Made by a program: the position numbers and the translations under genes
The notes under the pieces: generated by a model
Told to the model about the DNA's origin: nothing
Database searches by the model: none
What the model saw: the letters and a program-made list of their open reading frames with translations, nothing else
From: Viola odorata
Lineage: Eukaryota; Streptophyta; Magnoliopsida; Malpighiales; Violaceae
Assembly (NCBI GenBank): GCA_963691705.1
Contig: OY829537.1
Coordinates: 36,521,514 to 36,585,513, forward strand
Length of the DNA: 64,000 nucleotides
Reading direction: 5' to 3'
Shown here: piece by piece, positions 1 to 64,000 of the stretch
How the letters are laid out: each line of letters opens with the position of its first letter
Numbering within the stretch: the first letter of the stretch is position 1

Positions 1-73
1 AAATTGAGGTGGGTCTTGGTCTCTTTGCGTTTATAGTCAATCTTGGGGCTTTCGTGGTGCAGCCATCACTGCC

Positions 74-3000
74 ATGGCATCCGATCTTGAGAAGAAGGCC
101 AAAGAAGCATTCATCGACGACCACTTCCAGTTGGCCGCTGATCTCTACACTCAGGCCATCTCTTTCAATCCTAACAGCGCGGAGCTCTTTGCTGACCGTG
201 CTCAGGCAAACATCAAACTCGCGAATCTCACAGGTTTGTACACTACTTTACTCTCTTCTCCTTTTGTTTGCTTTTCGTATTACCAGTGGATTGACTTCTT
301 TACCTTATCTTTTCATTTCCAGAGGCTGTTGCTGACGCAAACAGAGCAATTGAGTTGGACCCTTCTTTGGCTAAAGCCTACTTACGCAAAGGGTTTGTTC
401 TTGATGCATTTCTATGTCTATGTGTTCCCATCTTTCTTTTGCACAATTAAAGTAGGCCTTATGATGGTGAATTTTTTTTACAACCGTTGGCTTTCCCGTA
501 TTCTATTTTTTCTTCTTTGTATACTTCTACACAGATTCTGTTCCTTTTATCACCATTATTGTTTGCTGCACTCGTTTCCATTGTCAGCATGTTGGGCTTC
601 TTTCTTTCTTTAGTTTGAATTTTAAATCGCAGTTGATTATACTTTTTGGATTTCATTTCATAAGGGATTGCTCAAGTTTACTTAGCATGGCTTCATTCTT
701 TATGGTTCCCTTAGTGTAGTTTGCAGTGTCTTGGAATTTGATTCATACTGATACTAGTTCTTTTGTTTTCCTTTGCTAGTCCCTGAATGATTTAGTAGAC
801 ACTCTTTAACATACTGCCATTTCTGGTTGCAGCATTGCATGCTTGAAGCTTGAGGAGTATCAGAGTGCTAAGGCTGCCCTGGAAACTGGAGCTTCTTTGG
901 CACCAGAAGAGACGAGATTCATCAAATTGATCAAAGAATGCAATGATTGCATTGCAGGTTTGTAGCTTTCTGGCACTACATACGTCTTTTTATGTGGATC
1001 CTAACACATATCTTTCTGGCATAAAGATTCTATAAATTGTGTTTTTTTTTTAATGTTTTCTTGTCAATATATTGTGCATCTTTTCAGAAGAAACTTGTGA
1101 TCTTCCAAACCAGGCATTGGAAGCCTCAGTGAGTGCTACTTCAGAAGATGTTCAGCCTATGACTGACCTTTCTGGAGAGGCAGCAACAATAGCACCCCCC
1201 AAGCCAAAATACAGGTTGGTGCACTTCTGTTCTATAATGATCTCTGCAAATAGTAACTATTAGTCCAACTTGTTCATGAGACCTTTCCTTTCCTGAGTTT
1301 AACTTTTGGAATTTGTTTCTAGTGCTTCTGATAATTCGTTGTCAGTGATACTCTGCTTTCATTCAGCTTTTCTAAAAACTGAGGGCATTTTTGTGTTTGT
1401 TTGACAATAAAAGTTTGGATAATGTGGTAGCATTTCTGTGTTCCTTCAACCCTAATGTCTGAGGTGGTGAGTTGTACAGGCATGAATTCTACCAGAAGCC
1501 AGAAGAGGTAGTTGTAACCATATTTGCAAAGGGCATCCCAGCTGACCATGTTGCAGTTGAATTTGGCGAACAGATAGTATGCACGTTAATTCAATGCCTT
1601 TGTTATTGTTCATTTGACATGGTACAGGAAAGCAATCTAATTACTAGTAACTTTGGCTCATGGCTTTGCAGCTAAGTGTTAGCATTGATGTCCCTGGTGA
1701 AGAGAAATACCAATTTCAGCCCCGCTTGTTTGGAAAGGTATTGCATGAAAAATCTTTGGCAAATGTGTTCCTCTTGTTGCAAAACATGTTAGGTGTTTGA
1801 TCTGTTGGCATTTTTCTTGTTAGGCATTGGAAGAAATATAGGCATCTTGAGTTTTAGTAGATGCTAGAATTAAGTGAAAACTCAGCTATATTCATGAGGA
1901 ATATAGGACTTTTTAAGATTTTGGATCAGATTCTGTTTCAGCAATAACTACTGTTACATTTTTTAAGGAATGGTCAGTTGTATTCTAGCCCTTTACTTGC
2001 GTTGATGAGACTTTCAGGCCTTTGGCAAATATATTTTCTGGACTTCCATGGGTTTTATAAGCTGTCACACCATTGTGTCTGTTCTATGCGTGCGCTCTTT
2101 TTGTTGGGCATTATATGTAATCTGTTTCTTGTCAATATGTGTATATTTTATTCACCAATGTGAAACCAAATAATTACTGTTGCCTTGATGGTTTTGCTGT
2201 TATAGGATTGCATAGTAAAGTAAAAATATATTCAATGGTTACCTGGGACATTTAATTCTAGTCCCTTTTCCTGAATGTCATTTTTGTGTAAACAGATTTT
2301 ACCTGACAAGTGCAAATTCCTGGTCTTGTCTACAAAAGTAGAAATCCGCCTGCCCAAAGCTGAATCTATACACTGGGCTTCGCTTGAATTTGATAAGGAG
2401 GCAACTATTGTTCAAAGGATTAATGCTTCCCCTGGTATGTTAAAATGCTAGTCATGTGCAACTGTTTAATCGAAATGTGAGGTTTAAGTTGGCTGCGGAT
2501 TTAATTTATGGAGCATGTATTTTCCTGCCAATTTTTTTCCGTTTGACGAAATCATGATGCGCTTACTACCACGTAATTCACACACACGATGGCCCCATTA
2601 TCAAGTAGGATCAGGCATTTCTATTGGGATCTCCATGGTTGACCAAATCATAATTTAAGCAACCTTATCCTCTGCCGTACAGTAATTAATTCCCAGAGGC
2701 CCGCATATCCTTCATCAAAACCAAGACGAGTAGATTGGGATAAGCTTGAAGCAGAAGTAAAGAAAGAGGTAATCTTTTTAATTTTTTTTCAGGTTATAAG
2801 ATCTTGTTTTGGTAGAGGCGTCTTGATGATTGTTTGAGTTTCAGGAAAAAGAGGAAAAACTGGATGGTGACGCAGGCTTGAACAAATTTTTTCGCGACAT
2901 TTACCAAGATGCTGATGATGACACCAGAAAAGCCATGAGAAAATCTTTTGTAAGAGGGTTTCATGATTTCTAGCTGCAAAACTGCACGATTTGTTCTTGT

Positions 3001-3137
3001 TAATGATTTTGTTTTGTTCACTTCCGCAGGTGGAATCAAACGGGACTGTGTTGTCCACCAACTGGAAGGAAGTGGGTGATAAGAAGGTGGAAGGGAGTCC
3101 TCCTGATGGTATGGAGATGAAGAAATGGGAGTACTGA
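74..3137 (+). CDS. SGT1: SGT1 co-chaperone, complete gene with ten exons
   Basis: SGT1 is the HSP90 co-chaperone that works with RAR1 to stabilise NLR immune receptors and that also binds SKP1/SCF ubiquitin ligases. Exons read by eye: 74-233, 323-392, 833-957, 1088-1214, 1480-1576, 1672-1737, 2296-2434, 2683-2768, 2845-2949, 3030-3137. All introns are GT-AG and phases agree, giving 1083 nt and 360 aa, the usual plant SGT1 length. The N-terminal ~115 residues are TPRs (start [13 protein letters not shown]). The CS domain begins near residue 155 ([20 protein letters not shown]) and contains the HSP90-binding type of strand pattern. The SGS domain forms the C-terminus, with [21 protein letters not shown] and the end MEMKKWEY. 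The ATG at 74 is the first in a good context (gccATGGC) and starts the TPR. Nothing is broken. Identity is certain; the splice sites are inferred from family alignment. Confidence 0.95.
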
Positions 3138-3153
3138 GCTTCAGTGCAGTTGT

Positions 3154-3201
3154 CAATGGCCAATGGCCAATGGCCAATGGCCATGCTATATATATATATA
3201 A
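3154..3201. repeat. Microsatellite in SGT1 3' UTR: (CAATGGC)4 followed by a TA run
   Basis: Four perfect copies of CAATGGC (3154-3181) are followed after a few bases by a TA run to about 3201. It begins 17 bases after the SGT1 stop codon, so it probably lies in the 3' UTR. Confidence 0.85.
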
Positions 3202-3590
3202 GGTGGTGACAATTTTGTGTTCAAGATTTTGGAAGCATTGGAGTCTTTTATTTGTTTTAATCAACTTTATATATTTTATTATTATGGAGCATTTATTTCC
3301 ACGCTCAATTAATTTATTTTCATATCAAAATAGTTAAAAAAAAGTTATGTTATTTTCTCAATTTCTCTTGATATGATAACTTTTATATCCGTTACAATTT
3401 ATTTTAGGTATCAATCACTTTTTTTTCTTTTTCCCTTTTAAACAATTATTTGAGAAAAAATTTATTTGATATCTAAATTTTTTTTTCGTGTAAAATTTAC
3501 CCCTAATTTTTTATCTTTAATAATTTGATACCTAATTTTTATTCTGTTACACATTGGTGATAAATTACTAATAGAGATTCAGTTTCGAAG
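3202..3590. other. SGT1 downstream region, no feature seen
   Basis: AT-rich sequence with poly-T runs. It probably includes the SGT1 polyadenylation region, but no single signal could be chosen. No coding potential was seen. Confidence 0.5.
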
Positions 3591-4312
3591 TGTTAATACA
3601 CCCCACGTTCCTAAATGTTTGTTATTTTATTTTAATTAGTCCCAAACGTTTTTTTCTATTTTTATCGGTCTTAAACGTTTTATCTGTTATTTCAGTAGTC
3701 TCAACTGTAAAAAACAGAGACAAACTCTGTTAGATTTTATTATTTTAATAATTATTTCTGACAATCGGATCCACACGTCAGAAATTTTTTTTTTTTAAAT
3801 ATAAAAAATAAAGAAAAATCTAATAAAATAGGAACTATTTTTTAAAAATATAGGAAAAATAGGAAAATTAATTTAAAAAATCTAATAAAATAGGAAAAAT
3901 ATTTTTAAAAAATATAGGAAATTAATAAAATCTAATAAAATAGAAAAATAAAAAAGTACATGTAAAACTTGATAATTCATTTCAAAATTAAAGAAAACCA
4001 AAAAAATTAAAACAAATATGAAAATAAATAAAAAACATAAAAATGTAAAAATTTAAAGGCATCATCCTATTTTATTAGATTTTTCTTATTTTTCTATATT
4101 TTTAAAAATATTTTTTGACTCGTGGGACCCGATTGTCAGGAAATATTATTAAAATAATAAAATGTAACGGAGTTTGTCTCCTTAACATTTTTCTTTACAG
4201 TTGGGACTATATGGAACTAACGGATAAAATATTTGGGACCGATAAAAATAGAAGCATTTGGGACTGATTAAAATAAAATGACAAACATTTGAGACCGTTG
4301 AGTATATTAACC
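3591..4312. mobile_element. Foldback MITE (copy 1), TIRs of about 190 bp
   Basis: The left arm begins tgttaatacaccccacgttc and the right arm, read on the other strand, begins ggttaatatactcaacggtc. The arms stay similar for about 190 bp through conserved blocks such as atgtttgt, atttttatcggtc, ttttat(c)cgttagtt, cccaactgta and gggacccgattgtcag. The centre is an AT-rich spacer with repeated aatctaataaaatagg. Possible imperfect target duplication gtttcgaag / atttcgaat. It has no coding capacity. Long TIRs and a roughly 9-bp duplication suggest a Mutator-like non-autonomous element. A second copy lies inverted at 52452-53266. Confidence 0.75.
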
Positions 4313-4430
4313 TTAATTTCGAATATCCATCCCATCAAATTTTACTTAAAAGAATCTGTCATAGTTATTGCTACAACTTTTGAATATTTTCTTTGATAAA
4401 TTAATTTATTAGAGTTAAAAAAAAAACAGC
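4313..4430. repeat. MITE flank shared with the inverted copy at 52345-52450
   Basis: About 105 bp next to the MITE (tttcgaatatccatcccatc to gataaattaatttattag) are matched in reverse complement at 52345-52450, directly beside the second MITE copy. The MITE and flank therefore moved or were duplicated together, probably as part of a larger repeat. Confidence 0.7.
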
Positions 4431-4819
4431 TGCTATTGAGAACCAAAAAAAACTCTCACTAATAATTCCTGGAAAAAAAGAAGAAGCATTGCCAAGTAAA
4501 CATTCAGCATGGATAAATAGATTTAAGTGATAGATCTATAAAAATTGTTAGGAACTTAAATGGACTAAAGGAATAACTTTTATGTTTGACATATGACTAC
4601 TCATAATGAGAATTTTTTTGCCTGAGTAAAGAGAGTATTTGACGTGTTTGTACACCAACATTTAACATTTCTATAATCTTATTTTTTTCTTCATTTAAAA
4701 ACCATCTACAAGAAGGGTGATCAGATATATCCAGCGAAGGATCATGATTATGTATTGCATTTACCAATATGAGCATTCATAAACCGTCAACTTATTTTTT
4801 GCCTCCCACCTCAAAAGGA
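4431..4819. other. Intergenic stretch, no feature seen
   Basis: AT-rich sequence with short A and T runs. No coding frame, RNA gene or clear repeat was recognised. Confidence 0.4.
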
Positions 4820-5110
4820 CAATTTATCAATCGAGATGATGTTTTTCGTTTTTGAGTTTCATCCGATAACTACCTCCTCTATCGCAACCAATAATTACAC
4901 GTCTAGCACGTTTAGATTTTTTTGTAGAAGTAGCATAACATTGCATTTCACAAATCTCATGTACCGTATTAAAAAGATCATCACGACTTTGAAAATGCTT
5001 TTGTATTGACAATAATGCTTCACTATCCTCAACTGCACTCTCTTGTCTTTTCTCATCATTGATAGAATTTTCACTATGAATATTTACAATTTCTACTGCT
5101 TCTATAATAT
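4820..5110 (-). pseudogene. FAR1/MULE-transposase-like N-terminal fragment
   Basis: On the minus strand a short frame reads QKHFQSRDDLFNTVHEICEM, then RVIIGCDRGGSYRMKLKNEK. The order 'F-x-x-x-D-L-x-x-x-V', then 'C-D-R-G-G-x-Y' is typical of the N-terminal DNA-binding region shared by FAR1-like proteins and MULE transposases. The frame stays open upstream to about 5110 with an acidic leader (INDEKRQESAVEDSEALL). The rest of the domain and any transposase core are missing, so this is a fragment. Confidence 0.5.
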
Positions 5111-5180
5111 TCTGTTGGTAAATTGCAAAACTCGATTAATTACTAGAGAAATATTTAATTGATTATTAAGCTAAGATCTC

Positions 5181-5905
5181 AGTTTTACTGAATGGTGTTC
5201 CTACCGTGGAGTTCCATGTCGGTCAGGGGTTACGCCAGAGATGCCCTATATCCCCGTTACTTTTCAATCTGGCCGCTGAGGGGATTAATTGCATGATTAC
5301 TAAGGCAGTACAACGAGGAGCTTTTTTAGGGATCAACAATCACCGTAACAGTTGGCAGGTCTCCCACACTCAATTCACAGATGACACTTTAATCTTCTGC
5401 AATAACAACGAAGTTGAGCTGAAAAACGTTAAGCATCTTCTTGTCTGGTTTGAGATGTACTCAGGGCTGTGTGTTAATTTCCATAAGAGTCACCTAATTG
5501 GGATCAATGTCAGTAAAAGAGAGGCAGCGTTTGGCTGAGATGCTTAACTGTAAGATTGGTGAACTTCCGATTAATTATTTGGGTCTTCCGGGTGCTAATC
5601 CCCTGCTTTCGAGCACTTGGCAGCCTTTGTTGTCAAAATTAAAGTCTCGCCTAGCTACTTGGAAGAGTCACTTGCTTTCATCTGGAGGGAGGGTCACTCT
5701 CATCAACTCAGTCCTTAATAGTTTTTGTCCATATACTACTGCTCCGTTTTTCTTATGCCGGCCTCTGTGGCAAAAGGTATAGAGGGGATTATTAGGCACT
5801 TTTTATGAAATAGTAAGGAATCTGGTACGATTTTCGCTAAAGTTGGGTGGAGTACAAGTGCCCAAAGCACCACGGCGGTTTGGGTATCTCAGACGTTCGT
5901 GTAAA
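5181..5905 (+). pseudogene. LINE (non-LTR retrotransposon) reverse transcriptase fragment
   Basis: Three frames in succession carry the middle and end of a plant L1-type reverse transcriptase. GLRQRCPISPLLFN matches the 'GLRQGDPLSP' block, and FTDDTLIFC is the catalytic F(A/V)DD box with Ala replaced by Thr. SGLCVNFHKSHLIGINV and INYLGLPGANPLL follow the catalytic box as they should. A frameshift separates 5206-5538 from 5498-5782, and a further shifted piece (YKCPKHHGGLGISDVRVK, near 5850-5905) is the 'PKSKGGLGIRD' block. The endonuclease, 5' part of RT and poly-A tail are absent. This is a dead 5'- and 3'-truncated copy. Confidence 0.85.
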
Positions 5906-6654
5906 ACTTTTTTATTCTATTAATGCAGCGACCTTTTCAAAAAATTGATTATTAATTTATTCGTATTAAACTTAATAGCCGAAAAGTTTAATTCAATTTG
6001 TGTCAAATTATTGAACAGTGAAGAGTATTTAATACAATTCAAAAACAAGAGTATATAAAAGATGGTTTAATAGATAAAATAAAGAAATGAGTTCTAACCT
6101 GATTGTTGAAGCAATAAAGAAATTCTAGTTATAAATCAGCTTTTTTGGTTCGAGTCAAAATAATTAACTTTCTGTGAAAGAGTGAATAAGACGAGGAAAG
6201 AGTGAATACGGTTTGTATTGAGATCGAGACTTATGGTGATGATTCTGAAGAAAAATATGCAACAGTGAAAAATAGAGTTTGTGTATTTTATTCTTCAAAA
6301 AATGTACAGTAGGATAAAAAAATAAAAAAAGAATTTATATGATAAATTGAGATGGTTGAGAAATTAAAAGAGAATTTGGAAGACTTGTGATGAGAATCTT
6401 GTTTGTGAACCTTCTAGTCTCTCAAGTATCCACCGAGTGAAGAGATGGATGCTAAACGAGAGATGACGAAGCTAGAAGGTACCCCTCTTTAGACCTCAAC
6501 CTATTGTTATCTTATGCTCAGCATTTTTCAGTAAATGTCTCTCTATGTGTACATGTTTTATGGGTGGTGTGTAACATCGGAAGAACCACCTATTTTTGAG
6601 TTGTAAAATGTGTTCCAGAACCATTAGTTATGTTTTTTTTGGTGTATGCTGACT
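5906..6654. other. Intergenic stretch, no feature seen
   Basis: AT-rich sequence with no coding frame, RNA gene or repeat that I recognise. Confidence 0.4.
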
Positions 6655-6879
6655 AAGGATGACAATGGGTACCTGTCCGTACCGTATCTGTCTGACGGAG
6701 TAATACTCAAATTATACCCGGTTTGACTAGGTATGATTGGTATCACAAACCTATCGCCCAGATCTCCTCACCGTCACCGCTCCACTCCCTCTCTCGACGT
6801 CATCGCCGACACCACCTTCACTCCAAATTCCGATTTTCCTCCGTCCATCATCAAACCCACCACCCCGCTCGCCACAATC

Positions 6880-7034
6880 TCGCCGTCCGCTCCTCCGACC
6901 TCCGCTGCGAATCTACCCCATGGTCTTTTCCTGACTCCTCTGTATTTGGGCTCAATCGCAACAGATCCATCCACTATTTGTTGCTGCTACTTAACTGCTG
7001 CGGCCGCAGAAACTCCTCCTCTTCCTCTCCCCAT
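6880..7034 (-). pseudogene. AP2/ERF transcription factor, 5' fragment with premature stop
   Basis: Reading the minus strand from the ATG at 7034 gives MGRGRGGVSAAAAVK, a TAG at 6987-6989, then QQQIVDGSVAIEPKYRGVRK and RPWGRFAAE. KYRGVRKRPWGRFAAE is the unmistakable start of an AP2/ERF DNA-binding domain, and the short Arg/Gly/Ala leader resembles group VIII (ERF3/ERF4-like) repressors. The TAG sits in a Gln run, so it is most simply CAG to TAG. After RFAAE the sequence no longer matches the domain in any frame (no WLGTFDTAEEAA block), so the fragment is truncated or rearranged as well as interrupted. A functional protein is not expected. Confidence 0.8.
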
Positions 7035-7444
7035 GGAAAAAAAATGGAGGAAAAGTGAATATTGGATGAATACAAAGAGGAGGATTCTTAAAAGAAAGAA
7101 ATGAAAATTGAAAAAGAAAAAAGAAAAATCAAGAATATACATACACGGGTAGATTACAAGAAAGGTAAAAAGAAGAGAAAAATTGCGATCTAAGATGTAG
7201 ATGATGGAGATTTCTGGGTTTAATAGGAGAGGAGGTACAAGGAAGAAAGGATGGGAAGAGAAAGGGAGAGGAAGGGAAAGCACTTTTTCTTCTAGGGAAA
7301 ACGCCACAAAAGGCACCTGTACGTTGGCTTTGAACTTTATTTGGCACCTCAACCTTTTTTCGTCTTTAAATGGTACTCGTACGTTAGTGTTTGATCACAT
7401 TTGGTACCTGCGGCCGTTTCCGTCACCATTTTGCCGTTATGTAG

Positions 7445-7495
7445 CCTACGTGGCATGCCACGTCATCAAAATGATGACGTGGCATGCCACGTAGG
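7445..7495. repeat. Perfect 24-bp palindrome inside the left MULE TIR
   Basis: Arms of 24 bp (beginning cctacgtggcatgccacgtc) flank the 3-base centre AAA. The right TIR carries a diverged version around 8762-8812. It could form a hairpin or cruciform, and each arm holds the self-complementary core gtggcatgccac. Confidence 0.85.
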
Positions 7496-8337
7496 CATTA
7501 GTTTAATCTTTTTCTTTTCTTTTCTTTCTTTCCTTTTCTTTTCTTTTTTTCTTTTTCTTTCTTTTTCTTTTCTTCCCTTTTTCTTTTCTTCCTTTCTTTC
7601 TTTTCTTTCATTTCTTTTTTCTCTTCTTTCTCTCTTCTTCCTCCCGACTCCATCGCCGGCCAGCAAGAACACCACGATCTCCTCCACGGCCACACCAACC
7701 CACCACGGCCACACCAACCCCTCCACGCCCACACCAACCCGATCTCCTCTCTGTCGCCGCCGCTACTCATCTCCTCGCCACCGCCGCAGCCCATCTCCTC
7801 CACACCAACTTGCTGCTCACCTATCTCCTCGCCACCGCCAAAACCTAACCGGTCTCATCCAAAACCTAACTTGCTGCTCATTCCCAAAACCCAACCGGCC
7901 TCACCCAACCACTCTCTTGTTTTCAATTAATTCAATTACTGTCTTTAATTAATTGCTTGCTCTGTTTTGGATTGAATTTGATTGTTATTTTCAATTAATT
8001 GAGTGTCTCAATTGATTTCGTTGTTTCGTTGATTGGATTGCTGATCGGTTTGTGGCTGGATTTGTTGGTTGATTTCGGGTTGTCGCGGCGGGTTGGTTGC
8101 TTGCTGGCTGGATTTGCTTACTGATTGGATTGTTGGCTGGATTTGTTGGCTGTTTTTGGGTCTGTACTGGTCAGGTTTGGTAGCCGCGTTTTTGGGTTCG
8201 ATTGGTTGCTTGAGCATTGTCAATATACTGGGTTCGATTGGTTCGGCCGGTTGGCTGCTGTTTGAATGTGTTTTTGCAGGAAACAAAGGAGAAGAAGAAG
8301 ATGAGGATTAAGAATTTTGGGGTTTTCGTGTGCAGAG

Positions 8338-8760
8338 GAGGAAGAAAGAAGAAAGAAAGAAAGAAAGAAAGAAGAAAAGAAAAGAAAAAGAAAGAAAAAG
8401 AAAGAAAAAGAAAAAGAAAGAAAAGAAAAGGAAAGAAAAAGAAAAAAAGAAAAGAAAAGGAAAGAAAGAAAAGAAAAGAAAAGGAAAGAAAAAAGAAAAA
8501 AGGAAAAAAAATATTAAACTAATGCCTACGTACAGGAAAGAAAGAAAAAGAAAGAAAAGAAAAAGAAAGAAAAGAAAAAGAAAGAAAAAGGAAAGAAAAA
8601 AGAAAAAAAGAAAAGGAAAGAAAGAAAAGAAAAGAAAAGGAAAGAAAAAAGAAAAAAGGAAAAAAATTATTAAACTAATGCCTACGTACAGGAAAGAAAG
8701 AAAGAAAAGAAAAAGAAAAGAAAAAAAAAAAGGAAAAAAGGAAAAATTAAACTAATGCTT
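8338..8760. repeat. GA-rich tract with three copies of the TIR inner border
   Basis: Long runs of (GAAA)n-like sequence are interrupted by taaactaatgcctacgta at about 8514 and 8671 and by the related taaactaatgcttac at about 8747. The third copy is the genuine inner border of the right TIR; the first two look like tandem duplications of about 156 bp. Open frames here are only Lys/Arg/Glu low complexity and are not genes. Confidence 0.75.
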
Positions 8761-8968
8761 ACATGGCATGCCACGCCATCATTTTGATGACGTGGCATGC
8801 CACGTAGGCTACATAACGGCAAAATGGTGACGGAAACGGCCGCAGGTACCAAATGTGATCAAACACTAACGTACGAGTACCATTTAAAGACGAAAAAAGG
8901 TTGATGTGCCAAATAAAGTTCAAAGCCAACGTACAGGTGCCTTTTGTGGCATTTTCCCTTTTCTTCTA

Positions 8969-9319
8969 CACAAATGTTGATAATTGATAATTCTTGTTGA
9001 TGTTGTTTTTGCGTTTTTTCTTTTTTCTTCTTTTTTATATTAATAATAATATTTAATTTATTTATTTCTCTGGCTGAAATAGTTTTCCTCTTTTTCTGGA
9101 TTGCTCTGCCTTCTCTCGCCCCCACGCAAACTCTTTTTTTATACTAATTTTTTGTTTAATCCCTTTCATTTGTCTAATTGTGTGGCGGGTTGTTCCAATT
9201 TTTTTATTACTTTTTGCACGTAAAAAAAAAGTATGCTAGCAAATAAATTTCCACAAACATTTATTTTTATTTTACGCTGTAAACTTCTCGAGTCATGTCA
9301 AATTTTGAGCCTATGAAAA
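8969..9319. other. Intergenic stretch, no feature seen
   Basis: T-rich sequence after the MULE. No gene, RNA or repeat was recognised. Confidence 0.4.
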
Positions 9320-9612
9320 TGAGTCAAAACAGTAAAAAATAAACAAAATTGGTAAAAAATAAGCTAAAATAGTAAAAAATAAATAAAAATGGTGAAAAAC
9401 GAGACAAAGTGGTAAAAACGAACAAAATCGGTAAAAAAATGAAACAAAATTGTGAAAAACGAGTCAAAACGGTAAAAAATAAGTAAAATGGTAAAAAATG
9501 AGCCAAAATAGTAAAAAATGAGACAAAACGGTAAAAAAAGAGCAAAAACGGTAAACAAAATGGTAAGAAACGAGCATAATTGGTAAAAACGAATCTAAGT
9601 AGTAAATTTTTA
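9320..9612. repeat. AT-rich minisatellite of about 20 bp, roughly 14 diverged copies
   Basis: The unit is close to ggtaaaaaaYgagNcaaaa, repeated with substitutions and small indels. The minus-strand open frames through it (Phe/Tyr/Leu-rich) come from the repeat and are not genes. Confidence 0.8.
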
Positions 9613-10099
9613 CTTAATTATAAAAAAAAAAAAATGTAACTGGATATTCATTATTGAGTATTGAGCATATTGGGTATGGATAATAATGAATATTTAGTTG
9701 TGAGTATAAGTTGAATATTTATGCATACCCACCCATACTCGCTTTAATATGCCCATACCCGCTCAAAGCTTAAGCCTGCTGCCGTTGAAGGTAAGTTTTT
9801 CATGCGAGAAGTTTTATGCGAGATGTTTTATGTCCGAAGCAACAGTAGTTCAGATTTCAAAATAAGTCTCATTTTTTTATTAAATTATCAAAAGAAAGAG
9901 AGAGAGTTTGTATTTACTCTGTAGGCAGTCCAAAAACTATTCTTTCTGACATGTGAATGAAATGACATTGATTTCGGCTTTTGTCAGTGGGACTGCTTTA
10001 TTTTAACTTAATTCTCCTTTCCATCCATGAAAGTTTCCTTGGGAAGGTTTGAGCATGGTGTCACTACCTCTTACTTTTGGTCTTGTTTGTATTCTACAG
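9613..10099. other. Intergenic stretch before an orphan exon
   Basis: It contains A-rich sequence and a segment with repeated 'cccataccc' (9725-9770). A good splice donor context (gaaggtaagt) occurs near 9787, and a pyrimidine-rich acceptor ends at 10099, but the two do not join in the frame of the exon that follows. Nothing else was recognised. Confidence 0.35.
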
Positions 10100-10223
10100 A
10101 CAAAGAGCTGCTGCTAAAGCCCAGAATGAGGCTGTGAAGAAACCGCGTCAACGCGATCGTTCTCAAAGGGCCATGCTTGCTCCAGAAGCCAATGCAGAGC
10201 TTCAATCAAATCTTGATTCTTAA
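10100..10223 (+). pseudogene. Orphan 3'-terminal exon of an unrecognised gene
   Basis: After an acceptor-like ttctacag, one frame is open for 40 codons and ends in TAA at 10221-10223: QRAAAKAQNEAVKKPRQRDR, then SQRAMLAPEANAELQSNLDS. Its composition (Ala, Gln, Lys, Arg, charged) and balanced codon use differ from the AT-rich surroundings and look like real protein. No upstream exon in the same frame was found before it. It may be the last exon of a gene broken by transposons, or a fragment captured by a transposon; a CACTA end lies 650 bp downstream. I do not recognise the protein. Confidence 0.35.
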
Positions 10224-10884
10224 TGTATGTCTAGTAGTTTTTCACCATGATTTTTGTTTAATTTTGGATGCTTATATTCACAAATTCTTTAACAAACATG
10301 CCATAGGATTAAGGTTTCCTACAGGAAGGAATAATCAAATGAATCAGTTTATATAAAAAAAAATGCAGATATGACATGATTATTACTGCTTTTGCTTCAT
10401 TGTAGTTTTGACATATATGTCCATGCACCATTTGTAGTTTATTGTTTTCCTGGGACGGAAGTATTGGTTGAATTAGCTTAAGTTTAAGACTTGAAGGAGC
10501 ATACTATATGTGGTGCATTTTCCACTTTAAGGAATAATATGCATTTGTTGAGAACCATGACGACATAAGAATTGTCTTTGAACTGTTGCTCAATTTGAGT
10601 TTTGTTATAACTTGAATTTTTTGTTATATCTATATCGCACTCTCTTTAGTTCGTACCAATAATAATTTAAATTGTATGCATATTTATTTTAAAAAATGTG
10701 CAAACATAATAAATATTTGAGTACGATTAATTAAAAATTAAAAATGATAAAATTGAGATTTATTTAAAAAATTTGTAAATATAAATAAAATTATAATTTA
10801 TTAATTAAATCGGCAAAAATAAAATTTATTACAATTTATTCCAAAATTAATATATATAGTTTTACTTTAAAAAAATAAAATAAA
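10224..10884. other. AT-rich stretch, no feature seen
   Basis: Probably the 3' flank of the orphan exon, then A/T-rich sequence leading into the CACTA subterminal region. It may be CACTA internal DNA, but nothing diagnostic was seen. Confidence 0.35.
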
Positions 10885-11241
10885 AAGCAAGTTATCGACG
10901 GGACCAACCCGTCAATAAGTTGCATAACTCATATCGACGGGTTTCAGCCTGTTGAAAATTATCACACGTTATCGATATCCTACGTAAGTTATCGACGGGA
11001 ATTCCTATCGCAACTTTTCTCAATAATATGCGTCCCCAAAATGACTTTTCGCAACATTAGCGACGGGTATTTCTCGTCGATACGATATCGACAAGATTTT
11101 CCGTTGATAAGACAAGTTTACGACACCTTGCGTATCGACGGGTGCTCGTCAATAATTTCCCGTCGGTAATGCTAGTTACCGACGGATTCACACATTTGCG
11201 ACGGGTTTTACCCGTCGATATAAGACAGTTTTTTTGTAGTG
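10885..11241. mobile_element. CACTA (En/Spm) transposon terminus with subterminal repeats
   Basis: The segment ends in cagtttttttgtagtg at 11241; on the other strand this is CACTACAAAAAAACTG, the classic CACTA terminal inverted repeat. Internally there are many direct and inverted copies of the subterminal motif TATCGACGGG or its variants (about 10892, 10932, 10990, 11063, 11130, 11150, 11200). The matching second terminus was not found in the window to the left, so the element is truncated or degenerate. No TnpA or TnpD-like coding was seen. Confidence 0.8.
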
Positions 11242-11317
11242 ATCAAAAGGAGTTACCGACGGATTCACGCGTTTGCTATGGTTTTTTCCCATCGATATAA
11301 GACAGTTTTTTTTAGTG
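11242..11317. repeat. Second, partial copy of the CACTA terminus
   Basis: It repeats the last ~70 bp of the element (agttaccgacggattcacgc ... cgatataagacag) directly after the first end, with the spacer atcaaaagg. It ends in ttttagtg, having lost the G of GTAGTG. The bases atcaaaag follow both ends. Confidence 0.75.
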
Positions 11318-11459
11318 ATCAAAAGAAATTTTACTTCATGAATCTACAAAAGTAGTAGTCTCATGTGCCATGCTATGCTTAACATTCCCACCAGCTATCG
11401 TCATCACTTATACTTATGCTAAACCCTTTCCTTTTCACATCCTCCAGCTAGTACTTATC

Positions 11460-11870
11460 AATGCAAAATTAGGATTCCCTGCATGTTAGTTCATTTCATA
11501 CTGAGCTTCCATGACTAATTGTCAAGAATTTTCTAATTTCGTAAGCCTCTCTGATAAGTCACGACTATAGCAATAATAAAAACCTATACGATTGCATTCT
11601 TAAGTTCATTTCATATCGAGCCTCCATGATCGATCATATCTAAACTACCAAAATTCTTCTAATTTCTTGAACCTCGTCGATAGATCATGACTATCGTAAT
11701 AATGAAATTTTTGGATTTTATCCCTCTAAAACATTTCATAGCCTCCATAATCACAACCAAATTGTTTAAAGTTTTTCAAAATTTTTGGACCTCACTAATA
11801 AGTTATTGTTATCGCAACAATGGAAATCTAGGGTTTCATTACTATAAGTTCATTACATACCTCCCCTAAT
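11460..11870. repeat. Degenerate tandem repeat, ~120-bp unit, about 3.5 copies
   Basis: Copies begin near 11460, 11580, 11704 and 11823. Each carries in order a t(t/c)cattacat or ttcatttcata block, gcctccat(g/a)a, a tctaattt or caaaattttt block, cctc(g/a)(t/c) and 'ataagt(c/t)a(t/c)gactatcg(t/c)aa(t/c)aat'. The longest open frame (60 codons) is a by-product. Function is unknown. Confidence 0.65.
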
Positions 11871-12223
11871 ATCTTATGATTCTGATTGAGCGCTTATTTG
11901 ATATAAAATCATTATCTAATTCGTCATTCTTAAATAATGATACTACTAATTATTGGTGAATTTCCTTCCTTTTTACAGAAACAAGTTAGAAGAACCAAAC
12001 AAGAGGGAAAGGAATAAAAATACCAAGGAAAAGAGCCAAACGAAGATAGTGGCGAAGAAGAACTCAGAAGAAATGGAACTTGTCTCTCTCCTAGGCCTAG
12101 GAGAGATTTGAACATTAAAATGAACCTGTCTCTTCCTTAGGCCTAGGATGATTTTTCTACCGGACCTGGGCCGAAGTCCAAGAGGAAGCCAACGCATAAG
12201 CTTAGAAAAGATGCTAAGCGGGA

Positions 12224-12772
12224 CTACGACTCTACCTCATGAATAACCCTTTCAGCTTTAGGCGCCGATAGGAGCCTAGCGACTAAGGCCGGGCTTCTCG
12301 TAGGGCCTCGAAGGTAGGCGAGCTGGCTCGTATCATCCCATCCCCCTTCAGAGAGATTCATCCTCGAATCTATAGGGTCAATCCCGTGAGATGCTAAGTG
12401 GGCCAAAGCATGCTCCCGGCTAGTGGTCACAAACGGATCCCTCTTGAAGCTTCTCTCGGAAAAGATAGGCCAAGCTGGAGGCTTTTCTAGGGCATGGCAT
12501 GTGGGCTCGGTAAGGATCATGCTCGGCCGCGAAGCTAAGCAACTACTAGCCAAGGATGAAGGTGAGTCAACCCCAAAAACTACTCCAATACGGCCAAGAT
12601 GGGGAAAGGCGGTGACGTGGGCACTCCGAGTAACTAAAGGAGCAATGGGGAATGTCCGGGTGATGTGCGGGGCCTTGAAACCACTTGTGGGTGCCGAAGG
12701 TGGAAAAGAGGGGGTGAGGTCAACATGCCAAAGTCCGAGTAGGAACGGGTCCTCAAAACTATGTGTGGGCAC
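12224..12772 (-). pseudogene. Terminal ORF running through the PPT into the 3' LTR
   Basis: A 182-codon minus-strand frame ends inside the LTR. Its tail DSRMNLSEGGWDDT crosses the polypurine tract exactly as the pol C-terminus does in the CRM element at 27.6 kb. The rest (Pro/Ser/Phe-rich) does not resemble integrase or any family I know. It is in a different frame from the ORF upstream (12798-14063), so it may be the frameshifted end of the same protein. Confidence 0.4.
12235..12335 (-). repeat. Truncated 3' LTR of the non-autonomous CRM-related element
   Basis: 101 bp are nearly identical to 15701-15801 (ttaggcgccgataggagcct and neighbours). It ends ctcgtatca on the plus strand, so the LTR begins TGATACGAG on the minus strand. 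Homology stops at 12235. Confidence 0.75.
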
Positions 12773-12797
12773 TCTTGGAATGATGGAAAAATCACTC

Positions 12798-14063
12798 CTA
12801 ATGGACCAAAACTTGCTGCACCGTAAGGCAATAGGCGGCTATTTTATAGGAATCCGAGATAAACTCACAAGCCACACGTGTACCCTCCTTGCTCCCAAAC
12901 CTCATGTCATCCAAAGGAGCTCTCGAAACTACTAAGTCCGAAGTCCCAATAATCTTGATCCCCGAAGTCTCCAAACCCTCAACAGCACACAGAGTCGTTG
13001 ATGCCCTAAGATCCTCGTCCCTAATTACTTTCGGGCCAGCCCTTTCTTGTTTCGCCTTAACTAAGGCACATTGACCAAGAAGCTTAAGCTTTTGCACGTC
13101 CTTTCGAAACATCTCTCGTGAGTCCCGCAATACCTCACGTGCTCTCGTGTTTTCCTCCAATAAGTGCTCAGCTATAGCCGCTATTGAGTCCAATGAGGAT
13201 CTTATAGCAGCAATGTCTGCGTAGCTTAGTTGCTAAGATGGGAGCTCTTGAGGAAGTGGTTGCCTTGGAACAGAACTACGGCGTGATGATGGCGCCTCAG
13301 GAGGAGATGGGGCGTGGCGAGGAGGTGCACTAGCAACCGGCGACACATAGGGAACCTGATGGCTGCTACGGTCCGAGACATAGCTGGGGGTGCCACGGCT
13401 AGATGAGCCCTGAGGAGACCTACGGTCACGGCGAGGAGGCACACTAGCGGCTGGCGGAACAAAGGGACGATGAGGGGAACTCCTGATCGAGGCATAGGAA
13501 GAGGTGTCGAGCCTAGATGAGCCCGGCGGAGGCCTACGGTCATGGCACGATGATGACACATTGTGATGAGATGGGGCGCGGTGAGGAGGCGCACTAGAGG
13601 CCGGGGGCACATAGGGACTATGATGGATGCCACGACCCGAGGAGTCACGATCTTGGCTACCATGCCGAGATGATCCCTTATAATCAGGACCCCATGCTGT
13701 TTGTGTGAGCGGATCATAATAAGGACCGGCGCCATGGAGGGATGCGGTGCAAGGGGAATGCACATAAGATGGCCGAGAGGGCTCACGAACATATGTAGTG
13801 GGTCCGTGGCCACGACTAGGTGTGGGCAAGGAACCTAGGCCACGACTATGGTCGGAGGAGGCACTTCGGCCTTGGGGGGAAGGTGCGGCCTCGGTGTAGC
13901 AGTCATGGCTACGACCGTGCGGATAGGTCACACTGTCATCCCAATAATAGATAGACATAGAAAAGTGCCTACGGAAAAGAAAACAAACACAAGGAAATGG
14001 AGGCAACAAGACTAGCGACGCAAGAAGAGACTCAAGAAAAGAGAAGAAATTAGAAAGACTCAA
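12798..14063 (-). pseudogene. Pro/Ser/Arg-rich ORF with coiled-coil tail, non-autonomous element protein
   Basis: One minus-strand frame runs from 14063 to 12798, interrupted only by a TAG at 13233-13235 (ELPS-stop-QLSYADIAAIRSS). The first ~35 residues are hydrophobic (FFSFLESLLASLVLLPPFP). A start at MSIYYWDDSVTYPHGRSHD may be the true one. Then come ~230 residues rich in Pro, Ser, Arg and His with repeating 'PPxxSxPP(R/H)RxxS' and 'SSRxxPSYxSxRSS' phrases. After the stop is a charged helical segment (AEHLLEENTRAREVLRDSRE). No zinc knuckle or gag domain is visible. It occupies the gag position, so a structural or RNA-binding role is possible but is inference. I do not recognise the protein. 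Confidence 0.5.
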
Positions 14064-14686
14064 AGGAAAAGAGAAAAGAAACTAAAACCGAAGGTATGAA
14101 AATTTTCACTAAAAGCCAAAAGTTGTCGAGGTGGCACAAGTGATGAGGTGGCAAAATTAATGAGGTGGCAAGTGATGTGGCGATGACATGTCAAGTGAGG
14201 TGGCAAGTGTATGTGTGCATAAAATATCTTAAGAAAATTCTATGCATATTCTATTTGAAAGACATGGATGGAAATAGAGGTGATGTGGCCGGCTGTCTAC
14301 CAAGTATAGTGTGTGACAACTATACTAACAAACAAAACGGGACCACAAGGCTCACATGGCCTCCAAGACACTTGTCATGCAAGAATGAAGAACACATGAA
14401 CAAAACCAAGCACCACAATTCGATTTTAGGGGGGAAGATGAAGAAAAATGCTCTAGATGATAAATCAACACACAAACAATCAGATTTAATGTTTATGCAA
14501 AGATTGAATCACTAAAAGATAAAAATTTCAGCAAGAACTCAAAATTTTCAAATTCAACCAAAATGTAGCTGAAGCTAGAATAGAAGGTTTGAGCCGTGGA
14601 AATGAAAAATAAAGAAGTTCTAACCGTGGGAAGGTGAGGAAAACAAAGAAAACCAACCTAGGGGCAACTGGAGCTCCACTACCACT
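14064..14686 (-). other. Leader (5' UTR) and PBS-like site of the non-autonomous element
   Basis: Non-coding sequence between the 5' LTR and the ORF. The PBS-like sequence is at about 14668-14686 (minus strand agtggtagtggagctcc). The region 14105-14215 has short gaggtggcaa(g)tgatg repeats. Confidence 0.55.
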
Positions 14687-15228
14687 TGATGCGACCCAAG
14701 CGCCTCGATGGGGACCTAGGTGCGGGCTTGATGGAGCAATCGGATCTAGTCCCTTGCACAGATGGTTTCCTTGAAACAAGATGGATGGATGCGGGATATT
14801 TGATGGGTAAATGGGAGTTTAGATGCAACGGAATATAATGGAGGAAGCTTGAAGGTGTTTGATGGAAACAATAAACGAACTTAGCAAGAAGGATTACTAA
14901 GGGTCTTTCTTTGGATTGATGAGCTCGCTCAAGAACAAGCTTGAGTAACTTGATTACAAGAAAGGAAAGGATAAACAATGGCTTTTAGCTCTAGTAGCAT
15001 GTGGTGCCAAGAACACTAACAAGTTCCTTAGGCTAGGCCTAAGGGTTGGTCTAAAAGCCCTATGATGAAAATCATGAGCAAAATCAAAGACCAGTCTAAA
15101 ATGAACCTATTGTTCACTATTTATACTACTAGCTTATTACATGGGAAAAACTCCAAAATACCCTTAAAACATAGGGCCTTGGAAGCTCTTGGCTTGGCGG
15201 GCTTGGGCTGTGTGCGACAAGGGCTTGC

Positions 15229-15358
15229 CGCTCGTATCCGTCGAGGCCTTGACGCTCGTATCAGGCGAGGCCTTGACACTCGTATTAGTCGAGGCCTTGA
15301 CACTTGTATCAGTCGAGGCCTTGAAGCACCTATCCGTCGAGGCCTTGACGCTCATATC
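15229..15358. repeat. 24-bp minisatellite inside the LTR, about 5 copies
   Basis: The unit is close to cgtcgaggccttgacgctcg. On the plus strand it encodes an octapeptide repeat of type RIRRGLDA / RISRGLDT, an incidental open frame. Confidence 0.8.
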
Positions 15359-15409
15359 ATCTAGCAAGGTTGGGAACGGGCACACGGGCATAAGAATGGC
15401 GAGGCCTAG

Positions 15410-15645
15410 ATGGGGCACGGACCCGCAAGGGCAAGGCACGACTCGGGCCGTCGAGGGCAAGACACGGCTCGGGTCTTCGAGGGCAAGATGGAGCACGGAC
15501 CCGCGAGGGCAAGACACGACTCGGGCATTCGAGGGCAAGCTGGAGCATGGGCCCGCGAGGGTGAGACTTGGCTCGGGACGTCGAGGGCAAGACGTGGCTC
15601 GAGCCTTCAAGGGCAAGATGGGCGCGGACGTGCGAGGGTATGGGC
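15410..15645. repeat. GC-rich tandem repeat inside the LTR
   Basis: Repeats of gcacggacccgcgagggcaa and tcgagggcaaga phrases recur at about 33- and 66-bp spacing. The local GC content is far above that of the surroundings. Open frames on both strands result from it. Confidence 0.7.
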
Positions 15646-15801
15646 GCGAGCGAGCGATGGCAAGGGTGAAGGCTGAGGCATAGATGATGACTTTCTTGGG
15701 CCTCATGAATAACCCTCTCGGCTTTAGGCGCCGATAGGAGCCTAGCGACTAAGGCCGGGCTTCTCGTGGGGCCTCGAAGGTAGGCGAGCTGACTCGTATT
15801 A

Positions 15802-16922
15802 GTTCTTAATAGAGAGTCTCTTTAGGAAACTTGATTAGGAGGAGAGTAGGAAGCCTAAGTGAACCTAACTTCTATAACCTCCCTGTAAAATTTAGTTTTA
15901 AAACATCTTTGCATCGATGATCAACACATGAGAATTATGGCTTAGATTGAGTCTTTACTGGGAATCTTCCATCATCTAATTTCATTCATTTTTTATTTGT
16001 TTACTGTTCTTAATATAATCTGTTTTGTTAATTAGTCGTTACCAAAAATCCCCCACTTATATTGGTTACTACCATCGTCACAAATTGGTCATTATAAGAA
16101 ACTAAAATTAACCATAAATCCCTGCGGAACGATCCTCTTGTCACTTACTACAATATTATTTTACTCTAGTGTGATAAGTTGTACTACTTTTATTTTTTTT
16201 GACAGAATCGGCACCCATCAGATTCCAGCCCACTTTAATCAATCAATTAAAGTTTTCAGTTCTTGACTCTCTCCTCATCATCCTTCATCCAAGGTTGCAT
16301 TTCTCAGTCAAACAGGGCAGATCTTATGATTAGAAGGACAGATCATGACATTTCAAAACTCATCAAGCCAATCTACAGGTAATGTTCTGCTTCTTTTGGT
16401 TTGGTTTCAATTAATGGTTGATTTTAACTTGGTTTTCTCTATCAGAAGACAGAAAGAAAAAAGATTATGAATCATAAATATATGGCGTACACGGTTGGTT
16501 TTTTTTTCCTTTTTTTCCTAATATGTAGTATGAAGTAATATCTCATTTAAAGGTAAAATTAAAGTTATTTAAAAGGATGGAAATGAGGAAAAAAAATGGT
16601 AATTAATATCTCATTTTTTTGGGTTATGCCACGTTGTTGTTTATCTGGTGGAGAGATGAAAAAGTTTTCATGCCATTTTTTTAAATAAATTAATTTTCAC
16701 GTCAACTAAATCTAAGGTCAATTTTTGGAAGAGACAATTTTAAAAATAGGATGTGATCTGTTAAAATTGACAAATGTGAAGTTCTATTTGACTCAATTGC
16801 AAATGTGAGATGTTTTTTGAACATCTAATACGTGGGGTGCTTTTATTGTTTTTCCAACTAATTAAGCACTAATATATCGATTCATTAGCGATTTTCAAAA
16901 CAAGATTCTTGAGCTAATTCCT
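15802..16922. other. Intergenic stretch, no confident feature
   Basis: AT-rich. A segment near 16205-16380 resembles a 5' UTR and short first exon (ATG at 16327, possible donor at 16379), but no following exon was found. No repeat was recognised. Confidence 0.35.
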
Positions 16923-17351
16923 TCACTCGAAAGCCCATTGGTTGTCCTTACGAATCTTTTCCTCGTCCTCAGGAGTAAAAATTGTAAAATCACTAGTGAT
17001 GCCGAAAAACTGGTGCATTTCCTTAAGAATCTTGCCTTTAATCATGTCCGGTACTTTTTGATAACACAGATCCAGCAATGACTTGACGTCTAGATAGTTA
17101 GCGGCCATGATACGATGATACAAAGTCTTCTGGTCGGCATCGATGGACTTTGCATCCCAAGCTTTCAAAGCATCAGAATCCTTCTCCTAAACATGCTTCT
17201 TGCAGTACTCAATCACTTCCCCCAAGACTTTCCCTTCTACGTTCGACAACGGAATTGCGTTGTCCGTGCAGCCGTAGTCCACCAAGTGTTTGATGGTTTG
17301 CAATTGTAGAATCACCTCCTCCTCCACCTCGTAACTTTTCAGAGTGATCAT
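16923..17351 (-). pseudogene. SKP1-like (ASK-type) SCF subunit, single-exon pseudogene
   Basis: SKP1 links cullin to F-box proteins in SCF ubiquitin ligases. From the ATG at 17351 the minus strand reads [20 protein letters not shown], then [20 protein letters not shown] and KHV followed by TAG at 17187-17189 (codon 55). It continues in the same frame: ALKAWDAKSIDADQKTLYHR, IMAANYLDVKSLLDLCYQKV, PDMIKGKI and the end NQWAFE. BTB/POZ-like N-terminus and helical C-terminus are in SKP1 order. The 'SDGE(T/S)F' residues expected after TLKS are missing, and the whole frame (142 codons) is a little shorter than plant SKP1 (about 155-165). No intron. The in-frame stop makes it a probable pseudogene, unless translation starts downstream, which would lose the cullin-binding half. 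Confidence 0.9.
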
Positions 17352-17616
17352 CTTCTTCTAGGTTGGGGTAGATGCAGATAGGAAGATAATTTTATTACAT
17401 GAGGGATGATTGTTTGCATTCAGATAAGCAGAAATTAAGATTTAGGATATATAACATGAAAATTGAGAACATCCTATTTCAGATAAGTCTAGGATTTAGA
17501 TGTGAGGATCAAAAGCCTTTCTATATAAGATGATTCTCCTGTAGAAACTTTACTGGAATAAATGACATACACTAAAAGTATCAAGGTCAGAGGGACATAC
17601 ACTAAATGACACTGCA

Positions 17617-17851
17617 CAGTATTTTTCAGATCTCATCTCTTCATCAACGTCCCGATTTTGCAGTGTCCCCGCTTGGATCTCATTACTTCATCAACTTCCG
17701 AATTTTGCCGTGTCCCCGCTCGAATCTCATAATCTTCATCAACGTTCAAATTTTGCGGTGTCCCCGCTCGGATCTCATAATCTTCATCAACGTCCGAATT
17801 TTACGGTGTTCCCGCTCGGATCTCATCTCTTCATCAACGTCCAAATTTTAT
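17617..17851. repeat. 47-bp minisatellite array, left part (5 units)
   Basis: The unit runs approximately cggtgtccccgctcggatct, catctcttcatcaacgtccg, aattttg. Copies start near 17661, 17708, 17756 and 17803 with a partial one before. The array stops at the Tat LTR and resumes at 47204, so the Tat element split one array. Confidence 0.85.
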
Positions 17852-18107
17852 TGATAACTATAGAAGTGATCCTAGGGGTATGTTCATCCTTATACTCGAT
17901 AACAAGGCCGGAGTACTATAGCTGGGCCATGCCACTGCAGTTATCACCCCTCTTCTACCACGGAATCCTGGGATGGTCGACATCAGTAGTGGGGGTCTCA
18001 CTGTTATCTAGCCACACTAACGGCGTTATCCCATCCCGGACATCACAAGACGTTATCTGGAGGCCATATTCCTTACCTACCCCTCTCCGGTAAATCAAAT
18101 CTTATCA
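17852..18107 (+). repeat. Tat 5' LTR with a ~225-bp internal deletion
   Basis: It matches the 3' LTR from its start to 'acgttatctg' and again from 'gaggccatattcc' to the end. The part between (46926-47150 in the 3' LTR), including the TATA box, is missing. The sequence just after it (aagtggtactttcattgaga) is the probable primer-binding region; the tRNA was not identified. Confidence 0.9.
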
Positions 18108-18194
18108 AAGTGGTACTTTCATTGAGAGCCTTGGTTTTATTAAGTGAGCCGCCTTAATAGCCAAGCTCTATATTTTCTCGGAGATTTGAGGAAC

Positions 18195-20886
18195 ATGGCT
18201 ATTCCTACTGCAGCGCAGGGAACTCCTTCTACTCAACCAAATTTTCTCTTTGGGCCAACAATGGGAGTATCACCCTCCCAAATGGGCATTTGACCTTCTC
18301 AAATGGCAGGATCTAGCTTTTCCACTCCCCCTCCGATGGGATCCGTGGTGGACAACGCAAACAATCCTTTGGCGAACTCCCTGGTGGCTTTGCACACACA
18401 GTTGGAGCACCTAACCGCATTGGCTACTGGATCTACTCCGAATGCTTCGGGATCCAACATTCCCTCTCACGTTTTATTCACCCTGTCAATTGTCACTGAT
18501 CGACCATTTTTGCCCCCGCGACACGGCGACATCCCTGTAACCTTGCCTATAACGGTAACCCTCGTCAGCCTTACGCAACTCGCTCATAGGCCAGGGGAAC
18601 TTTCTGCGCCGCATACCCATGAGATTCCGGTATCATCTGGTGAACATTGGCATGGTGAAGATAGATTTAATTGGGACGCTAGACGAGATGAAATGGCCAG
18701 GGATATGTCCTCTAAGCGCAGTGAAAGGTCCAGTAGCAGAAGATATCGAACTCGCTCACCAAGGCGTCGTAGCCAGTCTCCCAGGCGATATCGCGCACCA
18801 GATCCTCGAAGGCAAGTGCATCATACAGAGGTCTCTCCTCCCCGTCATCCTCACAGGATCCCTGAGCATAAAACTGGCCACCCATTTAGCCAACATATTC
18901 GAAATCATAGAGTCAGCCGACATGTGAAACTCCCCGCGGAGTCTTATGACGGCACGAAGGATCCCATTTCCCACCTTAACAAGGTAAAGGATTTTGTGCA
19001 ATTCCAAACTCACAGCGATTTGGCCTTGTGCTAGATTTTTGTCATGACATTATCAGGGGTCGTACGTCTTTGGTTCGAGGGACTCCCAGCTGGATTCATC
19101 GATAACTTTTCACAATTAGAATCTAAGTTTCGGAGTCGATTTAGCACGGTTATCCCCATCAGGAAGTCTGCTGCAGCTTTATTTGATATACATAGGAAAC
19201 CTCAAGAATCTTTGAGGGATTTCCTTAGCCGTTTTGACATGAAAATATCGTTAACGCCAGACGTTACCGTTGATTTCGCGGTGAAAGCTTTGAAGCGAAA
19301 CTGCTATTATGGAAAGCTACGAGACACGTTGATGGTGGACCCTCTAACGACTCTAGACGCATTGAGACTGAAAGCTCATAATTATGCAAAAATGGAAGGA
19401 GAAGAGAGTAGAGGCAGAATTCAGAATGTGCCACAGAGCGCACCTCTGGCTCATACCGCTCATGCTAACGTGGCTCCTAACACTCGCCCTGTTTACGATT
19501 ACGCCCAACAGAAAGATCACATCCCTCGAGGTTCAACCCAGCAAAGAGGCAATTTTTCACGGGGAAAGCCTGGCAACTCTCCCACTCGGCGACAAGTGGA
19601 CCCACCCAAGGGCAGGGTTTACGATCCTAATCTTCCTTCCCTTATACTCCTGAGAGCAGAAATCTTGGCGATTGTCCAACAACGGAAACTGCCTATCCGT
19701 TATCCATCTCCTGGTGTAATCATGGGAGGAAGAGAAAATGCCTATTGTAAGTTCCATAAAGTTAAGGGACATGCCACTGACGTGTGTAGAGAGTTAAAGT
19801 TTGCGATAGAACGATTGGTAGAAGAAGACTATCTTGGAGAATTTGTCACTAAGACTAGAGAAGAAGCCAGGAAAAACCCTATAGATAGGGAGCAAGATGA
19901 CAAACAGACTTCCCTCCATGCAGCTGGGAACGACACCAACCCCACTGGGAGAGTCAGGGAAATGTTAACAATCCATGACGAGGACATTCCAATCATTAAT
20001 ATTATAGCTGGAGGTACGCCCTACCTCGATGAACTCACACCGCTAGCGCCTGCGACTGGAGACAAGAGAAAACGGGAAGACGCGTCAATGAAAGGCACCG
20101 AGATTAGCTCGCTGGACCGAATGGTGTTATCTTTCTCCGAAGAAGATGAAAAGGGTGTCGTGTTTCCGCACAATGACGCACTAGTCACACCCGTTATAGG
20201 CAATCATGGAGTCAGGAGAACTCTTGTCGATAACGGCAGTGCGGTAAACTTGTTTTCACTGGAAGCCTACAATCTCATGAAACGACCAGCAACTGAGTTG
20301 ACACCTTGCAAGAAGCCGATAATGGGGGTAGATGGCATCCCCATCCCCGTCATCAAAGTTACACAGTTGTCCATATACTTCAGGGAAGACACTTCGAAAA
20401 GACAAGAAAAACTGTTATTTCTGGTAGTGGATCTTACTTTGCCTTATAACGCCATTCTTGGGCATCCATTCCTTAACCGCTTTGGCACAACAATCTCCCA
20501 AAAACATTTGTGGTTGAAGTACCCCTCCTGGGATGGAGTGGTTTCAATTAGAGGTGATTAGAAATTAGCGACGGAGTGCTACTTACTTATGACGCAGGGA
20601 AGTTGTGACAGATACGTATGCGTAACGGTGGATACTTTTGAACAGAAGGATGAAAGGCGCATCCATCCGGTGGAAAAAATAACACCAGTAGCCATTAACG
20701 GAGTACTGGGAGCGAATTTCTTGCTTAGTGAAAAGCTAAACTTGAAGGAGAAGGAACGACTGACTCATTTATTGAATAAATGCCAAGCAGAATTTGCTTG
20801 GAAGCCCGCAGACATGCTAGGTATCGCACGAGAAGTCGTAGAGCATCGACTTAACGTTGATCCTGAGGCGAAACCCATTCAATAAA
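18195..20886 (+). pseudogene. Tat gag-protease region, interrupted by stops
   Basis: One frame from the ATG at 18195 (MAIPTAAQGTPSTQ) is open to 20885 except for TGA at 18288, TAG at 19032 and TAG at 20559, ending at TAA 20883. The gag core includes RLWFEGLPAGFIDNFSQLES and FRSRFSTVIPIRKSAAALFD. The finger CKFHKVKGHATDVC (about 19744-19785) is the Tat type. The N-terminal part has an Arg/Ser stretch (RSERSSSRRYRTRSPRRRSQ). Protease is recognised by LVDNGSAVNL (about 20222-20250), with Asp-Asn-Gly in place of Asp-Ser/Thr-Gly, and by YNAILGHPFLNRF. The stops are all one transition away from Gln or Arg codons. Confidence 0.88.
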
Positions 20887-22095
20887 AATGACGAGCTTTC
20901 TCTGCTGAGAAGGTTGAAGCTATAAACAAGGAAGTATCCAAGCTTCTAGAAGTGAGCTTCGTTCGAGAAGTTCAATACCCAACTTGGCTAGCCAATCCTG
21001 TTCTCGTCCCAAAGCCCAACTTGGCATGTGCATCAACTTCACTGATTTGAACAACGCTTGTCCCAAGGATTGCTATCCGCTTCCTCGCATCGACCAGTTA
21101 GTTGACCAGACTACTGGATATGCTTACTTGAGTTCTTTAGACGCCAACTCCGGATACCATCAGATCCCAATGGCGATTGAAGATGAGGAGAAAACTACCT
21201 TTATCACTCTAAAAGCTACTTACTGTTATAAGGCGATGCCGTTTGGATTGAAAAACACGAGAGCAACTTTCCAATGGTTGGTAAACCACATTTTTGAAAA
21301 GCAGATAGGAAGAAAGTTGGAAGCCTACGTGGATGACTTGCTAGTTAAGAGCAGGAGCTTCGAAGATCATTTGGTGGACTTGCAAGAAGTGTTCGACGTA
21401 ATGAAGGAATACCGAATGAAGTTAAACCCCCATAAATGTATGTTTGTGTTTCAAACGGGTAAGTTTTTGGGTTACGTTGGCAGCCAAAAAGGCATCCAAC
21501 CCAATCCATCGAAGGTCAAAGCTATCCACGACATGGTATCCCCCCGGAATGTCAAAGAAGTGCAGAGACTCACCGGACGTGTCATTGCTTTAGGGCGATT
21601 TATCTCCAAACAAGGTGAGAGATCCACGACATGGTATCCCCTCGGAATGTCAAAGAAGTGCAGAGACTCACCGGACGTGTCATTGCTTTAGGGCGATTTA
21701 TCTCCAAACAAGGTGAGAGATGCTTACCTTTTTTCAAAGTTATCCGTAACAAAGCCCCTTTTGGATGGACAGAAGAATGCGAGAAAATGTTTGCAGATTT
21801 GAAAAGGTATCTGGCATTTGATCTAGTATTAATAAGGCCAGAGCTAGGCGAAACTCTATACTTATATCTAGGCGCAGCTGACGAGGTAGTTAGTGCCGTC
21901 CTAGTGCGTGAGGAAGATAAGGCTCATCGCCCAATATTCTTCGTCAGTCATGTGCTGAAAGATGCTGAACTGCGGTACGCCCACATCGAAAAGATAGCGT
22001 TTGCATTGGTACAAGCCACGCGAAAAATGTCGCGATATCTCCAAGCCCATCCCGTCATTGTGCTCACTGACCAACCTTTGAAAAGGATCTTCTGA
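20887..22095 (+). pseudogene. Tat reverse transcriptase and RNase H, frameshifted
   Basis: RT starts in the gag frame (KLLEVSFVREVQYPTWLANP), shifts frame near 21010-21020 where the 'NGKWR' block is lost, and continues MCINFTDLNNACPKD and DANSGYHQIPM. The catalytic box is YVDDLLVKS (about 21326-21352), followed by KFLGYVGSQKGIQPNPSKVK. A 98-bp tandem duplication at 21524-21719 shifts the frame again. Then RNase H follows (ADEVVSAVLVREEDKAHRPI, LTDQPLKRIF), ended by TGA at 22093-22095. The order is normal but the protein cannot be made intact. Confidence 0.9.
21524..21719. repeat. 98-bp tandem duplication inside the Tat RT gene
   Basis: Unit 21524-21621 is repeated at 21622-21719 with one visible change (cccccgg / cccctcgg context). 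98 is not a multiple of three, so it causes a frameshift. The duplicated part encodes the connection between RT and RNase H (IHDMVSPRNVKEVQRLTGRV). Confidence 0.95.
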
Positions 22096-23067
22096 AAGCC
22101 TGAATCTTCGGGAAGGATGCTAATTTGGGCCATCGAACTCGAACAGTTTGGGTTACAGTACAGGTCCCGGGTTTCTGTGAAAGCCCAAATCCTGGCAGAC
22201 TTTATCGTTGAGTGTACTTTTACACAGGACCCGCTGACGGACCCAACTGAGGAAGAAAGGGATGACGTGGACCTCCCATTCCCCAAAACTTACACTGACT
22301 TGTGGGTTATCTACGTAGATGGAACAAAGAATCAAGAATTGGTTGGAGCAGGGATCTTCGTGACAGGGCCGCTGGGTATAAAGATGCGATACGCCATCCG
22401 AATCCTGCAACCCTTGTCCAATAATGCAGCAGAATATGAGGCGTAATTAGCAGGACTCAGGATAAGAAAGAACCTGTCCAGCAAAGTTATACATGACGCT
22501 GGAGAATTGGGAGACCTACGGTTATTGATATATGGAGATTCCAAACTTATAGTCGATCAAGTTCTAGGCAACTCTCACGCCAAGGAGCCCATCATGGTTC
22601 GGTACCTCTCCAAAGTAAAACGTGAATTGGAGGAAATTAGAAGATTCAGTATACAAGTTGAAATTGAGCATGTATCGCGAAAGATTAATGGTGAAGCTGA
22701 TAGCCTAGCCAAAATCGCTGCAGACCCGGAAGCTTACATACCCGCTGGCGTGTATTATGAAGAAATTCTTGTGCCTTCCTTTATGAAGGAACAAGAGTCT
22801 CTGTGTGTCGAAGAAACCAAAGAAGATTGGCAAATTCCTGTGATAAAATTCTTGAAACACGATGAATTGCCCGCAGATAACGCGGAGAAAAAGAAAGTAT
22901 TGAAACAGGCAGCACGATGCACCTATTATGACAGAGAGCTAATTCGGAGATGTTTCTCCCACCCCGCAGCTAAGTGTATAACAGAGCAAGAAGGCCTCCA
23001 CACCCTGCGGGAGATCCACGAAGGAATATGCGGTATGCATGTGTCTGGCGGTACTTTGGCGGCATAA
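22096..23067 (+). pseudogene. Tat ancestral-type second RNase H and integrase zinc-binding region
   Basis: After TGA at 22093 the frame continues (KPESSGRMLIWAIELEQFGL). WVIYVDGTKNQELVGAGIFV, NNAAEYEA, LLIYGDSKLIVDQVLGNSHA and INGEADSLAKIA form the extra RNase H typical of the Tat lineage. A TAA at 22444-22446 interrupts it. The integrase N-terminus starts near 22980 (LHTLREIHEGICGMHVSGGT, His-His part of the HHCC finger) and the frame ends at 23065. Confidence 0.85.
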
Positions 23068-24062
23068 GTTTTTCGATCAGGATTTTATTGGCCCACCATT
23101 CGCAAGGACTGCCAAAACTTTGTCCAAACTTGCCAAAAGTGCCAAGAATTCGCTAAGATTCCCCAAAGACCTACTACAGAGATCTCAGAAATCGTTGCTC
23201 CTTGCCCTTTTGCAAAATGGGGAATTGACATTTTAGGCCCGTTCCCAAAGGCTAGATCTCAAATGAAGTTCGTAATCATGGCAGTCGATTACTTCACGAA
23301 ATGGGCGGAAGCAGAGATCGTGGCCGTTGTCACAGCAGACAGGGCCTGGCACTTTTTCAAACACCAAGTCATCATGCGATTTGGAGTCCCGCGCATATTA
23401 ATTAGCGACAATGGGGCACAATTCACTAGTCAGTTCTTTAGGGACCAATGTCGGAATTCCAGATAGAATAAAGATTCTCTTCAGTGGTGCATCCACAAAC
23501 CAACAGACAGACAGAAGTCACCAATCGGAGCATCCTCAGTGGAATCAAGAAAAACTTAGAAGGCTCTAAAAAGAAGTGGGTAGAAGAGCTACCGTATGTA
23601 ATGTGGGCCTACCGGATGACCGTTAAGACCAGCACAGGAGAGACCCCCTTTGCAATGGCCTTCGGCGCTGAAGCAGTCACACCCGTGGAAATAGGAACCT
23701 TGAGTTTACGGGTAGCATACTACAAGGAAGAACTGAACGAAGAAAGATTGAGGGCCAATCTCGATGCGTTACCAGAAGTACACGAAGCAGCCGTCCTGAA
23801 AATGCTCTGTTACAAAAGAAAAATGACCCGATATCACAACAGGCGCGTTAAAGAACGTCTACTCAAAGCGGGAGACCTAGTGCTTAGAGATAAACGAGCG
23901 GCCGAACATCGCATGTGGAAACTCAGCCCTAACTGGGACGACCTATACCGCGTCACTCGCATTATTGGAAGGGGAGCATATCACTTGGAAACACTCGACG
24001 GTTTCCCCTTACCAAATTCTTGGAATATAGCTCGTTTGAAATTATATCATGCTAGGATGTAA
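23068..24062 (+). pseudogene. Tat integrase core and C-terminus, frameshifted
   Basis: Three pieces in two frames: the Cys part of the zinc finger (CQNFVQTCQKCQEFAK, about 23110-23155), then the core WGIDILGPFPKARSQMKFVI with the second catalytic Asp in ISDNGAQFTSQFF (about 23400-23440). A shift near 23455 leads to HPQTNRQTEVTNRSILSGIK with the catalytic Glu, and onward to the C-terminal domain ending NIARLKLYHARM. The catalytic residues survive but lie in different frames. Confidence 0.88.
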
Positions 24063-24168
24063 AACCTTCATATAAACTTGAGATAACATGTGTGACATAC
24101 CTAACGATCAAATCGAGAATGCCTTTCTATGTTTTGTGGTTAATAACGCGCAGATACTGAAGGGTGCC

Positions 24169-24440
24169 AGGAGTGAAAATCCTATCCTTGTGATAACTGC
24201 TCCTAATCAGACGACTCATTAAGACGAGGCACGCCCTGGCACACTTAAAGATTCAACACCGGGAGTGAAAATCCTATCCTTGTGACAACCGTGCTAACAC
24301 AGACGGCTCATTAAGACGAGGCACGCTCCGGGGAAATAGAGACTCAACGCCTGGAATTGAAAAAATCCTATCCTTGTGATAACCGCTCCTGATCAGACGA
24401 CTCACTAAGACGAGGCACGCTCCAGGCCGACCGTTGCGAT
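24169..24440. repeat. ~92-bp tandem repeat, 3 copies, in the Tat spacer
   Basis: Copies start near 24169, 24261 and 24352. Each contains gagtgaaaatcctatccttg, tgataac, cagacg(a/g)ctca and taagacgaggcacgc. Confidence 0.9.
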
Positions 24441-24521
24441 GTGAAAAATAGGGAATGTCCCAACAAGTAACCGGACGGAAAATACCCGGTGAAGTGGCTG
24501 GATGAGCAATGCCCAGTCAAA

Positions 24522-24733
24522 GCAATGCCCCGGTGAGGCCGGATTCAGTGAGGCTGAATGGAAAGTAACTCAAAGCAATGCCCCGGCGAGGCCGGATTCA
24601 GCGAGGCTGAATGGAAAGTAATTCAAAGCAATGCCCCGACGAGGCCGGATTCAGCGAGGCTGAATGGAAAATAATTCAAAGTAATACCCCGGCAAGGCCG
24701 GATTCAGCGAAGCTGAATGGAAAAGCTATATCC
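24522..24733. repeat. 53-bp tandem repeat, 4 copies, in the Tat spacer
   Basis: Units start at 24522, 24575, 24628 and 24681: gcaatgccccggcgaggccg, gattcagcgaggctgaatgg, aaagtaattcaaa. The last copy is the most diverged. Confidence 0.93.
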
Positions 24734-25856
24734 CAATATGCATGGGCGAATGCCCAGAAGCAATTCAACACTTGCTGATGCATTACCATTTTATTGACAT
24801 GATAAAGTAATATTTGGAAATTTGCAGGAATGTTGTGGGAATATTGAAACAATAAAGGGCCCGACGCCCATGGAGGCAGCAAAATCACACAGATGCTCTG
24901 CCATCTTGATGAAATCACATTCAAGAAATGTTTTTAGTCCTCTCAAGGATATGATATCTCCTTATTTAAGGGAGAAACCAAAATCTATGATTATCTATGA
25001 GATACCCCTCACCGGTAACAAGGGAGTGCATTTTCATGGCGATATTACAACATCTTCTTCTGACCCATGATATTGGGAAAGTCACCGCTTATCGCCGTAT
25101 TGTCTCCTCCCTGGTATGGCAACATGTATTTTACAATGTTATATCACTATGATATCCATTCTTACAGAAAGGGAGACATCTACATTTATCAGTATGGCAT
25201 CCTCCATTAAGTGGCGGGAGATATGTCTAGTAACATCGCGTTATTGCGAGATCTTTACTTCTGAAGTTGTCTCCTGAACAACGTTGTCTTATCAAGGAAA
25301 TAGTAGCGTTATCAGAATAATATTCTTGGCAAGAAGGCACACATGGCTATATCGCCACAACATCCCCTATTGCCCATGTGAAACATGTGCTATTTATTAC
25401 AGGTAACATTCATCATAATGTCTCTTTATCGCAAGTCTACATTCCTGAAATTATCTGATTAATAGCGGAATTATTCTTTCTGTGATATCCCTGCCTTGTT
25501 ATGGCAACTCATTATTCGGAATATGAAGCTATTACTATCCATTCTTGACATGAACCGCATATGTTCCATCATGCCATAATACTACAACAACGCCTATCAT
25601 AATGATCCATTGCTGCAAGCCCATGATCTAGCAGATTATATGACAAAAAGTGTTACCTCAAGCGGAGTTCAGTCCCTAGCGCCGTTGTTGCATTATAGCA
25701 ATTGTGCAGTTAATATTATGAATCACATCCGATGATATCATCTCAGTGTCAACGTTGCTATTCTATCGTGACTACTCAAAAAATGAGAAAAAGGCATAAA
25801 GAAGACAAGTAGAAATATGATAAGCAGAATATATGATTGTTCAGAAACCTCATGGG
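24734..25856. other. Tat 3' spacer, no coding feature seen
   Basis: Non-coding DNA between the sense and antisense coding blocks. Loosely repeated phrases recur (gatatc, 'atggcaac', 'atcgcaag', 'tattacag'), but no clean period was found. Short open frames look incidental. Confidence 0.5.
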
Positions 25857-26481
25857 TTATAAAATGGTAGGAGACGGGGGTTGACTAGAAGAAACTCCAA
25901 TATCGTGCCTCAAGGAGCCGGGAGAAGAGAAAGGAGGAAAATCAGACTCCGTCAGATCCTCTATGCTAAAAGTAGCATGATGACGCGGCAATGCGTTAAA
26001 CGAACCAGGGGAAGCATGAAAGGGCCCGTCAACGGCCGTATTCCCCAACAAATCACCAATCTGAGGGCTGCCAGAAGGTTCCTCAGAAACAAAAAGGGTA
26101 CCGTGCTCGACAGTAGCGCGATCCTCCGACGCGCTTGTAGTTGCACGTTCATGTCGTGCCTTCTTATGGCACTTTTGCAAAACTTGTGACAAATCCATGT
26201 TATCGATTGAAGGAGTAGGAACAGATGTAGCAGCAATTTCCTAGAGAAAAACGTATCAGAAAAAGGACAAAAAAGAAAAGAGAATACTAGAAAATGTTAA
26301 AAAAGCGCATACTTGAGATGACACAGGAACACCTACGGGGATATCCTCATCCACCCTAGAAAGCAGAGTAGGAGAAATAATGCTTCTTCTCCTCTTCTTT
26401 TTTCTTCTGATGCGAGAAGAAGACGCCTGAGCCCGAATAGGATTAACGGCCGCAACAGTCTCTTGCGGAGATGCTCGAACT

Positions 26482-26767
26482 TTCCATGGTGGTTTAGTGG
26501 CATGTTTTGGTTTCGAAGTGGAGTTTGGATCGGATGTGGACCGAGGGAATGGAACTTTCCCTTGAGTCTTTGGTCTTGCTGATCTCTCACTTTTGCCATT
26601 GCTTCGTTGGAAATAGGAATATTAAGGGGGCAATCCACACACATTCGCCAAGTTCCATCCTTCTTTGGTACAAGTAATACGGGAACTGCACATGGTGACA
26701 TGCTTTCTCGAATGAACCCTTTATTCAAGAGTTCATTAACTTGTTTCTGTAACTCTTTTGTTTCATC
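26482..26767 (-). other. Chimeric gag + RT fragments fused to the CRM 3' LTR
   Basis: 26482-26629 matches 32233-32380 of the CRM gag with one visible difference (c/t at 26577). 26629-26767 matches 29956-30094 of the CRM RT. The RT piece joins the 3' LTR at 26766, replacing its terminal TGATAAGC. Overlaps of 2 bases (gg and tc) mark the two joints. In minus-strand sense the order is LTR, RT, gag, the reverse of the element's own order but in the same orientation. An open frame (26854-26333) runs through and is not a normal gene. Confidence 0.9.
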
Positions 26768-27590
26768 CAGCCTCTTAAATGAAAGAAACCGAGCTTGGAC
26801 TAAGGAGGATCTAGCTTGGAGCTGCCAAATCAACGGATTAATAAGATAAAACACCAGAAGATTAGTTCAACAAGTTGGAGTAATGCAGCGGAAATTGAGA
26901 GTTGCTTGAAAATGTAAAGAAAAGGTGGTAGAACCGACCATTGGACAGAAATGTAAAGAGGGCGGGCAAGCCTCCCTTTGAGCAAGAATGTAAAGAACAA
27001 GAATGTAAATTGCTTGAATTAAATTGCGGGAATTTAAATGACAGAACGAAAGAGGAGGCAAAGCCTTCCAAAGTGCTGGAATTTAAAGGAAAGCTTGTAA
27101 ATTGCAAGAATGTAAATACTTGAATTGAAAGTTCTTGAATTTAAAGCTACAAGGTAGAAACATAAACATAAGAAGCATAAGCATTCAGTTTTATCATTCT
27201 TCAAGTTGTCCCAATGAAAGAAAGGAGCTAGCTATTTATAGAGAACTAAGTGACCACTTAGTACAAGTTGGTCCTCATAAGAAGTGTCTTTCTCCTTGTT
27301 AGTCCTTCAAGGTATTTAGGGTGAATTTTAAGCCCATTGTAGTCACTTAATGGTTCAACCGTCATGACGCTGGTGGACTGGCGTCATGATGGTGAGGTTG
27401 TTGCTCTTATTCAATGGTTTTTGGTTGGCCTCCGATATGGAGTGTAATCTTCATTCGTGTCTGTCCTTCGACTTGATGTTCATCCTTACTCATCTTGCCC
27501 TCAATCCACAATGTAAGCTTCTTGGTTAGACTCCTAGTGATTGGCCTTCTTGATGTGAGCTCTAAGGCTTCCTTGGGTATGATCGTATCA
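26766..27590 (-). repeat. CRM 3' LTR, last 7-8 bases lost
   Basis: Nearly identical to 33893-34716. It contains the last ~57 codons of pol and, on the minus strand, a TATA box (27232-27241, ctataaatag). Short units such as 'aagaatgtaaa' and 'gaatttaaa' recur at 26920-27140. Confidence 0.93.
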
Positions 27591-30500
27591 TCTCCTCCTT
27601 CTTTGAAAGGATTCGTCCTCGAATCCATTTCATCAAATTCTTGATTTTCTGCGTGATAAAGAGATAGATCATTAATATGAAAGGAGTTGCTTATTGAACC
27701 ATACTCACTAGGGATGTCAAGAACATAGGCATTGTTATTTATGCGATGGAGTATTTCGAAAGGACCATCGCCTCTTGGGCTTAATTTTCCTTGTCGTCGG
27801 CTAGGAAATCGATCTTTTCGCCAATGTAGCCACACCCATTGTCCTGGTTCCAATGATGTAGGGGTCTTCCCTTTGTTGCGCTTATGGGTCACCTTTTCGT
27901 TCATGTCTTCTATGTTGCGTTTCACCTTGGCATGTATGCTTTTCACCGTGGCTGCCTTGGTTTCTCCATCTACACATTGTATCACACTTAAGGGTAGAGG
28001 TATGAGATCAAGGGGAGTTAGTGGTTGAAATCCATATACCACTTCAAAAGGAGAGAAGCCAATAGTAGAATGATTAGCATGATTATAAGCAAATTCAATG
28101 AAAGGTATACTTTCTTCCCATTTTGTTCCATGTTTATCAACCATGACTCGCAAGAGAGAACCTAAAGTTCGATTTACTACTTCCGTTTGTCCATCGGTTT
28201 GAGGATGGCAAGTAGTTGAGAAGAGAAGTTTTGTACCCATTTTTGCCCAAAAGGTGCGCCAAAAGTGACTTAAAAACTTGGTATCCCGATCACTTACAAT
28301 GCTCTTAGGAATGCCATGTAAACGCACTACATGTAAGAAAAACAAATTAGCAATATAAGTAGCATCATGCGTTTTTGCACAAGGGATGAAATGGGCCATT
28401 TTTGAAAAACGGTCAACAACCACAAAGATGGAATCATGTCCATTCCGAGATCTTGGCAACCCTAAAATAAAGTCCATGGAGAGGTCTACCCAAGGATGGG
28501 TAGCTACGGGTAGAGGTATATATGAAGCATGAGTCATTGATTTAGATTTTGCTCTTTTACAAATGAGACAACGATTAATTACCTTGGTGACATCAATTTT
28601 CATTTTTGGCCAGAAGAAATGTACCTTTAAAACGTGAAGAGTTTTTGTGATGCCAAAGTGTCCTTGTAGTCCTCCACTATGTGCTTCTAACACAAGCAAT
28701 TCTCGAACATTAGATCTTGGTATGCAAAGCCGATTATGTTTAAACAAGAAATTTTCATGCTTCACATAATGCAAATAAGGTCCCTTAGCGCATGCTATGT
28801 ATATATCACGTAATTCATCATCATGCTCATATAAGGTTACTAAATGCGAAAAACCAAAGATCTTTGCATCAAGAGTGGTTAAGAGTACGTACCTTCTAGA
28901 AAGTGCATCAGCTACCACATTTTCCTTACCTTGTTTGTATTTGATGGTGTATGGAAAGGCTTCGATGAACTCCATCCACTTGGCATGTCTTTTGTTGAGT
29001 TTGGCTTGTCCTTGTAGAAATTTGAGGCTAAGATGGTCGGTGTGGATAACAAACTGATTTGGAAGAAGGTAGTGTTCCCATACCATCAAGGCTCTTACAA
29101 GTGCATATAGCTCACGATCATAGGTGGAGTAGTTCAATTGGGCACCATTAAGTTTTTCACTAAAGTAAGCGATAGGACGTCCTTCTTGAGTTAAGACAGC
29201 TCCAAGGCCAATTCCACTAGCATCACACTCAAGTTCAAATGCTTTGTTGAAATCAGGAAGGGCTAGTATAGGTGTTTGGGAAAGGTGCCCTTTAAGCTCT
29301 TGGAAAGCCTTTTCTTGTCTTTCATTCCACTCAAATGTCACATTTTTCTTTGTTAATTCATTAAGTGGTGCGGCAAGTGTTGAAAAATTTGGAACAAAGC
29401 GTCGGTAGAAGCTTGCTAGACCATGGAAAGACCTCACATCACTTGCGTTCTTAGGTGTTGGCCACTCCTGAATGGCTTTCACCTTTTCGTCATCAACCTG
29501 GACGCCATCTACACTTACCACAAAACCAAGAAAGTGCACACTATCCAAACAGAATTCACATTTAGACATCTTGGCATATAACTTGTTAGTTCGAAGTGTA
29601 AAAAGTATGGTGCGAAGATGTGCAATGTGTTCACTCATCGAACGGCTATAAATAAGTATGTCATCAAAATAAACGACCACATATTTCCCAATAAATTCAC
29701 GCAAAACATGGTTCATCAAACGCATGAAAGTACTAGGGGCATTAGAAAGTTCAAAAGGCATTACCATCCATTCGTAGAGGCCGTATTTGGTTTTGAATGC
29801 AGTCTTCCACTCATCTCCCTCTTGCATGCGGATTTGGTGGTATCCGCTCATCAAGTCTATTTTGGAGTAGACTTTGCTTCCACTTAACTCATCTAACATG
29901 TCATCAAGACGTGGTATAGGATGCCTATATCTTACGGTGATTTTGTTTATGGCTCGGCAATCCACACACATTCGCCAAGTTCCATCCTTCTTTGGTACAA
30001 GTAATACGGGAACTGCACATGGTGACATGCTTTCTCGAATGAACCCTTTATTCAAGAGTTCATTAACTTGTTTCTGTAACTCTTTTGTTTCATCTGGATT
30101 ACATCTATAGGCGGGCCTATTGGGCAAGGCTGATCCCAGGATTAGATCAATTCGATGTTCAATGCCTCGGATAGGAGGAAGGCCGCTTGGCATCTCCTTA
30201 GGAAACACGTCATCAAACTCCTGCAAAAGAGAAACAATTGGACTTGGTAGAGTAGAAGGGTCAGAATGAACATTTAGACAATGTTCTTTGTACCGAAGGA
30301 CAAAGCATATCTTGCTGGTTTCGTAGGCATGTTTTAGAGCTTTTCCTTTGACAAAAACACTCATTGGTTTTACTTTGCTCTCTTTTTGTTTTAACTCAAT
30401 CTCGCTACTATGCTTACTTTTTTCATGGTGTGTATTGCTCTCTTTTCTGACTTTCTTCTCTCCACTCTTTTTGTTTTCTTTGATTTTTTGTAGTAAATGA

Positions 30501-32743
30501 AATTCAGCACTCGTTTTTTCCATTTTTCTTTGATCATCACGAACTTTTAGGAGAGATAGGGGTAGAATGCTGAATTTCTTCCCTTTGTGAGTTAAATGTA
30601 CCTTGTTCGTATGACCATCATGTATGACTTTTCTATCAAACTGCCACGGTCGTCCAAGAAGTAAGTGACTTACATCCATGGGAACGACATCACAAATTCG
30701 TTCATCTTCATATCCGCCTATTTTGAAGGAAATAAGCACTTGCTCGTTCACCTTTACTTCGCCACTATCATTGAACCAATGTAACGAATAGGGATTAGGG
30801 TGTTTTGTCGTGGGCAAATTTAATTGATGCACAAGTAGATGGCTAGCGGCATCTACTACACTTCCATTGTCAACGATCAAAGAGGCGCTCTTGCCTTGGA
30901 TTTCAAAGTGAGAATGGAAGAGATTTTCTCTTTGTTCAAGGCATTCGGTTTCCCCATTAGCTTGAGTAGTTAGGCTTCGTCTTATGACCAATGTCATAGT
31001 GGGAACGGGCTGGATTTCTTCTTCCTCACTACTCTCATTTATCTCTTCTTCACCAATTTCCAACTCATTGCCTTCTTCATTGTCATCATTCTCGGTTTCA
31101 TATCCTCCTTCTCGAATCATGATGACCCTCCGATTAGGGCACTTGGAAGAAATGTGGCCTCGGCCACGACATTTGTAACACTCAATGTTACTTGAAGATC
31201 TCCTTGGTGGTGCACTAGTTTGGGAATTGTTTATTGGTTTTGGTGGGGGCGTTTTAGATTGGGCCGTGTTAGGGTAAGGAGTGTATGGCTTAGGTGTAGT
31301 GACATCATTCTTTTGCAGTGGTGTGATTTTGGTATAGTCCTTTTGGTATGTGTCTTTGGAGTAAGATTTCCATGGTGTTTTGGATGGATAAGGGGTTGTT
31401 TGGGGTGAGGGGCGATTTGGATATGATTTCTTTTTGGCAGATTCATGTGCTTCCACTTTGAAAGCATAGTGCAACATTGGTTTTAAACTTTCGAACTCTT
31501 TAAGCTCAAGTTTGTACTTGATCTTATCATTAAGACCATTTAAGAATCGTGCCATGGTGATTTCTTCTTCTTCCCTTGTTTCGGTTTTTGTAAGAAGAGA
31601 TTCTAACTCATTGTAGTAGTCACCAACGGATTTGGAACCTTGTCTCAAACCTTGCAACTTATTTTGTAAGTCACGTTTGTAGGTATATGGGACGAATCTC
31701 TCTCTCATTACTCGCTTCATCTCGGCCCAAGTATTGATAGTACTTGTTCCGATTCTCTCTCTAGTCATCTTCTCCCACCAACTCACGGCATAACCATCAA
31801 ACTCCATGGCTGCAAGTTTAACCTTCTTAGGTTCAGAATATTGATGGCAATTGAAGATTCTTTGAACTTTGCCTTCCCACCTGATATATTCATCCGGATC
31901 AATGGTACCTTCAAAAATGGGAATTCGAACCTTGATGCTACTGAGGTTGTCATCAATTCTTGGTTCCCGAATTCGGTTGGCGTATTCATCATATCCATGT
32001 GGAAGATCTTCATACATGTCTTCATCTAGGGTTCTTTGGAAAGATTGGAAAGATGGAAAAGGTATCCCTTGAGAATAATTATTGCCATGTGCAAAGTTAT
32101 TGGCCACGGCCCCGTGGTGGCCTGGTGGCAAAGCGCTCCCATAGGTGGGAAAGTTGTTGTTTGAAGAAGGCGGAACATGAGACATGGTAGGTTTGTCAAA
32201 GCCCGGCGGTGGATAAGAGGATGAAGCAAAGGTTCCATGGTGGTTTAGTGGCATGTTTTGGTTTCGAAGTGGAGTTTGGATCGGATGTGGACCGAGGGAA
32301 TGGAACTTTCCCTTGAGTCTTTGGTCTTGTTGATCTCTCACTTTTGCCATTGCTTCGTTGGAAATAGGAATATTAAGGGGAACACCTTGGGCTTGTTTGC
32401 TAGGATTAACAAGATTGCGTGAGCCTCCGTCGGCCACGCTCTTGGACTTAGAGATTTCACCTCCATTTTCTTCTTCAGAGTCAGTTGTAATATGGCCATC
32501 GGTGTTGTTTTTCTTGGTTTTTATGTTTGTGTCAAGAGGTGGCTTTTGAGTTTCCGCGGGCTTGCCTTGTTCAAGTTTTTCTAATCGGGCAAGTAATCCG
32601 ATGTTGGCAGCTTGTAACTTGGCGTTGGTAGCCTGACCTTCTTCGATGAGTTGCCTCATTTGATCCATCATGGCAAACCAAGGATTAGCTTGTTCACCTT
32701 CTGATTTTATGTCACTTTGATCAGCCACACTATTTTGAGACAT
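27407..32743 (-). CDS. CRM gag-pol polyprotein, one uninterrupted frame
   Basis: The open frame reaches 32851, but the likely start is the Met at 32743 (MSQNSVADQSDIKSEGEQ), giving about 1778 aa. In order: gag (GYAVSWWEKMTRERIGTSTI, near 31760), zinc knuckle CYKCRGRGHISSKC (31141-31182), protease with VDNGS (about 30864-30875), RT with YFDDILIYS (about 29645-29671), RNase H with ECDASGIGLGAVL, integrase HHCC finger, and DDE core (VDLSMDFILGLPRSRNG, SDRDTKF, HPQTDGQTEVVNR). Next comes the C-terminal PRGDGPFEILHRINNNAYVL typical of chromoviruses. The tail SRTNPFKEGGDDT and ITRSLTKKL resembles the CRM C-terminal region. No stop or frameshift was seen. It is expected to make virus-like particles and copy its RNA; activity is inference. 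Confidence 0.93.
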   Translation of the reverse strand: MSQNSVADQSDIKSEGEQANPWFAMMDQMRQLIEEGQATNAKLQAANIGLLARLEKLEQGKPAETQKPPLDTNIKTKKNNTDGHITTDSEEENGGEISKSKSVADGGSRNLVNPSKQAQGVPLNIPISNEAMAKVRDQQDQRLKGKFHSLGPHPIQTPLRNQNMPLNHHGTFASSSYPPPGFDKPTMSHVPPSSNNNFPTYGSALPPGHHGAVANNFAHGNNYSQGIPFPSFQSFQRTLDEDMYEDLPHGYDEYANRIREPRIDDNLSSIKVRIPIFEGTIDPDEYIRWEGKVQRIFNCHQYSEPKKVKLAAMEFDGYAVSWWEKMTRERIGTSTINTWAEMKRVMRERFVPYTYKRDLQNKLQGLRQGSKSVGDYYNELESLLTKTETREEEEITMARFLNGLNDKIKYKLELKEFESLKPMLHYAFKVEAHESAKKKSYPNRPSPQTTPYPSKTPWKSYSKDTYQKDYTKITPLQKNDVTTPKPYTPYPNTAQSKTPPPKPINNSQTSAPPRRSSSNIECYKCRGRGHISSKCPNRRVIMIREGGYETENDDNEEGNELEIGEEEINESSEEEEIQPVPTMTLVIRRSLTTQANGETECLEQRENLFHSHFEIQGKSASLIVDNGSVVDAASHLLVHQLNLPTTKHPNPYSLHWFNDSGEVKVNEQVLISFKIGGYEDERICDVVPMDVSHLLLGRPWQFDRKVIHDGHTNKVHLTHKGKKFSILPLSLLKVRDDQRKMEKTSAEFHLLQKIKENKKSGEKKVRKESNTHHEKSKHSSEIELKQKESKVKPMSVFVKGKALKHAYETSKICFVLRYKEHCLNVHSDPSTLPSPIVSLLQEFDDVFPKEMPSGLPPIRGIEHRIDLILGSALPNRPAYRCNPDETKELQKQVNELLNKGFIRESMSPCAVPVLLVPKKDGTWRMCVDCRAINKITVRYRHPIPRLDDMLDELSGSKVYSKIDLMSGYHQIRMQEGDEWKTAFKTKYGLYEWMVMPFELSNAPSTFMRLMNHVLREFIGKYVVVYFDDILIYSRSMSEHIAHLRTILFTLRTNKLYAKMSKCEFCLDSVHFLGFVVSVDGVQVDDEKVKAIQEWPTPKNASDVRSFHGLASFYRRFVPNFSTLAAPLNELTKKNVTFEWNERQEKAFQELKGHLSQTPILALPDFNKAFELECDASGIGLGAVLTQEGRPIAYFSEKLNGAQLNYSTYDRELYALVRALMVWEHYLLPNQFVIHTDHLSLKFLQGQAKLNKRHAKWMEFIEAFPYTIKYKQGKENVVADALSRRYVLLTTLDAKIFGFSHLVTLYEHDDELRDIYIACAKGPYLHYVKHENFLFKHNRLCIPRSNVRELLVLEAHSGGLQGHFGITKTLHVLKVHFFWPKMKIDVTKVINRCLICKRAKSKSMTHASYIPLPVATHPWVDLSMDFILGLPRSRNGHDSIFVVVDRFSKMAHFIPCAKTHDATYIANLFFLHVVRLHGIPKSIVSDRDTKFLSHFWRTFWAKMGTKLLFSTTCHPQTDGQTEVVNRTLGSLLRVMVDKHGTKWEESIPFIEFAYNHANHSTIGFSPFEVVYGFQPLTPLDLIPLPLSVIQCVDGETKAATVKSIHAKVKRNIEDMNEKVTHKRNKGKTPTSLEPGQWVWLHWRKDRFPSRRQGKLSPRGDGPFEILHRINNNAYVLDIPSEYGSISNSFHINDLSLYHAENQEFDEMDSRTNPFKEGGDDTIIPKEALELTSRRPITRSLTKKLTLWIEGKMSKDEHQVEGQTRMKITLHIGGQPKTIE
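27577..27604 (-). other. CRM polypurine tract
   Basis: Minus strand aaagaaggaggaga lies directly before the LTR start TGATACG (LTR boundary at 27590/27591). It is the plus-strand DNA primer site and is also translated as part of pol (KEGGDD). Confidence 0.85.
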
Positions 32744-33884
32744 CGTGATGGTAATTCCTGCACAATTAACAAAGGTTAGTAGAAAACTCTCCCTCACGTG
32801 TTTAACTCTCGTGTTTAATTCACTCGTAAAAGTTGTTCTCGCCAAAGTCACTCAATGCTTTGTTTCGTGCCTTGAAACTCAAGTTATCTCTCTTTTGTTT
32901 TTGTTTTTTTTTTTTTTTTTTTTTAATAAGGACAATTACAAGTCTCAACACAAGATGTTAGGAGTACAAAACACTTTCAGGAAGGAAGGATGGACTAGCG
33001 GAAGGAAGGAAAAAAAATGAAAACTTGGACAGCAAGAGTAGGAAGAAGGATTCGAACAACAAATGTTCCAACTTTTGTTCACTTGGCAATATTTCCACTT
33101 CACAACAATCACACGAATTGATTTTGTTTTTTTTTTTTCTTTTTTTTTTTGACCAAGGGTAGGGGAAAACAAGACTTTGTTGTTCTTACTTGTTACCTTC
33201 CAATGCACAAGACTTTTGTGTAAGACCCACGTTTTCTACCCTTAAATGTAGGAGAAAAGTAGATATGTATTTGACTTTGGTGTATTCTTGTCCCCAACAA
33301 GATTGACTTGTGTACCCACTGAATACTTCTGTCTTAAACACTTAGGAAACACAAAATAAGACCTTGAGGAAGATCTAACATGACCTGATGTTCGTCCTCC
33401 CCAAGTGTTTAAACGAAATTTTTTGAAGAAGACACAACAACAACAAGATAAACACAAAAACAGTCAGATTGAGCTATTTCGCGACAGACCTTCGATCATT
33501 GACAAAACGGAATAGCAAATGACGGAATAGAATAATGAAATTTAACAGGGTTGTAACTAAGACATGGAACTACAACTTTGAAGAAGGAAAGAAGACGAAA
33601 TTTCGAAGGGAAGACACAGTAAACGGCCGAACAACACAGATCGGATTTCTCGGGTGACTTCTGCGCACTGTTTTAGTTTTGCCCAAAAGTACACGATTGA
33701 GTCCGAATTTCCTGAAGGCCAAAAGATGAAAATTGTTAAGAACAGAATGAATAAGATTGAAAAAAAATTTCAGATTTTTCTGGGAGATGAAAATCTCGAA
33801 GACGGGACAGGAAGAACACAAAATTTTCTGGACAGAAACAGAAGCGAAAACACAACTCGAAGCGGCTAGAGCTCCACTACCACT
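32744..33884 (-). other. CRM leader (5' UTR) with PBS
   Basis: Non-coding leader of about 1.1 kb between the 5' LTR and gag. PBS-like agtggtagtggagctctag is next to the LTR (33866-33884). It has long T tracts on the plus strand (32906-32925, 33128-33152). No independent gene was seen. Confidence 0.75.
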
Positions 33885-34716
33885 TGATAAGCTCCAGCCT
33901 CTTAAATGAAAGAAACCGAGCTTGGACTAAGGAGGATCTAGCTTGGAGCTGCCAAATCAACGGATTAATAAGATAAAACACCAGAAGATTAGTTCAACAA
34001 GTTGGAGTAATGCAGCGGAAATTGAGAGTTGCTTGAAAATGTAAAGAAAAGGTGGTAGAACCGACCATTGGACAGAAATGTAAAGAGGGCGGGCAAGCCT
34101 CCCTTTGAGCAAGAATGTAAAGAACAAGAATGTAAATTGCTTGAATTAAATTGCGGGAATTTAAATGACAGAACGAAAGAGGAGGCAAAGCCTTCCAAAG
34201 TGCTGGAATTTAAAGGAAAGCTTGTAAATTGCAAGAATGTAAATACTTGAATTGAAAGTTCTTGAATTTAAAGCTACAAGGTAGAAACATAAACATAAGA
34301 AGCATAAGCATTCAGTTTTATCATTCTTCAAGTTGTCCCAATGAAAGAAAGGAGCTAGCTATTTATAGAGAACTAAGTGACCACTTAGTACAAGTTGGTC
34401 CTCATAAGAAGTGTCTTTCTCCTTGTTAGTCCTTCAAGGTATTTAGGGTGAATTTTAATCCCATTGTAGTCACTTAATGGTTCAACCGTCATGACGCTGG
34501 TGGACTGGCGTCATGATGGTGAGGTTGTTGCTCTTATTCAATGGTTTTTGGTTGGCCTCCGATATGGAGTGTAATCGTCATTCGTGTCTGTCCTTCGACT
34601 TGATGTTCATCCTTACTCATCTTGCCCTCAATCCACAATGTAAGCTTCTTGGTTAGACTCCTAGTGATTGGCCTTCTTGATGTGAGCTCTGAGGCTTCCT
34701 TGGGTATGATCGTATC
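33885..34716 (-). repeat. CRM 5' LTR
   Basis: 832 bp with intact TG...CA ends. It contains the minus-strand TATA box at 34359-34368 (ctataaatag) and a copy of the pol 3' coding end. That copy differs from the 3' LTR at three sites seen by eye, two of which change an amino acid (A/S and K/T). Confidence 0.93.
34359..34368 (-). promoter_or_regulatory. TATA box of the CRM 5' LTR
   Basis: Minus strand ctataaatag, well inside the LTR, the likely core promoter for the element's genomic RNA. Confidence 0.6.
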
Positions 34717-35797
34717 AGTCGACAGTCGCAACAGTTTCTTGGGAAGATGCTTGAACAGGATTAATGGCAGCGGCGACAGTGGCAACTTCCTCTCTTTCCT
34801 TCTTCTTCTAAGCTCTTCTCTCCCGACGTCTTATGCACTCTAGTTTCCAACCACGTGGGGGAACTGCACAATAACGAGATAACGTCAGCGTTAGTATTTC
34901 CTAGAACAATAAAGAAAATGGCAAAACACTCACCAACAACACATTCTCGGAGGTCAATTCCGCAGGACAATTTGCGAGTATGGACGCTGAAGTCCAGTTG
35001 AAGCAATGTGTTCAACCAACCTTGCTTGGTTGAAGGAAGAGGTTGTCGCTTACCCCAGGGCCCGTCTTTGATGGCATGGTTAAAGCCAGTCCTCCACCAG
35101 GGGCCAGGCAGATCAATAACAAAAAATCCATCTTTCCAACCAGAAATGGAAGACTCAATATGCATGAGTTTCCAGGTAAAGGGTTTTAGTGATTCGTCAT
35201 CATAACGAGGCGCTATCGCTATCACGCCTCTATGAGAATATAATTGAAAAAGAGAACGAAGCAACAAAAGGGAGGGAGAAGCAATCTCCTTAAATCTACA
35301 TAGTTTTATAAAGGCATAAATACAACAGTATGCATTCGGGCTCAGTTGGGCTGGATTTAAATCGAATTCAGAAAGCAATTGTTCCACTAAAGGTTCAAGA
35401 GGAAACTGGAAACCATAATTGAACATCTTGGTGTACAAGACCCTACGGTTGCCAGGTAATTCACTATTCAGACGGAGTGAATTGGGGGCAACACCAACCG
35501 AACAACCATTGAGAATATTGACGTTGTATTTAACCAACCACCGCCGAAGCACGGCCGGAGAAGTGATAGTGGAGACGGTGTTTTCAATCTTTTCCTCCCC
35601 GATAGATTTGGATCGGGGACGACGAGTTCTTGCCATATTAAAATTAAAAGGATGAAGAAAGTAACAGGGAAGAACAGATGTACCTTCTAAAGGAGTACCA
35701 GAATACCTAGACGGTGGCAAGAAGAAAGTTAAATAGCTTCTTGAGACGCTATTGAGAAAGTGAGAGTGAGAAAAGAAGGAAAAGAAATATGAGGCGT

Positions 35798-35805
35798 GTT
35801 TTATA
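35798..35805 (-). promoter_or_regulatory. TATA-like box upstream of antisense ORF B
   Basis: Minus strand TATAAAAC, 162 bp upstream of the ATG at 35636, suitably placed for an antisense promoter. Inferred from sequence only. Confidence 0.4.
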
Positions 35806-36272
35806 ACCCTAGGGGTTAATCGAAACGACTGTTGCAATACTTGTCGTTTGGTAAAAGGCGCATTAAGAAGAAGGGACGCGCGCAATGAGCACAGTTTTGG
35901 GAAAGTGAAAAGACGCTTTGATTTTAACACTCCCTAGGGGGCGCCAACTCCTAACGTCTCCACGAAGGGACACGTGTACCCTAGCCATTATGACTTCCTC
36001 CATCGCATTAATGGGAGATTCTCGAGCATTAAATGCTCTGAAAAGCGAGATCGGCTCCTAGATTACCATATTTGAAATAGACACAATAACGCGTCAATCG
36101 AGATAACGCGAGATAAAGCATTAAGGCAATCAGCAGCTGTCGAGTTACAACTAACCAAAACACCGATAAAGGAGGAAGAAAATGCTACAAAGCTCAATTG
36201 TTAATCAAAGGAGCCCAAACATTATTACAAAGAGAATGACGTCAATATTCGAACATAAAAAGAAAAGCACAA

Positions 36273-37565
36273 CTACATGGGAGGAGCAAAGGTTTCCACG
36301 CCCTCCGCGGCATTTGGATCATCTGATAATGGTAGCGTATCAAAATCGTTGTCGTCACCCGTCTCTTCTTCGTCCAAGGAAGGAAGACCTTCTTTGCTCC
36401 CGTCAATCTCGCCCATTCTCTTGGAAATGTATATTGCTACTTTAGATGGGTCGAAGTGGTTATGGTTGTAGCAATCCGTGTACCCAGCGTTAACGGACCA
36501 CATGGTTTTTCTCTTCCACCACTCAATCTTCAACGGGGCTCTAGCCTGATTCTCATCTCGGGCCGCTATCTCCTCATGAAGAAGAGAAATCTTTGCTCTC
36601 GCAGCCGCTAGCTCTCTCTAAAGCTTCAACCGTAGCTCTTCCTTTGGATTTCTCTCTTGCCAGGTCGACACGATAATTATCCAACTTTATTTGGGTCTGG
36701 TTCTGAAGCCGCGTTACTTTCCTCACTCGAAGGAACACCTTCAGCGGTACCAGAAGATGTGGCAATATCGTGTGAAGAAGGGCCCGTTATCGGCACTGGA
36801 GGAGGACCCGTAACATCCCCAGCTGCGTTCATCTCTCTCTTCCCTGAGCCTTTTCCGTTGAGCCTTGGAAAACTAGCGAAGCCCAGATTCTGTGTCCATA
36901 TCCTCAGCGTCGTACGAAAAAACATCAGTCTTGACTACTGCCGGGCCCGAGCTAGATCCTCTCTTCCGAATGGGCAACCAATTCTCCACAAAATAAGTAA
37001 CGCGGTCAGAAATGTCACACCCCCTTTGAGGAATCGCCCCCGAAGTTCTTCTTTTCTTTAACGGGATACTATGATAGAGTGGGGCCCTAGGAAGCGAAGA
37101 GAAGGGCATTGCTGGAGGTGGCGCGGCACTCGCATGAGCGTCATCCTCTTTGGATGGCCGACTGTCAACGTCTCCTGTAAAAGGCCGCGTCAGTAGATGA
37201 AAAAGGGAAATGATAACGCTAGAATACAAAAGCTCACCTATGACGCATGCGGACAGAGGTTTATACAAGGCAAAGTTGCGGATGTGAAAAGGCATTTCCA
37301 TTTCTAACAAGGCGTCGGCATGAAGAGGAAGGCGAAAGCCATAACGAAACATTTGAAAATATAACATCCTATGGGTTCCCCATAACCTATCATGGAGTCT
37401 CATACTCCTATCTGGAAGAGTAACGCTATAACCACTAGGAAAGGTGATGTCATGACTCTCTAACTCGAGCCGCAGATCAATCTCACAAGTAAAAACACTC
37501 GTAGTATTCTCGATCTCAGAATCTAAAGGCTCCCGAGGGGTTGTCTGAGATCTCATGCGGCGCAT
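36273..37565 (-). pseudogene. Tat antisense ORF A, paralogue of ORF B
   Basis: Minus strand, starting MRRMRSQTTPREPLDSEIEN. MLYFQMFRYGFRLPLHADAL aligns with YTKMFNYGFQFPLEPLVEQL of ORF B. A 63-nt intron (37237-37175, gtgagc...tttacag) lies after ACVIG, the same place and phase as the first intron of ORF B (after ECVVG). The next exon is Pro/Ser-rich and basic (HSIPLKKRRTSGAIPQRG), then acidic. Its downstream part is broken by stops. It ends with a helical segment (NQTQIKLDNYRVDLAREKSK) and a C-terminal block GYTDCYNHNHFDPSKVAIYI that ends at 36273. The domain is shorter than in ORF B: the 'LSPNAY...GWKDGFF' half is missing. Function is unknown. Confidence 0.6.
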
Positions 37566-38074
37566 AGTAAAGAGGCAGTAAAAGAAAAACCAGAAGAAGG
37601 TAGAATAGGGTACTTGAGAAAGGAGAACAGCAGAACAGACAGATCGCCTAAGTCGACGAATGGTTGAGAAGTTCTTCTGTCAGTAGATGAGAAGAGCGAA
37701 GAATGGCAGAGAAATTTCAAAAAGTGAGTAAAAGCGTAAGAAGAAAGAAGTTGTTTCTTTTTAAAGGGGTCGAACATCACAGAGGTGACCAAACGGCCTA
37801 TCAGAATGAGACACTCGTGAAACTGAAGATGGCACGTGGAAGAAGCATTAAAAGAAAATTTAAAGCTCAGCACCTACATTTATCAAAAAGGCAGTTAACA
37901 ACGGGAAGTTGAAAAGATGGTTACGCGACATTTGCAAGATAAGAAGCAAATAACCGTTTAGCGTTATCTACTCAACGACTGTGAAGTTATCAGATAACGA
38001 GAGCAGAGAAAACAGGGAGCATTTCCTTATTCAAATAAAAGCCATGCAGCATCTACAAACATATAATGCATGAG

Positions 38075-38554
38075 TCAATCCTCGTCAAGAAAACTAGAAG
38101 GCAAGTAGAAATCGTCTCCTCTTGGAGTCGGCAGTTCTTCGTTAAGTAGAGAGAAAGGTTTTTCGGGCTTCCCCTCCGTGTCCTGCTCCGATTGGAGGTC
38201 CTTCAAAAGCCTTTTTCCCTTCAAAGGAGACGTATGAGAGCCCTCCTAGGCGGCAGGAGATGGAATGTCAAGATAATCACAACGAGCAGGAATCCCTTCC
38301 CCGGACATGAAACGTCTGAGGTGAGGAAACAATACGTCATCAACCACTCTTGGCCAATCAGAAGCCATAAAGGAAGAAGAGTCAAAGCAGGTGTCAAACG
38401 CTCGAGAGGCATTATTCTTCGACCTCTTACGAGCCCCACGATGAGAAATCCGTATTCTGGGACGCGACGGAGAAGGATCGTCTAAATTGGGGGAAGTAGG
38501 AGGAGCTCTTGGGGAATCATGCTCCACTATTTCGATAGAGCATGAATCGACCAT
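38075..38554 (-). pseudogene. Tat antisense ORF C
   Basis: A minus-strand frame of 159 codons interrupted by one TAG near 38246 (DYLDIPSPAA-stop-EG). It begins MVDSCSIEIVEHDSPRAPPT, has a Pro/Arg-rich basic segment (SRPRIRISHRGARKRSK), then DWPRVVDDVLFPHLRRFMSG and an acidic end (YLPSSFLDED). I recognise no family. It lies upstream, in antisense order, of ORF A and may be an independent gene or an upstream exon of it. Confidence 0.4.
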
Positions 38555-38961
38555 GATATTCTAGGCAGATTCCACGAAGAAATGAAGGGAAAAGATGAAC
38601 AGGAAAGAGGAAAGAAAGATTCCATTAAATAGTTGTGGTGAAAAGGCATTACTACCTCTTCGTATACCCCCCAAGGATAATTAATACGCCTTGAGAATGC
38701 AAATCATCGTTACAAAATCCGATCTTGTGATCACGACTGTTTGAAATTTGTGCTGATTAAAAGGTGTCGAGAAAACTACCCAATCAGTTAGCATTGGGGA
38801 AGAGGCGTGAAGTAAATTCGAGAAACGGTCAGGAGGAATATTTATCATCACCAATCAAATTCAATGAATAAAGAGAGCAAGCGTTGTGGAAGTTTGACCA
38901 GTGCCAGACCCATTTTCAGTTGGGCTAACGTAGGTTACAGTTGGTATACCGTTTGCACAAC
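38555..38961. other. Tat internal DNA left of the Athila insertion
   Basis: Non-coding sequence upstream of antisense ORF C, up to the target duplication acaac at 38957-38961. Nothing further was recognised. Confidence 0.5.
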
Positions 38962-40362
38962 TGATGGTTGCCAAAACCGTCAAAATAAATCAAGTTACAA
39001 TTTACCATGCACAAATATAATTTAACTGCAGCAAGTGGTAAAAGGATTGTTCCTCAGAGATTCGGTGGATTAAAATCAATTCTTTGTATTAAATAAAAAG
39101 GGTGGTAAATACCAATATAAGTTGTTGATTGATTGCAAACAATTTAGATTGACAGAAATAAACAAAACAGAAGACGCAGTGAGTGATATTAACCAGTTGA
39201 TAAAGACTTCCCAGTAAGGACTTCTTATAGCTCATGATTCGAATAGATTGATCATAGATGCAAGAATATTAAACACTAAACTTATAGGAAGGCTCTAGAG
39301 ACCAGGTATTGGTCACCTAGATCTCCTACTTTCCTCCTACACAAGACTTCCAAAGAGGCACTCTATTGGAAGTCCCTAATCATCCTAACAATCCTAAGAG
39401 ACACTCTATAAGATTTAATCAGGGCAATTGATAGACGCAGGGAAAGACCTAATCCCAGGCCTGGGATAGAGAATCGTGTCTATCCTATAAACCAGATCTG
39501 ATCCTTCTTCTAGCTGTCACCAGCTAGTTGCCTTCGTATTTCTCTTGGCAATGTAGACTCCAAAGCCGCCAGAAAAGACTGTAATCGTTCCAAACCTTAT
39601 GTGAAGTTGATCAGACTTTACTAAGAACAAGGACAAGTTGTCATGCAAACAAGAAGGATAAGAATACAAGTATAGAGTGTGTGAAGTGCGAATTGATCTC
39701 ACAACCTAGGAATCATGGCTTTGAATCCTTAGTAAGAAGAAGGCGCTTAGCCTATAACAGACATAATATAAATAATAATAAATAACAGAATATAAAAGAA
39801 ATCCGAATTGTATTGAAGATAAGAGAATAGTTTAAGCTGCAACAATGGTAGAAAATCCCAGAGAGAAGAGACCCACCTCTTCTTCTCAACAGCAACTTTA
39901 AATAACAAAACCTATCTCTGGGTCAAAATTCAAAAGACGAAGAGAAGATAGATATCTAATCTTACGGGATTGTTTATTTAAATACAAAAAGAGAGAATCG
40001 ATCATGCTAATCGATTAAGGAGTTCTAAGCACAATCGAACTTCTTTCCTTCTGGAAGACGGCAACTCAATTCCTTGATTTCGCTCACGGCCCACGAATCA
40101 ATCTTGCGGCCCAGATAGCTCATTAAGTCAGTTGACTCTGGTCAACGCTTCCAGTTTCTTGGCTTATCCCAGGTCTGGGATCATATTGTTCTTTGATCAG
40201 CAAAACAACTTTGATACAGGCTCTTTGGACTCCTTTTGAATAATTCTGTTTCTCAGCAGCCTATCTGTGGAAAAGGAGGGAAAAAACCATCATTTAGCAG
40301 TATCATCATCCAAAAATAGATGTAAAAGGATGATGAAAAGATGACATTTTAGCGCTCTATCA
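38962..40362 (-). repeat. Athila 3' LTR, full length (1401 bp)
   Basis: It begins tgatggttgcc and ends gcgctctatca on the plus strand. About 1 kb of it is repeated at 44978-45996 with scattered differences, many more than between the CRM LTRs, so this insertion is older. Confidence 0.92.
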
Positions 40363-41421
40363 AATCCCCCACACTATCTTATGCTTGCCCCCAAGCATTT
40401 CTAACCTAACACAAGACTCAACAAAACAAAACACATACAAACAAAGATCAATCAGTATCGACTTCAAAGCACCCAGTTCATCACATAAGATCCACAGATA
40501 CTTAAGCTCATAGCTCCATCCAATATTACCAAGGCTTGACCAAGACCCGAAACTCACCTGATCTGATATAGTCTCATCATCGAGTGCTTAGCGATCAAAC
40601 CCTACAATTGGAAACACACAGAACAATTCCCATTTCCTTCTACCACCCCCTTCACATTGACTGAATTGAAGATTTTCAGCCTACCCCCTAGGCATTTCCT
40701 ATTTATTCTTTTCTTAACTTTTATCAGCTGAAGTTTCTTAGTTACCCTTGCTTAAATTAGGCCTGGGTACCAAGACATTCGAATTTTCCTTTTTTAGAGC
40801 TGATTGTAGTTCCTTGGATATTCTTGCTTAAATGAAGCATGAATACCAAAGCAGCAACATAACATTTTCATTCAAATTTTTTTTTTCATAGCGGCTAAAC
40901 TTCTAAAAATGATTTCAGGGGGGTAGGCCTATAGAGATAGTCAATGTGTCAAAGGCAGCAGGGTAAAGAATGCCAGTTCTGTATGTTTCCTCTCTTAAGA
41001 TTCAATCATAAAGCCCAAGTATCATGACCCTATGTAGATTAAGTGAGTTTCACAAGTATTGGAAAGATTATACCTTGGTAATAAAGCATGGACCTATGAA
41101 CTCAAGCATCTTTTGTTTCCTATGTGATGAAGTGCATACTCTGAAACTGATTTTCATGATCTTTGTTCGGACACACAAAATTTATCTACAAACATGCAAT
41201 AAAATCAAAATAAAGCATGCTCAAGACAAACAGACACGACACGAAGGCAATAATTGGAAAATGGACTTGACTCTAACTGACTCAAACAAGCAATCAGAAC
41301 AAATCAATAATAAAAATACTCCCCCACACTTGATGATACTTTGTCCTCAAAGTGTGAGAAAGAAAAAGACTCAACGATAAATGAAAAAAGAAATGACAAG
41401 GAAAGATAATACCTGGGGCAA
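40363..41421 (-). other. Athila 3' untranslated region with PPT
   Basis: The minus-strand PPT agatagtgtgggggatt abuts the LTR, and a similar 'gtgtgggggagt' occurs near 41322-41335. The rest is non-coding. Confidence 0.6.
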
Positions 41422-43500
41422 TTATGGGTTGGGTGGGAAGGTGTTTTGCATGAATTTTTCCAAGAGCTGCTGTTGTATAGCATTTGAATGCTTTTGGTCC
41501 TCAATCAGCTTCTGGATCTGAGATCCTTGCTGTTCAATAGTTTTCTGTAGAAGATCCTGGTTAGCCAAAAGCTGGGTAATCATAGATGTTATGTTTTGCA
41601 TCTCATCCCCAGCCCTGAGGTTTTGGCCTTTTGGATGCTGTGCTTCCTGGTCTGATGTAGGGGCATGCTTCTGTGCTGGGATGTTTTCTCCTACCACAAA
41701 ATCTTTTGTAAAAATGAAGTTCCCTCCGTTCTTTGCAGAAAAGATGTGGTCAGGAGTAGGAGTGAAACCTGTGTTACTGCGCAGCACACGATTCTCATCC
41801 AGGTGAAAGTAACCCATGGCATCCAAGGATTTTAAATCTAGAATGCGCAAATCAGCCGATTTAAACAAATCGCAAGTAGACACATCTAGACCCCTATGTT
41901 GGACAGCAAAGGTAGTAATCAAGGATCCCAATGACATTTTATTCTTAACAGACTTGAATTGCTTACAAAGCCAAAAGCCTAAATTCAGTTTATGCTCATT
42001 CACCATACACTAAAGAAAGAACAATTCTTGTTTACAAATCACACTAGTAATACCAGTCTTTCCAGAAAAATTGATGGCTAAAAACCTATGAATGATCCTA
42101 AGTGATAAATCTAGAATAGCATGTGCCTTGGCATGGCTATCATCAAAAGTTGCAGCAGGATCATTAGTAATTTGTTTCTATGCCTCATGCTTATCAAACA
42201 GTGGAAATTCAGGCTAATCACTTAAGCAATTAACATACCAGTCAGATGTCAATTCATTCTCAGGCACAAAACCAATAAACACATTAAATTCATCCATGGT
42301 ATAGTGGGCATGTTTGTTCATCAATCTGAAGTTAACCTCTTTAACACCTACTTTCTTTTTAGTATTCATCCAAAAGGAAGCATAAAATTCTAGTGTGAGC
42401 TCTAAGAAAGCAGGTTGTTCAAGGAAAAACAAAGGCTCCCATCCTATATTCTGGATATACTTAGTGAGAGGATCAACAAGCTCAAGATCAGACAGCAACT
42501 GATAATCACAACGGGCGCATGCAATCACATCATATTCATATTTAATGGCTAAGCGTTCAATAGATTCAAGATCATCAAAGTTAAGCCAACCCTTGAGATT
42601 TTCAAGGGTTGGTACCTGCTTTGAAGCTCTGCCTCCTTTAGCTCTGGACTTGACTCTCACATGGACTTTTTGCTCCATCTGGGCTGCTTGTTGAGAAGGC
42701 ATCCCAGGCTTTTGTACCTTGTTGAGGGGTATATGGGTGCTTTTCTGCTCAGGCCTGGTACTGGATGCATTGGCCTTGGTTTTGATCCTCTTGGCTTTGG
42801 TCTGACTGCGACTGGCTTCATCATCAGGCCTGATGGAAGCAACATTTTCTGGGACCTCTGGGATTTTGCCTTCTGGCTCTTTCCTTTTCTCCCCCACACT
42901 GATCTTCTTTGGGGCCGACTTCTCAAGAACCTGGTGTTGTTTCCCTTTTTTCAGGAGAGATAAGGGGATATCCTCAGATTCCACCTCGGAATCATCAACG
43001 ACCTCTGCTGGTTTGATTTTGTAGGTGGGATCAGAAGTGGTTTCTTCACCGGAGCTAGTGAAATTATGCTCTAGTGACTCAACTATCTGATCAACGGTCG
43101 GCTCAGCTTGGGCTGCTCCGTCTGGAACTGATTCTTCTACCTGACCTGATGGGTCTGGTAGAAGAATCTCATAAACATGCTCTACAACCTGCTCTTGCTG
43201 CAAATCATCGACCACTGGAGACGATAGTGGTGGCGACTGTTCTAGTGGACCCGGCGAGGCAATAGGAGTAGGGTTTTCAGGTTGTGGCGGTGGGGTAGCA
43301 TTTCTGGCTTTTGGAGGAGAAGGCGGTGGTGTAGGATGTTGATTGGCATCATCGCTGACAATATTATCAACCGGCGGCGATGATGGAGGAGTGCTAATAA
43401 TCACGGCCTTAGGTTTTGCTTTTGGCTTGGATTTGGCTGTTCGCTTGGTAGCTTTGCTCGAGGAGGGTTTTGTGGATCTGCTAGCTCTGGTGAGAACCAT
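41422..43500 (-). pseudogene. Athila env-like (ORF-1 family) protein, three in-frame stops
   Basis: Minus strand, starting MVLTRASRSTKPSSSKATKR, a basic then Pro-rich and acidic N-terminus of about 290 residues. The conserved core follows: LKGWLNFDDLESIERLAIKY, YIQNIGWEPLFFLEQPAFLE and LTLEFYASFW, which match the Athila ORF-1 family (PF03078 type). After stops near 42214, 42176 and 42007 (all TAG) the same frame continues: NEHKLNLGFWLCKQFKSVKN, KMSLGSLITTF, LDLKSLDAMGYFHL. It ends in a Gln-rich helix (QLLEKFMQNTFPPNP). The Trp aligned in the copy at 59.7 kb (LWCMN) is TAG here, so at least one stop is TGG to TAG. Its role is unknown in the family. Confidence 0.85.
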
Positions 43501-44073
43501 GGTGAAATTCTAGGAATTGAGGTCTGGGACTGATGAAGAAGTAGAGAAGAAAAAGAAAGATGATGGTGAATCTGCTTGATTAGGGCTTTGTTTTGTGGAA
43601 TAAAAATAGGGAGGTGTTTTAGTTTAGTTGGGGTATTTGATCGGATTTAGGATAGAGGAAGAGTTTTGGTTTGGGTGGACAACGGTCATATTAATTAAAT
43701 AATATTACCACTGGAAAAATAATGATGGGATTTATTTTCTCTCTCTTGGCTCTGATTTTTACTTTATTTCGTGAATACCCAGACTCATCTTTCTAGGACT
43801 CTTCCCCCAGCCCTGGGGTAAGAGTTACTTCTACCCACTCAAAATCTGCTTCCTAAAAATCTCTTATCCCCGACCTGGGATAAGATCAACTTCAACTACA
43901 ACCGCCTCCTGATTTTCCTGATAAAAACAATCAAACGAAATTCCATCAGATTCTTTTTCTTAAGTTTTATTCAAACTAAATAAATGGGATAAGAGTTTTA
44001 AAATGGTGCAAAGGCATGGGTTGCCTCCAATGTAGCGTCCTTCTTTTCTGTCTTGGACTAGACATGAAATTCC
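43501..44073 (-). other. Athila spacer between integrase and env-like ORF
   Basis: Non-coding sequence of about 570 bp, as is usual in Athila elements between pol and the env-like ORF. Confidence 0.55.
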
Positions 44074-44977
44074 TCATTTGTCTGGACTTGGGTGGACTTG
44101 AACTTGATCCACCGTGTAGCTCTGAAATCCTTCGTGGTAAGGTTTCAGCCTCTGTCCATTAACTTTGAACGTCATTCCCTTCTTCGTATCCTGTATATCA
44201 ATAGCACCATAAGGGTAAATGTTAACAACAATATATGGACCCATCCATCGAGATTTTAATTTCCCAGTAAAGAGTCTAAATCTAGAATTAAACAGTAACA
44301 CTTTCTGGCCCACATGAAAGGTTTTATCCTTAATGATACTGTCATGGTATTTCTTGGTTTTAGCTTTTACGAGTTGGGAGTTCTCATATGCATCTCTGCG
44401 CATCTCTTCTAATTCTTGGAGTTGTAGTTTCCTTGCTGCTGCGTCTCTTTTTAGCTCCAAGTTGCATTGCTTAATCGCCCAAAAGGACTTGTGTTCTAGT
44501 TCGACAGGAAGGTGGCATGCTTTCCCATACACTAGATTGTAGGGAGTTGTTCCAATTGGAGTTTTAAACGCTGTTCTATACGCCCAAAGAGCGTCATCTA
44601 ATCTCTGACTCCAGTCTTTTCTGTCTGGATTAACTGTCTTTGCTAGAATAACCTTCACGTCTCGGTTTGAGACTTCTGCCTGCCCATTGGTCTGGGGATG
44701 GTATGCTGTGGACACCCTATGATTGACCTGATATTTTGCAAGTAAGGCAGTAACTACTTTGTTGCAAAAGTGGTTCCCTCTGTCGCTGATTAACACCTTA
44801 GGGACTCCAAACCTGTTAAGAATGTGAGACTTTAGAAAAGAGACCACAGTTTTGGCATCATCGGCTGCAGTAGCTTTGGCCTCAACCCACTTAGATAAGT
44901 AGTCAACAACAAGTATAATGTACTGGTTTCCCCCAGACCTGGGGAAAGGACCCATAAAGTCGATTCCCTAGATATCA
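44074..44977 (-). pseudogene. Athila integrase core and C-terminus
   Basis: Minus-strand open frame beginning [20 protein letters not shown]. Catalytic residues are visible in [14 protein letters not shown] and [16 protein letters not shown]; the first Asp precedes GPFP (GIDFMGPFP). Just upstream the frame has TAG where Athila has Trp (D-stop-GIDF), then it is cut by the LTR junction at 44978. The C-terminal region is [20 protein letters not shown] and [18 protein letters not shown]. The zinc finger is missing, so it is non-functional. Confidence 0.92.
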
Positions 44978-45996
44978 AAGACTTCCAAAGAGGCACTCTA
45001 TTCGAAGTCCCTAATCATCCTAACAATCCTAAGAGACACTCTATAGGATTTAATCAGGGCAATTGATAGACGCAGGGAAAGACCTAATCCCAGGCCTGGG
45101 ATAGAGAATCGTGTCTATCCTATAAACCAGATCTGATCCTTCTTCTAGCTGTCACTAGCTAGTTGCCTTTGTATTTCTCTTGGCAATGTAGACTCCAAAG
45201 CCGCCAGAAAAGACTGTAATCGTTCCAAACCTTAAGTAAAGTTGATCAGACTTTACTAAGAACAAGGACAAGTTGTCATGCAAACAAGAAGGATAAGAAC
45301 ACAAGCATAGAGTGTGTGAAGTGCGAATTGATCTCACAACCTAGGAATCATAGCTTTGAATCCTTACTAAGAAGAAGGCGCTTAGCCTATAACAACCATA
45401 ATATAAATAATAATAAATAACAGAATATAAAAGAAATCCGAATTGTATTGAAGATAAGAGAATAGTTTAAGGTGCAACAATGGTAGAAAATCCTAGAGAG
45501 AAGAGACCCACCTCTTCTTCTCAGCGGCAGCTTTAAATAACAAAACCTATCTCTGGTTTAAAATTCAAAAGACAAAGAGAAGATAGATATCTAATCTTGC
45601 GGGATTGTTTATTTAAATACAAAAAGAGAGAATCGATCATGCTAATCGATTAAGGAGTTCTAAGCACAATCGAACTTCTTTCCTTCTGGAAGATGGCAGC
45701 TCAATTCCTTGATTTTGATCACGGCCCACGAATCAATCTTGCGGCCCAGATAGCTCATTAAGTTAGTTGACTCTGGTCAACGCTTCCAGTTTCTTGGCTT
45801 ATCCCAGGTATGGGATCATATTGTTCTTTGATTAGCAAAACAGCTTTGATACAGGCTCTTTGGACTCCTTTTGAATAATTCTGCTTCTCAGCAGCCTATC
45901 TGTGGAAAAGGAGGGAAAAAAACATCATTTAGCAGTATCATCATCCAAAAACAAATGTAAAAGGATGATGAAAAGATGACATTTTAGCGCTCTATC
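44978..45996 (-). repeat. Athila 5' LTR, truncated at the integrase junction
   Basis: 1019 bp homologous to 39346-40362. Its 3' part (minus sense) and the primer-binding site are missing. Confidence 0.9.
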
Positions 45997-46124
45997 AACA
46001 ACTCAGGGAGAATATTGCAGGCAAGGTAGTGAAAAGAGTCATTTTATTTATGGCCTAGACGACCCTAGAATACATGCACCAAAAAAAAACAAAAACAAAA
46101 GAGCATCGGAGCAATAACGAGCAG

Positions 46125-46508
46125 TCAGGTGGCGGAACCAGCATCGTCATCCCCCTCCACAAAAGGAATATCCCTCAGAGCATCAGCAATGGAGGTCAGT
46201 TCATAGGAGGAGGCTCTCATGCCCTTCAAACAGCACCCCAGCAAATCCTTCCTTTGTTGCAACATAGTGATAACTACCTAGATATGAGCAACAGAAGCAA
46301 CTATCTTCGACACATTCTCCAGAGGGTTGAAATCCACCATGGAGGCCGTATTTTGCCTAGGCAATAGAGGACTTAACATCCCCTGGAGCTCCAGAACATC
46401 TTCCGCAGTCTTGGTCACTATGGTCTCCAGGAAACCAATGTCAGCCTGGGTGAGATTCTTCAGAGTGTGAGCCTTTGTGATTAAGAAATTTTTGGTCACT
46501 TCATCCAT
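46125..46508 (-). pseudogene. Tat antisense ORF D, small helical protein
   Basis: A minus-strand frame of 127 codons with one TAG near 46278. It begins MDEVTKNFLITKAHTLKNLT, continues GFLETIVTKTAEDVLELQGM and, after the stop, LLGCCLKGMRASSYELTSIA with an acidic end (VEGDDDAGSAT). It lies between the Athila insertion and the Tat 3' LTR. Composition suggests an alpha-helical protein. I recognise no family. A TATA-like box is 58 bp upstream. Confidence 0.45.
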
Positions 46509-46565
46509 GATGGAAAAGTTGAGAAAGATGCAGGAAAATGTGAAGAATTATTTCAGAAAAAGACT

Positions 46566-46574
46566 CCATTTATA
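46566..46574 (-). promoter_or_regulatory. TATA-like box upstream of antisense ORF D
   Basis: Minus strand TATAAATGG, 58 bp upstream of the ATG at 46508, well suited as a core promoter for antisense transcription from the 3' end of the Tat element. Confidence 0.5.
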
Positions 46575-46716
46575 GGCCCAAAGGAGCGTCGATTCAAAAA
46601 GACGCGTCTCTCGAGAAACGAACCTTCTCGTCACCTCGAAGACTGTTGAATAGACAAGGCCGAAAATGAAGCGGTAGCCCTTGGTAAACACTCAGACTCT
46701 TTTTTGGTTGGGCTTA

Positions 46717-47198
46717 TGATAACTATAGAAGTGATCCTAGGGGTATTTTCATCCTTATACTCGATAACAAGGGCGGAGTAGTGTAACTGGGCCATGCCAC
46801 TGCAGTTATCACCCCTCTTCTACCATAGAATCCTGGGATGGTCGACATCAGCAGTGGGGGTCTCACTTGTTATCTAGCCACACTAACGACGTTATCCCAT
46901 CCCGGACATCACAAGACGTTATCTGAAGGATCCTGACATTATCATCCCGTGATAACGCCCAACCCCTATAGGTAACGCCCTCCTTTTGCCTATAAATACC
47001 CCAGCATTCAAGACCAAAGGTAAGCCTAAGATAGCTAGTCAAAGCCCTGCCATTTTGATCCCCATTACTGACTTAAGCATCGGAGTTTCTACGCCGGAGA
47101 CCCCCTCCGGCGCCTTGCAGGTACCTCGGGCGACGGGATCCGCCACACAGGAGGCCATATTCCTCACCTACCCCTCTCCAGCAGATCAAATCTTATCA
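46717..47198 (+). repeat. Tat 3' LTR, complete (482 bp)
   Basis: TGATAACTATAG to AATCTTATCA, about 226 bp longer than the 5' LTR. It contains the TATA box tataaata at 46991-46998. Confidence 0.92.
46991..46998 (+). promoter_or_regulatory. TATA box in the Tat 3' LTR
   Basis: tataaata within gcctataaataccccag. The 5' LTR lacks this segment through deletion. Confidence 0.6.
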
Positions 47199-47495
47199 TT
47201 TGTGGTGTCCCCTCTCGGATCTCATCTCTTCATCAATGCCCGAATTTTGCGGTGTGCCCCCTCGGATCTCATCTCTTCATCAAGTCCGAATTTTGCGGTG
47301 TCCCCGTTCGGATCTCATAATCTTCATCAATGTCCAAATTTTGCGGTGTCCCTTCTCGGATCTCATCTCTTCATCAACGTCCGGATTTTGCAGTGTCCCC
47401 GCTCGGATCTCATCTCTTCATCAACGTCCGAATTTTCCGGTGTCCCCGCTCATATCTCATCTCTACATAAATGTTAGGATTTTTTGCGGTGTCCC
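47199..47495. repeat. 47-bp minisatellite array, right part (about 6 units)
   Basis: Same unit as at 17617-17851 (gcggtgtccccgctcggatc and atcttcatcaacgtccgaat). It resumes exactly where the Tat element ends. Confidence 0.88.
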
Positions 47496-48847
47496 CGCCC
47501 AGATCTTAATTTACCTCACTTTTGCTTGTTGCACATATCCAGGGAAGTCCATTTTTCTTTCCGCCTCTTTAGATCTTAGCCCTTATACAGTCATTGTGCG
47601 TCCTTTTCCTACACTAGGGGCAACCTTTTAAATTTTTTTGAAAACAATTCATGAGCGATCACGCCCCCACGTCCTGTCTATAGAACTGTTAAGACTTTTT
47701 GAGCTTTGTAGTTGTGAATATTGCTTTTCTTGATAGAAAGTTCACACTACCCTCATATTTTTAAACCTTCCCTAGATTGAGTATGTTTATCACTTTACTA
47801 CATCATGGATAACTTGTTCATCCATTGAAATCGTATGACATGCATGATCTTGCCTGCTTACTCTTATATCCACAACGTGCTTTAGCCGTAAGCAGTCACA
47901 AGCGTATCCCTATGAGCACTGCGAACCTTTATGTTTTATTTCTTTTATGAGCGCAAATGCATAAACTGGCATTAGTTAAATTTGCATAATAGCTAGGGTG
48001 CATGCACCATTAGACATGGGATAACGGTAAAATGACATTGGACTTTGCTCCTTCTTTTATATTGTTTCAATCTTCACACATCATCCTACATTTCTTATAA
48101 ACCACTTGAAAGCCTCTTTTACTTTGATCTAAAGCTCCTCCTTCCCAAGTGAGTAGTACTCGATTGAAGTTGCCAACTAGAATCGAGGATGCGTATTGAG
48201 TTCGGTTTGCAAAATGAGTGGGGATGAAAAAGAAACCCTTAAGGATCGATGGTGATCTGTGCTGGAAGAAGGCCGAGGAAATCAAGAATTCAAGGATGCT
48301 ACCAAAGATCAGAATTGAGAAAAGAAAAGCGGAAACCGTACTTGCTTTGCTTGCTGCTTATATTTACATTTGACTCAAAAAAGAAAAAAAGAAAAAAAAA
48401 CAAAAAGAAAAGAAAAGAAAAGAAGAAAAAGAAAAAGAAAAAGAGAAAAGAAAGCAAAAGAAAAAAGAGAGAAAAAGAATCAAAAGAATGAAAGTGTTCA
48501 AAGAACCTAACGGTACAAAAAATGGTCCAGAGTCAACAAAAGATGATCTCAAGAAGGAGCAGTCCCAGCAAAGATTGAAGAACTTGTGCATTTTGCCCTC
48601 GCTGCAACCAGTCGTTGAGTACTGCTCACTAAACCCCATTTTTCTTCATTCTGCTAAGGACTTTCTCTTTTCTAAATAGACTCTCCCTTTCATTTTTACA
48701 CTATACCACCTTTTTCATGCATTTGATTTGTTTCCAACATGTCATGCTACATTCAAAACGTGGTAGTACTTGGGGTAACCATCTTTACTGCTCATCAAAT
48801 TTTTTAGTTACACTGTATTTTTTATCATACAGTAAAGAGGGGGAAAC
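47496..48847 (+). other. 3' internal remnant of another LTR element, with GA tract and PPT
   Basis: No clear coding region. It holds a GA-rich low-complexity run at 48377-48490. At the end is the polypurine tract agtaaagagggggaaac (48831-48847), directly before an LTR start. The minisatellite to its left may belong to the same element, since tandem repeats are common in 3' regions of Tat elements. Confidence 0.55.
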
Positions 48848-51225
48848 TGTTGCTACCCGATTTTTGACGTTTTCATCATTTTTTGCATTTGTTATCATTC
48901 GCCATATTATTAACCTTTTAATATCAGCCATATTGTATTCATTATTCTTTTCGTGCCATTTCCTTTTATTTCCCCTTTTTTCGTATTTTTATTATTTTTC
49001 TTGTTCAAACTTCCATCGGTCCCGAGCGAAACTCCTCGGACCATAGATCGAACAATTCTATTTATTCGCTATTTATTATTTATTTTTATTTTATTTCGTG
49101 TCATTTATTTTATTCCGTACTTTAGGATATTTAGCTCGGTTTCAAGCAAGACTTCTCGTACCGTCGGTACGAACTGAAAATATCCTCGTTAAATATTATT
49201 CAACAAATGTGCATTAATGCACATTAATGCAACTACCTCGTCGACGTTCATGATCATCACTTCGTCTGCCGACCGACAACTCTTCTTCAACACTTGCCAT
49301 CGACCATTTAATGCAGATTAATGCAACTGCCTCGTCAACAAGTTTTCATCATCACCGGCTGCCTCATCACCGATCACCTCCCTCGGCTGCCACCTTCTCC
49401 CTCAAGGCTCCAATCGACTCAAACTTTTCCTATAAATAGAGCCCTCCTCACAACGAAATAAGGGCACCAAAATTCACTCTCTCTCTCATTCTCACGTGAC
49501 CGCGCTTCCGGCAAGGTCAATTGCTCTCTTTAGTCTTTCAATTAATTTTCATTTATGCTTTCAATCAATTAATCAACTGCTTAAACTTGCTTCAATTGCT
49601 TTATTTTCAAGTTAATTTTTTTGTTCTTGCTTTAATTAATTGCTGTCTGTTTTAATTGTATTAATTGCTTAAAATTTGTTTAATTTCGTTTGTTTTTAAT
49701 TCAATAAATTGCTGGCTGTTTGTGGTTTATTTGAACTATTTCTGGTTGGATTAATTTTCTGTTGTTGTTGGGTTTATTTTGGGGTGATTATTGCCTATTT
49801 TTTTTGTTGTTTCGTCGGCCTAGTTTGGCCCCTTGGTCGTCGGCAATGGCGCTGACGTCGCAAGGAAGAAGATGAAGTGAGTTTGGAGGGAAGGAGCCAC
49901 GGGCTTGGGCTGGCTGTTTTAATTTAAATGTTGGTCATGGGCTTGGCTTGTCCCAAGCCCAAATGGAAATAAGAAGGGTCATAGGCTAGGGTTGTCCCTA
50001 GCCCATCAAGGAAGACTTTGGGTCTGTCTTGGGTAGTGGGCTGGAATTCGATGCCCGTTAGGATACTGTTCCGAGAAGCCCACCGCATTATTTTCATGCA
50101 TTATTTAATTGTCGTATGCCATGATTATTTAAATTTTTCCTGTTCCATGCTTATTTAAACTGTTCATTTTAAATTGCATGTTTGTATTAATATTCTATTT
50201 AAATTGATAATTATTTATCTTGTTCGTTGTAATAATTAGTTAATATTTCGTAAAATTGTTAGTTAATTATTTCAACTTGTTGTAATGATTAGTTAATCAT
50301 TTTCGTCCACCAATTTGTAATATTTAGGTAATTATTTTAATTTGTTGTAATAACTAGTTAAGTAATTAGCTAAAATTGTTCGTTTGTTTGTTTATCGTAT
50401 TATTATTTATTTGTGTCGTTAAATCTTGATTTTGTAGGGACAGATCGATCGAGGATCGTCAATCAAGTACACTTCCCTTCACCTCTTTCATTTATTCAAT
50501 ATTTTTTCGTACGTTTGTATGCATGACATTTAGAACCATTAGAATTATAAATTGCTCGCATGGTATAAACTTATCGTAATTGCTCGCCTGATATAAACCT
50601 ATTGTGATTGCTCGCATGATATAACTTGTTATAATTGCTAGCTTTATTTATGAATGTTTAATTTATGTATATGTGTTTGGTGCGCGGCTTCGTCCCCACT
50701 CCCCGGTTTAGTCTTTTAAAACTAAAAAGTTTTCTATACGGATCGTTAAAACGGTATTGTTAGTATGCATGCTTAGGTCACTTAAAAAAAAGAATTAAAC
50801 ATGCATGACCCGGTGACGATAGTGGGCGCTCGCTTTGGCAAAAACAAACAAATGCGGTTATGATTTCGTAAATATCAATTGACCCGATGTAAATGCTAAA
50901 GCAGCGATTCCTCCAAGGGCCCATTTACTTGTTGTTTTAAAACATTTTAACACCTCTCTCTTTTTATAAACCTGTAACTTTTTAAAAAAGGATGTGACTC
51001 GAGTACCTAACACTTTCCCGAGTCCATAAATCGACCCCGAACCATTGTTCTCGGGTTAAGACCCATTTTTTTGCCTTTAGTTTTTATTTTATTTTCTTTC
51101 TTTTCTTGGACCTTAGGTTTCCCTAAACCTATAGAAATAAATAGGGTGGCGACTTCATTGCATTATGCGAGGCAGTCCAATTTGTCTCGCATCCGTCCGA
51201 ACCGCTCGCAAAGGGAGGTGCGACA
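48848..51225 (+). repeat. Long LTR (about 2.4 kb), probably the 3' LTR of a Tat-like element
   Basis: It starts TGTTGCTACCCGATTTTTGA directly after a polypurine tract and ends near aggtgcgaca (51225). A TATA box, tataaatagagccc, is at 49431. Both the length and the start/end style resemble Tat-type LTRs. No partner LTR was found in the window, so the limits rest on the PPT and terminal motifs. Short 35-bp repeats (attgctcgcatgatataa) occur at 50552-50655. Confidence 0.6.
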
Positions 51226-52344
51226 CACAACCATCAAAAGACAGAGGCTAAACGACATGTCGTTTACCCACTAATTAGCATACCGTTTAGTAGACATGCA
51301 TTTTGGGCATTTGGAGCCGAAGCTAACCGCATGTCGTTAAGCTCCTTAACGATATACCATTAGTAGAGGAGCAAAATGAATAATTTTTCGTAATTGAGAG
51401 CCGAAGCTAACATCATTCCATTAAACCCCTCATACCGTTAGCTACCAAGAAGGAATACGAAACTTGCATTTTGTAAGGTTTTTGAAGGACAAACTTGTCA
51501 TAAAATGCCCATTTTTGTAACCTAATATAAATAACTAGTTCTTGTACATTTCTGATTAGCTTTGATGATGAATATTTGAGAGAGATAAACTCCTTATTCA
51601 TCCAAGGCTCAACATTGGTGCTTGTCTTGGTTTGGAAAGTCGTGGCTTGAGTCAATCGAAAATAATAAATTTCAAACTTTGTGTAATCTGTTATTACTTC
51701 ATATTTGTGAGCGATTGAGTGTATATTTGAGTGTTCATCTTTAGACTGTTTGTGTTTGTTGAATGTGAGAGTATTCTGCCCGTGTATTCAAGAGTTCATC
51801 AAGCTTATCTAAAGTGTTCAATCGATCGTTGTTGAAACCATTATCTCTAATCCTTCCACCATTCATCCGGGTAATTTGTGTATTTAATCATTTGTATAAA
51901 TCTGCTGCATGTTTGTGTCTTTATTGTGTGTTTTCCTACCGTTTTCTTGTTGTTGTTGTGTCATAAAATCTTGAGCTCGATCCTCCCTTTGTATCACACA
52001 TTCGGTCTTTGTAAAAAGAGGTCGAATCGCGTCAAAAGACAAGTTGATGGTTTATGGATGCTCACATTGGTAAATGCAACAAATAATCATGCTGATATAT
52101 CTAATCATCCTTCTTGTAGACGATTTTCAAATTAATGAAGAAAAAAGCAAGATTTTAGAAATGATAAAGTTTTTCTTGGTTCTGAATAGCAATTGTTTGA
52201 CTCTCCAATCTTCACACGTTGTAAACTCTTGTTTGTTTGCAGGCCTAAAACCTCAATTTATATTTATTTTATTGGATATTTTATTGATTAGATTATTATT
52301 TTTATTTTTATTTTACACATCAATCTCAAATATGTTTTTTTTTT
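51226..52344 (+). repeat. LTR-like remnant related to 54.1-54.6 kb
   Basis: Phrases such as 'cattaccgttaag', 'cttaacgatatacc' and 'taatataaataactagttc' parallel 'cataccgttaag', 'cttaacgacataccg' and 'tagtataaatagctagttt' at 54.1-54.3 kb. It probably comes from an Athila-type LTR. A TATA-like site is near 51529. No coding. Confidence 0.45.
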
Positions 52345-53266
52345 TAATTCTAATAAATTAATTTATCAAAGAAAATATTCAAAAGTTGTAGCAATAACTA
52401 TGACAAATTCTTTTAAGTAAAATTTGATAGGATGGATATTCGAAACTTGGGTTAATACACCCACGGTCCCAAATGTTTGTCATTTTATTTTAATCAGTCC
52501 CAAACATTTTTTTTCTATTTTTATCGGTCTCAAACATTTTATCTGTTAGTTCAATATAGTCCCAACTGTAAAAAATATTAACGGAGAGAAACTCCGTTAA
52601 TATTTTATTATTTTAATAATTTTTTATGACACTTGGGTCCCATACGTCAGAAAATATAAAAAAATGAAAAATCTAATAAAATAGGAAACATATTTTAAAA
52701 AATCTAATAAAATGCGAAGATGCCATTAAATTTTTAAATTTTTATGTTTTCTTTTACATTTTCATATTTTTTAAATTTTTTGGTTTTCTTTAATTTCGAA
52801 ATGAATTATCAAGTTTTACATATCCTTTTTTTAACCTTTTTAATTTTTAAAATATCTCATATTTTATTAGATTTCTCCTATTTCTCCTATATTGTTCTTC
52901 TTTTATTAGATTTTTATTAATTTCCTATATTTTTTTAAATCCTATTTATTAGATCTTTTAAATTATTTTTCCTATTTTATTAGATTTTGCTATATTTTTT
53001 AAAATGTTTCCTATTTTATTAGATTTTCATTATTTTGCTATATTTTGTAAACATATTTTTCATATTTTATTTGATTTTTATTAATTTCCTATATTTTTTA
53101 AAAACATTTTTCCTCTTTTATTATATTTTTTAAATTATTTTTCCTATTTTTGTAAAAATATTTTTTCCTATATTTTTTGAAAAATATTTTCTGACATGTG
53201 GGACCCGATTATCAAGAACAATTATTTAAATAAAGAAATGTAATAGAGTTTGTCTCCATTAAATTG
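52345..53266. mobile_element. Foldback MITE (copy 2), inverted relative to copy 1, with flank
   Basis: 52345-52450 is the shared flank and 52452-53266 the element (gttaatacacccacggtccc...). The far TIR is cut at about 53266 (tgtctccatta), before its outer ~75 bp. The interior is AT-rich with tttattagattt repeats. Confidence 0.75.
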
Positions 53267-53291
53267 TGAGTGATGTGTTTTCATACTAAAA

Positions 53292-53908
53292 TAGTGTTTG
53301 GTTAATGGAATGTTATTTTTCCCTTTGGAGGGAATGTTAGTTTTTTGCATTTGGTTAGCATTTAAGATTCACTGGAAAGTATTGTTTTTGTATTTGTTTT
53401 ATATTCGGGAATCTTAAAAGAAACTAAGAAAAAATACTCTTTATCTTTAAACAAAAATAATTATTTAACTATTTTAAATACAATACAAAATGAATATTTT
53501 TAATTTATTCTAAAATATAATATATTTAAAAATAATATTGTGCAAATAATATATTTAAAAATAATATTGTGCAAATAACATATTGATAAATTTAAATTAA
53601 CAAACAAAATAAAAAATAATAATGAGAAAAGGTTGAGTATAAACTCTTTTTTTTTATAAATATAGATTAATGTATATAGTAAAATAAAATGGACAAATAT
53701 GTAATTTTTTTATAAAAAAATATTATTTTCCCTAGATTTGTGAATCACTTTCCCTACCCCCCCAGGTAGGAAATCACTTCCCTCCATTTTGCGGGAAAGT
53801 AGAGAGGTCAAGGAAAGTTGGATTCTTCCTTGTGTCAACCAAATGCAATAAAGTTCGGAATCTCAGTTTCACGAGTCACTTTCTCCCTTGATTTCGCCAA
53901 CCAAACAC
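53292..53908. mobile_element. Small TIR element (MITE), tagtgtttggtt ends
   Basis: Left end atagtgtttggttaatgga; right end, on the other strand, gtagtgtttggttggcga. A second inner pair (gtgaatcactttccct versus agattcactggaaag) also folds. The 'GTGTTTGGTT' end is common in plant hAT and PIF/Harbinger MITEs. The target duplication was not resolved (ctaa occurs on both sides). No coding. Confidence 0.6.
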
Positions 53909-54612
53909 TACCTAAGGGTTCAGAAAGCGCTTGCTTGACTAATCCTAGATGCTCTGATACGATCATGCCAAGCCTAATATTGGTGATGAATGAGCACACA
54001 CTCGGAGATTGGGAGGCATGCACGCACCTATTGTCGACCCTAAGGCTTGCACCAACCCTATGCCACCCGCGTGGCCGAGCTCCGAAAATTGGACAACAAC
54101 TAAAGGTATACCGTTAGTCACTGGAGATTTTTACTCCAAAAAGTGTTTCTTATTAACGGCATACCGTTAAGCCTTAACGACATACCGTTAAGGATTGAAA
54201 AGTTGGACGAAAATTGGACTCTTTAGGGTTTGGAGTGCCAGTTTGTGTAATAGTATAAATAGCTAGTTTCTTTCTTATTTTCCTCAATTTATGTTAAGTG
54301 TTTGTTGCTTGAGTTTGAGAATACTCCTCGCTCTAAACACCTTGAATTCCCTTGTGAGATTCTAGGTTTGAAGACACTTTGATCCCTTGCATGTAAAATG
54401 ATAAGTCTTCAAATTGTAGTTTGTTGCTACCTCATTGTGAGTGTTTGTGTGATTGTAACATTGTGTAATATTCAAGACTCCAACTTTGTGTATCAATTTC
54501 CAAGTTTAAATCAAATGTTCATGATTGTTCAAGTCTACTTCATCTCCAAGTATCCATCCGCATTTGTAAACTCATGTTTATTTTTGACGGGTTTGGCACT
54601 CAGTCAAAATTT
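53909..54612 (+). repeat. Athila-type LTR remnant ending at a PBS
   Basis: It contains tagtataaatagctagt (TATA, near 54258) and ends ggcactcagtca before the PBS. Its 5' limit is unclear because of the MITE to the left. Confidence 0.5.
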
Positions 54613-54630
54613 TGGCGCCGTTGTCAGGGA
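54613..54630 (+). other. Primer-binding site, tRNA-Asp type (Athila)
   Basis: tggcgccgttgtcaggga follows aaaatttt, close to the tRNA-Asp-complementary PBS (TGGCGCCGTTGCC) usual for Athila. Confidence 0.75.
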
Positions 54631-54667
54631 GCTAACGGATACTGATATTTGTGTTTTCTTATTTTAT

Positions 54668-55200
54668 GACCAGGTCATCTCGTGGAGAATTGATACCTTT
54701 CAATCTAGAGCTGACTAGAGCAGGAAGAGAAAACTGAAAGAGAAACAAACGAGGATTAGTACTACCTAATCCACCCCGAGAAGAATGTCTCGATCCTGAC
54801 CACTTCCTTAATCAGGAAGTAGACCAAGTTGTACCGGAACCGATTTCGATAATCAATATGGAACAACCTGCAGAACAAACTCTCAGACAGCTGAACCAAG
54901 GAGCAGAATAAGAAACTTACTCTTCCCTCAATTTACTACCGGCAGATCACGACTGGGCTATCAAAACCAATGTCATCCATAATCTGAAAAAGTTCCATGG
55001 CCACTCCAACGAAAATCCCTACATCTACTTGAAGACTTTCCATTTGGAGTGCGATGCTCTTAAGCCTCGTGATGTGCCTCTCGACAGGGAAAAGTGAAAG
55101 CTTTTCAGTGGTCCTTAGAAGATTCGGCTAGGAACTGGTTTTACAGTTTGCCTCACAATACAATCAGCACTTGGGCAAAAATGCCTGGCCCCTATAGCAC
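54668..55200 (+). pseudogene. Athila gag N-terminal fragment
   Basis: From ATG 54668 (MTRSSRGELIPF...) the frames carry NPPREECLDPDHFLNQEVDQ and KFHGHSNENPYIYLKTFHLE, then DALKPRDVPLD, the start of an Athila gag core, with several stops and a frameshift near 55100. It is cut near 55200 where LTR-like sequence begins. Confidence 0.7.
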
Positions 55201-55580
55201 GTCTATGGCATAGGAATAGAATATTTCTGCGCCGATGATTGTCTTGCCCTCGACGCAACCCGAGATGATACCTTTGCTAAGATTTTCTCTCATTTGACTT
55301 TACCTCGTTTAATTTCTTATTTGCTTTTGTTTATAATGGTTATTCCATTTACTTTACTATTTCTGTCCTTGTTAGCTGTCTAGGTCTCGATCTCTTTTGG
55401 TTAACTCGTTTAACCAACAAACCCCCTTATTGTTTCTTTTATTGTTTTACTTTATATCTGGCCTTGTCTAGTGTATGTCTTCATCATTCTCTATGGATCG
55501 AACCTCTTGCCACTATCTTCAATCTCTTTTGTTGCATGTGATAAGTTGTAATTATTTTTTAGTGTCTCGACAGCACATCA
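55201..55580 (+). repeat. 3' part of an Athila LTR
   Basis: T-rich sequence ending cgacagcacatca at 55580, directly before a PBS. The start is not defined. Confidence 0.5.
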
Positions 55581-55586
55581 AAAAAT

Positions 55587-55600
55587 TGGCGCCGTTGCCG
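55587..55600 (+). other. Primer-binding site, tRNA-Asp type (Athila)
   Basis: tggcgccgttgccg after aaaaat, the standard Athila PBS. It defines the 5' end of the element that follows. Confidence 0.85.
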
Positions 55601-55682
55601 AGGAGTGGTGTTAAGGCTTGCCCTAGACAGTTCTAGATATTTTTTTAATTTTTTTCATTTCTTTTAGTTATTTCTTTCTTCA

Positions 55683-58200
55683 ATGTCTTATTTTAATTCT
55701 TATTCTCACTCACCCTCTTTTCCTCACTATTTTACTCCTAACCCCCCGTGGTGGAAAGGAAATTTCAACTATGGAGTGCAACCCGTACCTAGCTATCAAT
55801 ATTTTCAGCCTCCACAACCTCTACAAGAGACACGACTGTCTCAAGAAGATAGGGCAAGATTAGCTGACATAGCGGACCAAGTTGAGAAGATAGGGCCATT
55901 ACAGTTTGCCTTACAATACAATCAGTACTTGAACAAATACTGGAACGCAACCAAAGTTGGAGCAGCAAGGAAAAATCTCGTCTCCATCCAACAAAGAGAA
56001 ACCAAAAATTACGGAGAATACTACCAAAGATTCAAGGATTTACAGGACATTTGTCCTACACATGGAGTAACTAATCAAGCTCTTATTCAATACTTTTTTG
56101 ATGGAATGGGACAAAGTGATAAAGAAAGAGTAGATGCTGTTGCTGGAGGAGTATTGCTAGATGTCGCTCCTACTCGAGCCAAACAATTACTCCAAACAAT
56201 GGCCAAAAATTGCTGCAATTATGGCGTCTCAGAACGCTCTAACCTTACTACTTCTTCTGTTAATTCAGTTTCTATGGAACAACAAATTGCTAGCATTGCT
56301 AATTTTATTCAAAATCTTTCTACAGGTGCTACTAGCCAAGACAGTAGCAATACCGTGACTGTGTGTGGAATATGTTGCCAGACTGACCACCACACCAATC
56401 ACTATTCCATGCTTCAACCACCTACAGTAGAGGAGGTCACTACTCAGCTAAACGTTGCCTATGGTTTCAATCAGAATCAACAATATAAGTACCCTCCTAA
56501 CAACAATCCCTACTCAAACACCTACAATCCCAGATGGAGGCATCACCCAAATTTTAGTTGGACTCAAAATCAACCTCAAACCAATTTCACTCTCTCAAAC
56601 CAATCACAACAACCACCATTCAACCTTCAAAGCTTTGTTCCTAGACCACCACACAACCAAAATAACCAACCCCTCAAACTGCCTGCACCCCCACAACCAT
56701 TACAGATTATTGGTCTCACACGTGATGCTGAAATAAACAAAACCTTTGCTCAACACAGTGTCGTGCTTGCTGAAATTTAGAAACAACTGAAGTTACTACT
56801 GGAAGATAACTAGAAGCAAGGGAAGTTACCATCAAACATGATAGACAACCCCAAGCATAATGTGAGTGCAATCAGTTTGAGAACTGGTGTACACTTGCCT
56901 GAAAGAGCAGAGACTGTGGCCCTTGAACAAAAAACGAAGAAGTCGAGGCACAAGAATTGGGAGGAGGTGATAGAGTTTGAAAGGCAGTATAAGTACAAAT
57001 CTCCGGAACAGATTGAGGAGGAGGAGGCAGAAGAGATGGAAGAAACAGAGAAGATCATAGCGATAGAGGATGAACCCTTTTTGGCCAAAGAAGATGCTGA
57101 GGTAGAAAGATTGGCAGAGAAAGCTGAAAAGGAAGCCAAGAAGAACGAAGAAACCGTTAAGCAAAAGAAGGACGATGCACCTCCACCTTTCCCACCGGCC
57201 CTCTCTAAGACGAAAAAGGAGAGAGAGGAAAAGGAATTTATGAAAATATTCAGAAAAATGGCAATTAACATTCCAATGCTTGAATTGATTGCTAAAATTC
57301 AAAGTTATGCTATATTCCTTAAAAGTTTATGCTCTGGCAGAAAGAAACTTGCAGGTCTTGAATAGGAAGGCTTAACGAAGAATGTTTCTTCGGTAATCCA
57401 ATCCAGACTTCAAGAGAAATGCACAGATCAAGGCACATTTGACATTCCTTGCAAGATAGGAGAAAAGAAGATGGAGAAAGCCTTGTGTTACTTAGGAGCT
57501 AGAATCAACGTACTTTCACTTGCAAAATATGAAAGGCTTAACATCGGAACCATGAAGGAAAATAGAATAGCGATACATCTCACAGACAAATCCATCATCT
57601 ATCCCAAGGGAGTTGTTGAGGACGTTCTAGTCCAAGTTAATGATTTTATCTATCCTGACGATTTGTATGTTGTTGATATGAATATGGATTTTTCTACAAA
57701 CAATTCTGACGTCCTTTTAGGCAGACCTTTCTTAAGGACTGTGAGGGCTTTGATTGATGTTTTTCATGGATGCTTAAGCCTTGAATATTGTGGACATACA
57801 ATTAAGTTCAACATGTATGATGTAGCGAAGAAATCAAGCGAGATGCACAACTTAAATTTCATTAATATTTATAAACAACCTACTGATGGAATTTTTAACC
57901 TGTGTGGAAATGACTTACTTAATTGTGATCTTATTAGGAAAAAGAAGGAAAAGAAGCGGAAGCAAATGAAGGAAGGATCAACCGATTCAGCGGATCCCGA
58001 GAAAGGATTCAATGTTTTAGACCCTTTAATAGAAAATGGATTAAATTCTGATCAAATCTTATGTTTCCTACGCAAGGTACCGAAAGGGGCCAAGAATGTG
58101 AGCCTTGCCGAAGAAAAAGTAATTCGTATAGAGAAAAGCCGCTGGCCAAGAAAGCTCATTTTCAACACGTGTCCCTCAGAATGTATAAAAGTACGAGGAA
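55683..58200 (+). pseudogene. Athila gag-protease, one frame with in-frame stops
   Basis: One frame from ATG 55683, stopped only by TAG at 56778, 56811 and 57363. The N-terminus is unusual (Phe/Tyr/Pro-rich, SYFNSYSHSPSFPHYFTPNP). The gag core follows: QQRETKNYGEYYQRFKDLQD and QALIQYFFDGMGQSD, then a Cys/His finger CGICCQTDHHTNHYSML (incomplete). A Glu/Lys coiled region (QIEEEEAEEMEETEKIIAIE) and INIPMLELIAKIQSYAIFLK end gag. Protease is recognised by YPKGVVEDVLVQVNDFIYPD and DVLLGRPFLRTVRALIDV; its active site, normally CDLGAS, reads CYLGAR, so the catalytic Asp is lost. Confidence 0.87.
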
Positions 58201-60418
58201 TTAGGGAACACTTTCCCCATTTCCACAACCCCTTTCCCTCTTCAAATACAACTGCCCTCCCCTTCCTTAGACAACCGCTTTACCCCAACCTCCCAAAAAC
58301 TGTCGTTGCTATAATGCCAAGGTCTAAAGCCTCAATTGTAGCTGAATATCTAGCTCAATACGTGAAAAGCTCTTCACCGCCTACCCCATCAACCGTCCAC
58401 ACAACCCCCTCTAGCTCCCAACCACCAAGAAACCCATCACCTGTACCCATAATGACCACAAATTCAGCATCACCAAGTCCATAGGTGACCACCAACTCGC
58501 AGAGACAAGAAGCGAAGTCCGCAAAAATTTCTACATCTACTGTCCTTACTCCTTTTGACACTGTCGTCGATTCAGCATCATGAGTACTATCCCACACCAT
58601 AAATAGCCCACCAGATAAATTCCAACCATCAACTGCCATCCCAAAAATTTCCACAGCAATAGAACAACCAAACGAAAGGATTGGACAAATACCGCCTATG
58701 TCTGACACCGACTCCGATGAAGTACCACTGAGCCGACTGCGGAAGAGGAGGTTAGAGCCGACGACGTCTGCCCAGGCAAAAGAGAAGCAAGCCAAGATGA
58801 GGATGGATACTTAGGCTCCGAAAGGGACCAATAATCCACCTGTCATGGCCAAGAACTCAGCCAATCCAACCCCAACACAGAACCCTAACATGCCTGCACC
58901 TGCAACAACTCCAACTACCGTTCCTGGCCAAAGATTCAAGCAAGTGGCCCACAAAATCTCTCGACTGAGGATCGAAGCTTCCTCCCCTATCGCTGAACAT
59001 CGCAAGGGAAAAGAACCCATAACCCTCACGCTAGAATCAGAAGAAGAGTTTGCAAGTGGCTATCCCTAAAACATCTCCAATCCAGACAATGTGGTCAAAG
59101 ATACGAAACTCACCCTTCAATCCTCTAATTTTGGTGGCTGGTTGAACTTTGATTCCCATGATGTACAGGAGAGACTAGAAAAATGGATTAAAAATGGTGA
59201 GATTATCCCTTGTGTTATTTTTGCATATGAACTGCGTCATAACCTAGATGTGTCCACTAGGCTCAAGAAAATAGTTAATGATATGGGATGGGGTCCTGTG
59301 TTTTTTGTGATAAATATTGTGCATACTGAATTGTGCCTGGAGTTCTACTCCACATTGTGGGTAGATTTTGCTGCTTTAGACTTAAGGGCAGGGAACGCCC
59401 TGATGTTTTTAAAAAAGATGTCATAAACTTTAGATTGTGTGGTCACTAGAAACACTTGAGTTTGCATGAATTTGATGTCCTGCTAGGTTTTGCCCCTAAT
59501 GGCAAGAAACTTCCCCCTTGGTACCCCTCAATTCACTACGACATTCCCAAGGACTAGGATGCCACCGAAGCTTTTAGATTCCTCACAGGAAACCCAAAAG
59601 CTCAATTCACCAAAACCTCCAAAGCACATGAGCTTTGTGACCCAGTCCTGAGAATCCTTCCCAAAGTCTTAGCCATCAATATGTATGCCAAGAGAAACAT
59701 GTTTGGCGCCCTGTACAAGACTTAGTTGTTTATTTTATGGTGCATGAATTTTGATCAAAAAGTTAGCTTAGGTTATTGGTTGGCCAAGCAGTTTGCTGCT
59801 TCTAAAAATAAAATAATTTTAGGTAGCTTGATAACCATGCTTGCATGTAAATCTGGACACCTCAATTATGACACTGCCAAGCTCCTGGAAGTTAATGCAC
59901 ATAAACTGCTTGATATAAAAGCCCTTGACCAAATGGGATTTTTCCATTTGGAGAAAGGAGTTGTTTGTTATAATATAGGGCACACATCGAAGGCTGAGAG
60001 AATCTTTGGAGGAAACCACATAGGGCCATACCAGTTTGCACCTTTGAAGTCCCCTTCAGGACCAAAGAATAGTGCGAGAAGAATCGAGCCGACAGCTGAG
60101 CATCATATTGACCAAGGTACTGGTCTTGACCAAGACCAACGACAGTAGGCAGACACTTCCCCTACACCAGAGCCCACTCAATGCAATATGCCAAAAATCC
60201 TGAATTCTCTGTACCAGAATAACCAGCTCCTCACAACCATGCAATAAACACTGCCCAACAACAGACCATTCTTGAACTCTAACAGGACCAAAAAGCTGCT
60301 TTCACCATCATGATAAAATTCCTCAACGGTCTCCGTAGCATGGATTCAGCCATAGTAGGTCTCCATGCTAAGCTTGATTCATAGGCCGACTCCTCCTTTG
60401 ACTCAGAGTCAGAACCTA
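58201..60418 (+). pseudogene. Athila env-like protein fused directly after protease
   Basis: No RT, RNase H or integrase lies between protease and this region. The same frame continues to MPRSKASIVAEYLAQYVKSS (58313) and a Pro/Ser-rich stretch. Stops are at 58482, 58581, 58812, 59067 and 59424. The conserved core is FGGWLNFDSHDVQERLEKWI, NDMGWGPVFF and ELCLEFYSTLW, aligning with GWLNFDD...IGWEPLFF...LTLEFYASFW at 42.3-42.6 kb. The later block SLGYWLAKQFAASKNKIILG (from 59726) aligns with NLGFWLCKQFKSVKNKMSLG. It ends in SESEPK and stop at 60418-60422. No 3' LTR of this element is in the window. Confidence 0.82.
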
Positions 60419-60439
60419 AGTAACTGTCGCATGTTGGTC

Positions 60440-61177
60440 TGATGATGCGAGCACGAGCTAGAAAGCTTCAAGACAAGTTGTCATCTCTCATTCACAAGGA
60501 GCTGGAGTGTGAGATGACAAGTGAAAAGCCCGAGTCGTTTGGAAGATAGTCCAAACCCTAATTTGGGGTGCGGAGGCGCGCGCTCAAACCCTAGTCCGAG
60601 TGCTTGACGCGAGGACTCCTTGTCCTTCGAGCGCTAGGACTCCTTGTCCTTTTGGCATTTCCCTTGTCTGATTTGGGCAATGACTTTTGTTTCCATTTTT
60701 TAATTAATTAGTTTATTAGTTTATTTAATTAATTAGTTAATTAAGTCAATAACCTTATTTAGAACTCCTACTTGTAATCCGATTAGGGTTGCTTGTATAA
60801 GAACACTGTTTTGCCTCCTTTTGAAGGTTGGCTGTTATTTTGATAAAATTGAGACTTCTCTCTTCAAATCTCTGCCCATTGTTCATCGATTGAACCTTGT
60901 TCCTTCTCAAGTCCGCAATACTCGAGTCGTCAAACAAGTAAAACTGAAATTGCAACCCCATTGTTTCGTTTCTCTTAGTGTGATTCTCACATTGTTGAGT
61001 CTAGTCCTAGGAATCCATTTCAAGATCCTTGACTTGAAATCAATTAGGCTCTTAGCACAGGTTAGCTAAGTGGTCTAAGTTCGTACTCGTTGAGTTCATT
61101 ATTTCTGCATCGAAATCCATCCTTGAACAACGATCAGAATTACGTGTTATGCATCCTACGCAACTAGGATAGTATCA
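60440..61177 (+). repeat. Chromovirus (CRM-like) LTR, sense orientation
   Basis: It ends ggatagtatca at 61177 and is followed by gttggtagcggagc, similar to the PBS next to the CRM LTR. The first ~110 bp encode MMRARARKLQDKLSSLIHKE, the type of C-terminal pol tail that CRM-related elements place inside their LTR. The start tgatgatgcg (60440) is inferred. From about 60690 to the end it matches 63076-63560 in inverse orientation. Confidence 0.7.
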
Positions 61178-61971
61178 GTTGGTAGCGGAGCTTAAGGCGT
61201 TCAAAGATTGGTAAGTATTTTCAACTTTTCATTGCTGAAATCGGTTTCTTCTTTTACTCCATTCTAAAATCGATTTTCTTGTGTGCTTGGTTTCTTGTGT
61301 TGAAATTAGCTAAATTACTTGCGTTTTCTACCAACAAAGAGGTCACGAAATACAAAAGAAAATCTGTGCAATTTCTGTCAAGTCGAAATTGAATTTTAAT
61401 ATATAGCTATTGAAGTCCGATTTGAGTGAAAAAGGATCCGTTGGAAAGCTGTATTTATTGGGTGTTCGAATAAAAAAGAATCAGTTGATTCGGAGTCCGG
61501 AGTAAAAAGCTGTGGTTGAAACACTAAATTGTGTTCATAGTAAAAAAAAAAAAAAAAAAAAATATTTGCTCACTAAATTAAATTTAGAAAGGAAGCGAAT
61601 TGAAGTGCAATTGGATATTAAAATCAGAACTAAAAAATTGAATTTGTTGAGTCATTTCGAGTTAATTTGAGCTTTCTTTGATTCCTTGAAATTGCCTTCA
61701 ACTCTACTTGCTATTTGTTTGATTGATTGTTCTTGCAATTACTCAAATATCAAGTATCACTTTTCTTTCAGTGCTAGTTGTCTTTGAGAGTCTTCTTGGA
61801 AGCCTTTTCTTGAACTCTTGAGTCTCGCTAATGCTTGAACAATTGCAGGGATTTTTTGAGTGAATTTTGTGAGATTAATAGAGAGTGAAACAGAGTAAAC
61901 ACGTGAGAGAGTGCTAGGTTAGTGCAATTTTACGCTTCTACTTTCTTGTTGTGACTTTTAGGAACTTCTAG
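61178..61971 (+). other. Chromovirus leader (5' UTR) with PBS
   Basis: PBS-like gttggtagcggagcttaagg at 61178-61197. The rest is AT-rich with an A run at 61543-61562. No gene seen. Confidence 0.6.
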
Positions 61972-63075
61972 ATGTCTCAAGAAGGAGATATGGTAGCCGC
62001 ATTTGCGGCTATCCACGAAGAGTTGAGGGCGATGAGAGAAAGGCAGTTGGCTTCTGATGTTGAGATAGCTAGACTAGTGGCGCTAGGCACCATAAACCCT
62101 ATCCCTAGGGCAGTGGGCGAGCCAAGTGACGGTCATGTTTCGGATATGTCCGATGAGGATGCCAATGCGCGTAGGCAGCCACTCATTCCACCGGCTGCCA
62201 ACGTCAATCCCCAACGTGACCTTGCAAGAGTTCATCCGAGGCAGGTTGCTAGACGTGGGCCTCAAGTACCACATGTGAATTGGGAGGAAGAGCTCGATGG
62301 GGGTGAAGGGTATATAAGATGCCGAGATGGTCCCAAAGGGAGGGCCGAGAGATAGCCTAGGGATGAGGCTAGAGTTGATGCAAATATTGGCAGCATCAAA
62401 ATGAAAATTCATCTGTTTGATGGTGCTGATGATCCGGATGCATACCTGATGTGGGAAAGGAAGGTAAAGTCCATCTTCCTTTGCCATAATTACTCCGAGG
62501 ACAAGAAGGTGAAGTTGACAGCCGTGGAGTTTAGTGGATATGCGGTTCATTGGTGGGAACAGGTTAATCTCAAGCGAACTAACATAGGAGACGTACCGAT
62601 TCAGACTTGGGATTTCATGAAAACAATCATGAGGCGTCGATTTGTCCCTACACACTTTAGTCGTGAACTTCACGAAAGGTTGCAGACCTTGACACAAGGG
62701 AGTAAGGGTGTTGGTGCTTACTTTAATGAGATGGAAGTAGCCTTGGCTCAAGCAGGGGTCGAGGAGAGTTTGGAAGCAACTATGGCTCGTTTCACTAGCG
62801 GGCTGAACCAAGAGATTGCTCATGCGTTAGAATTGACGCAATATACTACACTTGAGGAGATGCTTCACATGGCTCTTAAGATTGAGAAACATAGGAAAGC
62901 TAAGGGTTCCTATAAGTCTTCTGCGAGTTCATCATCTTGGAAGAAGTCATCTTCGGTTAAGGATGACAAGAGTGCGGCTGCTGCACCAAAGGCGTTACCT
63001 TACGCCTCAAAGAGAACCTCTAGTACGGCTATAACTCCCAAACCGGTTAGTAACAAACCCTATACTCCACCTACT
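61972..63075 (+). pseudogene. Chromovirus gag, truncated, one in-frame stop
   Basis: Starts MSQEGDMVAAFAAIHEELRA; TAG at 62353-62355 (RAER-stop-PRDEA); the same frame then gives IHLFDGADDPDAYLMWERKV, EFSGYAVHWWEQVNLKRTNI, MRRRFVPTHFSRELHERLQT and TMARFTSGLNQEIAHALELT. This is a chromovirus Retrotrans_gag domain, related to the CRM gag at 31.7 kb (GYAVSWWEKM, RFVPYTYKRDL). A Ser/Lys-rich tail follows. The frame is cut at 63075 by the inverted LTR before any zinc knuckle, so no pol is present. Confidence 0.88.
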
Positions 63076-64000
63076 TGATACGATCCTAGTTGCTTAGGAT
63101 GCGTAGCACCAAATCTGATCGTTGTTCAAAGAAGGATTTCAATGCGGAATAGAGAACTTGACTCGTGCGAACGTAGACTACCTCGCCAACTGAATGCTAA
63201 GAGTTCTAGTCGATTTCACGTCAAGGATCTTGTATCAGATTCTTAGGACTAAACCCAACGATTGTGAGAATCGCACTGAGACAAACGACACAATAATGCA
63301 ATTCCAGAATTTAGTTGTATACGACTCAAGTATTGCGGACTCAAGAAGAACAAGGTTCAATTGATGAACAATGGGCAGAGATTTTAAGAGAGAAGTCTCA
63401 ATTTTATCAAAATAACAGCCAACCTTATAATGAGGTTAAACGGCTGCTTATAAAGAGTTTACAAGCAAACCCTAATAGGAATAGAAGTAGGAGTTCTAAT
63501 TAAGGAAATTAACTTAATTAACTAATTAAAATAAATATAAATATATTTAAATGCATTCCAGCAGCCCATGTCGAGTTCTCCATCATCGGGCCAAGGTTTG
63601 GGCCGAAACCTCAAGTCGTATGTTGTCTCGCTTACACACTGTGCACCATAATGTCGACTTGAATAACTTTCAAACCAATGGGACAAATGGGATGAAACTT
63701 GTTCCAAAAGAAATCTAACATCCTGACGTTTCCAAAACGTATTCGATCACACAATTCAGACTTGTAAAGTGCTGGCTAGGTTCGGACGAAGTTGCCTGAC
63801 GCGTCTTGGAGTCCTTATCGGTGTAGGACTACTGTCAACGAAAATGTTGGCTTGATCTTTTGGATGATCCACTCATCCAAACGTCCTGAAATTTGGAAAC
63901 AATAAACATAACACATAGAGGTTTCCATAAAGCCTTTGTAATCCCTGATCAGACTCCATATGCTCTATCATGTCTTGACGCTTTTGTCCAAGTAGTCGCG
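63076..64000 (-). repeat. Inverted chromovirus LTR interrupting gag, runs off the window
   Basis: It starts tgatacgatcctagttgctt, the reverse complement of the end of the LTR at 61177. Homology to 60690-61177 extends to about 63560; beyond that the sequence differs, so the two LTRs belong to different subfamilies or the sense copy is rearranged. It is most simply the 3' end of a minus-strand element of the same family inserted into gag. Confidence 0.75.

What the first reader, a model, noticed from the sequence alone, without database searches (positions are those of the whole stretch)
25857..46508. Antisense gene block (at least four ORFs) inside one Tat-lineage retrotransposon
Between integrase and the 3' LTR of the 17.85-47.2 kb element, the strand opposite to gag-pol carries ORF C (38554-38075), ORF A (37565-36273), ORF B (35636-25857, split by a CRM insertion) and ORF D (46508-46125). 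TATA-like motifs precede B and D at plausible distances. Single antisense ORFs are known from plant Tat elements; a block of four, two of them paralogous and spliced, is unusual. They could regulate host silencing, chromatin targeting or sense expression. That role is inference.
Basis: partly seen in the sequence, partly recalled or inferred. Interest (0 to 1): 0.78.

Follow-up and report, generated by a model that had tools for sequence, protein, structure and literature searches.

The report
Antisense four-gene block in plant retrotransposon
A large plant jumping gene carries, on the strand opposite its replication genes, four conserved genes, some with promoter-like boxes or introns; large antisense genes are known in this group, but the two small ones here seem to have been overlooked and one is nearly as constrained as the replication enzyme.

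Summary
The antisense block is real. In 15 of 20 related copies fetched from the window's own plant genome, D, C, A and B lie in the same order and strand. All four evolve as coding sequence: pooled dN/dS is 0.15-0.17 for D and 0.26-0.53 for pieces of B, A and C, against 0.67-2.37 in four wrong frames and 0.27-0.54 in the fifth. D (0.14) approaches RT (0.08) in seven elements. The longest invariant run upstream of D, C and B is a TATA-like box; A has none. B has two antisense-strand introns (GT-AG in 21 of 21 and 15 of 19 sequences). A and B are Transposase_28 paralogues.

Corrections: the window copy is decayed. C and D carry in-frame stops, A has two deletions and looks unspliced in relatives, B lost its 3' end.

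Antisense Transposase_28 ORFs are a published Retand hallmark. New here: two small genes below the size cut-offs of two surveys, promoter-like boxes for three genes, and introns. Function (nuclear accessory regulators) is inferred.

The parts
17852..18107 (+). left LTR of the Tat/Retand-like element (internal deletion of ~220 bp)
   Evidence: 17852-18063 matches 46717-46929 at 94.8%, 18059-18107 matches 47150-47198; TGATAA start
46717..47198 (+). right LTR, TGATAA...TTATCA; flanks TTTAT / TTTGT look like a target-site duplication with one change
18303..20561 (+). gag region (two ORFs), sense strand
   Evidence: PF03732 E 2e-6 in 19044-20558
20984..24059 (+). pol: RT, RNase H, RVT_3 (second RNase H-like), integrase, broken by stops and frameshifts
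   Evidence: RVT_1; RT_RNaseH_2, RVT_3, Integrase_H2C2, rve; frames
24172..24723 (.). two tandem arrays (92-bp and 53-bp units) just after pol
46568..46575 (-). TATA box of gene D (CTATAAAT), 67 nt before its ATG
   Evidence: longest invariant run in the 200 bp upstream of 16 sequences, 0 of 20000 column permutations as long
46125..46508 (-). gene D, 127 codons in relatives, one in-frame stop at 46278-46280 in this copy
   Evidence: dN/dS 0.15-0.17
38622..38632 (-). TATA-like box of gene C (CTATTTAATGG), 78 nt before its ATG
   Evidence: longest invariant run in 13 sequences, 0 of 20000 permutations
38075..38554 (-). gene C, ~154-159 codons, basic cluster then acidic end (by eye); one in-frame stop at 38246-38248 in this copy
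36273..37565 (-). remnant of gene A: in L020 one frame of ~774 codons beginning with a Transposase_28 domain; here two deletions (~364 and ~660 bp against L009) and frame changes
35802..35807 (-). core of the TATA box of gene B (GTTATA), 171 nt before its ATG
   Evidence: longest invariant run in 19 sequences, permutation p 0.003; TATAA in 19 of 19
34934..35636 (-). gene B exon 1 with Transposase_28 domain
   Evidence: PF04195 30.4 bits; dN/dS 0.26 for 34764-35636, which also spans intron 1
34864..34933 (-). gene B intron 1 (GTGAGT...TACTAAC...TGCAG), 70 bp
   Evidence: GT and AG at the same columns in 21 of 21 aligned sequences incl. the window
34718..34863 (-). gene B exon 2, part before the nested insertion (contains a stop in this copy)
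26482..34717 (-). nested minus-strand gypsy element (LTRs 26766-27590 and 33893-34717 by alignment, 99.6%) with ~285 bp of self-templated filler at 26482-26767
26313..26481 (-). gene B exon 2, part after the nested insertion
   Evidence: tblastn piece B2a; alignment
26241..26312 (-). gene B intron 2 (GTATGC...CTGAT...CTCTAG), 72 bp
   Evidence: GT in 16, AG in 16, both in 15 of 19 aligned sequences (11 of 11 in the first, smaller set)
25857..26240 (-). gene B exon 3, truncated by a deletion of 851-880 bp that removed later coding sequence
   Evidence: dN/dS 0.53; deletion against L009/L010
39343..45998 (-). second nested minus-strand LTR retroelement (LTRs 96.8%) lying between D and C

Best explanation
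The region is a cassette of accessory genes carried by a Retand-type Ty3/gypsy retrotransposon on the strand opposite gag-pol. SHOWN by sequence: four collinear coding units (D, C, A, B), conserved across many copies under purifying selection; invariant TATA-like boxes ahead of D, C and B; two intron-like gaps with antisense-strand splice signals in B; A and B are tandem paralogues with an N-terminal Transposase_28 domain. FOLLOWS from established knowledge: introns lying antisense to the genomic RNA are not removed when that RNA is made, so a retroelement can keep them, whereas sense introns would be lost; conserved antisense splice sites therefore point to selection for a spliced antisense mRNA. 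INFERRED: the host RNA polymerase II transcribes the cassette from the integrated copy without using the LTR promoter, the proteins enter the nucleus and act in trans on sense expression or on the integrating DNA (A and B binding DNA or chromatin through Transposase_28 and oligomerising through helix-rich C-terminal parts; C, basic then acidic, as a transcription-type factor; D, small and the most constrained, as the core partner).
For: Order and strand kept in 15 of 20 copies. Pooled dN/dS: D1 0.15, D2 0.17 (35 sequences each, window included); B1 0.26 (21), A3 0.27 (18), C1 0.41 (30), C2 0.42 (34), A1 0.45 (18), B2b 0.53 (19); +1, +2 and two reverse frames 0.67-2.37; the fifth wrong frame, which shares wobble positions, 0.27-0.54 and above the true frame in 8 of 8 pieces. 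RT 0.08 vs D 0.14 in seven elements, RT and D paired by distance and strand. Independent third-position scan. D frame stop-free in 31 of 34 and 32 of 33 near-full sequences for its two halves. A D homologue in a public record of unnamed organism, P0003, 56% over the whole of D with the same start Met and end. TATA runs. Splice signals. PF04195 for B and for A of L020. Published context: every representative Retand element has an antisense ORF, Transposase_28 is predicted to bind DNA (PMC11963269); Grande gene23 antisense, own promoter, nuclear protein (as told in PMC7264820).
Against: No transcript, protein or binding data. Structure models of B and D were poor (mean pLDDT 37 and 41), so no fold supports DNA binding; the helix-rich C-terminal parts of A and B and the charge pattern of C are read by eye. 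D and C have no Pfam family above cut-off; C has no match in the protein search. A lacks a conserved TATA run (permutation p 0.44). Intron 2 signals fail in 4 of 19 sequences, three of them among the most diverged. The scan shows no periodicity at the start of B exon 3 and little in the middle of A. The genes are decayed in the window and in many copies. The copies are not independent and were picked by similarity to B or D, which favours conserved ones.
Confidence: 0.6

Rival explanations
1. The proteins act in the replication cycle itself (particle or pre-integration complex, nuclear import, target-site choice) rather than on transcription; Transposase_28 and helix-rich parts would tether cDNA or integrase to chromatin.
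For: D is almost as constrained as RT, as expected of a replication factor; A and B pair a conserved domain with long C-terminal parts. Vicient & Casacuberta 2020 suggest a nuclear or pre-integration role.
Against: Antisense expression from separate promoter-like boxes would uncouple these proteins from gag-pol, odd for particle components. No domain typical of integration factors was found.
Confidence: 0.25
2. The antisense RNA, not the proteins, is the functional product: it pairs with sense RNA and feeds or buffers siRNA silencing; the ORFs are incidental.
For: Vicient & Casacuberta 2020 discuss dsRNA regulation; the block lies in the sense transcript.
Against: dN/dS below the wrong-frame controls and third-position periodicity at the four tracks. 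An RNA-only role does not predict these.
Confidence: 0.08
3. The block is captured host genes or a fused second transposon with no role for the element.
For: Genes with own TATA boxes and introns look host-like.
Against: Conserved as a unit within the element across diverged copies, under selection approaching that of RT for D. Outside the own genome one D record was found; its genomic setting was not seen.
Confidence: 0.05

Closest known systems
Retand lineage antisense ORFs with Transposase_28/TRP28 (Vicient 2025, PMC11963269; parts 1-3 of 5 of the text read, term passages)
   Same: Long region between pol and 3' LTR, tandem arrays after pol, antisense ORFs with PF04195; every representative element has at least one antisense ORF.
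   Different: Here two TRP28 paralogues stand side by side with two small conserved genes below that paper's 600-bp cut-off, with conserved TATA-like boxes and two introns; its text has 0 occurrences of intron and of TATA. Whether any of its 63 elements carries two TRP28 ORFs could not be seen (figures and supplements not held).
Grande gene23 of maize (as told in PMC7264820, parts 1-2 of 3; original paper not seen)
   Same: Antisense accessory gene between pol and 3' LTR, transcribed from its own promoter, nuclear product.
   Different: One gene is described, against four units here; no sequence comparison with gene23 was run.
ORF2 of common bean Ty3-gypsy families (Gao 2014, PMC4093653; passages)
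   Same: Antisense to pol, 15 families with an ORF2 of 211-939 aa, some with an SMC-like domain.
   Different: One ORF2 per family listed; no small companions reported in the passages seen.
eORF-3'R of Neumann 2019 (PMC6317226; passages)
   Same: Extra reverse ORFs help mark Tat subclades; Transposase_28 in 23% of Retand elements.
   Different: The survey counted ORFs of at least 250 codons, so D (127) and C (~154) fall below it.
HBZ and antisense genes of human T-cell leukaemia viruses (as told in PMC11963269 and PMC7264820, and a listed abstract)
   Same: Works like: antisense, spliced, nuclear regulatory protein of an LTR element.
   Different: No homology claimed or tested; the HTLV antisense promoter lies in the 3' LTR, here the TATA boxes are internal.

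Membership tests
Tat clade / Retand lineage (Ty3/gypsy) | second (archaeal-type) RNase H between RNase H and integrase (Neumann 2019; shared with Ogre) | tested here: met
   order RVT_1, RT_RNaseH_2, RVT_3, Integrase_H2C2/rve; RVT_3 taken as that domain, no phylogeny made
Tat clade / Retand lineage (Ty3/gypsy) | antisense ORF(s) with Transposase_28 between pol and 3' LTR | tested here: met
   B 30.4 bits over cut-off 26.2; A of relative L020 34.0 bits; A of the window itself no hit
Tat clade / Retand lineage (Ty3/gypsy) | long pol-3' LTR region, often with tandem arrays | tested here: met
   arrays 24172-24723; 24060-46716 less the two nested insertions and filler is ~7.8 kb by arithmetic, longer than the 2,933-6,566 bp of PMC11963269
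Tat clade / Retand lineage (Ty3/gypsy) | RT sequence groups with Retand rather than Ogre | not tested
   no reference RT set was at hand
Tat clade / Retand lineage (Ty3/gypsy) | PBS type and TSD length | tested here: inconclusive
   TTTAT/TTTGT flanks, one mismatch, in a tandem repeat; PBS not matched to a tRNA
Transposase_28 (PF04195) family | match over the curated cut-off | tested here: met
   gene B, gene A in relative L020
any known family for genes C and D | Pfam match over cut-off | tested here: not met
   PHROGs, NCBIfam and PADLOC not searched
HBZ-like antisense regulators (works-like only) | spliced antisense transcript and nuclear regulatory protein shown | not testable with these tools
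   splice signals conserved; no RNA or protein data

The most novel reading that the evidence does not exclude
Retand-type elements of this plant carry a four-gene antisense regulatory programme with separate promoters (at least three) and spliced mRNA, in which D is a previously undescribed, strongly selected 127-aa protein family that ORF-length cut-offs have hidden; such elements would be two-strand genomes, with replication genes on one strand and their controllers on the other, comparable in layout to complex retroviruses.
Probability: 0.5. Interest if true: 0.75.

Novelty: new variant of a known kind. Interest (0 to 1): 0.6.

Why it matters
Antisense ORFs of plant Retand elements are widespread but of unknown function. 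This case gives testable handles: TATA-like boxes, two introns whose splicing would prove an antisense mRNA, and a small protein under selection approaching that of RT. It also suggests that published surveys with cut-offs of 600 bp or 250 codons missed part of the gene content of an abundant element group (the Transposase_28 profile alone gave 11,413 first-look candidates in this genome, of which 150 were scored and all 150 passed the cut-off).

Tried and rejected
Structure: models of the B exon-1 piece (291 aa, 3 sequences) and of the D homologue P0003 (147 aa, 3 rows) had mean pLDDT 37 and 41; no fold search was run on them. Scans of viral contigs with RT, B and D found no relative. A protein search with C found nothing. 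First-look genome searches score only the best candidates (106 of 14,704; 150 of 5,921, 18,419 and 11,413), so no copy numbers are given. Whole-genome searches with A and C did not complete, nor one with P0003 to see whether it comes from this species; so 'outside the genome' is not proven for P0003, P0001 and P0002. Considered and rejected: D as a spurious ORF (dN/dS, conservation); C and D as exons of A or B (each has its own start and stop and, in 13 and 16 sequences, its own TATA-like box); sense-strand coding in the block (reverse frames of D1, C1, A3 and B1 are stop-free in at most 2 copies each; but over the short D2 and C2 pieces reverse frames are open in 17 and 13 of 33 and in 10 of 30 copies). 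My first count for intron 2, 11 of 11, came from a chosen subset; all 18 loci with the exon-3 piece plus the window gave 15 of 19. Dropped before the dN/dS counts: A1 and B1 matches under 45% identity (paralogue cross-hits), sequences covering under 40% of a piece, pairs with under 25 shared codons or no synonymous change, and codons with stops. Dropped from the TATA sets: L013 and L015 for C, L014 and L019 for B, besides loci without the start.
Full report
WHAT WAS CHECKED. The element runs from a left LTR at 17852-18107 to a right LTR at 46717-47198. The first 213 shared bases are 94.8% identical, and the left LTR lacks ~220 bp. A 47-bp tandem array flanks both sides, so the element probably inserted into that array; the flanks TTTAT and TTTGT fit a target-site duplication with one later change. 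On the sense strand are gag, RT, RNase H, a second RNase H-like domain and integrase, broken by stops and frameshifts. Two tandem arrays follow pol at 24172-24723. Domain order, antisense Transposase_28 and arrays agree with the Retand description (PMC6317226 passages; PMC11963269). I did not build an RT tree.

NESTED INSERTIONS. A minus-strand gypsy element with 99.6% identical LTRs sits in gene B (26766-34717), and another with 96.8% identical LTRs sits between D and C (39343-45998). With a substitution rate of 1.3e-8 per site and year (recalled, from rice) the LTR pairs give about 2 million years for the host element, 1.3 for the insertion between D and C and 0.14 for the one in B, in line with their nesting.

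THE FOUR TRACKS IN THE WINDOW. B exon 1 (from 35636) matches PF04195 at 30.4 bits against a cut-off of 26.2. A (from 37565) is 34% identical to B over 116 aa, E 5e-14, but has no Pfam hit itself. C (38554-38075) and D (46508-46125) are each one frame with a single in-frame stop. From the window alone C and D would be weak.

COPIES IN THE SAME GENOME. B finds 107 matches including itself and one fragment (only the best candidates are scored). I took 20 of the 106 others: the 15 best and 5 chosen from further down (four of 55-58% identity, one of 67%), 9.9 kb each. D is found in 15 of 20, C in 16 (in L024 and L025 by its second half only, the latter at E 0.001), A in 18, B in 20 by selection. 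Wherever D is found, C, A and B are too, in the order D-C-A-B on one strand (15 of 20). In L011 the nearest D match lies ~14.7 kb upstream of C on the same strand, perhaps across a nested insertion. D alone gives 150 matches (the cap), 132 without a stop in the matched part by my count of the table, the window's own included.

CODING EVIDENCE. Pooled pairwise dN/dS: D1 0.15 and D2 0.17 (35 sequences each), B1 0.26 (21), A3 0.27 (18), C1 0.41 (30), C2 0.42 (34), A1 0.45 (18), B2b 0.53 (19) (the rows dropped are told in Tried and rejected). The B1 piece includes intron 1. The same columns read in frames +1, +2 and two reverse frames give 0.67-2.37; the third reverse frame shares wobble positions and gives 0.27-0.54, above the true frame in all 8 pieces, though by 0.01 only for B2b. 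A scan of L009 against 12 other copies that assumes no frame shows third-position excess peaking at z 10.1 in D, 5.7 in C, 10.0 in A and 11.8 in B, and at most 3.5 in the spacers; it is flat at the start of B exon 3 and weak in the middle of A. D is stop-free in 31 of 34 (first part) and 32 of 33 sequences (second part). In seven elements, with RT and D paired by a distance of 10-13 kb and strand (for the window, within the element described), RT has pooled dN/dS 0.08 (pS 0.52, near saturation) and D 0.14. Caveats: copies share ancestry, pairs are not independent, and copies were found by protein similarity.

D AND C. In relatives D is 127 aa with a fixed start and, in nearly all copies printed, a fixed end. 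One public protein of unnamed organism, P0003 (147 aa, source ENA), matches over the whole of D at 56%, with the same start Met (its residue 21) and the same end; that it is from another species was not shown. Neither D nor C has a Pfam family over cut-off. C is ~154 aa, with a basic cluster near residues 30-48 and an acidic, aromatic end, read by eye; no match in the protein search.

A AND B. In L020 gene A reads as one frame of about 774 codons with two internal stops; in the other three copies viewed it is broken by more stops or frame changes. Its first 158 residues match PF04195 at 34.0 bits and window B at 36% over 153 aa. The window's A lacks ~364 and ~660 bp found in L009 (from the coordinates), the first of which removed much of the domain. 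B has two introns on the antisense strand. Intron 1 (window 34933-34864) has GT and AG at the same columns in 21 of 21 sequences, usually with TACTAAC before the acceptor. Intron 2 (26312-26241) has GT and AG in 15 of 19 sequences; the exceptions are L016 (acceptor), L027 (donor), L024 and L025 (both; their position was estimated). Read without splicing, intron 2 puts stops between the exons in the window, and intron 1 does so in L009, L017 and L018. In relatives B runs on past the position of 25857 into a further, helix-rich part by eye; the window has lost 851-880 bp there. So A and B look like an old tandem duplication with a shared layout.

PROMOTERS. In 200 bp upstream of each start, the longest invariant run is CTATAAAT for D (16 sequences, 67 nt before ATG), CTATTTAATGG for C (13, 78 nt) and GTTATA, within TATAA, for B (19, 171 nt). 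Permuting columns gave a run as long in 0, 0 and 0.3% of 20000 trials. A has no such run (44%). The test does not use the motif, but I had already seen the boxes, and permutation ignores clustering of conserved columns. This supports three separate transcription starts.

HOW IT MOST LIKELY WORKS. The host polymerase transcribes the cassette from the inserted copy through its own TATA boxes; B mRNA is spliced; the proteins then regulate the element in the nucleus. The first two steps rest on conserved signals; the last is inference from the DNA-binding prediction for TRP28 and the nuclear gene23 told in PMC11963269 and PMC7264820. Antisense introns can survive retrotransposition because the genomic RNA is made from the other strand.

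KNOWN VERSUS NEW. Known: antisense TRP28 ORFs as a Retand hallmark, their likely nuclear role, own promoter in Grande. Not found in print by my searches (listings only, apart from the papers named; and term searches inside PMC11963269, and PMC7730604): introns in these antisense genes, TATA boxes gene by gene, small companions such as D and C, or two TRP28 paralogues in one element. The library holds open-licence papers only; Steinbauerova and colleagues on extra ORFs could not be read (identifier recalled), and figures and supplements were not available. Both surveys set size limits (600 bp; 250 codons) above C and D.

Noticed in passing
window 26482-26767: Beside the 3' LTR of the nested element lie 139 bp copied from its RT region (29956-30094) and 148 bp from its gag region (32233-32380), at 99-100% identity; the LTR end looks truncated and no target-site duplication is seen, which suggests an end-joining or template-switching insertion rather than normal integration.
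   Followed up: partly
window 17629-17849 and 47199-47506: The same 47-bp tandem repeat flanks the element on both sides, so the element probably inserted into a tandem array.
   Followed up: partly
window 46278-46280; L010, L014, L026, L040: The in-frame stop of D recurs at the same codon (77) in several copies, either an inherited variant or a recurrent change.
   Followed up: no
L009 1760-1779 and 2507-2526; L020 1696-1714 and 2458-2476 (both oriented): A 19-20 nt sequence next to the 3' LTR is repeated between D and C in 2 of 3 copies checked, not listed for L027; perhaps a shared promoter element.
   Followed up: partly
window 21524-21719: A 98-bp tandem duplication lies just after the RT domain of the host element.
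   Followed up: no
window 39343-45998: The second nested element has integrase directly beside its 5' LTR, leaving no room for gag and RT there, and two further minus-strand ORFs (42214-43509, 41422-42009) with no Pfam family over cut-off.
   Followed up: partly
window 7294-8959; 3592-4801 with 52033-53262: Repeats: an inverted ~350-bp pair of 88% identity about 1 kb apart, and related stretches about 48 kb apart, mostly inverted, of 75-84% identity.
   Followed up: no
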